A stretch of 64,000 bases of DNA from Hysterangium stoloniferum (taxonomy: Eukaryota; Basidiomycota; Agaricomycetes; Hysterangiales; Hysterangiaceae), in contig WHVD01000004.1 of the NCBI GenBank assembly GCA_015178975.1, forward strand, positions 1,302,001-1,366,000, in the 5' to 3' direction. Each line of letters opens with the position of its first letter. Positions within the stretch are counted from its first letter, which is position 1. The notes beneath the pieces were generated by a model, which saw only the letters and a list, made by a program, of their open reading frames with translations, was not told where the DNA came from and ran no database searches. Shown here in pieces: positions 1 through 64,000 of this stretch. The translations under genes and the position numbers were made by a program.

Positions 1-2851
1 CTCAGAGGGGTCTTCTATAATGTAGGTTTGACTTATTTCCTTAGATTGGTTTGCAAATGTGTCCTCGTCGACAATTTCCTCAATGGTGGGAGGTTCAGGT
101 CGCGATAAAACTCTCATCTCAGTCAGACCTTCACAGTTCTGACGATGAGCATCTAGCCAGTCTCCTTTCTCGACAAAATCATGGTCTGATATAGAAACAT
201 AAACTTGTGATGTCTCGTTCTCATTCGAGGATGCTTTCATGTCTGAAACGATGTTGTCCTCTGGCTGAGGAAGGTAGACAGAAATGAAAATCAATTCCTC
301 ATCAATGTTATGTACTTGTCCCTGTACACTTAATCCATAAACCGTTTCATAAGCCCTTTGATCCTCCGCCTCCTCCATTGGGTTCTGTGCAGAGCACTTG
401 TTAATAGAGACATAGTGCGACATCCTGCCTGCATGGGGGCAGTCGATCTTGAAATGCTCTAAACTCCCACAAATCCAACACTCCTTCGGAGGTTTGGCGA
501 TGCTTTTCTTGTCACTCTGTTCGAAAAAGAACTTGCCGTGTTTCTTACCCTGTTTAGTGTTCGATCTCCTAGAGGTGGTTTTATCCTCGAGTTCGCCGAG
601 GAGGACATGGCCTCGATTAGTGGGGTCGATTTTTCCAGAGTGCTCCTCCTCATGCCAGGGATCCGACTCATCTTGCTCGGCGATCATGACTCTGGGTTTC
701 TGAAACTGATAACGTTCTCAATGTGTTTGAACCCAAACGTTAATCAGAGCCGCTTGTAAATTGTTCACGTAAGTCTGTAGGCTCATGATGTCGTCGATAG
801 GTTGTCCCTGTAGAAGATAAAGCCATTCCGTGGGCAGTGTCAGGATAAGTCTGTGCGTTTCGTCCTTCCGGTTTTGGTGGAACCCATACAAGAATCGATA
901 AAGCTTGACCCTTCGCTGAATGTAATGAATGGGTGTCTCATGATTGTGACCGGCCTGTCGAAATTTCATGGCTTCCCATTCTAGAGCCAAGGATTCGCGC
1001 CAATGGGTTCCAAGTAATCCTTCTACAATGCCCCAAAGAAACGATCCATGAGATCAACTAAACTCAGTGCGATGTTCACGGTCTAGGGTGCTCCACCAGA
1101 TCTTAGCACCGCCGGTGAGTCGTCTTGGCAGAGTGACTCCCAACAATGTACTCATGGAGTCAGAGATCTCCGAGAGGCTCATAATATCCATGATGTAATC
1201 CAACACCTTGGATTGAGTCCCATCGTATTCGGGAAGGTCTGACCATTTGATCTTGATGTCGTTGGTGTTAAGAGCAATCCTTTTATCCTTAGGTAAGTCA
1301 TCGATAGGCACGCTGGCTCGAGGTTGCATCGGAGTTCGAAAGGGAGAGTTAGGTACTCTACCGTGACGCCCCCCACGTCCCAAATTCCCTCCATAGCTTG
1401 AGGTACTAGAACTCCCAGATGAATTACTAGGAGGTCCTCCTGATGGCAGAAAAGGGTTGGAGATCGGCAGGGAATGGTGAGGATCGACTGGATTCAGCGA
1501 TCCTCGACCAGCAACCTGACCAGCTATACCGTCGGTGAATGCAGTGGAGAAAGACGGTCGACCCCTGTTGGCGACTGATTGATATCTAGTCGTAGTTGGT
1601 TCATCACCCATGTTCATATTGCCAGGGATTCGTTCAAACGTGATGCGAGACTGGTGACTTTCCTGATGGGGGGTAGGGCTAGGTTCTGTCGCGATCCCTC
1701 TCTCGATTTCGACCGTATTCAAAGGTCGACGAGGTTGAGGCTGATAGAGGGGGATGCATATTTCCATTCCTTTTTCCTGAAGACGTTCCGCCACCTGCAT
1801 CCTCATGTCAGATGGGAAGTCTTGCAGAATAATGGGACGATTGAGTGAATGAAGGAAACGAGTGTCGGGAGAGCCATTCAGGGTACGAACAAATGAACTT
1901 GTTGTGGAGATGGGCGAATCGGGTACCTGGATGGAATCACCATAAGGGTAAAGCACTTCCAAAACCATCTTATCGAGTCTTCTCTGATTTCGCCTTAACC
2001 GACCCCTTAAAGTGAAATATGCAAATGAAGAATTCCGAGTAATCCCATTAAGAGACTCCTCCAGCATCCAAATGTAAATATACTGGTAGTCGCCTTTGGG
2101 GACGATATGATCCCCACCGAGTAGGACGTGAAGGATTTGTAACGCATCATCGTGCGTGTGGAGCATGTCGAGGAATGAGGAGAACACCTCTTGTTTAAGA
2201 ACCGTCCTCCCTCCTTTCATAACAGAGGTAACTTCACTCGACCATTCGGGAATCGAGCGAGTCAAGTCCTCAAGGGTTCCAGGTCGTAAGAATAGATCCT
2301 GCGCCGATAAAATAGCCTGATAACGGCCTAACCAGACTGCTACAGTCACCGGTAAAAGGGGGTAGTCCGTATTGTACTCCTCCACAAAGGGAGTAACCTG
2401 ATCCGTAGAAATTCGGTCGGCGTAGTACGCATCCCATTGTAAGTCGATGGGCTGGGCGTAAATCATATGACCCCTAAAGAATTGCTTAAGGATGACCTGT
2501 TTAGGTGGGAACGAGAGAACGGGTTCAGAAGCACGGGTAATTTCAACCTTAGCTCCAGGGACGTTCAACTGCTCAGTTGACAGATGTTCTTCTTGTGGAC
2601 TTGGAGGGGCATCCGTTGACGGTCCAGCTACTGCTTCGATGGGACTTCCAGGAGGAGCTGGTTTTTGAAAAGTCAACGAAGACTTCCTCATGGTGACGTT
2701 ACGGGGTGGTTCCAGACTTGCAGGTCTTTGATGAGGTTTTGAACTACTCAGGGTCACAGAGGATCTCGGCGTTTGGTTCTTGCCAGTGGTCATTTACGTG
2801 TTTAGAATTTGATAGTTAAAATAAATGTTTTTCTTCGTAGGGAAAGAGCGG

Positions 2852-2868
2852 TCCGACCCGGATCACCA
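2852..2868 (-). other. tRNA-type primer binding site of family A
   Basis: One base after the 5' LTR the minus strand reads TGGTGATCCGGGTCGGA. It starts with TGG, the complement of a tRNA 3' CCA end, and continues as a plausible acceptor/T-arm complement. The donor tRNA was not identified. Confidence 0.7.
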
Positions 2869-2869
2869 C

Positions 2870-3500
2870 TGTGAAGAGTGGTAGAAGTTCTAACCATTCT
2901 ATATACGAAGAATATCGACCGTTGAAGTACGATACCACGATGTATTGACTGTCTAAGTCTAATACGGACCGAACGTGTATTGACTACTTAGTTCAATATG
3001 GTAGAGAGAAGTAGCTATCTAAAGTAAGGTAGATAGCTAGAACGAATAAGCAGAATCGACTGGTTAAGTGCGATTCTGGACAACTGCTCGAGTGCAAGTA
3101 GAGTAGTTAGAGAGTCGAATAATAGAGTAGCATGGATGTAGTCCACGCGAGTTGAGATAGGGATTGAGTTTCGACTGATACAGTTCGAAACTCAGTTTGA
3201 ATGAGTAGCTAAAGCCTGTCTGTGACGGTCGAGATGATACACCAATCACAACTTACAGGACACTAACGGGTGTCTGCGTAAGTCGTGGTTGCGGTGTAAA
3301 AAGTGTCTGAGTTCTAAACTACGGGCGCTAGAATACATAAGTCTGGCGTGTGTGCGCCCACAAGAGTCGATGTACCGCATACATAGGTTGTCGAACTAAT
3401 TATAGATATAATGAAAGAGAGAAAATAGAAATAATAAAGGAAATATAGTAAGAGCACATCCGACTATAATTCCTGAGTGTATTTCGCCATACCTCTCACA
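2870..3500 (-). repeat. LTR, family A (5' LTR)
   Basis: 631 bp. In LTR sense it begins TGTGAGAGGTATGG and ends ACTCTTCACA. It closely matches the copies at 24101-24729 and 36860-37489, and more distantly those at 21538-22153 and 7915-8549. The base run after its outer end is CTAGG; the matching target duplicate would lie outside the window. Confidence 0.92.
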
Positions 3501-5627
3501 CTAGGGGTGGCTGGGTGCCATCTTCGAGATCAATTTTTAAGTCGTATTCTCTGTGGGGTGGAAGCTGGTCAGCTTTCTGCTTGCTAAAAACATCCACAAA
3601 GTCATGATATTTCTCCAGGATGCCTTCTAGGTCAGCGGCTTGCTCAGATTCGGATACCAGGGTTGAAAAACATCCAGTTGCTTCATCAATTTTTAAGTTG
3701 ATAGTGAATGCCTGGGACCCATCCATTTTTGTAGCCCTAATAAAAGCTGCAGCATTAATCAGAGAAATAGATGGAGGTGCCATGGGTTCCAGGGAAGCCA
3801 TGGGTGCCATAGGGATCACAGGAGTCCTCAAGACTACAGGTGCCAGGAAGGCCATGGGTGCCGTAGAGGCCGGGTCAGGCACAGTTTCCTCGGCTGCCGC
3901 GGGGGTCCGGAAAGTTGTACTGTTAGCTATCCAGTCAATCAACAGATTGTAGTGGGTAAGACAGTTGTGTCCAAGGACCACCGAGCAACTTGAGTCTAAC
4001 TGGGTCACATAGAAAGTGACCAATTGAGATGTTCCACATGGGAAACAGATGGATAAATCACAAGCTTGGGTAACAACTGAATTACTTGTGCCATCGAAGA
4101 GGTGGAGGCCAACATGATTTATCAGATAAGTTGACAACAATTTTTTTTTGTGTGAATTTTGTATCTAAAAAACAATGAGTCGAGCTGGAATCTATAAGAG
4201 CTGAAAAAATGAATTTCCGGATCATATTAGACATAAGTTTAATGAAAAATGAATCAGAATGCGAAAGAGCGGATGCATTGAGACGAGTAAACTCTTGAGT
4301 GTGCAGAGAAGCAATGCAACCCCCAACCTGTGTGGAGTCCACGGGGTTGCTTACTCTTTTTTCACGTCGGAAGCCGGTTTGTCCTTTGACAGGGTTTCCG
4401 TGCAGGCCTTGGCTGTTTGACCCTTTGAAGAGTTTGTTTTTGCCAGCAGACATTCTGGGACTCAATGACCAGGTTTTCTGCACAAGAGACAGAGGTTCTT
4501 GTCCAGGTCAATTTGCCATTGGGTCCGAGTTTGCCTGAGAGGTTGGGTTTTCCAGCTTGCTTGCCAGACTGTTGACCCTTGTTATTGTCCTTGTCCTTGT
4601 TGTTGTTGTTGTTTGAAGACTTTTTATCATTCTTCTTGTTGGATTGCATGGAGTTTTGGTTGCTGGTTGATGAATTGTTGTTGTTGTTTTTATTGGCCAT
4701 GGACTTCTTCACTTTGTCTGCAGAGGTCTCACGGGCAACTTCCATGCGATGTTCCCAATAATGTGCATCTGCATTTTGAGCTTTGAGGTGCATATGGGAC
4801 AGGTTTTTTGGCTTGCCATCCTCTCCTTTCGAGACTTTGTCTTTAAGGCGGGATGACAGACCGCCATAGAATTGGTGGCAGAGAGCAGGATTGCCCCACT
4901 GACAGTGAGCTGCAATGGTATTGAATTGGACAATATAGTCCGTGATGCACTGCATGTCCTTCATATGAAGATTTGTGAGACTGTTCTCGGCTTCTCCTGT
5001 TGGGTCATATGGGCGAAAGTTGGTTTCAAGCTCCATAACAAAAGCATCCCAATCTTCGAGCCAAAGTGGCTCTTCCTCAGAAAGTCCACTAAAAGCCGGT
5101 TTGAACCATTTCAACACAGATCCCGACAAGTATGAAAGTGCATAGTTGACTTTTCGGGAGTCCATGGGAAATGTGGTGGATCAATCAGGGAAATTGAAGT
5201 GACATTGCATGAGGAAAGTAGAGAGTTTGTTTGGGTTGGAACCTGTGAAGGGTTCCAGAGCATTGACTTTTGACTGTGGAGGTTCCTGTTCCTTTTTCTT
5301 TCATTCTTTGAGCAGGTGCGTCATAAATTTATCTATAGTACCTGCTAAAAATTCAGAAGTAGGGTCCCCCAAGTGCAGTCATTGGTTAGGTGGAGGGTTT
5401 TCGACACCTTGCCCTTGTCGGGGGCCACGGATTCGTCCTCGTGCTCAGATTCATCCTGGTTTTCTGGGACTTCTTCGATATGGGCTTCTTCCATGGGTTC
5501 CGACTGGTTTGCAAGCATCTGACTGGTATACAAAGTTAACGGGGAATGAAGAGTCGACGGTCCAGGTAATGATGCCTGTGTGTGCACTTTTCTTCTTGGT
5601 GGCATAATGAAACAATCTGCAAGTCTT

Positions 5628-5638
5628 AGTCAGAAAAT
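5628..5638 (-). other. Putative self-priming site, family C
   Basis: Two bases (GT) after the 5' LTR the minus strand reads ATTTTCTGACT. This is the exact reverse complement of AGTCAGAAAAT in the same LTR (minus strand of 5952-5962), which lies 26-33 bases after the TATA-like box, where a transcript would start. In Tf1 of fission yeast the first 11 nt of the mRNA prime reverse transcription at such a site. Here the mechanism is inferred. Confidence 0.6.
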
Positions 5639-5693
5639 ACTGTCAGGGTACGTACACAGTGGGTCTCCAGAGGAACCCACAGAATATCCAGTA

Positions 5694-5725
5694 GGACTTG
5701 GCTTCAGCTTATAGGCTGCACCCTC
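5694..5725 (-). other. Shared LTR hairpin segment (family C)
   Basis: In LTR sense: GGT, one base, CAGC, loop CTATAA, GCTG, AA, GCC, then AAGTCC. One of 13 occurrences of this segment in the window, in LTRs of different families (see findings). Confidence 0.75.
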
Positions 5726-5951
5726 ACAAGATCGTGTTGTCCAATTTCAGACAGGTGGACAGGAATCCCGGGGAGTCCAGGCAGGGGTCGTAGGTTGAGG
5801 GGTCGTAGGTTGGAGGTCGTGAGGTCGTGAGTTGAGATAAGTGAGAGATAGATGCACCAGAGCCCGTGGGCTCCAACTAGTGTGAGTGGTGTAATTCAAG
5901 TAGGAGTTTAGAGTGGGAAATGTATTAGATTACTGGGGGGAATCTAAGCCA

Positions 5952-5962
5952 ATTTTCTGACT
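5952..5962 (-). promoter_or_regulatory. Predicted transcript start / primer 11-mer, family C LTR
   Basis: The minus strand reads AGTCAGAAAAT. The spacing to TATTTAAA (5988-5995) fits a TATA-driven start. The 11-mer is kept in the solo copy (10870-10880, with TATTTAAA at 10837-10844) and in both copies nested near 57.6 and 58.0 kb. Confidence 0.5.
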
Positions 5963-6457
5963 GGATTGTATGTACAACATCTGCCAGTTTAAATAGACTG
6001 TGGAGTGCATGACATACCAAATCCAGTAATGATGAAACGAAACAAGCAAAACATAAAATGGGAATAGTAAACACCAAGTTTGGTGTGTTAGGAATGGGAT
6101 GGAATGGAGCGGAGTCCAAATAGTGACAAATCATAAACCATAACGGGAAATGGAGTGGAAGTGGAGTCTGAATCGTGACAGGTTATTTGACTAAAACAGG
6201 AACGGGGCTCTGTTAGAGGGAAGACAGGTATTCTGAGCGGGGTCTGGTGACTGATGCATGGGACAAGGTCGGACATAGACAGGGACGGAGTCTGGTGGGT
6301 TTTCTGGTGACTGAAACACAATGTAACGAAGTTGAACGTAGACAAGTCTGATGTACAGAGTCCAGTGGGAATTCCGGTAAACTGATAATGGGTGCGTATA
6401 GGGCGCGGGTGTGTATAAGTTAGTGCCCAGAGTCCGGCAGGATTTCCAGTCGTAACA

Positions 6458-7094
6458 TAGAGCAACACTACCAAGGCTACCAAACACAAGATAGAATATA
6501 GAAATATGGAGTGAAGAGGGGACAGCCCAATGACAGGGGAGAACACACTTTGTTTTAGTGGGATTCCTACATAAGAGATTGAAACTAAAGAAATGAGTAT
6601 GTACAGGTCTACTAATTATACTATTTATTTAATATTTATTTAGTATTTTTTATTTATTAGAAATTTGAGAAAAATGCTAAAAATGGCATGTATGCACCCT
6701 ACAGTGCATAGCCATACTTCGGCACTTATGTAAGCCCACCTGGTGCTGTGTAGGCCCATGCAGTGCACCACCACCTGCATAGGTGCCAACTGCATTTGCA
6801 GTGCCGGCACACAAGGAGGCCCCATAGGCACACAGTGCAAAGCACTATGTGTCCATCAGGGTGTAGGTGGCAGCATCACCCTTATGTCAGTGCCATCATT
6901 TGGCTGTGCCACCACTGCATTGTATCACAATGTCACTGCACCACATTGTTGTGTCACTGCACAGCCACTTTTCATTGCACAGCTGCTTTTTGTGTGGGTG
7001 GCAGTGTGATTACGTAATTGCACTCACGCCTTTGCCTGTACTGTTTTGTAGGTGCATAATAAAATAAAATAAAATAAAATCAATATCCTGAACA
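6458..7094 (-). repeat. LTR-like repeat, family H (copy 1)
   Basis: Matches the repeat at 14110-14921, which follows the polypurine-like end of the family-H element and is therefore read as its LTR. In LTR sense it starts TGTTCAGGATATTG near 7094 and soon enters a (TTTTA)n tract (plus strand 7059-7081). It includes a TG/CA-rich stretch (about 6690-7010). No target duplication was found, and the boundary near 6458-6470 is uncertain. Confidence 0.5.
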
Positions 7095-7538
7095 GTTTGT
7101 CTGCTTGTTTCTTGTTTTTTTTCATTCTGGTTACATGGTAATGCTTAGAGTTTATGCAATGCTGTATGTGGTTCTATTTTGATCTTTTCCTTGTTAATCC
7201 CACCACTTCCAATCCCAATCCCTCCCTCACTACATCTTTTGTTTACTGTTAAATATATCTATGAGATGAGATCTCTGCCCCAATCCATCCCCACTGTTGC
7301 TTTTGAATGCTCTTCTTGTTCAGGTTCCTTCCTTTTCTTCCTTTTCTTCCTTTCTTCTCTTTGATGCATCCTGTTCCATTGTGAAAATCTTCAACCCTCA
7401 CTACCCCTTTCATGTCTAGTCTCCCCTCATCCCATTCTCATTCTGCTATCCTTCTTACCTGCAAAGGTTTTTGCACTTCATCCTTCCTTGACATGGATCA
7501 AATGTCTTCAACTATGTCAAATACAAAATCCCTCATTG
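7095..7538. other. Intergenic, no gene recognised
   Basis: A+T-rich, CpG-poor sequence with pyrimidine-rich stretches. No coding signal or repeat boundary was seen. Confidence 0.5.
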
Positions 7539-7914
7539 GAGGATAGTGACAATTCATTGAATATTCAAAATTTTATGGAAAAGTCCTCATATTTCTAATT
7601 GAGACTATTTCCTCTGGCTATGACTATATGTTTTAAAAGTTTATATTTCATTATTGCAAAATTTCATCTTTCAGACTTGTATGCTCCTTTAAAATATGCA
7701 CAAATGTTTATGGATAAACAAGATTTTCTGGGTTATGACTTAATCTTTAGGATAAAAAATATGCCAAGTGGCACTGGCAGCAGATTGCTTTGGCTTGTGG
7801 AAAGGCTATATTGCTGTTGTGTTAAGTTCCCGAAACAAGATAAGTTCTGAGGAAGTCCCACGGAGGTTTCCAGTAATTAATTCTGAACACACTTTCTTCC
7901 AGGAATTGTCCCAG
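7539..7914 (+). repeat. Repeat R1 (copy 1)
   Basis: The part at 7539-7760 matches the reverse complement of about 13860-14110 (shared landmarks: the GAATATTC region, AAATATGCACAAATG and GGTTATGACTTAATCTTT). The two copies are diverged. No coding content was recognised. The remainder up to 7914 is unassigned and ends at the family-A LTR. Confidence 0.5.
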
Positions 7915-8549
7915 TGTGAGAGGGACTGCAAAATATACTCCAAAATATAGTCTGGACGAGCCCACACTATATTTCCATTATTATTTCTATTCCCCTCTCT
8001 ATTTTATTATACACATATATTTAGTTCAACAACCTATGCATTCAGTACATAGACTCTTGTGGGCACATATGTGCCAGACCTATGTATTCTAGTGCCTATA
8101 GTTAGAACTCAGACACTTTTACCCCGAAACCATGACTTGCCCAGACACCCACTTAGTGTCCTGCAAGTTGTGATTGGGGTATCATCTCGACCATCACAGA
8201 TGGGCCTTAACTATCAGTGCAATCACCATTTCAAACTATACTAGTCAAAAATCAAACTGTTATCTCAATCTGCATGGACTACATCCATGCTACTTTGTTT
8301 GACCCTCTTGTTATTTCCTTAATCACTAGAGCAGTCACTCAGAATTGTACTTCAAAGTTGATTCTCTTTCAGTTGTCTTAGCTATCTATTCTACTTATAG
8401 ATAGCTAATCCTTTCAACTGTATTGAACTAGATAGTCAATACACACTTTGGTCTGTATTAGACTTAGATAGTCAATACATTGTCGTGTCGTACCTAAATG
8501 GTCGATATTATTCGTATATAGAATGGTAGAACTTCCACCACTCTTCACA
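7915..8549 (+). repeat. Solo LTR, family A (old copy)
   Basis: 635 bp with intact ends (TGTGAGAG...CTCTTCACA) but strongly diverged from the other A copies. Most differences sit at former CpG sites (CG to TG or CA). The flanking 5-mers CCCAG and CATGG do not match, so either the duplication has decayed or the flanks were rearranged. Confidence 0.85.
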
Positions 8550-9150
8550 CATGGAGTCCCTGGGTAATAGGTCCGAGGAGTTTCCAGGGATTAGTAGTAC
8601 AAGGAGTGTGGTATCAGAATAATTACCAGAAGTGGTACTGCTGAGATGGACTTGGCTTCAGCTTATGGGCTGCGCCCTCATACACTCATTTGGGTGTCCA
8701 TATTTTGAACTGACAGAATGCATACAGGAAGATGTAGATTCTGGAGTTCCTGTGGGAGTTCCAGGAATCGAACATGTAGACAGACAAGAGGACTAGGGAC
8801 TGGATCATGAGGGAGTAACTTGTTTGAGATTCAAACCTAAGTACATGAATATAGGAGACTTATATAGACTGTGAAATGTAATAATACCAAATCCAGTATT
8901 AATGAGAGGCAGAACTATTAAACATAAAATGAAACAAGTAAATACCAAACTAGGTATTAGGGATGGAATGGAATGGGAGCAGAGAACAAATCATGACAGG
9001 TCATTAGACCATAACGGGAACGTGGCTCTGTGAGAGGGGTTCCGGGGAGTCCAGTCAGGGTCCGGTGACTGGTCTGTGAGATACAGAGTGTTGGGTGTAT
9101 AGGGTGGAGTTCAGAGTCTGTGTTATGTATTGTTAGGTTTTTCCAATTTT
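8550..9150 (-). repeat. Decayed LTR, family C-like
   Basis: Retains the shared hairpin segment (8648-8679) and the C-type U3 sequence (the CCAAATCCAGTA region near 8893, then the TAAATACC region, ending in repeated GTCCGGTGACTGG-like units). The start abuts the family-A LTR. Heavily mutated. Confidence 0.65.
8648..8679 (-). other. Shared LTR hairpin segment (C-like)
   Basis: GGACTTGGCTTCAGCTTATG start on the plus strand. Stem CAGC/GCTG retained. Confidence 0.65.
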
Positions 9151-10378
9151 TAACCAATCTCCCCTAACAAATTGATAAAAACAAGATTAAATGTACTTAT
9201 ATTGTGACAGAATTATTGTAAAATAGTCTCCTGAAATTAACTTGAATTATCACAATTTATTTCATATTTTTATCATTTATTTTGGGAGAACTATTGAATT
9301 TCTACTGTTTATTCTTTTTTAGCTAAATATCTTTGAAGTCGCCCTTTTGGGGCTTATTGCACAATGCGTGGGAATATTGTTACATTTCATGACAATTGTC
9401 ATAAACGCGACCCAGCTGTCACAAACGGCTGAATAACAATAATGACATATGGAAACATTGTGACATGCACGGGAAAATTATGTAATCAGCACACGCATGA
9501 AAATCATCAACTTCGTGATGCGTGAGAACATTACATCAGCATACTGTATATGCTACAATGGAAAGTAGTAGAAACTCCTGGAATATTCCAGCAGATTCCA
9601 GGTAAAATAGCTAAAAATAGGTAAAACAAGTAGCTAGAACATTCTCCCATGTCTCAGACTTTACTGTATATAAGGAGCTCTGCTCCACCACTGAAATATA
9701 ACTCAATTTAACTACATTTATCAGCCACATCAGTGTGCCACTGCATCAGCAGTTCTACTCCACCCCCCTAGTTGGGCTGTTGGAGAAATACACACATACA
9801 CTTAGTCACCTCTAGTTGAGCTGCTGACCTAAGCTAACTCAGGATCCATTGTCACCTTTAGTTGAGCTTCTGACATAATAATCCTACCCCCTTGTCACCT
9901 CTAGTTGAGCTTCTGAGAAACAATCTTGTTCCCTTTTGCCACCTCTTAGTTGAGTGGCTGGCTATCCTTTATTACTTATCCACCTCTAGTTGAGTTGTTG
10001 GTTATCAATTAAAGTAATAAATATTTTAGGTTATATTGAGATAAGGAATACATATATTCTAATTTCTACCCGGTTTTTGGCATAAATAAATACTGAGAAT
10101 ATTCTTGCAGAATCCTTAAGACTACATTAAGATCCTGATAAGTTAGTATCACAGTAGACCCTGTAGGTTAGTGTAAATAAAGCATATATTAGCCAAATAG
10201 TGTTTTATTCTATATCTAATCTTTTGACCTGTTTATAAATATTTTTACTGTTTGATAAATAGTATAAAATATATATAAACTAGCTAGAATTGAAGTTAAA
10301 TCTAGCTTCGGAATCAGTAAATTGTTATTCATATTTTAGTAGTTGTTTTTGCAGAAAAAGAACAGCTTGCAAAAGCAG
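9151..10378 (+). repeat. LTR-like promoter region with six spaced repeats
   Basis: Contains a clear TATA box (TATATAAGGAG at about 9668) and, downstream, six copies of a roughly 22-nt motif like CACCTCTAGTTGAGCTGCTG at about 40-46 bp spacing (9766-10005). A TTAGTATCACAG string at about 10146 loosely resembles a copia-type primer site, so this may be a copia LTR with its downstream leader. No terminal repeats were confirmed. The stretch up to the family-C LTR is A+T-rich and unassigned. Confidence 0.4.
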
Positions 10379-11204
10379 TGTTACGACCAGAATTCCCACC
10401 AGACTCCAGGCACTAACTTATACACACCCGTGCCCTAGACACACCCATTATCAGTTTACCGGAATTCCCGCTGGACTCCATACGTCAGCCTTGTCTATAT
10501 TCGTCTTCATTACGTTGTGTTTCAGTCACCAGAAAACCCACTGGACTCCGTTCTGTCTATGTCCGACCTCGTCCCGTGCATCAGTCACCAGACCCCGCTC
10601 AGAAAACCCATCATCCCTCTAACAGAGCCCCATTCCCATTTTAGTCAAATGACCTGTCACGATTTGGACTCCACTCCCACTCCATTTCCCATTATGGTTT
10701 ATGATTTGTCACTATTTGGACTCCACTCCGTTCCATCCCATTCCTAACACCAATTTGGTGTTTACTATTCCCATTTTATGTTTTGCTCGTTTCATTTCAT
10801 TATTACTGGATTCGGTATGACATTTCCTCCATGGTCTATTTAAACTGGCAGATGTTGTACATACAATCCAGTCAGAAAATCGGCTTAGATTCCCCCCAGT
10901 AATCTAATACATTTTCCGCTCTAAAACCCTACTTGATTCATACCACTCGCACTAGTCAGAGCCCACAGGCTCCGGCGTATCTATCTCTCTCACCAGTCTT
11001 GACTCACGACCCACAACCTCCAATCTCAACTCATGACCCACAACCTCCAACCCACAAACCCCACCCAGACTCCCCGGGATTCCCGTCTGCCCATCTGAAA
11101 TTGGACGACACGATCTAGCGAGGGTGCAGCCTATAAGCTGAAGCCAAGTCCTACCAGATATTCTGTGGGTTTCTCCAGAGACCCGCCCTGTACATATCCT
11201 AACA
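10379..11204 (+). repeat. Solo LTR, family C
   Basis: 826 bp from TGTTACGACC to CCTAACA, flanked on both sides by AGCAG, a perfect 5-bp target-site duplication. TATTTAAA at 10837-10844, predicted start 11-mer at 10870-10880, shared hairpin segment at 11118-11151. The well-kept duplication points to a fairly recent insertion. Confidence 0.93.
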
Positions 11205-11414
11205 AGCAGCTCTCAAAACCTTCTTTGCGAAGTAGGGTGCATATATTCAAGTAAACTCTTGACTTCAGGGGTTCTAAGTCTATTCAGGCTGCCACTGATT
11301 AATATCAAATACTTAAATTATTTTACCTTGCAGTGAATTGAGTACTTGCACATTTTGATAGAGCACTGGACTCCTTTTTCAGAAAATAATATTAAAATAA
11401 GGCTAATACATCAC
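11205..11414. other. Unassigned sequence between LTR copies
   Basis: Continues the sequence that the family-C LTR interrupted at AGCAG. A+T-rich, with no clear coding frame. Confidence 0.4.
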
Positions 11415-11947
11415 AGTCCAGTGGAGTCCGACAACTGGTACATGAGACACATGACAGACTGTTTGGCCATAATGGGAGCAGGGTTCTATGCTCTGTTAGA
11501 GGGGTTCCAGGAGTCTGGTGACTGGTCTGTGAGATACAGAGAGTCAGGTATAAGCAGGTTGATGTCTGGGTCTGGCAGAGTCCGAGGACTGGTGTATATG
11601 ACACAGTGTCAGATATAGACAGGTTGAGGTGCAAGTCTAGTGAGTCTGACAACTGGTGCATATAGGGTGACATGCAGGTCCCCAGAGTCCGGTTGGAGTC
11701 CGGTTCGGAAGATGACCAAGAACATGTAGAGATGTCAACTGTGAATGGGCAGAGTCCGATGGATTCCAGGTCATAACAGAAGGTATCTAGTTGGGGGCAG
11801 ACAGGGTGGGGTGCATACAGAGAGTCAGGCATAAACAAGTTGATGTGCAGGCTCCAGCAGGAACTCCGGTTGTAACTATACAATATAGAGGGTCGGGAGC
11901 ATGTAGGACAGGAGGCCAGAGGCTAGCGGGTTTTCCAGTTCCTGACA
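11415..11947 (-). repeat. Partial decayed LTR, family C-like
   Basis: Several diverged copies of the GTCCGG/GACTGGTG-type U3 units seen in family C. Ends near TTCCAGTTCCTGACA. Lacks the promoter half and the hairpin segment. Confidence 0.5.
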
Positions 11948-12989
11948 TGTTGCCACTCCCCATATTGAATATCACTGGTCCACCTTTGCATTTGCTACAT
12001 ACCTGACATTCAGTCTCTTCTGGTTCAGGAATATCACATTCATTCCAAGAGTAGGGAACAAAATGATATGGACTCCATTTATTCTGATGATCACCTGCAT
12101 CCAATCCCCATTGTTGAAAGCTGGCAGGCCCTGCTGCTTTTAAGTCTCAAACATTTCATGTTCAAGTAATCCAATGGCTTCTTTGTTCAACATCTATAGC
12201 ATCATTAGGTCTTGAAATAGTTGTGTATGTTTAGGATAATCCTCAAAAGGTGGGCCATCAGGGGATAATTGGGTGTAGGACTGTTTGAGGATAAGAAGAG
12301 TCATTGCATGGGCCGCAGATACTCTTTGGATTCATTTATCCTTGTTCCTTGTACCAGAGTCTAGGTTCATATGCAGCCAATAATGAGTCATGGCAATTTG
12401 TATGGAAGAGATATTTCCAGAAAAAAATATAAGATGGTTTTTAAGGTAAGTGGATTCAGCCTTCAAAACTGAAATAGCCTTCCCAGTGTGTAGGTAATCC
12501 AAAGCAGGACATTCTTCCCTTCTAACTTGTTTTTATGTCTTCACCAGCTTGTTAAGTAATGGAAGATGAGGTTTCAGAAGAGCATCAAATATTGGAGATG
12601 AGGGATAATAAATGTAATCCAAGATCTTGTCATCCTCCTGTGATAATGAGCACATCAAATCCCATTTTCCTAATTATAAAGTCAAACATCAATCATTGTA
12701 ATAACTGCAAATACCTTAAAATAGCTTACTCTAATTTTCCATCTGTACTTCTGGTCCCTCCACAAGGAGCCAATAAAATAATGTTCTGGATCCTGTTAGG
12801 GCAACACTAAGGAGGATAACCCAAAACTTTAAAAATTATTTATCCACTAAAGTATATATATTTATATTGTTTGTTGTAAAATTAATATTTAATCAAATTC
12901 AGTTGATTAGGTATCACTCTGGAGAATGCAAAAATATTAAGATTTATCCTATATCTGACAAAATTTAGTCAAACAATCATCTGTAGATT
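11948..12989. other. Degenerate sequence, possible old coding fragment on minus strand
   Basis: A minus-strand frame near 12104-11940 has a Cys-rich CQVCSKCKGG motif after an acidic stretch, as in old transposon proteins, but it is short and the surroundings hold no consistent frame. The rest is A+T-rich with nothing recognised. Confidence 0.3.
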
Positions 12990-13711
12990 TGTTACGACCA
13001 TGTCGCAACCCTATCGGTCCCAAGGTTATCGCCACTTGTCAACGTTTCAAGTCATCCTCTCGGAAACCATCGGCCCTGAAGCAGATGAATGTTTTCACGA
13101 AGATCAAACTCCGTTTACGCCCACATCAAAATAACTCATATTGTCTGGTCAAACTTTGATATGTCCCCTTTATTATGTTGATCCGTCCAATCTTATGTTT
13201 CGCATATGTCTATCTATATTTGTAGTCCTTGAACTATTTCCTTTTATCGTAATCCCGCTCTCGGTTATCATTGGCCTCCGAACTAATCATAAACTTCCCG
13301 TTCCTAGTCAAGCTTATTGTTAATACCGTGTTCCACCCTTCTCCCCATTAGTATTTTCCAGACACATGTTACTTGTATATGAACCCGCTGTAGTTGTAGT
13401 CACTAGGCAATCAGAATATCGACTCAGAATACCCTCATATGCCTGTATCAGTCTCATACTAAGAATCCCCCCATCCGCCTTCGCGTACGCTTGCCCACTC
13501 CCGGCCCCGACCCCTTGGCCCGACGCTCAACGTGTCCTTCAATTCCAATCGGTATCACGCCGAAAGGTACTCATTAGGATTAGTCTTTGCCTGCCCGAAA
13601 TTTAAGGACATCCTATGGATATTTGCGAGGGCGCAGCACATAAGCTGAAGCCAAGTCCTTCCGATCAGTCCCTGTCGGCCACCGACATTAGTCAGTTTTC
13701 AGTTCTTAACA
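12990..13711 (+). repeat. Solo LTR, family B (copy 1)
   Basis: 722 bp, TGTTACGACC...AGTTCTTAACA, flanked by a perfect AGATT duplication (12985-12989 and 13712-13716). Nearly identical to the copies at 17166-17889 and 41025-41743. Shared hairpin segment at 13625-13658. Confidence 0.95.
13625..13658 (+). other. Shared LTR hairpin segment (family B)
   Basis: GGC, one base, CAGC, loop ACATAA, GCTG, AA, GCC, then AAGTCC. Identical in the other two B copies. Confidence 0.75.
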
Positions 13712-14110
13712 AGATTATTCTTTTGGAATAAATTGCACAATGGGGATTGGTACCCCAGATAGTTCTGGTTAACTCTCTAAACCAACTAAATTTAAATTAT
13801 ATGAAATACATTTGAAAGTTTGCTTGTATACAAGAGAATACATCATAACCCAAAGATTAAGTCATAACCCAAAGATTAAGTCATAACCCAAATAATCTTG
13901 TTTAACCCAAATAATCTAGGTTAATCCAAATAATTTTGTGTAACTATGTCATTTGTGCATATTTTAAAAGGACATGCATATTTTAAAGATGAAATTTCAG
14001 GTAATTAAATATAAACTCATGGAATAAGTTGTCATGGCCAGAAGGAATAGACTTGGAAAATATGAGGATTATTCAGTAAAATTTTGTATATTCAATAAAG
14101 TGTGACCATC
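13712..14110 (-). repeat. Repeat R1 (copy 2) with short tandem repeats
   Basis: Inverted relative to 7539-7760. About 13850-13930 holds three tandem units of a 19-mer (CATAACCCAAAGATTAAGT) followed by related AACCCAAATAATC units, absent in the first copy. Interrupted at its left side by the family-B LTR. Confidence 0.5.
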
Positions 14111-14921
14111 CTCCTAACAAGGCTACCAAACACAAGATAGAATATAGAAAAAACCTGAAGTGAGGAGGGGACAGCTCAATGACAGGGGAGATCACTTGTT
14201 TTAGTGGGATTCCTAAGAGATTGAAACTAAATAAATGAGTATGTACAAGTCTACTATTTATACTATTTATTTAATATTTTTTTTTAGTATTTTTTATTTA
14301 TTAGAAATTTGAGAAAAATGCAAAAAACTGCATGGGTGCCAACTGTCTTTGCAGTGCCAGCACACAAGGAGGCCCAATGGGCACACAATGCTTCACATTG
14401 TGTGTCTGTTGGGGTGTAGGTGGTGGTGGCAGCCTTGCATCGGCACTGATGTGAGGATGCCATAATGCCACTGTGCTGTGCATGTGCATTGCAACTGCAC
14501 AGTGTACATACCTGTGCATCACGATGGCATGACCACTTTCAATGGTGGTGGTGTTAGAGTATGATACTACAGCTCTAACATAGTCTATTATGATCTCCAT
14601 ATTTTTCTGATATTTGTAGTATTTTTCCCAGCACTGTAGGTGCAGTATTGAGTGAGTTACCTTAGGTCGGTACCTCCTGTATAGGTGCTTAGATAAGCAC
14701 CTAGTAGTATAGTCCACTGTGGGTGTGGGAAAGTCTCCTTAGTGTTCACTTTCCAATCACACTCACAGGGGTGTTCTGCAAAGTGTTATTCAACTGTTTC
14801 AACAGGTGGTGGCAGTGTGATTACATAATCTTGTGCCATGGCTACATGTAGATATGTATAATAAAATAAAATAAAATAAAAAATAAATGACAAAAATATA
14901 TTACATATATTGCCCTGACAT
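14111..14921 (-). repeat. LTR, family H (copy 2, 3' LTR)
   Basis: In LTR sense it starts TGATGTCAGGGC next to the purine tract of the H element. It shares with copy 1 (6458-7094) the (TTTTA)n tract, the TG/CA-rich stretch and the end TTGTGTTTGGTAGCCTTG. A 253-bp LTR of another family (E) is inserted within it. Confidence 0.55.
14552..14804 (+). repeat. Short solo LTR, family E
   Basis: 253 bp, TGTTAGAGTATGA...TGTTTCAACA, flanked by GGTGG on both sides (14547-14551 and 14805-14809). The insertion is absent from copy 1 of the host LTR, which confirms its limits. The orientation is assumed. Only one copy is present in the window, and its internal region is unknown. The size suits a copia-type or TRIM element. 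Confidence 0.75.
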
Positions 14922-17165
14922 CACCCTCTCCTTAAGGCACATTGCCCTCAATGTGCTTTCCAGAGGTCCATAGGGTTCCAGCCTGAACCATAGTCTCTGT
15001 GAAGTTGATATAAGTTTGGAAAGGGAGTCTACTGAAGGTTAAGGCAGAGATCCTCCTAGGTGCAAAGGGGTGTTGGCTATAGAATTTCTCCACTAATTTT
15101 TTGGAGTTTCCAATATTATCAGCAGGTTCCCATGTGCATTCCTCTTGAGGATACCCTTTCCATTTCACTAGGTATTGTATTTTTCCCCTTGCCAATCTGC
15201 TATCTTTGATATATTCAACTTCCCACTCAGGAGTTTCTCCCTTAACAACTGGAGGAGGCCTAACTGGAGGTATCCTCCCTTGAATAATGTCCTCATGGAA
15301 GGGCCTGAGCTTGGTTACATTAAAAACTGGATGGATTTTCATGGAAGAAGGCAGTTTCAACTCATAAGCATTTGGACCAATAACTTTGGTGATTTCAAAT
15401 GGCATATCTCTTGTCTTCTAGTTTTTTAGATGGCCTGTCTGTCTGAATGTCTCTGCCTTCTACCCATGCGTTATCTCCTGGCTTATAGATGTCTGCCTCT
15501 TTTCTAGACTGGTCATAGTACCTAGCCATATCATCAGCAGCCCTATGGAGTGCAGCTTCTGCTTCTTTCCTTGCCTCCTGCATGCCTTTAATAAACTGCT
15601 CCACAGATTTTATTTTGCTGCTTCTGAAAGGCTCAGTCTCCAATCTAGGATGCCTTCCATTATTCAGAACAAAAGGTGTCTGCCTAGTAGATGCTTGAAC
15701 TCTGTTGTTATGACAGAATTTTGCTAAAGACAACCATTCTGCCCAGGCATCCTGTCTATGATTTACAAAGAGTCTAAGGTATTGTTCTACCTCCCAATTT
15801 ACTCTTTCTGTCTGACCATCTGTCTGAGGGTGATAAGCTGCAGAAGCTGTAACTTTGATACCCAAGATTGAATTCAGTTCCCTTGTGAATTTTGAGACAA
15901 CCTGGGGTGCTCTGTCACTGATGATCTGTAAGGGGAGACCATGGAGTTTCCATACATTGTCCCTATAGAGTCTAGCAATGCCTTCTGAAGTGATCTTGTC
16001 TGTAGTGAGTATGACATGAATCATTTTGCTAAGTCTATCCACTACTACCATGATGGCATTATATTTCTGGCTTTCTGGAAGTCCAGTAATCAGATCCACA
16101 GTGATGATTTCCCAAATGTCCTTAGGAATCTGGGTTGGCACAAGCTTTCCAACAGGACTGGCAGGCTATATCTTAGTTTTATTGCACTGATCACATCCTT
16201 TGGTATAAGATGCAACAAATCTGGAGATTCCTGGCCACCAGTAATTCCTGGAAACTAATTCTAGGGTTTTCCATCTGCCTGGGTGACCACTGGTATGAGC
16301 ATCATGATGCAGTTCAACAATTTGCCTTCTAAGTTACATATCCTTTGGCATATAGACTTTCCCTCTGAAAGGAATGATATCCTGTTCCTCTGCCCACTCT
16401 GTGCCTTCAATCATTTTACTTCCTGACTTTTTCAGTTCTTCTACTGCCTTGACTACAACTTCTTCCATATCCTTGGCCTGTCTGATTTTCTTCAACAGAT
16501 CTGTCTCCTGACCTACTAATACAGCATGACCTTGCTTAAGAGCTTGGATCCTGAAATAAGAAGGCTTGAGAAGGGTAATATCTTCATTATCCCTTTCTCC
16601 TTTCCCATGATCAAGTCTTCTGGATAAACCATCTGCTTTCAGGGAACTTTTACCAGGCCTATGGTGTAAGGTGAAGTCAAATCTGGACAAAAACAGGGAC
16701 CATCTAGCCTGCCTCCTATTAAGTTTTTTGGCAGACATACAGTACTCTAGATTTTTGTGGTCTGTCCAGATTTGAAAGGTATTACTGTTCCCTTCAAGAT
16801 AGTGCCTCCATTCATCCAGAGCTCTAATGATAGCCAGCATTTCTTTGTCATGGATTTCATAATTTCTTTCCACTTCATTCAGACTTTTAGATAAAAAGGC
16901 TACAGGGTGCCACTTGCCATTTCATCCTTCCTGAGACAAAACAGCACCTGTTGCAAAGTCAGGACTGTCTGCCTCTAACTTGTAGGTTTTGCTGTCATCA
17001 GGAAAGACAAGAATTGAAGATGAAGTGACCTTGTCCTTTAGGCCTTGAAAGGCTGCCTTTTCTTCCATAGTCCACTTCCATGCTGTATCTTTCCTTGTCA
17101 GACTATGAAGGGGTCTGGGTATTTTTGCAAAGTCCTGGATAAACCTTCTGTAGAAGTTGACAAAG

Positions 17166-17889
17166 TGTTAAGAACTGGAAACTGACTAATGTCGGTGGCC
17201 GACGGGGACCGATCGGAAGGACTTGGCTTCAGCTTATGTGCTGCGCCCTCGCAAATATCCGTAGGTTGTCCTTAAATTTCAGACAGGCGAAGACTTAAAT
17301 CCTAAGAAGAACCTTTCAGCGAGATACCGATCGGAACCGAAGGACAAGTCAAATGTCGGGCCAAGGGATCGGGGCCGAGAGTGGGCGAGCGCACGCGAAG
17401 GCGGAAGGGGGATTCTTCTAGTATGAGACTGCTGCAGACGTATGAGGGTATTCTGAGTCGATATTCTGATTGCCTAGTAACTACAATTACAGCGGGTTCA
17501 TATACAAGTAACAGGCGTCTGGAAAATACTAATGGGGAGAAGGGCGGAACACGGTATTAACAATAAGCTTGACTAGGAACGGGAAGTTTATGATTAGTTC
17601 GGAGGCCGATGATAACCGAGAGCGGGATTACGATAAAAGGAAATGGTTCAAGGACTACAAATATAGATAGACATATGCAAAACATAAGATTGAACAGATC
17701 AACATAATAAAGGGGACGTATCAAAGTTTGACCAGACAATACGAGTTATTTTGACGTGGGCGTAAATGGAGTTTGATCTTCGCGAAACATTCATCAGCTT
17801 CGGTGCCAATGGTTTCCGAGAGGATGACTTGAAACGTTGACAAGTGGCGATAACCTCGGGGCCGATAGGGTTGCGACACGGTCGTAACA
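17166..17889 (-). repeat. Solo LTR, family B (copy 2)
   Basis: 724 bp in reverse orientation, flanked by a perfect CAAAG duplication (17161-17165 and 17890-17894). Inserted in the polymerase region of the family-H element. Shared hairpin segment at 17219-17252. Confidence 0.95.
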
Positions 17890-20800
17890 CAAAGCCTAGG
17901 AAAGATTGAATCTCCTTGACTGTGGTAGGTTCTGGCCATTTGGAGACACCCTCCATCTTCACTGGGTCCATGGAGATACAGCCATGTGAAATGATAAGTC
18001 CAAGATATTCAATCTTTTCCTTTTCAAATTCACATTTTGCTGCTTTCAAATAAAGCTTGTTTTTCTCCAATATTTCAAAGACCCTCTTGACCACTTCTCT
18101 ATGTTATTCCAGAGTGTTTGTAAAGATAATAATATATCCAAGTAGACAATGACAACTTGACCATCAATCAACTCTATGAACAAGTCATTCATCATGGTCT
18201 GAAATGTAGCAGGACTATTGGTGAGACCAAAGAACATGACCAATGGTTCAAACAGTCCTCTGTTGGTTGTGAAAGCTGCTTTCCATTCATCTCCTTCCTT
18301 TATTCTGACATTTTTATAGCCCCATCTGACATCCAACTTAGTGAAGTATTTGGCTCCTTGTCGCTCCACTTTTCAACCTCTTGAAGAAAGGAGTTCGTTG
18401 GAATTGGGATTCTGAACACGCCCGAGCTTTTGAGGACATCAAGGTTGCGTTGGGCTCAGCTCCAGTACTCGGACACCCCGCGAGGGGTATGCCTTATCGG
18501 TTATACACAGACGCTTCGGACTTTGTGCTAGGATGTTGTCTCCAACAAATACAGAAAATGACGCTTAAAGACCTTAAGGATACAAAAATTTATGCCCAAG
18601 CATGAGCAGCCTTCAATCAATCACGAGACGTGCCCATCTTCATTACTCGTTAGAAAACCAAGGAGCCGGAATTCACCTGGACAGATTCCTGGGCCACAGA
18701 TTTTGACGACACCAGTGTCACGGTCGAACATGTTATTGCCTATTGGAGCCATACGCTCAAGAAAGCAGAATGTAACTATTCAGCCACAGAGCAAGAAGCG
18801 TTAGCCACTAAAGAAGGATTAGTCCATTTCCAGCCCTTTATCGAAGGCGAACATATCCTTCTGATCACTGACCATGCGGCGTTACAATGGGCCAGATCTT
18901 ACGAGAATACTAATCGTCGACTGGCCGCATGGGGGGCGGTATACGCTGCATACCCCAGTCTGGAAATTCTACATAGAGCAGGACGAATACATAGCAATGT
19001 TGACCCACTGTCCAGACTTCCTCGAGTACCGGACTATGCTAGCCCCACGAGAGACGACCTTTTACCGATTGTAGCGGATTCTTATAACCAGAATGACGAT
19101 GAGACGTTATGGGAGAACAAACCTGCAGAAAAAGCCATCTTTCTCACTCATCACAAGTTAGTCGAACCAGTCGGAACCATGGAAGAGGTCCCCCAAATGA
19201 AATGGGACTTGCACAACCTCCCCAGAAATGATGAAACCGATGAAGCGAATTTTACTCTCTCGAATCCACAATTGCTTATAGAGATCGACGAAAATTACAC
19301 TAAGGAACTTCGCGATGGATACCAGAAGGATCCTGCCTTCAGAAATCATTACGCCACCGATCCCATTTCTCCAAACATGGTAACTACTCCTTCGCATTAT
19401 TTCATCGGCAAGAATAAGTTATTGTTCTTTCGAGATTCAGACTGGAAAGGTCGAATCTGCATTCCTAGCAGCATGACGACAACCAGACTCAAGCTGATAC
19501 ATGAAAATCCCTTCGAAGGAGCTCATGCAGGCGGCCACAGGCTCTTTAATCTGATGAAAGACCGTTTCTTCTGGCCGAGGATGTTGCACGACTGCGTGGC
19601 ATACGCTCACAGCTGTGACATATGCCAGAAAACTAAAATTGATCATTCCACTCAACAAGGAGCTCTTCGACCCGTGGATGTACCCCTAAGGCCATTTGAG
19701 GTTGTCTCGATGGACCTGATTACCGGATTGCCTCCTTCTACAGAGGGTGCTTATTCCGTCATCTTTGTCGCCATGGATAAACTCACGCATTTCTTAATCT
19801 GTGAACCCACCACTTCAGATCTATCCGCAGAAGGATTCATGCGAATCTTCGTGAATAAAGTAGCCGCTCCTTTCGGCCTGCCTTCAAGGATAATCTGTGA
19901 TTGAGACAAGAGGTGGACCTGTATGTTCTGGAGAGAAGTCTGCAAAGTATACGGAAGTGCCCTTGCAGTATCCTCGTCCCACCATCCTCAGACCGACGGT
20001 CAAATGGAGAACACTAATGCTATTGTGGAGCAAATGCTCAGAGCGTACTGCGCCTCTTCGAAGGAGGAATGGTCTAAATGGACTCAAGTAGTGGCTCATA
20101 CCTACAATTCGACGGTTCAAAGCTCAACAAGCTATGCGCCGGCCTTTTTGCTGATAGGCTACTTACCAAGAGGAATGTCTAGCTGTCTGGGAGGGGACGA
20201 CCCTGTGGTTCCCAGAGAATTATTGGATAGCCCTGTAGCCGACCAATGGATCTTAGAATTGGAAAATCACCGACAAGTGGCGCGGGATTCGATTGCGCGA
20301 GCACAAGAAACCCAAGCTCGCAGTTACAACAAGAAACGGAGATTGGTGGAAGATATCTCAGAGGGAGATTATGTTCTGATTAATCCCCATTCTCTCGAGC
20401 TCGTCGAAGCCAAGGGACCCGGAAGGAAACTTATACAAAGATGGATAGGGCCATTTGAGGTCTTGGAAAAGATCAATCCTCAAGTCTTCTGACTCCGCAT
20501 TCCCTCAGAATATCAATTACATCCAGTGATTAATCGAGACCATCTTAAAAAGTACCACCTCTCCCCTAAGGAATTCGGATCCAGGGAGCTACTCGAGAAC
20601 CCTCGAGAACTCAATCGTAACGACGAGGAGTACAAAGTAGAAGCTATAGTAGGGCACAAAAAGCATCGAAATTGACTCCTTTTCCAGGTTCGATGGAAAG
20701 GATATGGACCAGAGGAGGACACTTGGTTAAACAGCAATGACCTTCTTAACGCTCCCGCTCTTCTTAGAGCTTACAAGACTATCTATCAAATTTAATGATC

Positions 20801-20989
20801 ATTTCACATCCTTACGACGACAACACTGTTTATCTAATTCTAGCTCTACCCCCCACTTTCTTCCCCCTCGGCCTTTCACCTCAATAACCAAGCGGAGCTT
20901 GAAATTAATATAAGATACGTAAATTCGCTAAAGAAAATTTTATTTTCCCTATCTCTTCCCTCCATGTCAACCTCTCTAATCAGTACACT

Positions 20990-21664
20990 ATGTCACAGGA
21001 GCAACAACCCAAACCCAAGTTCCCCAACTTCAAAAGAATACCGCAACCTCAACCTATTAATACCTCTACCATGCCGTCTCGCACTGAACAAGTTGAGCAC
21101 TCCACGAGTAATTCTGGAACGCCTTTGCCAATACCCTCCGCTGCGCAGGGCGACATCACGGGAACGTCCACCAACTCGGGGAATGGAACCGCCTTTACTC
21201 CATACGCTCCTCTTCCCAGACCCCGATTTCCCAATTTTAAAAAAATACCTCGACCTCAAACTACAGTTCCTTCTGCCCCATCACCTCGAACAGAAACTGT
21301 CGAATGCGTGGAGGAGACCTCATCGTCCACGAATCCTACGTGGACGGACTTCATTTCAAAAGCTGCACCATGGTCCTCTAATACTTGGGGGGCTCCCTTG
21401 GGAACATGGAGCGAAACCCCACCACCTTCTTGTAGTATTTTCCCTTCTACCAAAGAGGAGATCAAAAAGAAACAGCAGTCTGAGGCTTTCTCTGCACAGG
21501 TTCAGGAGGAATTGAAAATGCTTAAATGGAAGAGGAGTGTGAGGAGTATGCTTTTACCACAGTATCATTGTGGTAAAACACTCCTTTTATTTCATTTATA
21601 TTTTACATATTCTATTCATATTTTTCTATCTTTCATATTCTTCGAATATCGCATATTTCATTAG
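20990..21664 (+). CDS. Accessory frame 1 downstream of the chromodomain (family A)
   Basis: A frame of about 180-220 codons starting MSQEQQPKPKFPNFKRIP. It holds two copies of a FPNFKRIPQPQ-like motif (near residues 11 and 84), is otherwise rich in Pro, Ser and Thr, and ends in a charged helix-prone stretch with KEEIKKKQQSEAF. It runs into the LTR, so its true end is uncertain. A second element copy (34890-34940) keeps the KFLNFKRIP start, so the frame is a family trait and not chance. Function unknown. It is neither Gag nor Pol. Confidence 0.5.
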   Translation: MSQEQQPKPKFPNFKRIPQPQPINTSTMPSRTEQVEHSTSNSGTPLPIPSAAQGDITGTSTNSGNGTAFTPYAPLPRPRFPNFKKIPRPQTTVPSAPSPRTETVECVEETSSSTNPTWTDFISKAAPWSSNTWGAPLGTWSETPPPSCSIFPSTKEEIKKKQQSEAFSAQVQEELKMLKWKRSVRSMLLPQYHCGKTLLLFHLYFTYSIHIFLSFIFFEYRIFH

Positions 21665-22153
21665 TTCGAAGCATTGTGTATACTTGTGGGTGCACTCAGC
21701 ACCAATTAGAACTCAGACACTTTTTACACCGCAACCACGACTTACCCAGACACCCGTTAGTGTCCTGTAAGTTGTGATTGGTGTATTGTCTCGACCGTCA
21801 CAGACGGGCTTTAGCTACTCATTCAAACTGAGTTTCGAACTGTATCAGTCGAAACTCAATCCCTATCTCAACTCGCATGGACTACATCCACGCTACTCTA
21901 TTATTTGACTCTCTAACTACTCTACTTGCACTCGAGCAGTTGTCCAGAATCGCACTTAACCAGTCGATTCTGCTTATTCGTTCTAGCTATCTACCTTACT
22001 TTAGATAGCTACTTCTCTCTACCGTATTGAACTAAGTAGTCAATACACATTCGGTCCGTATTAGACTTAGACAGTCAATACATTGTGGTATCGTACTTCA
22101 ACGGTTGATATTCTTCATATATAGAACGGTTAGAACTTCTACCACTCTTCACA
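21538..22153 (+). repeat. LTR, family A variant
   Basis: 616 bp. The last 470 bp match other A LTRs closely, but the first 120-140 bp (TGTGAGGAGTATGC...) differ from them. It is preceded by a purine run, GGAAGAGGAG, like a polypurine tract. It may be the 3' LTR of the pol remnant or an LTR shared with the following segment. Confidence 0.8.
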
Positions 22154-22168
22154 AGGAGAGAGGAGTAC

Positions 22169-23272
22169 TTGGAAGGACAGCGGAGGATGGGGGCTAGGGA
22201 TAATGTCCCTTCAAGGCGGACATGGCAGGAATGGAGGAGAATGGAAGGGCATGATAATCCTTCAATCATCGCTCCCCCTTCGGGTCATAAATGGACAGAT
22301 TTCGCTGAAACGGATTGCAGTGACGGGGGCACGCCATGTGTTCGGAGTGTAGGACAAAAAAGTAGGAAAGGAAAAGATGGGGTCACCTTCTACGATTGGG
22401 ACAAAGTACGAAGGATCAAATTACAAAGCATTGCATTGCGACGTGGAGATGGAGTTGCACTACCTCCCAAACCCCCTTCACAACGTGGACCTCAGGAACG
22501 GACCTACCGGATGGGGCCCGGTGATCTTTCATCTGACTCGGAGGACGACCAATCTCGCTACCCCACCTATGACAGCAAGTACCTCGGTGCTGACTGCCAT
22601 GAAGGTTTCCTACTCCCTGACAACATTCACTTCTTCACGAGTGATCCTAACCAACGACGAAAGCTACCAACTTCCATTAGAGTTTGGAGAGGGTATCGTC
22701 CAGCAGACTCTGCGACCCCATCCAGTTCCTCTCATCTCCCTCCACCGCCACCGGTCTCTTCCGTACCCAAATTACAGTGCTTTACACCCTTTTCAGAGTT
22801 ACCAGGAAGTCTTGTACCATCCACCGAGCTGCCTTCTCTTCCCCCTATACCACTACCCCTCCCCTTCACAGGACATTCCCTTATATCACCGTCCTCATCC
22901 ATACCCAAGCCTTCTCCAGCACTGCAGCCAATCTCACCCCTCCACACGTCACCTGACCCTCTCGTCGCCTCCCACTCTACTCTGATGCCTTTGGTCCCTG
23001 CAGTGTCTAACATTCCCCTCACTTCCTTGACAACGCGGAGTCCACCGCCCGCCTCTCCCTACTCCCCTTGCGTTTCTCTGGGAAGCCCCATTCAGCATCC
23101 TAACGATACATTAATGGATATTGATCACCCTATCCTGGAAGTTCTTGCAATGCCTATGGAGGAAGTCCTCGAGACGCCTCTCTCAGCCACAGACATCTCG
23201 AAGGAACCCCCCCTGGCAATGGAAGTCTTCGAGGAGCCTCCCCCCTTAAGCGAAAAAGCAAAAGGTAAATGA
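22169..23272 (+). CDS. Accessory frame 2 between two family-A LTRs
   Basis: A 367-codon frame rich in Pro and Ser (about residues 190-340), with a Trp/Arg-rich start (WQEWRRMEG) and an acidic end. No known domain recognised. It lies between the LTRs 21538-22153 and 24101-24729, so it belongs to a retroelement, either as the last frame of the family-A element or as cargo of a non-autonomous derivative. Codon choice is G+C-richer than in the surrounding decayed repeats. Confidence 0.4.
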   Translation: MEGQRRMGARDNVPSRRTWQEWRRMEGHDNPSIIAPPSGHKWTDFAETDCSDGGTPCVRSVGQKSRKGKDGVTFYDWDKVRRIKLQSIALRRGDGVALPPKPPSQRGPQERTYRMGPGDLSSDSEDDQSRYPTYDSKYLGADCHEGFLLPDNIHFFTSDPNQRRKLPTSIRVWRGYRPADSATPSSSSHLPPPPPVSSVPKLQCFTPFSELPGSLVPSTELPSLPPIPLPLPFTGHSLISPSSSIPKPSPALQPISPLHTSPDPLVASHSTLMPLVPAVSNIPLTSLTTRSPPPASPYSPCVSLGSPIQHPNDTLMDIDHPILEVLAMPMEEVLETPLSATDISKEPPLAMEVFEEPPPLSEKAKGK

Positions 23273-23413
23273 AGAACCGATACTCAGGCCAACGAGCCCC
23301 TTGTCATTGACCCCCCCCCGGCCCACCCCATTCGCAGCCCCCCACCGCAGCCATCCTCTCCCCTCCACTCTGAGGATACAGCTGGCCCCTCCCGTCCCTT
23401 CCAGTCAAGTTGG

Positions 23414-24079
23414 ATGCATGTGTCCATTAATTACCCCTCTGACATCTTCACTGTGGGATGCACATTAATGCGACTGGGACCAACCCTGCGGCACCCCCTT
23501 CTTAAAGGGCATATCCAGGGGTATAGCGGGTCTCTCACGTTGTCAGACCGCATGAGTGTGTTTTATCTATGCATCAACGACCCTAAGGAACAGCTGCGTT
23601 TAGCGGAGGATATCGAATGGGTGGAACTCTCCATGTTTCAGTCCTTACTTGTCAACTCTTCTTGTGTTCTTCCTGACCACACACCAACCCACTCCGCAGT
23701 GGACCTCGTTGACTTGTTGGAGCAGCTGTTGCCGGATTCGGACACCTCGAGAGGAATCCCCCCTGGGGGAGACATGAGCTCCACACCGCTCATCACTCCT
23801 ACCCTCGACCCCCTCTCATTGCCCGTATTACTGATGCTTCTGCTGATCGCGTTCACGCCATAATTCGAACGGGCCAGAAGGCCTACAGTCGTTGGGTCTC
23901 GTCAATCCAAAAACTGGATGGGTTGACATCCGCCAATGACGCTTCGAGGCGGGAGGACATCGCTCTTTCCTTTCATGCCAAGCATCTCGCCTGGGGCAAC
24001 GCTATCCTACACCTTGGGGGTTCATCGCAGGACGCATGGGGAGGAGTTCCAAGCGTCCTTCGACATCTTCTTTGACATA
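23414..24079 (+). CDS. Accessory frame 3 between two family-A LTRs
   Basis: A 149-codon frame (23414-23863) with a globular-looking start (MHVSINYPSDIFTVGCTLMR), continued in a neighbouring frame by a helix-rich Arg/Trp-containing tail (ending near 24079, just before the LTR). Probably one protein with the preceding Pro-rich frame in an intact relative. Function unknown. Confidence 0.35.
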
Positions 24080-24100
24080 GCTCTTTGACCTGGGGGGCAC

Positions 24101-24729
24101 TGTGAGAGGTATGGTGAAATACACTCAGGAAATATAGTTGGATGAGCTCTTACTATATCTCCTTTATTATTTCTATTTTCTCTCTTTTATTATATCTATA
24201 ATTAGTTCGACGACCTATGTATGCGGTACATCGACTCTTGTGGGCGCACACACGCCAGACTTATGTATTCTAGCACCCGTAGTTTAGAACTCAGACACTT
24301 TTACACCGCAACCACGACTTACTCAGACACCTGTTAGTGTCCTGTAAGTTGTGATTGGTGTATCGTCTCGACCGTCACAGACGGGCTTTAGCTACTCATT
24401 CAATCTGAGTTTCAAACTGTACCAGTCGAAACTCAATCTGTATCTCAACCCACGTGGACTACATCCACGCTACTCTATTATTCGACTCTCTAACTACTCT
24501 ACTTGCACTCGAGCAGTTGTCCAGAATCGCACTTAACAGTTAATTCTACTTGTTCATTCTAGCTATCTACCTTACTTTAGATAGCTACTTCTCTCTACCA
24601 TATTGAACTAAGTAGTCAATACGCGTTCGGTCTGTATTAGACTTAGACAGTCAATACATCGTGGTATTGTACCTAAACGGTCGATATTCTTCGTATATAG
24701 AACGGTTAGAACTTCTACCACTCTTCACA
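24101..24729 (+). repeat. LTR, family A (3' LTR candidate)
   Basis: 629 bp, TGTGAGAGGTATGG...CTCTTCACA, preceded by a G-run (CTGGGGGGCAC) that fits a polypurine tract. Close match to 2870-3500 and 36860-37489. Confidence 0.9.
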
Positions 24730-24861
24730 ATCTGGATCCCTCCCAGAACCTGATTCTCTCTTATAGCATTTCCTGTTTTCACTCTAGCCACTTCACCAAG
24801 CCAGGCCTCTTACCTGCCCTGGAACCAAGGCTCCTCTGAAAATATGCTCACCACCTACACC

Positions 24862-25430
24862 TGTTATAGAACCCAAACTTCCTTCAAAAATATACTTGCT
24901 TATCATTATATATTATTTATCCTTCTAGCACAACCAACCTGTGTTCTGGAACCCTGGGCTACTATTCCCATTGTCCCTGATCATTTTCCTTGGCTATCTC
25001 CTTCCTTTAGGACTATCCCCAAATTACCTGACCTTGTACTTCACAACTAGACCCATTTGTCTATATCTTTGTTCCCATTTTAGCCCACCCTTTGTCCACC
25101 TGATTTGTCATAATACCTGCTCTTGGTATAAATACTGCCATGTAAAATAGTTATACCTCAGCTTGAATATCAACTATGAATCTGGTTCATTCTCTGTCTG
25201 CCTTATTTTGCCTTGGCCCTTGGTTTCCTCTCTTCTTACTATACAAACCTAACTACCCCTTCCTCCTCAGACCTCTCTTCAGGTCCAAAAATATGTCAAG
25301 TCCTTGCCCACCTGAAATTTGGACACTGACAATTCTGCAAGGGCACAGCACATAAGCTGAAGCCAAGTCTTATCTGTTCTCAGTGTACCCTCAGGTGTTT
25401 GGGGCTCCTCTGTGAGCTCAGTCCTTAGTG
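24862..25430 (+). repeat. LTR-like fragment of a further family
   Basis: Begins near TGTTATAGAACCC, has a TATA-like TATAAATA (25126-25133) and the shared hairpin segment at 25337-25370 in the same sense. No clear 3' terminus or duplication. Sequence otherwise unlike families A-D. The short stretch 24730-24861 is unassigned. Confidence 0.45.
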
Positions 25431-25440
25431 CTTTCTGTGG

Positions 25441-25663
25441 GTTTTATGCAGTCACATATACAGACACAGAAACAACAGTATATAAATATTGATACATCAC
25501 AGGAAACTTCTTGAAAAGACAATGCCTCTATTTTTTTAGAGAACGGCGAGAGAAAAGAAAGAATATGCAGATGAATGATGCGTGGATGAAAAAGTATGAG
25601 CGGAGGTAGTGACAAAAACAACAGACACAGAGCAAACAAGTCCATTTATTATTTAACCACATC
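25441..25663 (-). other. Conserved 3' flank of kinase gene 1
   Basis: About 220 bp downstream of the stop resemble 61035-61254, downstream of the paralogue (shared AAGAAAGAATATGCAGAT and ACAGTRTATAAAT). Probably the 3' UTR, and it marks the downstream limit of the duplicated segment. Confidence 0.6.
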
Positions 25664-28600
25664 CTACATCCTCGTCGGCGCCTCCTCGTCCGGTTTAAAG
25701 CGCAACTTCGCCAACAAAACAGCATCGACCTCCACATCCGACCAAGTCCTCACAGTCGATATCTTCGTCGCATGCACCGACGACAAATTCGGTGGGTCGC
25801 CCTCATACTCGGGGCCCGCCTGCGCCGAGGGCGACAGCTCCAGATCCGTCGAGAAAATTCCCCAATCCTGGCCCTCGCGGCGATCAGCATAGACATTGAA
25901 ATGCACCTGCCCGTCTGGATGTTCGTGGCTCACGAACAGGCCGTATTCACGTGCCTCCAGTGTGCCGATGACTGCCGTTGTCAGTAACGGGTATTTAGTT
26001 CGGGAAAGAAGAAGAAAAAACCGAAAGGGGGAGGAAGGGGGACGGAGGGATATCAAGGTGAAGGGAGAAAACTCACTTAAGAAGACGTCCTCACGATGAA
26101 GAGCATGCTCGCGTCCATAATACTCCAATATCTCTTGAATATTCTTCTTGAACCACGCCTTCGCCGCATCAATATCGACCATGTACCGATACGTCGTATT
26201 CTCCGTACACAGGTACGCATGCTTGTGTCCGGCACGCAAGGGGTACGCGTACCGCTTCTTGACCGCCCGCGAAAAATCGCCGGCCGCGCCTCGGCTGCTG
26301 AAATCGAGCAGACCCCGGACATACTCCACGCCCATCTGCGCGAAACTCCTCCTCTCGACGTGCGACAGCTGGGCCTCGCGCACGGTGCCGATCTTGTGGA
26401 TAGACGCCATGCTGCGCACCCGCGGGTCTATGGCGAGGGAGGGCGTGAGGGCGTTGAAGAGCGTGATGAAGCTGCCGTGGGGTTTGGAGAGGTAGCCGAC
26501 GGCGCCGATGCGCACGGGACAGGGCTGCCAAAGGGGAAGGTTCACTGATCAGAGAAAAAACAATTATTTTTAGTTAGCCAGGGAAATGACGTTGGGAAAA
26601 AGGACAAGGGAACTATATAACGAGGACATACATGTCGGATGGTGATCGTGCTGCAAATGCAGTCTGTACCGCCTTTCGTCTCTCCGCGCCGCGATCTGTG
26701 GCTCTCGTGGCGCAGGCGACTCGTATCCTCCCCACACTTGATAATCACCCTCCAATGACGATTGTGTTGATGACCAATACGAATCCTTCCGAGAAGGATC
26801 AGGTTTATCTGCACTAGGCGTGACCACCCGTTGTGGAGGCACAATCGCCCCGGGAACAGGCCCATTCAGAGAAACGTACCCCCCCGCATCCATTCCCATA
26901 TCAACGTCTATATAGCAAACAAACATACCACAATTCAGCTTCATCTTCAGTATCCAAAGGGGCCGGTAGCAAGAGCAACAAAATGAAAACCACTCACCCG
27001 GTAACTCCACCGGCGCCATATCCGGACTTTTCATCTTCTTCTGTTCCTGCTCTCTGATCAGCTGCTCCACCCGCGGCTGCGGACTCAACTCGATCCTTCT
27101 CCCCCGCAGCCCCTCAACAAGCTGCCCGAGATCACTCGCCACAGACGCGAAAATCGGCCTCGCAAACTGGCTCCTGCTCCAGCATCGCTCGATGAGGGCC
27201 ACGAGGCCGAATGACACTTCAGGCCGGAAGGGAATTCTGGGGCGCTTGTTATGTTCTGCGGATGGGCAGGCGGTGTAAGTATGGGTATGGGTATGAAAGG
27301 GAGAAAAATGAAGGTCACTGGGGTTTAGTTCCAAAATGCTTGTAAAAGATACAGCGATCTGACTTACCCAGCACGAGCCGCTGAACGGCGTCATCGTCCA
27401 AGGTCTGCCATGGCACCTCCCCATTCGTAAGGATCTCAACGCAGACTATCGCAAAGGCATAGACATCCGCCTCAGGCGTCATCCTACTCTCCCCGTTGAT
27501 CAGTTCCGGCGCCTGCCACCTCAGCGTGCCCCCTACAATAATACAAGAACCATATTTAGAAAATTAATGAATTCCGGATAATATTAAAATTAAAAAATTA
27601 ATGACTCACGAGGTGGCCTTGGTGTTCTACTGAGGCGATAAACCTCGCTTCTTAATTCACTTTGTCCAAAATCGGAAATAACACAGCGCAGTAGATCATC
27701 GATAAGGATGTTATTGGCCTGGCGTATCAATATATTTGTCAAATGTGTCACGTGATTTAGGGAGTCATTAATTATACGTTAGGCGGCTATAGCGTAGATA
27801 TATGAAGATATGACATGCCTTGAGGTCACCATGTAAGACGCCTTGCCTGTGTAGATGAGCCATGCCAATCGCTATCTCCTGCATCATCTGAAGCGGCCCG
27901 GGGCACGCCCTGCGTCCTTTAATATTGTAAGTACCGAAGATTCAGCAGGCTCACAAAAGGAACACCCACCACTACTCCTATCCACGGTCTTGGCCCTCAA
28001 AAACGTCGGAAGATTGCCGTTCTTCATATACGGACTGACAAAGAACCACGGTGGATCGCCCGTCGCACTCGAGGCGCCCAAGAGCTCGAGGACATGCGTA
28101 TGCCTCTCCATCGATGCCCAGATGGAGACCTCGCGGCGGAAGAGGTCCCGCGGCGTGCTCCGTGCGAGGATCTTGATCGCGACGGTGTGCCCGCGCCATG
28201 TCCCTTTGTACACGTCACTGAAGAACCCGATGCCAATTTTGTTCTCGCGGTCGACTTCCCATCTGTTTTTAGCACGGATGGACATCAACACGCAGACAAG
28301 ACAAAAACAACCAAAAGAAAAAAAAAACGGCACCTCGTGATCGTCCACGGCGGCAAACTCTCATCCCCGCCCTCCACCCCGCTCAACCTCCTCAGCGCAT
28401 CCAAGCCACCTTCCAAAAACTCACGGTGGAACGCCGCTTCCTGGTCGGAATCCCACGCAGCAGGTGTCGCTGCTGGCCAGCCACTGCCAGGCGTCGTCGG
28501 CCACAGCGGCGTAGCAGGCGCCGAATACTGCGCGTAGGGCGGTGGTGGCGGCCGATCCGCACCCGACACAGCGGGCCGCGACGCCGCCTCCGCCACCACC

Positions 28601-30186
28601 GCCGCCGCCCACGCCGACGTCGCGTCGCACACCGCCCCCGCGTCCTGCACGCTCGCCCACGTGCGCGCCGAGCTCAGCGTGGTCGGCGGCGAGGCCGCCT
28701 GCGCCGGCCCGCCGTCCCCCGCCCGCATGTACGCCCGCGTCCCCGCGGGCGCGAGGCGCGGGTCCTCGAGCGCGCGCTGCAGCGTCTTGATCGCCTCCTG
28801 GATCTCGCTCCGGTCGACCTGGAGCACCTCCAGCATCGCCATGTCGTCGCCGCGCCGCAGCGCCGTGCGCATCGAGGTGTACAGGTCCGCGACGTCCAGC
28901 GCGCTGTCCCGCGCCGCCTGCGCCGCGCGGATCGTCGCGATCGCCGCGACGATCTCGTTCGTGCCCTGCGGGGTGTGTGGGTCGCGCGTGCCGCCGTGCG
29001 CCGCGGGGGTGCTGCTGGCCGGCGGGGGGTGCTGCTCAACCAGAGCGGTGTGCCCGAGGTCCTGGATGCCCTTGAGCATGCGGACCTGGATGGCGACGCT
29101 GAAGAGGCTCACGCTGTCGGTGAGGCTGGCATCGCACGCGATGATCTTGCGCGCGTCTTCGTCGCGGTTGAGGTAGCGTTTGAAGAAGGGCCGGGAGACC
29201 TGTTTGTGGATGAAGCGCTCGATCCCGCGGAATGATCTGTACGAGTGGTCAGGATCAAGTGCAAAGTGTACGGAGGGGATACGATAGGAAGTGGAGTACG
29301 GACTCTGTGAGCTTTTCGATGGGTTCGCGCAGTGTTTCTGCGACTTCGGGGCCTGCAATGTTGACTTCTTCGCGCACGCTGTAGTATATGTTGGCACAGC
29401 GTTCTGTAAGCCGGAGACATGAAAGGCGGTTTGTCTAGGGATTAAATGTCAGTACTCTGATGCAACTACGGAGGTTGAAGGACCATGCAAAATAGTCGTG
29501 GGATCGACCAGTGTATAAATATCAGACTGATCCGAGTGACCATTAGGCTGCAACTCGAGTCAAAACTGATAAGATATCGGAATGATCGACCCCGTAAGAC
29601 ACCCAGTGTTACGTCATCAACGTATTAAGCCCCACTCTATTGCCCAGCGTAGCATGGGAAGAGACTCACCTCCACCGATTGAACACCCAGCCATATATTA
29701 AGCAACACCCGTCCGGAGATGTCCAACCCTGCGACTGGTACAAGGGTTAGCGTGTCAACGCCAATCTGCAAGGCTTCTCTCGCAACATCGAGCGATGTGT
29801 CGATCATCTTGGATACAGCCTTGATCATCGCGAGTTTGGTACGCTCATAGGCGACCTCTTGATCTGGTGGAATCGTGTGTTGACGTCTAGGATGAGCAGC
29901 GAAGGTCAGTGCCCGCGGGTTCCTATGCGAGTCTGCACCTAACTCACCTTGGTGCTGGGGGATTGTGCCACGGTCTACTGTCCCTCCTTTCTGGTTCGCC
30001 CCACCAAGAGTTGGCTAGTGAATCCGAGGCTGCCTCTGTCGGGCTTTGAGTCTGCGGGCGAAGGAGAAGATGAGAAAAACCCCTCGGCGCGTAGACGGGG
30101 GAGGATGTTGGGGTATGTTCTGCACTGTTCGCCCCATTGTTGGGCGGATTGATATTAATGTTAAGAGGTGATGGCACTGAGGCCAT
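25664..30186 (-). CDS. Protein kinase with N-terminal four-helix-like domain and uncharacterised C-terminal domain (kinase gene 1)
   Basis: Twelve exons give a protein of about 1,160 residues: 30186-29948, 29886-29670, 29434-29283, 29236-28334, 28262-27968, 27916-27819, 27718-27610, 27532-27368, 27255-26998, 26907-26632, 26544-26077, 25971-25664 (a few borders may be off by a base or two). Residues 1-80 are disordered. About 90-245 form an amphipathic helical domain resembling the MLKL/HeLo-like bundles of mushroom proteins (VAREALQIGVDTLTLVPVAG; RYLNRDED). A Pro/Ala-rich linker follows. The kinase domain, about 506-760, has the glycine loop GIGFFSDVYKG, VAIK, HGDLK with the catalytic Asp, DFG and WQAPE, so it should be active and resembles tyrosine-kinase-like kinases. 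The last 260 residues form a domain shared with the paralogue (PVRIGAVGYL, HEHPDGQVHFN) of unknown function. No breaks seen. A role in signalling or programmed cell death is inference. Confidence 0.85.
27719..27818 (-). other. Probable GC-AG intron in kinase gene 1
   Basis: After CTCAAG, which encodes the end of HGDLK, the intron starts GCATGT and ends CCAG before GCCAATAAC. The paralogue has GTTCGC at the same place. The reading frame and the NNILIDD continuation support this join. Confidence 0.55.
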
Positions 30187-32320
30187 TGCAGGGTATCGAT
30201 GAAGGTACAAAGAGCGGTATGGTGGTGACGAGCTTATATATAGTTGTGAATGAGAGAAAATAGGAGGGTTGCTTTTGAAGAACGCTGCCAGGCTGTTGGC
30301 TTCCTTTCACACGTTCATATACAGGCGTTTAGACAAAGCTCACTGATACTCAAACCATACCGAAATCATACTCTCCACATCCTGTATCTCAGTATCACTC
30401 CTACGATATATTAAATATTTAACATGGAGAAGAGCTGTCGAGAAGCGGAAGAAAGCGACCGTAGTCGTTGTCTGCCTATGTAATCACAACTACTAATCAA
30501 TATTACTTTTCGCCTTTTAGCGTCTCTTCGAGACCAGGCAGCGCCCTACTATCTGGGCTGAAACGAGCGTATCTCCTTGTTTGATCGAAAGCCGAGAATC
30601 CGACAGATCCTCAGAAACGCGGAGTCATGTTTCCTTCCTGTGTTATCAATGACTCTCCTCATGAGATGAGTGTCCGCTGGTGACTTGTAATATCACAGCC
30701 GTAGCATTGCCATACACAGAGCATAAACATATCTAGACATCAATTGGCTGGATACATGTAAGGAGGACAAATACTTGATCCTCTGAGCTCATCCTTCATA
30801 AATCACTTGTGCATTGTAACAAACCGTTAGGTGTTGTTTTGCCCCCGAATATTTCATTAACGTAAGAAGGTACCCGACGATCGACGATCGAGTCATAGAC
30901 GTGATACTTCCTTGCCGTTCGGTATGTTCAAAGTTCCGTTGTAGTGGGGAACGTTAACATTGATCGTTGGGTTACGAAATACCAGGGCGCCCGGCCCAGA
31001 GTTAACATTGCTCAATGATCCAAATGTGGGGATGGTGCACTCCATGACCGGACATTTGGTTAGGGAAAATAGGGAAATGTGATGCAGAGAGCGTAATAGC
31101 TTTAAATAGCTTTTACTCCTGAGATACGTTGAGTAAGGGTGGGGTATTCAGCACACGTAGCACACCCACCAGACATTCTCACGACATCAAGTAACATGCC
31201 AAGGCTGTCATCACATCAGCACTGCTACGCCTATCTCTGCTTTCGAAAATACTACATCACCGCGCTCTCCTTCATGACATATGAGCCCGAGACAGAACCA
31301 TTTCACACCATCAAGAATCAAAACCCAAGGATTTAAATATATCCACAAGGAAATATCACATGTAAAAACAGCACCCACTGGTAGCTGCCCCTAAACCCGC
31401 ATCTGGAGCATTGCCTTATGACCGTGTGGCTGTTGTGGCGGGTGACAGCTCCTGTCTTGGTCCAGTGACATCGACCCTTGAGGGCATCTGCGATCCTGTA
31501 CCATCATCACCAATCCTTATTACACGTCAAGCGCGCGCACACATTGTAAACGCGCGCTTACAAAACAAACACCCGTGTATGTGACTGCCAAACCCCGAGC
31601 AAACTCGTAATGACTCGAAACTGGGACGCCATAACAATAATGTGGAGAAAATTGAAAAAATGAAAAAGGAGTCGCATTTACTGAAGAAGAGCAAAAATGC
31701 GTATTCCACGGCCTATTCTTCGATATTGGCGACATGTGTGTTGGAGAATGAATTGAGGAGGAGACCACCCCGGACGATCAAGGAAAAGATAAGTTCAAAG
31801 GACAATCCCGTAGACGAGGGCAAAGATACGAAACAGAGCGTGTACATCAGAATCAGAGTCTTTATGCCATCATAGCTCTCGAGTTCATCGTGCTGGGCGC
31901 TCACAATATTTCCTGAGGGCTACATGAGAATAGAGAGGAATAACACGCGATCAGCCATTTCAATAGACAGGGGGGATATGTGGAATCGTGTTAGAAATGC
32001 GAGTGAGCAAAAGGTAAACGAATAAATATGAAGATCACAGACTTGGCTCAAATGCCCGACGATAGTATGTCCTGGCCGCGCTATGGCAGAATGTAATCCT
32101 GGTTGCATTACCACATACGCTTACATTGGCCTACAACCAACACTCCATCGATTGCCTCTCTGATCATACTCCCATTGTCTCTCCGCCCTAATCGAGATCT
32201 CTTATTTCCCATCTCCATCCTGATCAGAAACTATGCTTCCTTTGTTCTTCTATTCCTATTGTTCTATTCCCAATTCTTCGATTCGTTTATTCTCACGACT
32301 CTATTGTTCCACCCATAGAT
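30187..32320. other. Intergenic region upstream of kinase gene 1
   Basis: No transposon, RNA gene or convincing protein gene recognised. A short minus-strand hydrophobic frame (31904-31713, with GIKTLILMYTLCFVSL) could be an exon of a small membrane protein, but it has no homologue here and no clear neighbouring exons. CpG frequency is normal, unlike the adjacent repeats. Confidence 0.5.
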
Positions 32321-32737
32321 ATATATTGGCTCAACTCTCACACAAGAGATCATGGAACACACTCTGTATATTCTATCTTCTAGCATTTATAACAGAGAAA
32401 CTCTTGCCCTGTCTATTACTGGCTGAAGTGAGGTTGCTACCAACAACCTTTCACTTTTTTTTTTTTTGACATTGACAAAAATTCAATCATTGTGCTTTGC
32501 TTACCTTTGACACCTATGCCACTACTCACTCACTTGGAAATGAGACAGAGACACCTTGGACTACCTCCACTCCTCATTGAACTGCTAATGAACAACATTG
32601 TCAGACAAACTTCCCCTTCACCACCATCACCAAATGAATCTGAGTCTTCTGGAACAGAAACAGACATCAATACCAAAAATTGGAGGATATCTGAAAACTA
32701 TTAAGTATATTGTATTTCAATATACTCTAAAGGTCAT
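32321..32737 (+). other. Unrecognised sequence, left flank of LTR G
   Basis: A+T-rich and CpG-poor. A short frame (32492-32704) contains a leucine-rich start and a Ser/Pro-rich end, but no family was recognised. Confidence 0.3.
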
Positions 32738-33437
32738 TGTTAAGATCTAAGCTGAGAGAAGGGGGAAGTGCTCTAGTCAGAGGGCCAATGATAGGGAGTG
32801 AGCTAATCGGGGGTAGAGATCGTACTAGTTGGGAAATCCAACTCTATAACCATAGTGGAGCTTGGCTTCAACTTATGTGTTGCACCCTCACACAAACTAT
32901 CAGGGTGCCAGATAGTACAATCTGGACAAATAGTTAACACTTAGCTTAATCAAATAGAGGGTCAAATTACTAACAGTTGAGATAGAGGGTCATGGCTTGC
33001 CTAAAACCACTCTTGAGGGATATGACAGTGATAGGAAGGATGGGAAACTAAGAGAGGCTAATCTAAGTCAATATTTGAACTGAAGAACTGTAGCATACAT
33101 GAAAGGATCTTTATACTACATTGAGATGGGTGATCAGAAGGCTGATCAAATAAGTGAGGTGTAGAAATGGATCAAGGGAGTGATGATGAGGTGGGGAGAT
33201 ATAGAAAAATAATGTATGTTACTTAAGAGGTGATACTAGGTGGCAAATAAGAGTATACAGAGAGATGGAAACAGTGGAATGGGTAGAGTGGAGATGGAAT
33301 GAGGCAGGAGTGTAATATAAACAAGTATTGGGGGAGCTGTGAGGGGTAATGACATGGGTGGAGGTTCCAATAATGAGATAATGAGGGTTCTCTAGTGGGA
33401 AACAAATCACAGAGTCCAAAATGATGGGATCCTAACA
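32738..33437 (-). repeat. Solo LTR, family G
   Basis: 700 bp. On the plus strand it runs TGTTAAGATC...GGATCCTAACA, flanked by a perfect GTCAT duplication (32733-32737 and 33438-33442). The shared hairpin segment is at 32857-32890 with CAAC/GTTG in place of CAGC/GCTG, so the pairing is kept. Few CpG sites remain. Confidence 0.9.
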
Positions 33438-34154
33438 GTCATTTACATAAACATCTGGGATGTGATTCAAACTTAATTTGGTCTTCCAAACTTTGGGAAT
33501 GTTTAAAACTTATTTGTATATTGTGAAACAAAGCATCTTTCAGGTCCTGAATAGATTATGAAAAAGTTCAGTAGATTAAAACATCAAAACTTTTAAAAAG
33601 TATATCCTTTTAAATGGTCCATTTCATGTATTTGTATGTCATTGACACCTCTGAATACATATGTATTACATTGAAATGGGTCTGTCAATCTGAACAAATT
33701 TCTACTTGATTCAATATACCAAGAATATATAGGTGGTTTCACTTAATGAAGAAAGTTATAGGATGAAAAATCTCCAATGATATCTCACATATTTTACTAG
33801 GAAACAACTACAGTTTAGCTTTTGAAAAACAAAGTACCAACAAATGTATTAGCAAGTATTTACATAACTTGGAAAACCATATACAATAGGTTCTATTAAT
33901 TGAACTATGAATTGTGTAGGATGTAATATGGTGAATTGTTTCTCATGGTTGGTGGTTAACAATATAATGGTCTCAGAAAATATACCACTTTTTAAAGATG
34001 AAGTCTTGTAGCAATATTGCTTTTATTAGTAAAGATTTGATATTATAATGATTACAGACAACCTCCTTGGCAGTCATCTTGTGGGTTGGGCAAAATGCCA
34101 GGTTTATCAGGTTCTTAATAACAGCATCACAGATAAAACTTAAAGAAATGTCAA
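33438..34154. other. A+T-rich sequence, nothing recognised
   Basis: Right flank of LTR G. No open frame above 60 codons, no repeat boundary recognised and CpG almost absent. Confidence 0.45.
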
Positions 34155-34980
34155 GTCAATATGTTTGGAGTGAGCATAGTAAACACCATCATATGTCAGT
34201 GCAATAGTGAACTTGTGGAGGTTAAGGGATGTGGGAGGAAACTTGTCCAAAGACGGATCAGACCATTTGAGGTTCTAGAACAGATTAACCCCCAGGCTTT
34301 TCAACTCAAAATCCCCCCAGAGTATCAGATGCACTCAGTCATTAACTGGAGCCATCTTCAGAGGTATGTACCATCCTTCTCCCAAAGAATTTGATCATCA
34401 AAGAAAGCAGCTTGAGAACCCCAGAGAGCTGGGTCTAAATGAGGAGGAATATGAAGTTGAAGCTATCACCAGTTACAAGAAACTTCAGAACCACCTGTTC
34501 TTTCAAGTCTGATTGAAGGGCTATGGGCCAGGGGAGGACTCCTGGTTGAGCAGGACCAATTTTCAAAATGCCCAGCTCTACTTAGAGCATACAAAGCATT
34601 GCACCAAATTTAGCTGCCTGTATGCGGTCTCACCAATGATCATAAACTCCTCCTTTTCCGAGACCACTAGACTGTGGTTTAAAAACTGAATTCAGACATC
34701 TGACCTTTATTTCACAACCATCCCCTCAGATTGTTTTACCTCACCACCTTGTACTAGTAACTGAGCAGGGACCCAATTTCTGAGGATATATTAATGTAAA
34801 TTCACTTAAAAATTCCACACTGCTTCTTACCTCCTATCTACCACCCCTCCACACAGCATCTGCACAGTGAACACCCACACCATGTTACAACCACCAATTG
34901 CCAAGTCTAAGTTCCTGAATTTCAAAAGGATCCCTTGAATTCCAACCTCAGAGATTGATATCTGCATGTAGCACAGCAGT
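34155..34980 (+). mobile_element. Family-A Gypsy pol-tail fragment
   Basis: Matches 20390-21080: integrase C-terminus (FEVLEQINPQAFQL), chromodomain (about 34440-34610) and the beginning of the accessory frame (KFLNFKRIP, about 34900). Decayed, with several breaks, CpG-poor and much older than the copy at 18.4-24.7 kb. Confidence 0.7.
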
Positions 34981-35029
34981 AATTGGTCCTTCTAGTCAGT
35001 ATCCATGCCTCCCCAGAGAGTTTTTGTTT

Positions 35030-35467
35030 CCCACAGGAGGCGGCTGTGATTTCGCTGGGTACTCGCTGACTTACCTACTGTGGGTCGAACCCCCCCCTGG
35101 CCTAATACACTATTGGGTCATTTGTACAGGAAGGTCGGACTAAGCATAATTGTGAGGAAGGGACCCATTAAAATACGACACTGTACAGTTGTCTAGGTCC
35201 ACTGATGTATTCTTTGGTAAGACTAGACAATCTCACCAAATGGTGGGAGATCATGTAGCTCTACCAATGAATATCAACAACAACACCCGGACAGGTGTAC
35301 AGAGTCTTATTTTAATGGGCCTGTTCTGCACAATTGTTTTTCCATGCTCAGTCCAACCTTCCTTGTGGTTCCTGAACAACCCAACAGTGAGTTTATTAGG
35401 CCAGGTGGTTCAACCCATGTTAGGTACCCAGCGAGTACCCAGCGAAATCACAGCCACCTCCTGTGGG
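35030..35467. mobile_element. Fold-back / MITE-like element with long inverted arms
   Basis: Left arm 35030-35188 (CCCACAGGAGGCGGCTGTGA inward) and right arm 35295-35467 are reverse complements at roughly 80-90%, separated by about 106 bp. It encodes no protein. The outer flanks are T-rich on the left and A-rich on the right, which hides any target duplication. The sequence suggests a non-autonomous DNA transposon; its superfamily is not clear. Confidence 0.65.
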
Positions 35468-36859
35468 AAAAAAAAACTATCTGGGGAGGCATGGATACCA
35501 ACTAAAAGGAGCCAATTACTGGTGCACCTTTGAAGCCACTGGGCATGGTCGACCCAGAATTTTACTTCCTAAGCCCCCAAGTTTCTCTCCAGACAGATCG
35601 ACCCACCTTAGGCCAGGTGGTTTTCACTCAGTTCATCTCCACACATGACCTTAATGTCCCCCGTATAGTATTCCATGACTTTCCCATTACCCTCAAGCTG
35701 CTGAACTCATTGCCGACCCCCATCGCTTTGCGACACATGCTCTCACTGTTTCCCTCCCCTCCTACATTAATATGTGCGGATATGGCCTTCATATGTCACT
35801 CATTATTTCTCAGTTCCCACTCCATCAGTGGAGTATCCTGAAGTTTCTCAGTTTTGTGGCAGAGCAGCTCTTCTGCTCATCACTGCTTCCTGCGCCCGTA
35901 GCGGATATTTCTTCTTCCTCAACACTCATGGCACTTTTCAAAGTTGTGATAAGAGTGAAGATTGAGCCGTATTACGTGAATGTTATTGTCAAGTTGTTGC
36001 CTGTCAGTGTCTCCTTGCAACTGATGCTACATACCTGCTATCATCAAAGGTGAGCCAGTCATCCGTTTATTTAGCAACCCATCTTGTAATCTAACCATAT
36101 CCGTAGCCTCACCCCTTCACGGGTTCTCTCTGGAAGGTGTTGCCTGCCATCCCATACATGCTGGCTCAGAGTGCAATTCCCACAGATGTTATAGATCAGG
36201 TCATCAGTTTGTTCTCCAGTGTTGAACACTCTCTTGAGGCAGAGGCTTGCCCCATGGTTACTTCAAGGTATATCCCCATTCCTTCATTTATGTCCCGGTC
36301 ATTGACAAGCTGCACATTCAGGATCACAGTAACATTCACATGTGTCATAGTTACACCACTTGTGGTAGTGTATCTCCGCTAACCTATTTGGAACATTTGC
36401 CATTCAGCATTGTGCTTTGTGGCATGAGCTGCAGGAATGGTGTTGTTTTGGTTGCTCAAGATCACAGCCATGATTGGATCTAAGTTGCTGAAAGCCATTT
36501 TGGGATGTATCTATACAGTCTCAGTGCACCAGTCGTATTCTCTTGCAGATGACCTCATATCATCCCCCTCCTTGTCCCCATCCTCATGATCTGCAATTTT
36601 ATCACCATTCGCCACGCGTGCATTCAAGCCACAACCAACAGTATCAACATACTGAGCAGAGCACAGCAGGGCACCCCTGAGAACATCAACCAGGACAAGG
36701 ACAATGTTTTCAATTATGAAGAGATCTCCTGGAACATGAGTGCCTCTTCCAATGCCAAGACTATTCTATCCACTGCCACCACCACTGAAGCAGACCCCAC
36801 CCACCCGCCACCACCTACACCGCAGCAGGCCCACCCCATCTGCCACCACTGACACCACC

Positions 36860-37489
36860 TGTGAGAGGTATGGCGAAATACACTCAGGAAATATAGTCGG
36901 ATGAGCTCTTACTATATCTCCTTTATTATTTCTATTTTCTCTCTTTTATTATATCTATAATTAGTTCGACGACCTATGTATGTGGTACATCGACTCTTGT
37001 GGGTGCACACACGCCAGACTTATGTATTCTAGCGCCCGTAGTTTAGAACTCAGACACTTTTTACACCGCAATCACGACTTACTCAGACACCTGTTAGTGT
37101 CCTGTAAGTTGTGATTGGTGTATCATCTCGGCCATCACAGACGGGCTTTAGCTACTCATTCAATCTGAGTTTCGAACTGTACCAGTCGAAACTCAATCCT
37201 TATCTCAACCCGCGTGGACTACATCCACGCTACTCTATTATTCAACTCTCTAACTACTCTACTTGCACTCGAGCAGTCGTCCAGAATTGTACTTAACAGT
37301 CAATTCTACTTATTCGTTCTAGCTATCTACCTTACTTTAGATAGCTACTTCTCTCTACCGTATTGAACTAAGTAGTCAATACGCATTCAGTCTGTATTAG
37401 ACTTAGACAGTCAATACATTGTGGTATCGTACCTAAACGGTCAATATTCTTCGTATATAGAACGGTTAGAACTTCTACCACTCTTCACA
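36860..37489 (+). repeat. Solo LTR, family A
   Basis: 630 bp, TGTGAGAGGTATGG...CTCTTCACA, flanked by CCACC and CCGCC (four of five bases match). Interrupts F unit 1. Close to the copies at 2870 and 24101. Confidence 0.9.
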
Positions 37490-37697
37490 CCGCCGCTGCA
37501 GCAGACCACACCTGATCCGCTACCATTGCTACTGCAACAGACCCCACCCCATCTGCCACTGCTGACCACATTCCACCCACATACACAACTACCTCTGGTG
37601 GCGAGGGATCAGTGGCCTCGATGTGGGCCCCAGGAAACCTGGCTGTGGATTTTCACACGAAGGAAGAATAGATGACCTCTGGTCTGCATTTCACTCA

Positions 37698-37870
37698 ATG
37701 AAGAGGCAGACCCAGGGGGGGCTTGCCACCACCGCCAAACTGCTGCAATCCATAGATACAGTTGCCTCTGGTGGTGAGGGACTGGAGGCCTCACCACCAG
37801 ATGCAGCTGTATCTATGGATGGCATCGGTTTGGCGGTGGTGGCAAGTCCCCCCTCAGTCTGCCTCTTCAT
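37698..37870. repeat. Palindrome in F unit 1
   Basis: Arms of about 64 bp (37698-37761 and 37807-37870), close to perfect complements, around a 45-bp centre. Both arms derive from the C-terminal repeat of the F protein (the GLPPPP/CHHRQ region). Confidence 0.8.
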
Positions 37871-39192
37871 TGAAAAGGGAAGAAGCCAACATCTGGGCCA
37901 CATCGCATTCGATGAAGAGGCAGAAAGGGGGGAGGTGGAGCTAATGCAAGGAGAGGTCAAACTAACCCAGTAGTTGGTAGTTTTCATTTTCATTTTTGTT
38001 TTTCTTCCCTTTTTCTTCTATTATTTCTGCCCTCCTATTTACTTTCCTTGGCTTATTGGCTCGGCTGGTTCTGGCTCTTGTCTCTGAGAACAAGGTATGC
38101 CATTGTTCACCTTCTGCCTTAGTCTACCTGTTTGCTGTCATGTAGCTGTGTCTGTTTTGTGAGTATTGTGTCTTCGGAGTCTCCTAGGCCACAGGCTGCT
38201 GTGTAAGCCTTTGGGATATTGCTATGAGGATGTGCTGCACGCTGGATGATTAAACGTATGTCCTTTGTGTTAAGACAGCGGAGTCTACTCTAATGAATGT
38301 GTTCTTTCTTTCTTCATCTTTCAACGGCTTGGGTGCAATGGGGGCATCTGTGCAAGGGATTACTGCCAATTCCCAACTGGTTGGGTGTGCACGATTCTCA
38401 CATTTTTATTTTCATTTCTTCTAACACATTTTATTTTCAGTCCCATTGGGTAGGACAGTTTCAGCATCCACCTTTGGCAAATATTGGCATTGAGGCCTAC
38501 CGAGTGGACTCGAGGCTGGATGGAGCAACCTGCAGAAAGCATTCAAACGATACCCGGTGGGTTTTATTGTCCTGTGTATTGTATAATTTGGGTACTGATC
38601 CCATTCTACTCCCACCCTTTTGACGCAGGATGTCAAGACTGGCTACTGACTTAGATTTTTATAGTCTTCCCTTGGCACTGACTTCTGGCTTTCGTGGCAA
38701 ATTGTCTAGGCTTTGACTTTTCATTCATTTATCGACCTTTGTATGTCCAAATATTGGTTCATATGCTTATCTTCTGAAATTTTAACTGATTTTTTATTAA
38801 TTTGTTAGCATCCTACCTTGGAGCGTATCACCTAGTACAGGAAACGGCGACCCTGCATCGATGTTACTGTGGGTTTCTCTCACTCCAGTAACATCATGCT
38901 CTCATACTCACCTCATCCTATCTCAAGTGGCCCCCAAGGAATGGTTTTGTTGTCTGTTGGAAGCACTCCTCTAGTCGTCCCATATGGTCTTGAGAGGTTG
39001 GTCTTGTACAAGGCCTCTCACCGCACTCTATGTCTCTTTAAGGGTGTAGCCTGCCTACGAGTCTGACTGAGATTTCTGTGAGTTTCTGTTCATGGTAAAA
39101 CGTTTCATATTTTAATCTGACCTGTCGTTTAGACACAAAACTACTAACAGACAGACTTTCAAATCCAGCGACGTTCTTGAAGTTCATGAGGT

Positions 39193-40809
39193 ACTGGCAT
39201 ACGGTCGAATAGAGGAGCGGTGGGCTGGAAATGATGGTAGGACAGAAATGGAGGTACTGGTAGGAGTTGGGATACTGATGAACAGTCAGGACAGTTTTGG
39301 ACTTATAAATTGGTCTGGGCTAAACCTACTAGCTCCAAGGAGGAGTAAGTCAATGGATGGTGAGGGAGAACCAGAGGGGCCACCAATAGAGACTTTACAA
39401 TAGGAAATATAGTTGTTTTAATAGTGACATAGATAATCAGTCTTAAAACAACAGAAAATGAGGAAAAAATGGGGGTTCTGGAAATGTAACAAAGGTATTG
39501 GGCCAGCAAGGATGACTATAGGTTGGAGAGGCCAAAATACAACGGGAAAGCTAAAAAGAAAGAAAAAAGGGACATAGGGTGACAAGGAGTAATGGTAATG
39601 TGTCCAAGGGTATCAGTATTGATAATCCTTTGGAGGTCTGGCAGTGTGGATATTAGATAACTAGAGGTGGTGTTTGGCAACATTGGCATTCCAAGGGGCT
39701 GGTTTGTTGAGTGCATAGTCACTAGTCCCTTTGTAAGGTGGATGTCCCATCATCTAGCCATAAGTCAGTGTGCCAAAAGGACACAAGTGAGGTGGAAAAC
39801 TGAAAACAGGATGAGTATAGGTCTGGCCTTAAACATAAAAAGATTTAAAAAGTTTCAACAGACTGTATATTGAAAAGGTAACCAACAAGAAATCATGAGA
39901 TTGCATTGGGAAACCATTTCACAGTTGTTTCTAAATGCATTCATGCTTTCAGGCACAAAGGTACATGAGATCATCAATATCAAGGCAAATGTCCCATATG
40001 AGGATGTAATTGAAAGTATTTTTGGTGTTGGCACTCTTGTAGATTGCTGGCCCAAAAAATGGCCATCTGTTTTTGTTTAGCTTTCAATGGATAAGAAGAC
40101 AGCCTACATATCTCTTTGGGAATCAGGCAAAATGGGATACTTTGATTAAAATATATCCAGCAGAGATTGCAAAAAAGGGTGAGAATGCCACAGCAGAGGT
40201 TGTTTTTCCTGAAGCAGTGAGTGTCTTTCTAGTTGCTTTGTCATGGTTTATACTGACTACAATACTTTCTTGCAGACTTCTAGTTTTATGAAGAGCTTTG
40301 GGTTGATAAAAAGAAAAACTCTGGACCAATCAAAAGCAAAACAAAAGGCAAGAAAGGTCCAACAATAAATTATTTTATCAATTCAGGCACTGAGTCAGTT
40401 GATGTAGAAGAGTATGCCCATTATACATGGCCATACAAAGAAGCCGAAAAATGACTGATGGAAAATCTGCTGCAGTGTCAGCCTTGCAAGGCTAATGGTT
40501 TCCTTTGCATGCCCAACAAGTCTGGGAACCGTGGAAAGATATCCTTGTCAATGCTTCATGCATGGGCAAATGCAATGGTAATTATTGAACTTAATAGTGC
40601 ATATCTTATAAAACTCACTCAGTGATGATCAGCTGGCCAATCCAACTGCCACTACAGTGACCAATCCACCTCACACTGATGTGTTTTCTGACTATCACCA
40701 TGATCTTGGTGAGAAGCAGCTGGATATTATCCACCACAGTAGAGCACACACTATTCAAGATGTGCAACCCTCAGCCATGTTGGCTGCCCCTCAATTCAAT
40801 GGAATGAAG
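39193..40809. other. Unassigned repeat-like DNA
   Basis: CpG-poor. A plus-strand frame at 39895-40080 reads ETISQLFLNAFMLSGTKVHE and on to CWPKKWPSVFV, which looks like a piece of a real protein, followed by KKTAYISLWE in another frame near 40090. Family not recognised; probably a decayed transposon or gene fragment. The rest shows no coding signal. Confidence 0.35.
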
Positions 40810-42341
40810 TGTTCAGTTGCATGCAGGGCTTAGTGGAGGGTTTCTGGAGAAACCCATGGGTATTCCAGTAGGACTTGGCTTCAGCTTATAGGCTGCACCC
40901 TTGCGAGATCATGGGCTCCAATTTCAGGCAAGCAGACGGGAATCCCGGGGAGTCTGGGAGTATTTGGTGGGTTGAGAGGTCAGAGGGTCAATTGTGGGAA
41001 TCCTGCAGAGGTCAAGGGGTCGGGTGTTACGACCGTGTCGCAACCCTATCGGTCCCGAGGTTATTGCCACTTGTCAACGACAAGTCATCCTCTCGGAAAC
41101 TATCGGCCCCGAAGCTGACGAATGTTTCGCGAAGATCAAACTCCATTTACGCCCACGTCAAAATAACTTGTATTGTCTGGTCAAACTTTGATACGTCCCC
41201 TTTATTATGTTGATCCGTCCAATCTTATGTTTCGCATATGTCTAGCCATATTTGTAGTCCTTGAACTATTTCCTTTTATCGTAATCCCGCTCTCGGTTAT
41301 CATCGGCCTCCGAACTAATCATAAACTTCCCGTTCCTAGTCAAGCTTATTGTTAATACCGTGTTCCGCCCTTCTCCCCATTAGTATTTTCCAGACACCTG
41401 TTACTTGTATATGAACCCGCTGTAGTTGTAGTCACTAGGCAATCAGAATATCGACTCAGAATACCCTCATACGCCTGTATCAGTCTCATACTAAGAATCC
41501 CCCCATCCGCCTTCGCGTGCGCTCGCCCACTCCCGGCCCCGACCCCTTGGCCCGACGCTCGACTCGTCCTTCAATTCCGATCGGTATCATGCCGAAAGGT
41601 ACTCATTAGGATTAGTCTTCGCCCGTCCAAAATTTAAGGACATCCTACAGATATTTGCGAGGGCGCAGCACATAAGCTGAAGCCAAGTCCTTCCAATCGG
41701 TCCCTGTCGGCCACCGACATTAGTCAGTTTTTAGTTCTTAACATCGGGTAGTGATGGGTCAGAGGTTGAGCATTTAAATAGGTCAGAGCCTGTGGGCTCT
41801 GATGAGGTAAATAGCAGTGTGTTTCAAAGAGAGGAATAGAGTGGAAATGTACTGAGATTACTGGGGGAATTTAAGCTGATTTTCTGATTAGATTGTATGT
41901 ACAACATCTGCCAGACTATATAGACTCTGGAATGTATGTATATTATACCAAATCCAGTAATAATGAGATCCAAACAAGTAATCATGAAACGAGATAAGTA
42001 AACACCAAATTAGGTGTTAGGAACTGAATGGAACAGAGGCAGAGTCAAAACATGACAGGTCATTAGACCATAATGGGAATGGGGCTCAGTTAGAGAGCTG
42101 TCAGGTCATCTGGGTGGAGCCTGGTGACTGGTGCATGGAATGGGGTCAGACATAGACAGGCTTTGGTGTGCATGGGTCCTGGTGGGGTCCAGTGACTGAT
42201 GCACGAGAAACAGAGGATTGGGCATAGACAGGCTTGATGTCCAGGTCCCAGTGGGTTTTCTGGTTTAGCTGTAACTTGATATAGCAAGTCAGGTGCATGT
42301 AGGATGGGGTCCGGAGCCTGGCGGGTTTTCCAGTCCTATCA
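40810..42341 (-). repeat. Solo LTR, family C (old), interrupted by LTR B
   Basis: Net length about 810 bp after removing the inserted LTR B and its duplication. In LTR sense it begins TGATAGGACTGG and ends GCATGCAACTGAACA. Flanks TGAAG and TGCAG differ by one base, as expected of an aged duplication. Shared hairpin segment at 40871-40904. Confidence 0.8.
41025..41743 (+). repeat. Solo LTR, family B (copy 3)
   Basis: 719 bp with perfect TCGGG duplications (41020-41024 and 41744-41748), inserted in the older family-C LTR. Hairpin segment at 41657-41690. Confidence 0.95.
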
Positions 42342-42569
42342 TGCAGATTCTACAAGTGAATTGCCACATCAAGTACGTAGGTGATAATAGGAGAAAATGC
42401 AGTAACCCTAGTTATGCCATTGCATCAGTCTGATAGATTTGTGGAGGGGCAAAGAAATTTCAAGAACTGTTATTCCACATGTGATTTAGATGTTGAACAT
42501 CTAATTGTAAGCACAGCACAGAACGCCGCAAACGAAAACAATGAAATGAAAGCACACTATGGTGTGTAG
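42342..42569. other. Unassigned spacer
   Basis: Between the family-C LTR and the tail of F unit 2. No feature seen. Confidence 0.4.
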
Positions 42570-45210
42570 AACGTAATCCGGTGATGAAGCTGAAAACCCC
42601 CCTTCGACGTGACTCCTGCACAACCAATTACGTTACAATTTCTCTTTATTTCACTAGAACAATAGAATTATTCCTATAAACAGTTTCGCAGCAGGTTGAT
42701 TGGCAATTTTCACCAATAACTGATAAGAATTTTATTGTACGAGCAAGTGACCTTGATAGCAGCAGCATAACGAAGCAAACAGAACAAACAAGCAGAAGAA
42801 AACAAATAAAACAGAACAGACTCAACAAATCAGACTCAACAAAAAAAAAAACAAAAAAATTGATCGGAAGAGTAAACAAGAAAGTAAAGTCATCATAAAG
42901 AAACCTTGGGGGTCGGTTGGTTCACCCTGTTAACTTTAAGAACGTCGCCTGATTTGAAGTCTATCTGTTAGTAGCTCCAGTGTCGTCTAAAGGGGAGGTC
43001 AGATTACAGTATCAAAAATTTTACCATCAACGGAGACTTGCCGAAATCTCAGTCGGACTCGTAGGCAGGCTACACCCTTAGAGAGACATAGAGTGCGGTG
43101 AGAGGCCTTGTACGAGTCCAACCTCTCAATGCCATATAGGACGACTAGAGTACTTCCCACGGAAAACAAAACCATTCCTTGAGGTCGCTTGAGATCCGAT
43201 GAGATGAGTATGCAAGCATAGTTTTACTGGAGCGAGAGAAACTCACAGTTACATCGATGCAGGGTCGCCGTTCGCCGGATTGACCCGTACCAGGTAGGAC
43301 ACTAACGAATAAATAAAAAAATACGTTAAAATGTGAGGAGATAGGCATACGAGCCTATATTTGCACTGACAATGGTCGATAAATGAATAAAATCCAAAAT
43401 AGATAAAGAAAAGAAACTAGACAATTTGCAGCACCAAGGGAAGACTAAAGAAATTGAAGCCAGTGGCCAATCTTGACGTCCTGTGTCAAAACTGTGGGAG
43501 TATAATGGGGTCAGTACCCAAATTGCGCGATAGATGCGACTATAAGAACCCACCGAGTATCGTTTTGAATTGTTCCTGCAGGCCTCCATCCAGCCTCGAG
43601 TCTGCTCAACGCCAATGTCGCCTATTTGCCGACGGTAGATGCGGAAACCGTCCTACCTTGGCGGCTGTACTGAAAAAAAAAATGCGTTAGAAGAAATAAA
43701 AACAATCGTGAGAATCGTGCATGCCCAACCGGTGTGGATGGAATTGGTTCAACGGTGGCAGTGGATGGAATCGGTTCAGGGATGGAATCAGTTCAGCAGT
43801 GGTGGCAGATGTAATGTAAATCTGACCTATTCTAGACTCTGGATCAACCTGCGGACCATCAATGGAACCACATGAAGAGGCGCTCATATGGCGGGACATC
43901 TCTTCATAATTGAATACATCATTGTTGTCCTCGTGGATGTTCTCAAGAAGATGAGTGTCTGCAGGGGCCACCGGTTGTGATCCCTTGAGTGTGTCGGCGC
44001 TGTTGACTGTGGCTTGAATGCGCGCGCGGCGAACAGTGATAGGATTGCGGATCATGAGGACGGGGACAAGGAGGGGGGATGACATGAGGTCGTCTGCAAG
44101 AGAATATGACCGGCGCGCAGAGACCGTGCAGATACATCCCAAAACAGATTTCAGCAACTTATACCCAATAGTGACTGTGATGTTAAGCAACCAAAACAAC
44201 ATCATTCCCGCGGCTCGTGCTACGACGCACAACGCTTGATGGCAAACGTTCCAAACATGTCTGTGGAGAAACACCACAATGAGTGGTGTAACTACAACAT
44301 ATTGGAACGTCGCTGTGATCCTAAATGTGCAGCTTGTCAATGACCGGGACATAAATGAGGGAATGGGGATATACTTTGAAGTAAACATGGGGTAAGCCTC
44401 AAGAGTGTTCAACAACGGAGAACAAATGGATGACCTGATCTATAACATCTGCGGGCATCGGACTCTGAGCCAGCATCCCCCAGAGAGAGCCCCTGACAGG
44501 GGCGAGGCTACGGACATGGTTAGATTACCTGATGTGTTGCTAAATAAACAGATGACTGGCTCACCTTTGGCGATAGCAGGACGTAGCACCAGCTGTGAGG
44601 AGACATTGACAGGCAACAAGTAGACAATAACATTCGCGTAGTACGGGTCAATCTTCCCTTCTATCACAATTTTGAAAAGTGCCATGAGTTTTGAGGAAGA
44701 GGAAACATCCGCTACGGGAGCAAGAGGGAGCGATGAACTGAAGAGCTTCTTCGTCACAAAGCTGAAAAACTACAGGAGGCTCCACTGATAGAGTGGGCAC
44801 CAAAAAATAACGAGTAACTTGTGAAGAACATATCCGCACATCTGAATGTAAGAGGCGAGGGAAACAGTAAGAGTGTGTGTCGCAAAGCAACGGATATGGG
44901 CAATGAGTTCAGCAGCTTGAGGGTAATGGGAAAGTCGCGGAATACTATACGGGGGGACATTAAGGCAACGTGTGGAGATGAGGGAGATGAACCTACAATG
45001 TGCCTTTTGCAAGTATTTTCACCGCATAAAGAAGGAGAATGGCAACATTGGCCCAAGGTCCAATGTTGTGAGCCATAGCTTTGACCATGGCGATGATTTC
45101 GGAGGGTTGTAAAATTTCAGTAGTTGGGGTTGAGAGCAAGGATGAGGTTGCGAGTGGACTATGATCTCCGACAACAGAATAAATATTACTACCTTCATTC
45201 TATTCACAGG
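42570..45210 (-). pseudogene. F unit 2: degenerate spliced gene for unknown membrane protein
   Basis: Minus-strand copy. Recognisable in order: the end of the N-terminal exon (SEIIVHSQ, about 45170), the FPITLKLLNSLP region (about 44940), the membrane exon (44415-43687, still open) and the C-terminal part (43300-43050). The 3' tail at 42900-42570 matches 45790-45455 of unit 3. It lacks the first exons and the repeat-rich inverted C-terminal block of unit 3. Coding capacity as a whole is doubtful. Confidence 0.5.
43687..44415 (-). CDS. Open membrane exon of F unit 2
   Basis: 242 codons without interruption. The same frame is recognisable in units 1 and 3, which argues that it is the real coding frame. 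Hydrophobic stretches (YVVVTPLIVVFL; GMMLFWLLNITVTIGYKLL) predict one or two membrane segments, followed by a hydrophilic tail with an acidic block (HEDNNDVFNYEEMSRHMSAS) whose variants are repeated in units 1 and 3. No known domain. The last 25 residues probably read into an intron. Confidence 0.45.
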   Translation of the reverse strand: MLNTLEAYPMFTSKYIPIPSFMSRSLTSCTFRITATFQYVVVTPLIVVFLHRHVWNVCHQALCVVARAAGMMLFWLLNITVTIGYKLLKSVLGCICTVSARRSYSLADDLMSSPLLVPVLMIRNPITVRRARIQATVNSADTLKGSQPVAPADTHLLENIHEDNNDVFNYEEMSRHMSASSCGSIDGPQVDPESRIGQIYITSATTAELIPSLNRFHPLPPLNQFHPHRLGMHDSHDCFYFF

Positions 45211-45454
45211 TGTGAGTGAAATTAAATACCGGAATTTTAGTGTCAGCCAATGCTCTCTGTTGCAATACCAGACTAGGTTTGTCCCCGATTCTAGCCCTTC
45301 CCAACCAGGGTCCAGAGCTGGAAAACGACAACGTATCGATGCCGACTAAACGGAAAAAGCTCCGTACTCCTCGCAAGGACCGCACGCCCTCAAAAGCGCG
45401 GGCTTGCAAAGAGCTCCAATGGCAATGGCGTTGGTAAGATTCCAAACATCTGTC
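45211..45454 (+). other. Spacer between F units 2 and 3
   Basis: Contains a short plus-strand basic frame (KRKKLRTPRKDRTPSKARA, about 45342-45410) of unknown origin. No homologue in the window. Confidence 0.3.
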
Positions 45455-47556
45455 CACCAACTTCCGACGTGACTAATGCACAACCAACTACGTTACAATT
45501 TATATTTCATTTCACGAGAACGATAGAATTCTTCCTATAAAACAGTTTCGCAGCAGGTTGATTGCGTTTTCGCCAATAATTGGTAGAAATTTTATTTTAC
45601 AAGCAGTGACCTGGATACCAGAGCAATTAACGGCAGAGCAAAGTTGCAGCATAGCGAAACACAGAACAAAACAACCAGAACAAAACAAGAAACAAAACAG
45701 ACTACAAAACAAAACAATGAAATTGATCGGAAAAACCAACAAGAAATTAAAGTTATCAACACAAAGAAACCTTGGGGGGGCTCGGTTGGTTCACCTCGTG
45801 AACTTCAAGAACGTCGCTGGATTTGAAGGTCTGTCTGTTAGTAGTTTCGTGTCGTCTAAACGAGAGGTCAGATTAAAATATGAAAACTTTTACCGTGAAC
45901 GGAAACTCACTGAACTCTCAGTCGGACCCGTAGGCAGGCTACACTCTTAAGGAGACATAGAGTGCGGTGAGAGGCCTTATACGAGTCCAACCTCTCAAGA
46001 CCATATGGGGATGACTAGAGGAGTGCTTCCGACAGACAACAAAACCGTTCCTTGGGCATCACTTGAGATGGGATGAGGTGAGTATGAGAGCATAATTGTA
46101 CTGGAGCGAGAGGAACTCACAGTTACATCGATGCAGGGTCGCCGTTTGCCAGATTGACCCGTACTAGCTGATACGCTCCAAGGTAGGACGCTAACAAATT
46201 AGTAAAAAATCCATTAAAAATTCAGAAGATAAGCATACGAGGCAATACTTGGACATACAAAGGTTGATGAATGAATAAAAAGTCAAAACCTAGACAATTT
46301 GCCACGAGAGCCCGAAGTCGGCGCCAAGGGAAGACTGTAAAATCCAAGTCAGTAGCCAGTCTCGACGTCCTGCGTCAAAGTGTGGGAGTAGAATGGATCA
46401 GTACTGAAATTATACAATACATAAGACAATAAAACCCACCGGGTATCATTTGAATGCTTTCTGCAGGTGCTCCATCCAGCCCCGAATCCGCTCGGTAGGC
46501 CTCAACGCCAATATTTGCCAAAGGTGGATGCCGAAACTGTCCTACCTGGTTACAGGGCTGAAAACAAAAAATGCGTTAGAAGGAATGAAAACAAGTGTGA
46601 GAATCATGCACACCCAACCAGTCGGGAATTGGGAGTAATCCCTTGCACAGATGCCCCATTGCACCCAAGCCGCTGAAAGACGAAAAAAGAACACATTCGT
46701 TAGAGTAGACTCTGCTATCTTAAGACAAAGAACGTACGTTTAGTCATCCAGCGTGCAGCACATCCTCAGAGTGATGCCCCAAAGGCTTGCACAGCAAGCC
46801 CGTGGCCTAGGAGACTCCGAAGACACAATACTCACAAAACAGACACAGCTACATGACAGCGAATAGGTAAACTGAGGCAGGAAGGTGAACAACGGCGCAC
46901 CTTGTTCTCAAAGACAAGAGCCAGAACCAGCGAGCCGATAACCCAAGGAAAGTAAATAGGAGGGCAGAAATAATAAAAGAAAAAGGAAAAAAAAAAGGAA
47001 AACGGAAACGACAATGAAAATGAAACAAAAACAAAAATGAAAATGAAAATAAAAACGAAAATGAAAATGAAAACTACCCTCTACTCGGCTAGTTTGACCT
47101 CTGCTTGCGTTAGCTCCGCCTCCCCCCTTTCCGCCTCTTCATCGAATGCGATGCGGCCCGGGGGGAGGCTTGTTCCTTGTTAGTACGCTGGTTTCCCGGG
47201 GCCCATATCGAGGCCTCCAATCCCTCACCACCAGAGGCAGCCATATTTATGGATGCCAGCGGTTTGGTGGCGGCGGCAAGCCCCCCCTTGGTCTGCTTCT
47301 TCATTGAATGAAATGCAGACCAGAGGTCATTGATTTCTTCCTGGGTGTCAAACTCCACAGCCTGGTTTCCCAGGGCCCACATCGAGGCCTCCGATCCCTC
47401 GCCACCAGAGGCAGTTAAATCTGTGGGTGGAATGTGGTCGGCGGTGGCGGATGGGGTGAGGTCTGCTGCAATCGTGGTGGTGACAGATGGGTGTGGTCTG
47501 CTGCCGTAGCAATGGTAGCGGATGGGGTGTGGTCTGCTGCAGTGGTGGTGTCGGTG

Positions 47557-48020
47557 GCCAAACCTACTATATCCACTGCCGCTGCCACTGAAGCAGATAC
47601 CACTCCATCCACCACCCACAGCGCAGCAGACCCTACACCATCCGCTACCACGGCTACTGCAGCCGACCCCACAGTGGACAGTGTCAATACATTTGGCGGA
47701 GCGCAGCAGGTCGCCCCTGAGAACATCAATCAGGACGACGATGACGTTTTCAATTATGAGGAGATGTCCCGGGACATGAGTGCCTCTTCCAACGCCGATG
47801 GAAGGCTCATCCGGCGGGTCGTCTCTTCATTGAAAAAATTGTCCTTGTCCTGATTGATGTTCTCAGGGGCGACCTGCTGCACTCCGCCGAATGTATTGAT
47901 GCTGTCCACTGTGGGGTCGGCTGCAGTAGCCGTGGTAGCGGATGGGGTGGGGTCTGCTGCGCTGTGGGTGGTGGCGGATGGAGTGGCGTCTGCTTCAGTG
48001 GCAGCGGCAGTAGGTTTGGC
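47557..48020. repeat. Inverted repeat in F unit 3 coding region
   Basis: Left arm 47557-47736 and right arm 47847-48020 are about 90-95% complementary, around a 110-bp centre. Each arm encodes the same Thr/Ala repeat (ADPTVDSINTFGG and PENINQD) on opposite strands, so long open frames exist in both directions. Confidence 0.85.
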
Positions 48021-49143
48021 GTTGGAAGAGGCGCTCATCTGGCGGATCATCTCTTCATTGAAAAAATCGTCCTTGTCCTCATTGATGCTCTCAGGGGCGC
48101 CCTGCTGTGCTCCGCTCACTGTGTTGATGCTGTTGGTTGTGGCGTGAATGCACGCGTGGCGAACGGCGAACGGCGATAGGATTGCGGATCATGAGGATGG
48201 GGACAAGGGGGGATGACATCAGGTCGTCTGCAAGAGAATATGACCGGTACGCTGAGACTGTACAGATACATCCCAAAACAGATTTCAGCAACTTAAACAT
48301 AATTGTCGCTGCAATTTTGAGCAACCAAAACAACATCATTCCTGCGGCTCATGCCACAAAGCACAACGCTTGATGACAAACATTCCAAATGGGTCTGCGG
48401 AGATACATTACCATAAGTGGTGTAACTACGACGTATCCGAATGTTGCTGTGATCCTGAATGTGCAGCTTGTCAATGACCGGGACATAAATGAGGGGATGG
48501 GGATATACCTTGAAGTAAACATGGGGTAAGCCTCAAGAGTGTTCAACACGAGAACAAATGGATGATCTGATCTATAACATCTGCGGGCATCGGACTCTGA
48601 GCCAGCATGTATGGGATGGCAGGCAATATCTTCCAGAGAGATCCCCTGACAGGGGTGAGGCTATGGACATGGTTAGATTATGGGATGGCTGTTAAATAAA
48701 TGGATGACTGGCTCACCTTTGATGATAGCAGGAACATAACATCAGCTGTGAGGAGACATTGACAGGCAACAAGTTGACAAGAATGTTGATGTAATATGGC
48801 TCAATCTTCGCTCCTATCATAACCTTGAAAAGTGCCATGAATTTTGAGGAAGAGACACATCCGCTACAGGCGCAGGAAGCAGCAATGGACCGAAGAGCTT
48901 TTCCGCCACAAAGCTGAGAAACTTCAGAATGCTCCACCGATGGAGTGGGAACCAAGAAACCACAAGTAACATGCAAGGGCTATATTCGCACATATTAACG
49001 TAGGAGGCAATGGAAACAGCGAGAGTGTGTGTTGCAAAGCGACGGAGGTGGGCAATGAGTTCAGCAGCTTGAGGGTAATGGGAAAGTCGCGGAATACTAT
49101 TCGGGGGACATTAAGGTTATGTGTGGAGACGAGGAAGATGAAC

Positions 49144-49545
49144 CTACAATGTGCCTTGGACAACTATTTTGACTGTATAAATGACTCCCAGAAGGAGAAT
49201 AACAACATTGGCCAAAGGACCAATGTTGCGAGTCATAGCTTTGATGACCATGGCGTTGATTTTGGAGGGTGGTAAAATTTCAGTAGTTGAGGTTGAGAGC
49301 AGGTTGAGTTGCGAGTGGACTATGATCTCCGACAAATCAATAAGTCGATCTTCCCGGGCGTCTAATGTGGCGTTGGTCAATTGAGTCACCGCATAGTTTG
49401 CTGTCATGGATCCACGAATGGGAATTAATATTAAGCCTGGCGGATGTCCGACGGAGCGTTGACGGGTGGACAACCAACCATAGGAGAATACCTGACAAGT
49501 TGTATAGAAGATCGCCGTTTGCTTTGTACCCGTACTCCCTCTCAC
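49144..49545 (-). CDS. N-terminal exon of F unit 3
   Basis: A 133-codon open stretch containing several N-x-S/T sites, a polar ectodomain-like part and one membrane segment near its end. It continues upstream in frame (MQAHPSLNRVNLTGIDPLF). Partly conserved in unit 2 (45170-45020). This suggests a type of membrane protein with an outer N-terminal region; function unknown. Confidence 0.4.
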   Translation of the reverse strand: MRGSTGTKQTAIFYTTCQVFSYGWLSTRQRSVGHPPGLILIPIRGSMTANYAVTQLTNATLDAREDRLIDLSEIIVHSQLNLLSTSTTEILPPSKINAMVIKAMTRNIGPLANVVILLLGVIYTVKIVVQGTL

Positions 49546-50061
49546 TGTTAATTGTCTTCCTGATGTGACACATTCATAAATAATGGGTCTATTCCAGTCA
49601 GGTTCACGCGATTAAGAGAGGGGTGAGCTTGCATTTCGAAATTCACGCCTTGGCTACATTTTCGCATGCACGGACAGCCCCACGTCGTGCTTGAGACCCT
49701 AGCGAGAGCAATAGGGAGATTGAGAATCGCGTTTACAATGAACGCTATTACAGAAAAAGTGCCGACATGCCCTCTTCGTGCTTATCTCATGTAACCCGAG
49801 TGATCCCTTGGTTTGACGGTATACAATCAGATCATCCATTACATCCATGTGCTTCAGACTGGAAACCAAAGTGGCGAATTCCTCGTCTGAAACCACAGAG
49901 GGTCCCACTCCGAGGCGATATTCCAAAAGTATGTAACGAAAATTCTTTATATGGCAAAACGTTGTTGAAATTGTTGAAAGTCTGAGGTAAAGGAGCAGCG
50001 GAGTCAACGGTAGGAGGGCGATAAGGGGCAACGTTGTGTGGCTGGGCGATAATAGGGCCAT

Positions 50062-51667
50062 AGCTTACTAACTAATCGGTGCCCTCTAGAGGCTGGCATT
50101 TTAGGAGACCTATCCAGCATTTCTCCAGCGTCACAAAAAAACACCGACATCACTCATCGATCAACCTTGTGATGCTGCCTAACCGTCCCGAATCCCGAAT
50201 TTAACACAACAACTCATCACAATGGTTGCAACGGTATCGCAAACAGAGGTTGCGCTCCACTCCTGTCACAGGATGTCTGATACAAACACAAGACCTTTTA
50301 TCAGTTCAAGCTCCGCTGATCTAGACGGGGCGGCTTTGTGACAAAGATTTGGCGATTACTTTTCCTCCGTCGGACAGACATCATTTCAGGGTGTGCCACT
50401 GCTAAATTGGAGCTTTGAACGACAGGATGACATTCTGTGACAGATTTTGACACATTCCCTGTTTCAGGCAACGTGATAGAATGGCGGCGTGGTCGAAAAG
50501 AAAAAATTTAGTACGATTTATATACAATGATAAAGTTACCAGACAAACAGGTGATAATTACGCGTCGCATCACGTGTTCTAATATATATATATATTTTAA
50601 TACATTTATATACCGCATCGCATAACGAAGATACATAGCGGTTCCGTAGCATCGTATAGTCTAATACAAGCCAGTCCCTATTTCCCGAGGTTTCAACGAG
50701 CGGATAACTTACTAATTCAGATCCTACCTTGAGGGTACCCCTTTCCTTGGTTCAGCTGACAACCGTATTTTACGAGACTTATCGATTGTTCTATCTATTG
50801 GGAACTCGCGCAGACGAAAGTAGATATTAGAATATAACTTGGCTTGTATCTATGAGTAAACTACTGGGGATTATATATATCTACAGGGAAGAAGGTCCTG
50901 GAAGGGATGACAGAGGTATCACTACAGCTATGTTAAGTATATTCCAAGATATTCTATAATATTCTAGGGATGTCAGGACAGTTCGCTATTTGAATACCGC
51001 CATCTCACGGCCATGGACGATCGTATCGTGTGTATACCAGGAAGGAAATCATCATCCCAATAGGCTTGTATGTTACGAATAACGCACTTCAAACACAAGA
51101 AACGGAGAATTAACCCTTTAACGTTCGACAGACTGGTGTATAGACAAACATCAGACGCGTTGCATCACGTGATTATGCAAGCCAATGGCTATTTCCCGAG
51201 CACAAGCGGGTAACTTACTAATTCAGATCCTACCTGCCGAACAGTCCAACTTGAGCCTTATGAAATTATATCCTTGTGTAGACAGTCCATTTATTCAATC
51301 TTTTACTCCTTAAGAAGGACTAGTACATGTAAGGAATGTCGAGTCTGGTGTTGACCCTGATCGAGCCATTCTTCATGAAACTCAATTCTTCGCTCAATGT
51401 GGCTTTCCATAGCCTCCCATTGATTCTATAGGCGTAATCACTCCATTGCACTTTCCCTTAATTGGCCTTCTTATGTAAGCCCATCTCATAACCCGCTGAA
51501 CACCTCCCTACTGCGCCAGGGCGAGGCGCACTAGTCCCTGTACAGGCCAGTTCGCTATTTGAAATTTGGCGAAGATCGATCCCTCGAAGTGCGATGCTGG
51601 TGTGGGAAGATGACTAGTACTGACTATAAAGTGCTTGCTAGTGGTTAGTGTTTTGATACCTTCGACC
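50062..51667. other. Intergenic region upstream of the GMC gene
   Basis: No gene recognised. It includes an AT microsatellite (50581-50600), a direct repeat of about 55 bp (50665-50732 and 51178-51236, sharing AACTTACTAATTCAGATCCT), a second short repeat (CAGTTCGCTATTTGAA near 50980 and 51550), and a fragment resembling part of the GMC gene (see next entry). Confidence 0.55.
50998..51055 (+). pseudogene. Fragment of a GMC oxidoreductase gene
   Basis: CATCTCACGGCC and AGGAAGGAAATCATCATC occur here with the spacing reduced, as at 52986-53076 in exon 10 of the downstream gene. Probably a relic of a duplicated or rearranged GMC copy. Confidence 0.5.
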
Positions 51668-54449
51668 ATGGGTATCACCTTGTCAAAGAACGCTATTGGC
51701 TCTGATCCTTCCCTGGTTGGCACTCGAAGCGATCCAAAGGACTCTTATCGAGCACCATCCCAGTGGAAGACTTACGACTATGTGATTGTAGGAGGTGGTC
51801 AGTTGTTGTTGGGCATAGAAATAATTTATCCCGCTCATTCGTTTGTTAAGGAACTGCTGGATGCGTTTTGGCATCACGTTTATCAGAAAATCCAAATGTG
51901 ACGGTACTTCTTGTGGAGGCAGGACAGAGGTGAACTTTGCGTTTAATGCCTGAAAATGACAAACATAAATAATATCTGACCTGCACACAGTCACAAACGA
52001 ACATTCTTTACGAAATTTCCTATGGGGTTTGCTAAATTGCTGAAAACAAAGGCTGATTGGGAATATTATTCAGCGTGCGTTCGTTAGCGTGCGTCACAAT
52101 AAGTCACGCCGTCTAATATGGAAGTAACAGTCCGCAAGAAAATCTGAATAATCGTCAAGTTTATATGCCCCGAGGAAAGATACTTGGAGGAACCAGGTAT
52201 GTCTTGCGTCATGCGTTACGACCTTCACGCTGTGAATATAGACCATATTAACCATCATCAAGTTCGCTCAACGCGTGTATTTACCACCGTTGCTCCCCCC
52301 AAGGTTGTACTGCATAATTCATTCATTTACCAACGTTTTACCCCACATCATCTGAAATTACTTTACAGATTTTAATTCGTGGGCTGCAAATGGTGCAGAA
52401 GGTTGGAGTTATGATGAACTTCATCCGTGCGTGTCGTGTATATCACTGATGCCAAACTCTGACAGATTATGTGATTGTAGCTATTTCATGAAGTCTGAAG
52501 GATATGCCGCCAGCGCCTCAAAACCCGACGTAAAGCTGAAAGATCATGGTTTTAATGGCCCTTGGAAAACAAGCGAACCGGATGTCGCCGTATGGTTTTA
52601 GATATTTTGGTCTGATTGCAAGTTGTTATCTGATTCCAGAATTATATAGCCTCTACACCATGTTATTATGGAAGCCTGCGCAGTATTAGGCATTCCGTGG
52701 AGCCCGTAAGCAGTAATAGCAGGACTCAGACTCGAAATTATATTTTTTGTACAGAGACTTGAACACGCCAAATGGAACCCTGGGTGCCAGCTCTTTCACC
52801 GCTTTCATTGATACAAAAGGCCGTCGTACGTCGCCCTATAATTTCTTTCCCAAGCTGTTGCATTAAAAAAATTTTTAGGAAGCTCTTCTGCAACTGCATA
52901 TCTTACTCCTGATGTCCTCTCAAGACGGAATCTCACGATCATAGTAAAGTCACGTGTCGACAAGATATTATTCGACACCAATACCTCCATCTCACGGCCT
53001 CGGGCCATCGGGGTTGAATTCTCCCAAGCCCGCAACTCGCCTCGGTACCGTGTTCATGCTAGGAAGGAAATCATCATCTGTGCTGGGGCTTTCAATACCC
53101 CACAAGTCTTGCTTTTATCTGGGATCGGGCCGGCTGCAGACTTAGAGGAAAAGGGAATTGAAGTGATCAAGGATCTCCCTGCCGTTGGCCAGAATCTCTT
53201 TGACGTCAGTCTTCTTTCAAGCGTTCTTCTTTTGAATCTTAAATGGACTCATTCTGATACGTCATGACCAGCATCAATCGTGTGGAGCGTTATGTGTACG
53301 GACCAAGGCAGCATTTAGCTGGGATTACCTCGCAAAGCCCTTACCCGGAGTGTTTGCGTTGGTTCAATGGCTTTTGAAACATAAAGGCCCATTGACAAGC
53401 TTACCCTGCCAGGGAGGGGCGTTCTTGAGGTCGGATAATCCATCGTATGTACAAGTTCATAACCGCGATTTTTTGCGCATGCGACATGGTGGTCATACTT
53501 TTCTCATCTAATAATAGGATATCTTTTGAATCCAACAAGAACAAGGGTGATCAAGACATCCAGATCGCTGATTTGACTTCGGGTCCCAAGTCACCAGATA
53601 TCGAATTCATGTGGTGTATGACTCTCCCCGAGTTACATTCCCAAAACTGGCACACTGACGTCATTCTAGTTCCAGTTTTAGTGGTCAACAACGGATGTTC
53701 AGCGGCTCCAGCAAACGTGCAGGGCATGACAATCGTAAGGTTTCATTAACAGACTTGATATTAAACTTCATCTTGTACACAGAGCGCACTTGCGCTGAAA
53801 CCCGAGAGTGCAGGTCGGGTTTTTTTGAAAACAACCAGTGTCTGGGATAAGCCCATAATCCACTCGAAGTAGGTCCGAGGGTTTCAGTGTCCCGTGTCAC
53901 CGTTGACGTTTAAATCTCTGCAGCTTCTTCTCGTCAGAGAACGACATGAAGCTCATCATACGTGCTACACGGCTTCTCCTGAAACTAATCAAGACTGAGC
54001 CTCTTGCCTCCATTGTGGAATCGACACCTCTACCTGGCAAATCTTACGACTTTTTATGGCCAGGGAATGTTTCTGACCCTGACGAAGTGAATGTCATAAT
54101 ATTATCAAACATACCATCTCATCATTTTAGATTACCGATGAACAGCTACGTGAATGGATCTGTAAAAATACATCCCCGGCCTACCATCCAGTACGTCGTG
54201 TATGCCCAAAAGTTAACTTATTATTATTACGCTCAATTATTTCTCCTCCCATAGACATCCTCCGCCAGAATGGGAGTATCTGAAAAATCCAGTGTTATCG
54301 ATTCGAAGCTATGCGTTCACGGTGTTGATGGGTTACGCGTTGTGGACGCGTCCGCCTTCCCAACACAAGTATCGGGACACCCATGTGCCGTGGTAATCAC
54401 CATGGCCGAGAGGGCCGCAGATTTGATTAAAGCGGCAGCGGAGGCGTGA
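51668..54449 (+). CDS. GMC oxidoreductase, aryl-alcohol-oxidase-like
   Basis: FAD-dependent oxidoreductase of 637 residues. Sixteen exons join in frame: 51668-51797, 51851-51929, 51991-52074, 52131-52196, 52263-52303, 52369-52426, 52481-52589, 52650-52705, 52755-52825, 52879-53204, 53272-53444, 53518-53734, 53783-53868, 53924-54086, 54131-54190, 54255-54449. Visible motifs are the FAD-binding GGGTAGC start (about residue 42), PRGKILGG followed by SSLNACIYHRC (first family signature), GAFNTPQVLLLSGIG (second signature) and the C-terminal catalytic pair: His of YHPTSSARMG and His of SGHPCAVV. The family oxidises alcohols, sugars or aryl alcohols and often supplies peroxide for wood or litter decay; the substrate cannot be read from sequence. 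No secretion signal is evident at the N-terminus (MGITLSKNAIGS), which is unusual for secreted members. Every intron is 44-73 bp with GT...AG ends. Confidence 0.9.
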
Positions 54450-55030
54450 GATGATTGGTATGCATCGGACTGACGTGTTGGGGTGATTGAGATGATTACT
54501 GACGTTTACACTTCTTGGGCCTATATGCTCTACTTAAGGGCGGCGGATGATGATGGTAATGTTCAATTTTGTTAAGTTCTTGTGCTCCTTGTTGTATCCA
54601 AATGCTACAATCAATATGTTGTTTAGTGCCATCATTTATGTACGGTTAACACTGATGCTTATCTACACCGTATCTTATCAAGCCCCAGTAGTTTACTATT
54701 GAGTATGATGTGCCCCCATCGTGGTTATTTTTGTATCTTGTGCCCGCCATGTCCAACCTTTTACATACCTTATTAGCTGAAGTCTCACCGCTGTGTTACT
54801 CCCAGGGACCTCATTTTGGTTGAACCCACTTAGCCAAACAGAAGTTGAAATGACCGTTGGGCCATAAAAAAGTTTTGCCCCTTCTGTAACTTCGTTTCGT
54901 CATAAAACATATCATTACCTAGTTTTGCTAATGACAGTGAGATCTTGCAGTAAAATTCGGTGCCCGAACATTTGCCAGAACGTCAGGTCTGCTACCATAG
55001 TCAAAAAGTAGTAGGACCCCAAGAAAGGTT
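54450..55030. other. 3' flank of the GMC gene
   Basis: Probable 3' UTR and spacer. No other gene or repeat seen. Confidence 0.5.
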
Positions 55031-55627
55031 GTGTTGGAATTGGTGATGAAAACACCCTTTTCTTAGGGGCGGTTCACCCATTTCTTCACTTCTTCATGTG
55101 TAGATGCTAATTGTGGACCATGCATTCTGAGGTTAATGCATGACAGAACCAGTGTACACCTAAACTAGCACCTAACCTATCATGTCAGAAGGTGATTCTC
55201 TAACTGACACATTGATTGACAAACAAGTACTTTTATTACGAGTCTATTACCCCCTTGTAGATTGTGTATTACAATAAGCCAACTCATACTATTTTTAACA
55301 AGTTGTTATCAACTTGAATGTACATCCAGTACCATCTAATATTGTATTCAAGAATTGCCAACAAAAAAAAAATCCCTCCATGCATTTGCTTTAATAAAGG
55401 ACACCTTTCATGAACCATTTTTACAACAGAAACACTGCATTTAATCTCAAACGAGAAAATTGTTGGAAATGGTGATGAAACACCCACCTCTCCAGGTTCA
55501 CCCCTCTCCTTCCCCACTATCCTTGAAAAGCCATATTGTGGACCATATTTTGTGACGCTAATGCATGATTTTACCCATGTACACCCTAAACTATCACCAG
55601 ACCAATTGTATTAGAAGGTGACTCACT
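55031..55627 (+). repeat. Diverged direct repeats flanking family D
   Basis: Two related units of about 170 bp (55031-55210 and 55459-55627) start TGTTGGAAWTGGTGATGAAA and share TTGTGGACCAT, TAATGCATGA and AGAAGGTGA. The second is cut by the family-D element. Could be the remains of an older LTR pair or a tandem repeat. Confidence 0.5.
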
Positions 55628-55919
55628 TGTTATGACCTGTTCCCAGATGTTTCAATATCCGACTTCCGACTTCCAACTACGGAACATCATAGTTACCGTA
55701 TCTTCCGTATTCTTCCCTTGTTCCACATTTAGTAATTTGTCTGTTGACAAGTATTCACTCATTTGTTTATTATATTCCCGTTTCAGAATATTGTCTCCCC
55801 AATTCGTCTTATTGTATTCCCATTCCAGAATACTTCCGTTTCCATCTTATTGTGGTCTTGGTTTGTAGTACAATAACAAGAAGACTTATATTAGTTTCCA
55901 CAAATTTGTACTTTACTTT

Positions 55920-55930
55920 AGATCTGATAT
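55920..55930 (+). promoter_or_regulatory. Predicted transcript start / primer 11-mer, family D LTR
   Basis: AGATCTGATAT, about 27-34 bases after a TATA-like box. It is the exact reverse complement of the 11 bases at 56222-56232. Kept in the 3' LTR copy near 60045. Confidence 0.5.
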
Positions 55931-56110
55931 CGACTTAGTTTCTTATTCCCTCTTCCGTCTTTCTGTATGCTCAATATTCGGAACTATTCAGAACTCTGAA
56001 TATCCATCTTTCTGTATGCTCGATATTTGGAACTCTTTGGAACTCTGAATATCCATATCTTCCAGTGTAAGTCTTGCCTTTGAAATTAAGGACTTCCAAG
56101 CATTTGTGTA

Positions 56111-56142
56111 GAGGTGCAGCACATAAGCTGAAGCCGACATCC
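56111..56142 (+). other. Shared LTR hairpin segment (family D)
   Basis: GAGGTGCAGCACATAAGCTG followed by AAGCC. About 190 bases after the predicted transcript start and 77 bases before the LTR end. Confidence 0.7.
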
Positions 56143-56221
56143 TGACCCTATCTGATAGTTTCCGAATTTCCAGTGACTTTTCAATAGTTCCGGAATAAGT
56201 TCCGACATGGCACTTAACAGT

Positions 56222-56232
56222 ATATCAGATCT
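56222..56232 (+). other. Putative self-priming site, family D
   Basis: ATATCAGATCT, two bases (GT) after the 5' LTR, in place of a TGG-type tRNA site. Complementary to the LTR 11-mer at 55920-55930. Same geometry as in family C. Confidence 0.6.
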
Positions 56233-57654
56233 CAACTCTGTGACTCACTCATCATGGGTCCCAAACGCAAAGCTGCCGAAGGACCATCTCAACTTCAATC
56301 CCCATTGCAACTTTATACCACCCAACCCAAAACCCCAATTCAGCTGACAGCATCAGCTTCCATCAAAGAAGTTACCGAGGTAGCAAAGGATCTCAATGCT
56401 CCCAACCCCCTTCTAACAATGAAGTAGAAGAACAGCCAGCGACATCGAAAAAGAAATCTTCTGATGAACTGACTGAAATGTTGTTTGTCAACTCCATTGT
56501 GAAATTTGCTGACTATTTGAAAACTGCTGAGGAAAGCAAAGAATCATCCCGCACTGGAGTTAAAGAACCCAAACCATTTACCAGCAAGGATCTGAAAAAA
56601 TTGAAGAATTTCCTTCTCCAATGCTATTTCAGTTTCCGTGATCGACCTGCTGCATTTAAATCTGACAGTCGAAAAGTCAATTTCACACTCTCTTATCTCA
56701 AGGATACTGCTCAGGATTGGTTTGAACCCGGACTGTCTGGAATATCCGATGAGACACCCATATGGCTCAACAACTGGGACACCTTATGATCAATCTGGCG
56801 AAGTGGAAAATGAATTAATGATGCTTAAGATGAAGGACAATCAACAAGTCTCTGATTATCTTGTCAAGTTCAATACCCTCACCGCATGGTGTGGTTGGGA
56901 CAATTCTGCCCTCAGGCACCATTTCTATATGGACTTCCATCATGCCTTAAAGACGAGATCTGCAAAGATGGGAAGCCGAAAACTCTCCAACTCATGCAGA
57001 TTAAAGCTCAGACATCCAATGCCCATTATTGGGAACAAAAAGCCGAGGTCTCCTGAGAGAATCTGACAGAATGTTCTCAAAGCAACAAGGCATCGACTAG
57101 CAAGTCTTCCAGCAATAACTCAGGCAATAACTGTTACGGCTGTAATTCCCGCTGGACTCTGGGCACTAACTTATATGCACCTGCGCCCTTACACACCAAT
57201 TGTCAGTTTACTGGAATTCCCACTGGACTCTGTATGTCAGACTTGTCTACATTCAACCTTGTTACGTTGTGTATCACTCACCGGAATACCCACCAGACTC
57301 CATCCCTGTCTATGTCTGACCTCATCCCATGCATCAGTCACCGGACCCTGCTCGGAAAACCCATCATCCCTCTAACAGAGCCCTGTTCCCGTTTTAGTCA
57401 AATGACCTGTCACGATTTGGACTCCACTCCTGCTCCATTTCCCGTTATGGTTTATGATTTGTCACGATTCAGACTCCGCTCCATTCTGTCCCGTTCCTAA
57501 CACCAAATTTGGTGTTTACTATTCTCGTTTTATGTTTTGCTAGTTTCATTTCATTATTACTGGATTTGGTATGTCATTCATTCCACGGTCTATATAGTCT
57601 GGCAGATGTTGTAAATACAATCCAGTCAGAAAATTGGCTTAGATTCCCCCCAGT

Positions 57655-58536
57655 TGTTAGGATACACACACAGGCCAGGTATCCGGAGAAACCCGCGGGA
57701 TATCCAGTAGGACTTGGCTTCAGCTTATAGGCTGCGCCCTTGCTAGATCGTGTTGTCCAATTTCAAACGGACGGACAGGGATCTCGGGGAGTCCGGGCGG
57801 GGTTCGTGGGTCGTAGGTCGTAAGTCAGAGGTCGTGGGTCGTAAGTCAGAGGTCGTGGGTCGTAAGTCAGAGGTCATGGGTCGTAAGTCAGAGGTCATGG
57901 GTCGTAAGTCGAGTTGGTTGAGAGAGATAGATGTGCCGGAGCCCGTGGGCTCCGACTAGTGTGAGCAATGTGAATCGAGTAAGGTTTTAGAGTGGAAAAT
58001 ATTATTAGATTACTGGGGGGAATCTAAGCTAATTTTCTGACTGGATTGTATGTACAACATCTGCCAGTTTATATAGACCATGGAGTGAATGACATACCAA
58101 ATCCAGTAATGGCGAAACAAAACTAACAAAACATGAAATGGGAATAGTAAACACCAAATTGGTGTTAGGGACGGAATGGAACGGAGCAGAGTCCGAATTG
58201 TGACAAAGAATAACCCATAACGGGAAACAGAGCGGGAGCAGAGTCCTAAATCGTGACAGGTCATTTGACTAAAATGGGAACAGGGCTCGATTAGAGAGGT
58301 GACGGGATTCTAAGTGGGGTCCGGTGACTGGTGCGTGGGATGAAGATGGACATAGACAGAGACGGAGTCCGGGGGAAGTCCGATGACTGATATGTGTCAT
58401 ATTGAGGTCAAACGTAACTAGTCTTGATGTAACGGAGTCCGGGCGGGAAATCCTACAAACAGACGATTGGTGCTTGTAGCGTGTGGGGGCGTATGGGTTA
58501 GTGCCCGGAGTCCGGCGGGATTGTCCGGTCGTAACA
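57655..58536 (-). repeat. Solo LTR, family C (inner)
   Basis: 882 bp in the opposite orientation, flanked by perfect CCAGT duplications (57650-57654 and 58537-58541) inside the outer LTR. Longer than its relatives because of tandem 21-bp units at 57808-57915. Hairpin segment at 57710-57743. Confidence 0.93.
57808..57915. repeat. 21-bp tandem repeat in inner LTR C
   Basis: Four to five units of GTAAGTCAGAGGTCGTGGGTC-type sequence. The other C LTRs have only one or two diverged GAGGTCGTG-like units here. Confidence 0.85.
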
Positions 58537-59944
58537 CCAGTAATCTAATACATTTTTTGCTCTAAACTCCTACTTGAATTGAATTACACTGCTCATGCTA
58601 GTCAGAGCCCACAGGCTCCAGCGCATCTATCTCTCTTATCTATCTCGACTCACGACCTCTCGACCTACAACCCCCGACCCACGAACCCCGCCCAGACTCC
58701 CCAGGATTCCTGTCTGCCTGTCTGAAATTGGACGACACAATCTCGCGAGGGCACAGCCTATAAGCTGAAGTGAAGTCCTATCAGATATTCCACGGGTTTC
58801 TCTGGAAACCTGCTTTGTACGTACCCTAACAATAACACTGGCACAAATACTGGCAAATCAAATTCTGATTGGAAAAAAGACAAGAAATCCAACAAGGAAG
58901 AACAGTCAACTTCTGACAAACCCGACATTTCCCACTTGTTGGGTACTGACGGTAAACTCACCCTGAAGGAGAAACAATGATGCATGGATAATGATCTCTG
59001 CCTTTTCTGTGGGAAAGGTGGACACAAGGTTTCCAACTGTACTGTTAAGTCTAACTCTTCCAAGGCCCACACAGCAACTTCCACTATGACTACAACATCC
59101 AAGGAAAAACCCACCACAGAGTTGAAAAAAGAGTAAGCAACCCTCTGGAATCTGCATGGACAGAGGGTTGTGTTGACTCTCTCCGTGTTTCTGAGATTAT
59201 CCATCTCAACACATCTACTCTCTCTAATCCTGACTCACTATTTGTAAACCTCATCTCTGACCTTCTTGGAAATTTAGTGTTCCGAGCTCTGATAGATTCC
59301 AGCTCCACACACTGTTTTGTAAATACCACCTTTGCCACAAAACATAATCTGAAGCTCCATTCTGTTCCCACAATTTCTTTGCATTTGTTTGACGGCACTA
59401 GCAATATGACAATTACTCAAGCCTGCGACATGTCTATCCGGTTCCTGTGTGGAACATCCCAGACAGTTACTTTTCTCGTAACACAGTTGGACTCTAGCTG
59501 TTCGGTAGTTCTTGGATACAACTGGCTCACCCGATATAATCCGTTGATTGACTGGGTATTGGGCAGTATTAATTTCCAGATTCCTGACACTTCCCTTCCT
59601 CCTGCAGCATCTTTTCTGGCCAGAGCCTCTTTGGCCTTGATGGCACTTCCAGCTTCTACCGAAACCTCTGAATCTCCAAAAATCTCTCTCATCAACACTT
59701 CAGCATTTGTTAGGGCAAGTAAACTGGATGGATTGCAGTGTTTTTCGATCAGCTTAAAAGTTGATGAAGCATCTGGATGTTTTCCAGAATTATCCAAGCT
59801 AAAAGCCAACCTGGAAGGAGTTCCCGAAAAATACCATGGTTTTGCAGACATTTTCAGTAAGCAAAAAGCTGACTGGCTTGCACCACATAGGCCTTATGAC
59901 TTAAAAATCAATATTGAGCCCAGTTCAAACCCTCCATTAGGACC

Positions 59945-60294
59945 CATTTCAGAATACTTCCATTTCCGTCTTATTGTGGTCTTGGTTTGTAGTACAATAA
60001 CAAGAAGACTTATCTTAGTTTCTGTGAATTTGTACTTTACTTTAGATCTGATATCGACTTAGTTTCTTATTCCCTCTTCCATCTTTCTGTACACTTGATA
60101 TTCAGAACTCATCGGAACTCTGAATATCTGTATCTTCCAGTGTAAGTCTTGCCTTTAAAATTAAGGACTTTCAAGCATTTGCATAGAGGTGCAGCACATA
60201 AGCTGAAGCCAACATCCTGACCCTATCTGATAGTTTCCAAATTTCTGGTGACTTTCCGATAGTTCTGGAACAAGTTCCGACACGGCACTTAACA
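59945..60294 (+). repeat. LTR, family D (3' LTR, partial)
   Basis: Matches the last 350 bp or so of the 5' LTR, with differences mostly transitions, and ends GGCACTTAACA. Hairpin segment at 60186-60217. Confidence 0.85.
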
Positions 60295-60299
60295 GTGAC

Positions 60300-60900
60300 C
60301 TTCATTGGTTTGGGACCTGCTGTATATGCAATAAGATGAGACAACATATTTGTAAAATATGTGGATAATGAATAGTTCAGCTAATTGCTCAGAAGTGATA
60401 CTCTCCCATTTAACTGCTGCCCTTTTGTACAATTGCCATACACCAAATGACAGTATCTTATATATTCCAAAATTCTAGGCTTCAAGAGAGCAGAAATATG
60501 CTCAATTGGGTTGAGATCAGGAAGCTGCATAGGCAACTTGTTATCTCTGGTTGAATTGCTAAGGGTATAGAAAGTATTAACCCAGCCTAGGATTGAGCTA
60601 AGGACCTCCTGGCTATATGTGCTGGGACTCTGCCACCTGAGCTACTGGACCTTATTGGCAGTATTGCTTAGAATATACTTTGTATTCTACATGTCACAAT
60701 TGACTGATGCTAACTTGGGACTTATACCAATTGCATGTATGTTGTGCTGTAGTTACCAGATATTGTATCTTCAATCCCAACATGAATAGCCTGAGGCAAG
60801 AAGGAAGGATATCACTGCACCGAGCAGTAAGGATAGGGCTCATGGTGGTTTAGTGATGGTCCAAACTTTTGGAAGTGCATTTTAGATACTGTTCAAACAG
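60300..60900 (-). mobile_element. Tc1/mariner transposase remnant
   Basis: The minus strand at 60545-60440 reads KLPMQLPDLNPIEHISALLK, the signature around the last catalytic residue of Tc1/mariner DDE transposases, followed by a KWESITSEQL-type C-terminus. Upstream parts (60860-60700) are only weakly recognisable. There are stops and frame shifts, and no inverted ends were found. A tRNA-like segment interrupts the frame. Confidence 0.65.
60582..60655 (-). ncRNA. tRNA-like segment (possible SINE head or tRNA relic)
   Basis: The minus strand starts GGTCCAGTAGCTCAGGTGGC. It has box A (TAGCTCAGGTGG) and a box-B-like AGCTCAATCC about 35 bases on. A 7-bp acceptor stem with wobbles and a D stem GCTC/GAGT can be drawn, but the anticodon stem is imperfect and the loop lacks the usual U33. 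A decayed tRNA or a polymerase-III-derived short element is more likely than a working tRNA. Confidence 0.4.
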
Positions 60901-61034
60901 TGATGTCATGGGTTCCCAGCAGCCTATGGCAGAAAGAAAAACTATCCCAATTGGCTATTAAGCCCAAAAATCCATTTCTCTGACAAACTCACTGATAATG
61001 TATGTGTCTATTCTCATTGAGGACCGACCAGAAT

Positions 61035-61254
61035 TTTTATACTTTTTATGTAGAATCACATGTACAGACACAAATAACAGTGTATAAATGTTGATACATT
61101 ATAGCAAAATTCTTGAAAATAAAAGTCATTGTCGATTATAAAACAGCGAGAACAAAGAAAGAATATGCAGATAAATTATGCGTGGAAAAAAAGGTATGTG
61201 GGGGGTAACAGCAAACAACACAGAAACCAAGCGAGTCAATTAATTTACCACATC
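61035..61254 (-). other. Conserved 3' flank of kinase gene 2
   Basis: Similar to 25441-25663 downstream of kinase gene 1. Probable 3' UTR. Confidence 0.55.
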
Positions 61255-64000
61255 TTACCTGCTTGTTGGTTTCGCCTCGTCCGGTTTAAACCGCAACTTC
61301 GCCAACAACACAGCATCGACCTCCTCATCCGGCCTAGTCCTCACGGTCGATACCTTCATCGTATGCACCGATGACAAATTCGGTAAATCATCGTCATACT
61401 CAGGCCCCGCCCGCGCAGAGGGCGATCGCTGCAGGTCCGTCGAGAAAATTCCCCACTCCTGGCCCTCACGGCGGTCAGCATAGACATTGAAATGCACCTG
61501 CCCGTCTGGATGTTCGTGGCTCACGAACAGGGCGTATTCACGTGTCTCCAGCGTGCCGATGACTGCCATGGTAAAGAAAGGGAATTTATTCAGTAAAAGA
61601 GAAGCACAAAGGAAGAGGGAGGTGGGTCCGGAACATGATGAGGTTATGGTAAAAACTCACTTAAGAAGACGTCCTCGCGATGAAGAGCATGCTCTTGTCC
61701 ATAATACTTCAATATCTTCTTAATATGATTCTCGAACCACGTTCTCGCCGCCTCAATATTGACCATGTAACGATATGTCGTATTCTCCGTACACAAGTAC
61801 GCATGTTTATGTTTCGCCCGCAAGGGGTACGAATACCGCTTCTTTACATCCCGCGAAAAATCGCCGCCCGAGCCTCTGCTGCTGAAATTTAGCAGACCCA
61901 TGATATACTGTACGCTGATCTGAGCAATATTCTTCCTCACGATGTGGGAGACATGGGCTTCTTGCACGGTGCCGTAACCGTGGATGGACGCCATGGTGCG
62001 CACACGCGGGTCTACAGCGAGGGAGGGCGTGAGGGCGTTGAAGAGCGTGACGAAGTTGCCGTGGGGCTTGGAGAGGTAACCAACAGCGCCAATGCGCACG
62101 GGACAGGGCTGCCACAGTGGGAGGTTTACTGATCAGCAAAAAAAAAAGGTATTCTAAGTTAGCTCAGAGGAAAATGGAGGAAGGAATAACGAATTATATA
62201 ACGACGACATACATGTCGCGTGGTGATCGTGCTGCAAATGCAACCTATATCGCCTTTCATCTCGCCGCACGTCGACCTGTGGCTCTCGTGGCACCGGCGA
62301 CGCATATCTTCTCCACACTTCATAATTTTGGGCCCCCTCCGATGACGATTGTGTTGATGACCCACTAGAGGGTTGGGAATTCTTCCGAGAGGGATCATGC
62401 TCATCTGCGTTAGGCGTGACCGCCCGTTGCCGAGGGACGATAAAGCCGGGAACAGGCGTCTCCGCGTGAACATCCCCCAACGCGTCCTGTCCCGGATCGA
62501 CGTCTATATAACAAGCAAACAAACCTCAGTTTAGCTTCATCTTCCGTGTTCAAGAGGGGTGGTAGCAAGAGCGAACATGAAAACCACTCACCAGGTAAAT
62601 CCACCGGCGCCATATCAGGACTCGTAATAATAATACTCTCCTCCTGCTCTCCCTCCTGCGGCTGCGGACTCGGCGTGATCCTCCCCCGCAGTCCCTCAAG
62701 AATCTTTCCTAGACCACTTGCCACAATGTCAAAAATCGGCCTCGAAAACGGGCTCCTATTCCAGCATCGCTCAATCAGGGACACGAGCGCGGGGGATGGG
62801 GTTCCCGGTATATCAGGCCGCATGTCATGTTCTGTGGAATATGGGTATGAAAGGGAGAAAAAGACAGTCGGTGGGACTCAGTTCGAAAACACAAAGGAAC
62901 AGCGACCGCCGACTTACCCAGTACGAGCCACTTGACGTCCTTGTCGTCCCAGTGCTGCCATGGCAATTCTCCATTAGTAAGGATCTCAATGCAGACTATA
63001 GCAAAGGCATAGACATCTGCCTGAGCCGTCAGGTTACTTCTCCCGCTGATCAGTTCGGGTGCTTGCCACCTCACCGTCCCCCCTGCAATAAAAAAACAAA
63101 AAGTCATATTCAGAAAATCAATTAATTCCGGATAATATTAATATTAAATGAGTCGTGAACACTCACGAGGGGGTTTCGGTGTTTGGCTAAGGCGATAAAC
63201 CTCGCTTCTTGATTCACTTTGTCCAAAATCAGAAATAACACAGCGCAATTGATCATCGATAAGGATGTTATTGGCCTGGAGCAGCATTAATAGAGTTTTC
63301 AAATGTGTCACGTGATTAGGGGCAAGCATGGCGCGAACCTTAAGGTCTCCATGCAAAACGCCTGTCCTGTGTAGATGAGCCATACCAACAGCTATCTCCT
63401 GCATCATCTGAAGCGGCTCAGGCCGCCCTATAGTATAATCAGTATAAGACCAAGGTTCAGCCGGCGTCCCCGAAAACAAAGAGAACATACTGACCTCTAC
63501 TTTTATCCGCGACCGCCGCCTTCAAAAACGTCGGGAGATTGCCGTTCTTCATATAGGGGCTTACAAAGAACCACGGCGGATCGCCCGTCGCACTTGACGC
63601 GCCCAAGAGCTCCAGGACATGCGTATGCTTCTTCATGGATGCCCATATCGAAACCTCGCGGCGGAAGAGATCCCGAGGCGTACTTTCTGCAACCTTCTTG
63701 ATCGCAACGGTATGCCCGCGCCATGTCCCTTTGTACACGTCACTGAAGTACCCAATGCCAATTTTTTTCTCGCGGTCGACTTCCCATCTGTTTGAGTTGA
63801 AGGTGTTTTGCTACTGAGAAAAAGGCGAACAACAAAAGGGTAAAAACGCACTTCGTGATCGTCCACGGCGGTAAACTCTCATCTCCGCCCTTCGCCCCAC
63901 TCAACCTCCTCAGCGCATCCAACCCGCCTTCCAAAAACTCGCGGTGGAAGGCCGCTTCCTGGTCAGGATCCCATGGGCCATCTCCAGGCGCCATCGGCTG
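61255..64000 (-). CDS. Protein kinase paralogue (kinase gene 2), N-terminus beyond window
   Basis: Same exon layout as kinase gene 1, from the last exon (61567-61255) up to the middle of the fourth exon at the right edge. Kinase motifs: GIGYFSDVYKG, VAIK, HGDLK, NNILIDD, DFG, RWQAPE. The C-terminal domain retains PVRIGAVGYL, the CTENTTYRYMV region and HEHPDGQVHFN. The linker between kinase and C-terminal domain differs most (DVHAETPVPGF; PSSGSSTQSSSEG). No breaks seen in the visible part. The two genes are tandem paralogues in the same direction, 31 kb apart. Both keep the catalytic residues, so both are probably active. Confidence 0.83.

Follow-up and report, generated by a model that had tools for sequence, protein, structure and literature searches.

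The question raised by this locus is why a segment of about 32 nt should recur in LTRs whose surrounding sequences appear dissimilar, and what it might do there. In the window, i.e., the whole stretch of 64,000 nt of the Hysterangium stoloniferum genome that was analysed, the segment is present at all 13 positions originally listed, and a search of the window with a covariance model (R1, E <= 1) returned exactly those 13 copies and no others. The segment is real and larger than had been described, since GAAAT...GGAC, conserved 19-32 nt upstream of the hairpin segment, and GTCC just 3' of the hairpin also belong to it, so that each copy consists of an outer stem strand (P1), a left arm, a hairpin and the second stem strand (P1'). 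The family letters used here (A, B, C, D, G, W and H) are our own, and only G surely matches that of the original prediction. Copies of family A lie at 5691-5744 (minus strand, 71.8 bits with R1), 11101-11154 (plus, 68.4 bits, with the LTR end 83 nt from the hairpin start), 40868-40921 (minus, 60.1 bits, two of six outer-stem pairs broken), 57707-57760 (minus, 72.3 bits) and 58728-58781 (plus, 51.2 bits, the sequence having GTG for GCC); those of family B at 13604-13661 (plus, 76.1 bits), 17216-17273 (minus, 76.1 bits) and 41636-41693 (plus, 76.7 bits); and those of family D at 56088-56145 (plus, 33 bits, in the 5' LTR) and 60163-60220 (plus, 32.4 bits). Families C, G and W are represented, respectively, at 8645-8701 (minus, 76.1 bits), at 32855-32911 (minus, 54.1 bits, with a CAAC/GTTG stem and two of six outer-stem pairs broken) and, in the 24.9-kb fragment, at 25319-25373 (plus, 61.7 bits).

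The same compact and strongly conserved fold recurs at thousands of LTR ends in this genome. The core 19-mer CAGCNNATAAGCTGAAGCC has 8,344 exact matches (4193 + 4151) in the 111-Mb genome, and its reversed control has none (0 + 0) in the same genome-wide exact search. In a set of 264 kb, composed of C1:1-200000 and the window, the 30-mer GGGYGCAGCNNATAAGCTGAAGCCAAGTCC was found at 41 places with up to six mismatches, and its reversed form at none with up to eight. YTAACA, an LTR end, is located 60-140 nt past the hairpin start in 32 of the 41 copies versus 235 of 5000 random positions, and the copies that could be classed, i.e., those with recognisable surroundings, are all inside LTRs of this kind.

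Concerning this clade, the RT core and integrase of A show 75-80% identity to those of B (80% in the integrase), and the LTRs of the two families still match over 33 nt only, at 94%. A Ty3/Gypsy pol with a chromodomain was found, the pol domains being in family B (which contains Gag, protease, RVT_1 and rve domains) and the chromodomain in a fragment (C1:187-1506, with SH3_Tf2-1 and Chromo) that is 91% identical to A in the integrase. By protein sequence, A, B and D belong together in a single chromovirus clade, in which C, G, W and H may be placed by the shared LTR block only; a sister lineage (61-64% integrase identity) is without the motif. The claim that the surrounding LTRs do not align holds for part of the comparisons: of the 15 pairs among A, B, C, D, G and W, eight match only within -5 to +33 of the hairpin start, whereas six (A-C, A-W, B-W, B-D, C-D and C-G) match over longer stretches, with the A-C match also covering about 240 bp of U3, and one, D-G, gave no match around the hairpin start. 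Since A, B and D belong to one clade, the element looks like an ancestral module that has been kept, rather than a segment recruited by unrelated LTRs.

In the fold, GGAC pairs with the GTCC directly 3' of the hairpin to form P1. Enclosed by P1 are the left arm, which measures 15-19 nt but is longer in H, and a hairpin of the CAGC/GCTG type with loop NNATAA, whose AUAA is invariant or nearly so. More letters are kept than pairing needs, and the conserved unpaired ones (GAAGCCAAG) suggest contact with a protein. With one row for each of the seven families, and the alignment register of each set by eye, P1 shows compensated changes at four of six pairs; its paired cells amount to 88.1% versus 76.5% in shuffles (3 of 2000 as high), its doubly changed cells to 6 versus 2.2 (2 of 2000) and its pairs changed on both sides to 4 versus 1.8 (35 of 2000). 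Over 42 rows, the numbers of paired and of doubly changed cells exceed those of the shuffles (0 of 2000 each), and pairs changed on both sides show no excess (4 versus 3.5, 1015 of 2000 as high). Swapping the strands of P1 between the seven families gave a marginal result, 290 of 5040 permutations being as good. As for the sets, A2 comprises 26 of the 41 copies and two of family H, and A3 and R1 comprise 22; the 15 copies left out of A2 are mostly near-duplicates, together with those having a damaged outer stem (40871, 32858, C1:51367 and C1:159380), a deletion (C1:56129) or a truncation (C1:58297). The 42 rows correspond to 40 copies and two of H, C1:58297 being the only one of the six damaged copies left out.

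The covariation of the hairpin is real and rests on two family-level events. The CAAC/GTTG stem of family G, with pairing kept as had been proposed, has 417 exact cores, and family H carries a compensated transversion. Pair 2 altered on both sides was found in three matches, all CTGC/GCAG (reversed control, 0 + 1); for pair 1 altered on both sides, a search that demanded GG and AAGCCAAG gave two matches, neither of which restores the pair, and pair 3 as Y-R gave none. The reported change of GGC/GCC pairs to G-U wobbles is present; it is a C-to-T change in CpG (GGCG/GGTG) that also occurs within A and within B, and it is weak evidence for pairing. Compensatory changes that would support the GGY/GCC pairs are absent from the alignment of copies. 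Folded in isolation, all seven families form P1 partly or wholly together with three or four hairpin pairs, with mild stability (z from -0.57 to -2.82); in the leader of family G that was folded, the hairpin has a probability of at most 0.02. On the whole, the idea of an RNA structure is supported by the between-family covariation of the outer stem and by the compensated changes of the hairpin, which are of two kinds. A known RNA family was rejected, nothing being above the Rfam gathering score: Rfam gave no matches in the window and, in L001:1400-1700, one below-threshold match to SNORD49 (11.4 bits versus a gathering score of 37). The viral collections gave no matches to the element, and the prokaryote collections gave two bacterial ones without flanks, which is about the number expected by chance according to our estimate.

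In the self-priming of Tf1/sushi elements, RNase H cleavage occurs after nucleotide 11. Four families (A, B, D and G) have a 5' LTR junction that can be read, and in the one copy examined of each, the predicted RNA 5' end is complementary at 11 of 11 nt to a site just after the LTR, and this putative primer-binding site starts after two bases in each case and changes together with the self-primer between families. In family D, the predicted 5' end at 55920-55930 (plus strand) forms 11 of 11 Watson-Crick pairs with the primer-binding site at 56222-56232 (plus), two bases past the LTR end at 56219, and the same self-primer sequence recurs in a second LTR at 60044-60054 (plus). A reading of CTATAAG as a TATA box was rejected for family A, since its TATA box is placed 269 nt before the hairpin, with the self-primer 33 nt past the start of that box. 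On the basis of the complementarity, the self-primer explains the site that follows the LTR, and A, B, D and G appear to self-prime from the predicted RNA 5' end. In all four, with one copy each, the hairpin sits between the predicted 5' end (192-236 nt after it) and the primer-binding site, 83-128 nt before the LTR end, and at 870 places genome-wide the 3' half of the hairpin is followed 38-68 nt on by TAACAGTAT (reversed control, 0). A sister element, F (C1:160094-167796), in which the element was not found, shows, on inspection by eye, a self-primer complementary at 10 of 11 nt; since F seems to self-prime without it, self-priming as such does not require the element.

The reading that we favour, with a probability of about one half, is that of a clade-specific cis-acting element of the leader RNA that would aid self-primed reverse transcription or packaging. 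Such an element would be located in U5, within the 5' leader of self-priming Ty3/Gypsy chromoviruses that form one clade, and, among the roles originally suggested, its location within the predicted transcribed leader of apparent self-primers (four checked families) favours those in packaging or reverse transcription. In the packaged RNA, it might help to bring the 5' end onto its binding site for priming or, alternatively, might be a mark recognised by Gag or reverse transcriptase. The fold thus probably helps the RNA to be copied or packaged, and is less likely to be a host site that was recruited independently.

Tentatively, the left arm might also pair with what immediately follows the primer-binding site, forming a duplex like one of those in the Tf1 'pretzel'. 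In a shuffle test made after the matches had been seen, the 12 pairs of family A were equalled by 2 of 2000 shuffles, and those of B, G and D by 36, 65 and 998 of 2000, which for D is the level of chance; family swaps were as good in 2 of 24 cases. In A, B, D and G alike, the best U5 window for this pairing begins at -16 to -9 relative to the hairpin, composition explaining much of its position in B and D (257 and 182 of 300), and the product of the positional chances is about 0.01, post hoc. On the 5' flank of the primer-binding site, the best duplexes have -2.2 to -5.7 kcal/mol. This possible duplex with the left arm is strong only in family A. A doubtful extension of the favoured reading is an RNA switch, in which the left arm would alternate between the local three-way fold closed by P1 and the duplex past the primer-binding site, so that the leader would either serve for reading and packaging or open up for priming; families would then keep the switch by co-evolving left arm, outer stem and post-primer-binding-site sequence.

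Other explanations have to be weighed against this. If the segment were in R, the hairpin with its AUAA loop might position cleavage and polyadenylation in the 3' LTR, as the near-fixed distance to the LTR end and the constancy of AUAA would suggest; this seems unlikely, since the core is without AAUAAA and covariation of the outer stem is not expected on this reading, to which may be added, as a weak point, that none of the three A-runs of at least 12 in the 264 kb follows a recognisable LTR fragment; poly(A) mapping from them yielded no usable site. The conservation of letters beyond pairing needs might also point to DNA, i.e., to a downstream promoter or enhancer site where a dimeric protein reads the inverted repeat, and the intermediates, tested as a sign of the RNA strand, leave RNA unsupported, with 67 G.U versus 90 A.C changes and A.C not rarer. 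However, RNA is the better fit for three features, namely the transversion in H with its compensation, the outer stem in family G and the variable length of the left arm, and we consider a DNA site improbable.

The conserved unpaired letters, together with a hairpin start 119-142 nt before the first ATG past the LTR in A, B and D, would also suit a 5'-leader element to which a host factor binds and which serves the export, stability or translation of the RNA. This seems unlikely, given that all classable copies are in LTRs of this kind and that no copy with up to eight mismatches occurs in the 65 kb from C1:82075 to C1:147596. Least probable is the slow decay of recently shared LTR sequence with no selected function: the relatedness of the A and B proteins is in its favour, but their LTR match has shrunk to those 33 nt at high identity, and the changes in P1 are compensated. 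The more than 8,000 exact cores, the several families and the 870 junctions from hairpin to primer-binding site in one genome represent a natural mutational series, which could test which RNA structure self-priming or packaging needs.

As regards known systems, Lin and Levin reportedly described in 1998 a retroviral and Tf1 U5-IR stem-loop, in which U5 is said to pair with sequence beside the primer-binding site. The element resembles it as a U5 RNA structure tied to the initiation of reverse transcription and differs in that P1 and the hairpin are wholly within the LTR, which is reportedly not so in U5-IR. The conserved motifs of LTRs include their ends, AATAAA, a GT-rich stretch and the TATA box (PMC3601003); the ends (TGTTR...YAACA) and the TATA box recur here, whereas a U5 hairpin module is absent from the motifs named in the part of that work considered. 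The self-priming of Tf1 needs leader structure (PMC10085805). As far as the portions consulted go, it is in Tf1 that self-priming has been worked out, other self-priming elements being described mostly from predicted folds. Like Tf1/sushi (PMC10085805, PMC7175516), the families described here appear to combine a Ty3/Gypsy pol with a chromodomain, a self-primer of 11 nt where the RNA is predicted to begin, a primer-binding site just past the LTR and a structured U5 in between; they also possess a stem-hairpin module conserved in its letters between families, which the portions of these accounts consulted do not describe. In the Tf1 'pretzel', as presented there, there are three duplexes, two of which join the flanks of the primer-binding site to LTR sequence located past the self-primer; in contrast, the element folds on its own, and duplexes with the flanks of the primer-binding site are only suggestive. 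Lastly, the 5' leader of Ty1 contains a pseudoknot needed for efficient reverse transcription (PMC4974528); as presented in the part of that study consulted, it is likewise a leader structure of an LTR retrotransposon, with the difference that Ty1 is tRNA-primed and its pseudoknot is long-range.

All 13 copies of the segment of about 32 nt predicted in the window are present on checking the sequence, and R1, a covariance model of the element built from 22 rows, recovers exactly these 13 copies at E<=1 in a search of the window. In the whole assembly (111.1 Mb, 554 contigs), which harbors chromodomain-bearing Ty3/Gypsy elements, the core CAGCNNATAAGCTGAAGCC has 8,344 exact matches, its reversed control having none. 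A reading frame for eukaryotic elongation factor 2 and factor matches split into pieces, as introns would leave them, suggest together with these elements that the genome is that of a filamentous fungus. The titles and opening lines of abstracts covered by a literature search describe no such module.

The alignment of 40 of the 41 copies found in the window and in C1:1-200000 revealed a conserved block larger than originally reported: GAAAT starts 25-32 nt upstream of the hairpin, GGAC comes 1-4 nt after it, and a left arm 15-19 nt long separates GGAC from GGGYGCARCNNATAAGYTGAAGCCAAGTCC; a GTCC located 3' of the hairpin is complementary to the upstream GGAC. Family H lacks GAAAT. The resulting outer stem of six pairs (P1) reads AAGGAC/GTCCTT in family B, ATGGAC/GTCCAT in C, TGGAGC/GCTCCA in G, TTGGAC/GTCTTA in W (the 24.9-kb fragment), GAGGAC/GTTCTA in H, TTGGAC/GTCCTA, with one U.U mismatch, in A, and AAGGAC/GTCCTG in one copy of D, the other three having one more mismatch (A.C). 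Downstream of the hairpin, before the LTR end, families A (GGGTTTCTCCGGAAACCC) and B (GTCGGCCACCGAC) carry inverted repeats specific to each family. Another LTR-like repeat, about 631 bp long (CTGTGAGA...TCTTCACA; window 2870-3500, 7912-8549, 21706-22153, 24100-24729 and 36859-37489) is devoid of the element, and a dispersed 3-kb repeat pair, 77% identical, occupies window 25442-28455 and 61044-63973.

With one row per family, P1 has 88.1% paired cells vs 76.5% after shuffling (3 of 2000 shuffles as high), 6 doubly changed cells vs 2.2 (2/2000) and both-sided change at four of the six pairs vs 1.8 (35/2000). Over 42 rows, paired cells (86.1% vs 76.2%) and doubly changed cells (29 vs 9.9) lie above all 2000 shuffles, and the number of pairs with both-sided change does not exceed them (1015/2000). 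One to three P1 pairs are broken beyond the family pattern in 4/40 copies (40871, 32858, C1:51367 and C1:159380). The covariation proposed for the hairpin itself holds for two of its seven pairs. The both-sided change predicted in family G (G-C to A-U) is borne out by 417 exact cores genome-wide, vs 67 and 90 for the single-change intermediates, and belongs to this family wherever the flanks were inspected; the other, A-U to U-A in family H, has 3 matches, two of them near-identical (reversed control 0+1). The G-U wobbles in GGC/GCC do exist, yet GGY/GCC varies by C-to-T at CpG alone, and these pairs are absent from the isolated predicted fold in C, D and G. Family H (extracted sequences L038-L040) is rare and distant, with a CTGC/GCAG stem, a longer left arm and 3 exact cores in the genome.

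The surrounding LTRs had been described as not aligning; this is true of 8 of the 15 family pairs, which match only at -5 to +33 of the hairpin start, but 6 match over longer stretches, and one pair has no match around the hairpin start. Identity between A and B is 80% in integrase and 75-77% in the RT core. In the protease part the A-B values are 59.6% and 48.8%, D shares 59.5% with B, and the value for F is 38%; the integrase identity of F is 61-64%. This pol comparison (protein data for A, B, D and F) places A, B and D in one clade. No R1 match occurs in the F LTRs, i.e., the motif is absent, and the simplest history would be a single gain of the motif after the split from F. The LTRs of this sister element (about 430 bp, TGTCA...TGACA) lie at C1:160094-160522 and 167365-167796 (positions 94-522 and 7365-7796 of the extracted sequence L025); F has an apparent self-primer (10/11 match, judged by eye) and no hairpin element, thus representing a natural control. 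At window 55819-60296, a family D copy consists of a 5' LTR, gag and protease, and its protease part is immediately followed by the second LTR; the interval between its two LTRs gave no match to RT core, RNase H or integrase, and two family A LTR copies lie within this copy in opposite orientations.

Self-priming was assessed in families A, B, G and D (one copy each), the four whose 5' LTR junction could be read. In all of them the LTR end (...TAACA) is followed by GT and an 11-nt site whose perfect reverse complement lies within the same LTR (AGTCAGAAAAT in A, AATCAGAATAT in B, AGTTCTAATAT in G and AGATCTGATAT in D). The stretch within the LTR starts 30-33 nt past the first base of a TATA box (TATTTAA, TATATG or TATAAA; the weaker TATATTAG in D). 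In A and G a second conserved motif, RRCTTAGATTNCCCCC, begins at nt 13 of the predicted RNA, one base past the self-primer; the B and D LTRs contain it in altered form. The 3' half of the hairpin is joined to TAACAGTAT 38-68 nt further on at 870 places in the genome (reversed control 0). In these four families the element is expected to be part of the transcript and to lie in the 5' leader, between the self-primer and the primer-binding site (PBS).

Since Tf1 is described as requiring two further duplexes between PBS-flanking and LTR sequences (PMC10085805), such pairing was looked for, and the left arm was complementary to sequence starting about 3-7 nt past the PBS. In family A the match comprises 12 pairs with one bulge (2/2000 shuffles as good); the corresponding values are 36/2000 in B, 65/2000 in G and 998/2000 in D, and 2 of 24 partner swaps between families pair as well. 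In each of the four families the U5 window that pairs best begins between -16 and -9 from the hairpin; shuffled partners place it at -18 to -8 in 31, 257, 55 and 182 of 300 cases for A, B, G and D, respectively, the product of chances being about 0.01 in this post hoc test. In predicted whole-leader folds, CAGC/GCTG has a probability of at least 0.90 in A, B and D, and in the mutated G copy the stem at this position reaches at most 0.02. When primer and PBS are paired, the GGY/GCC value in A drops from 0.99 to 0.11; family B gives 0.23-0.27 and family D 0.82-0.83. According to PMC7175516, the first 11 bases of the Tf1 RNA pair with its own PBS; families A, B, G and D show the same marks of Tf1-type self-priming, including an 11-nt complementarity between the predicted RNA 5' end and the PBS.
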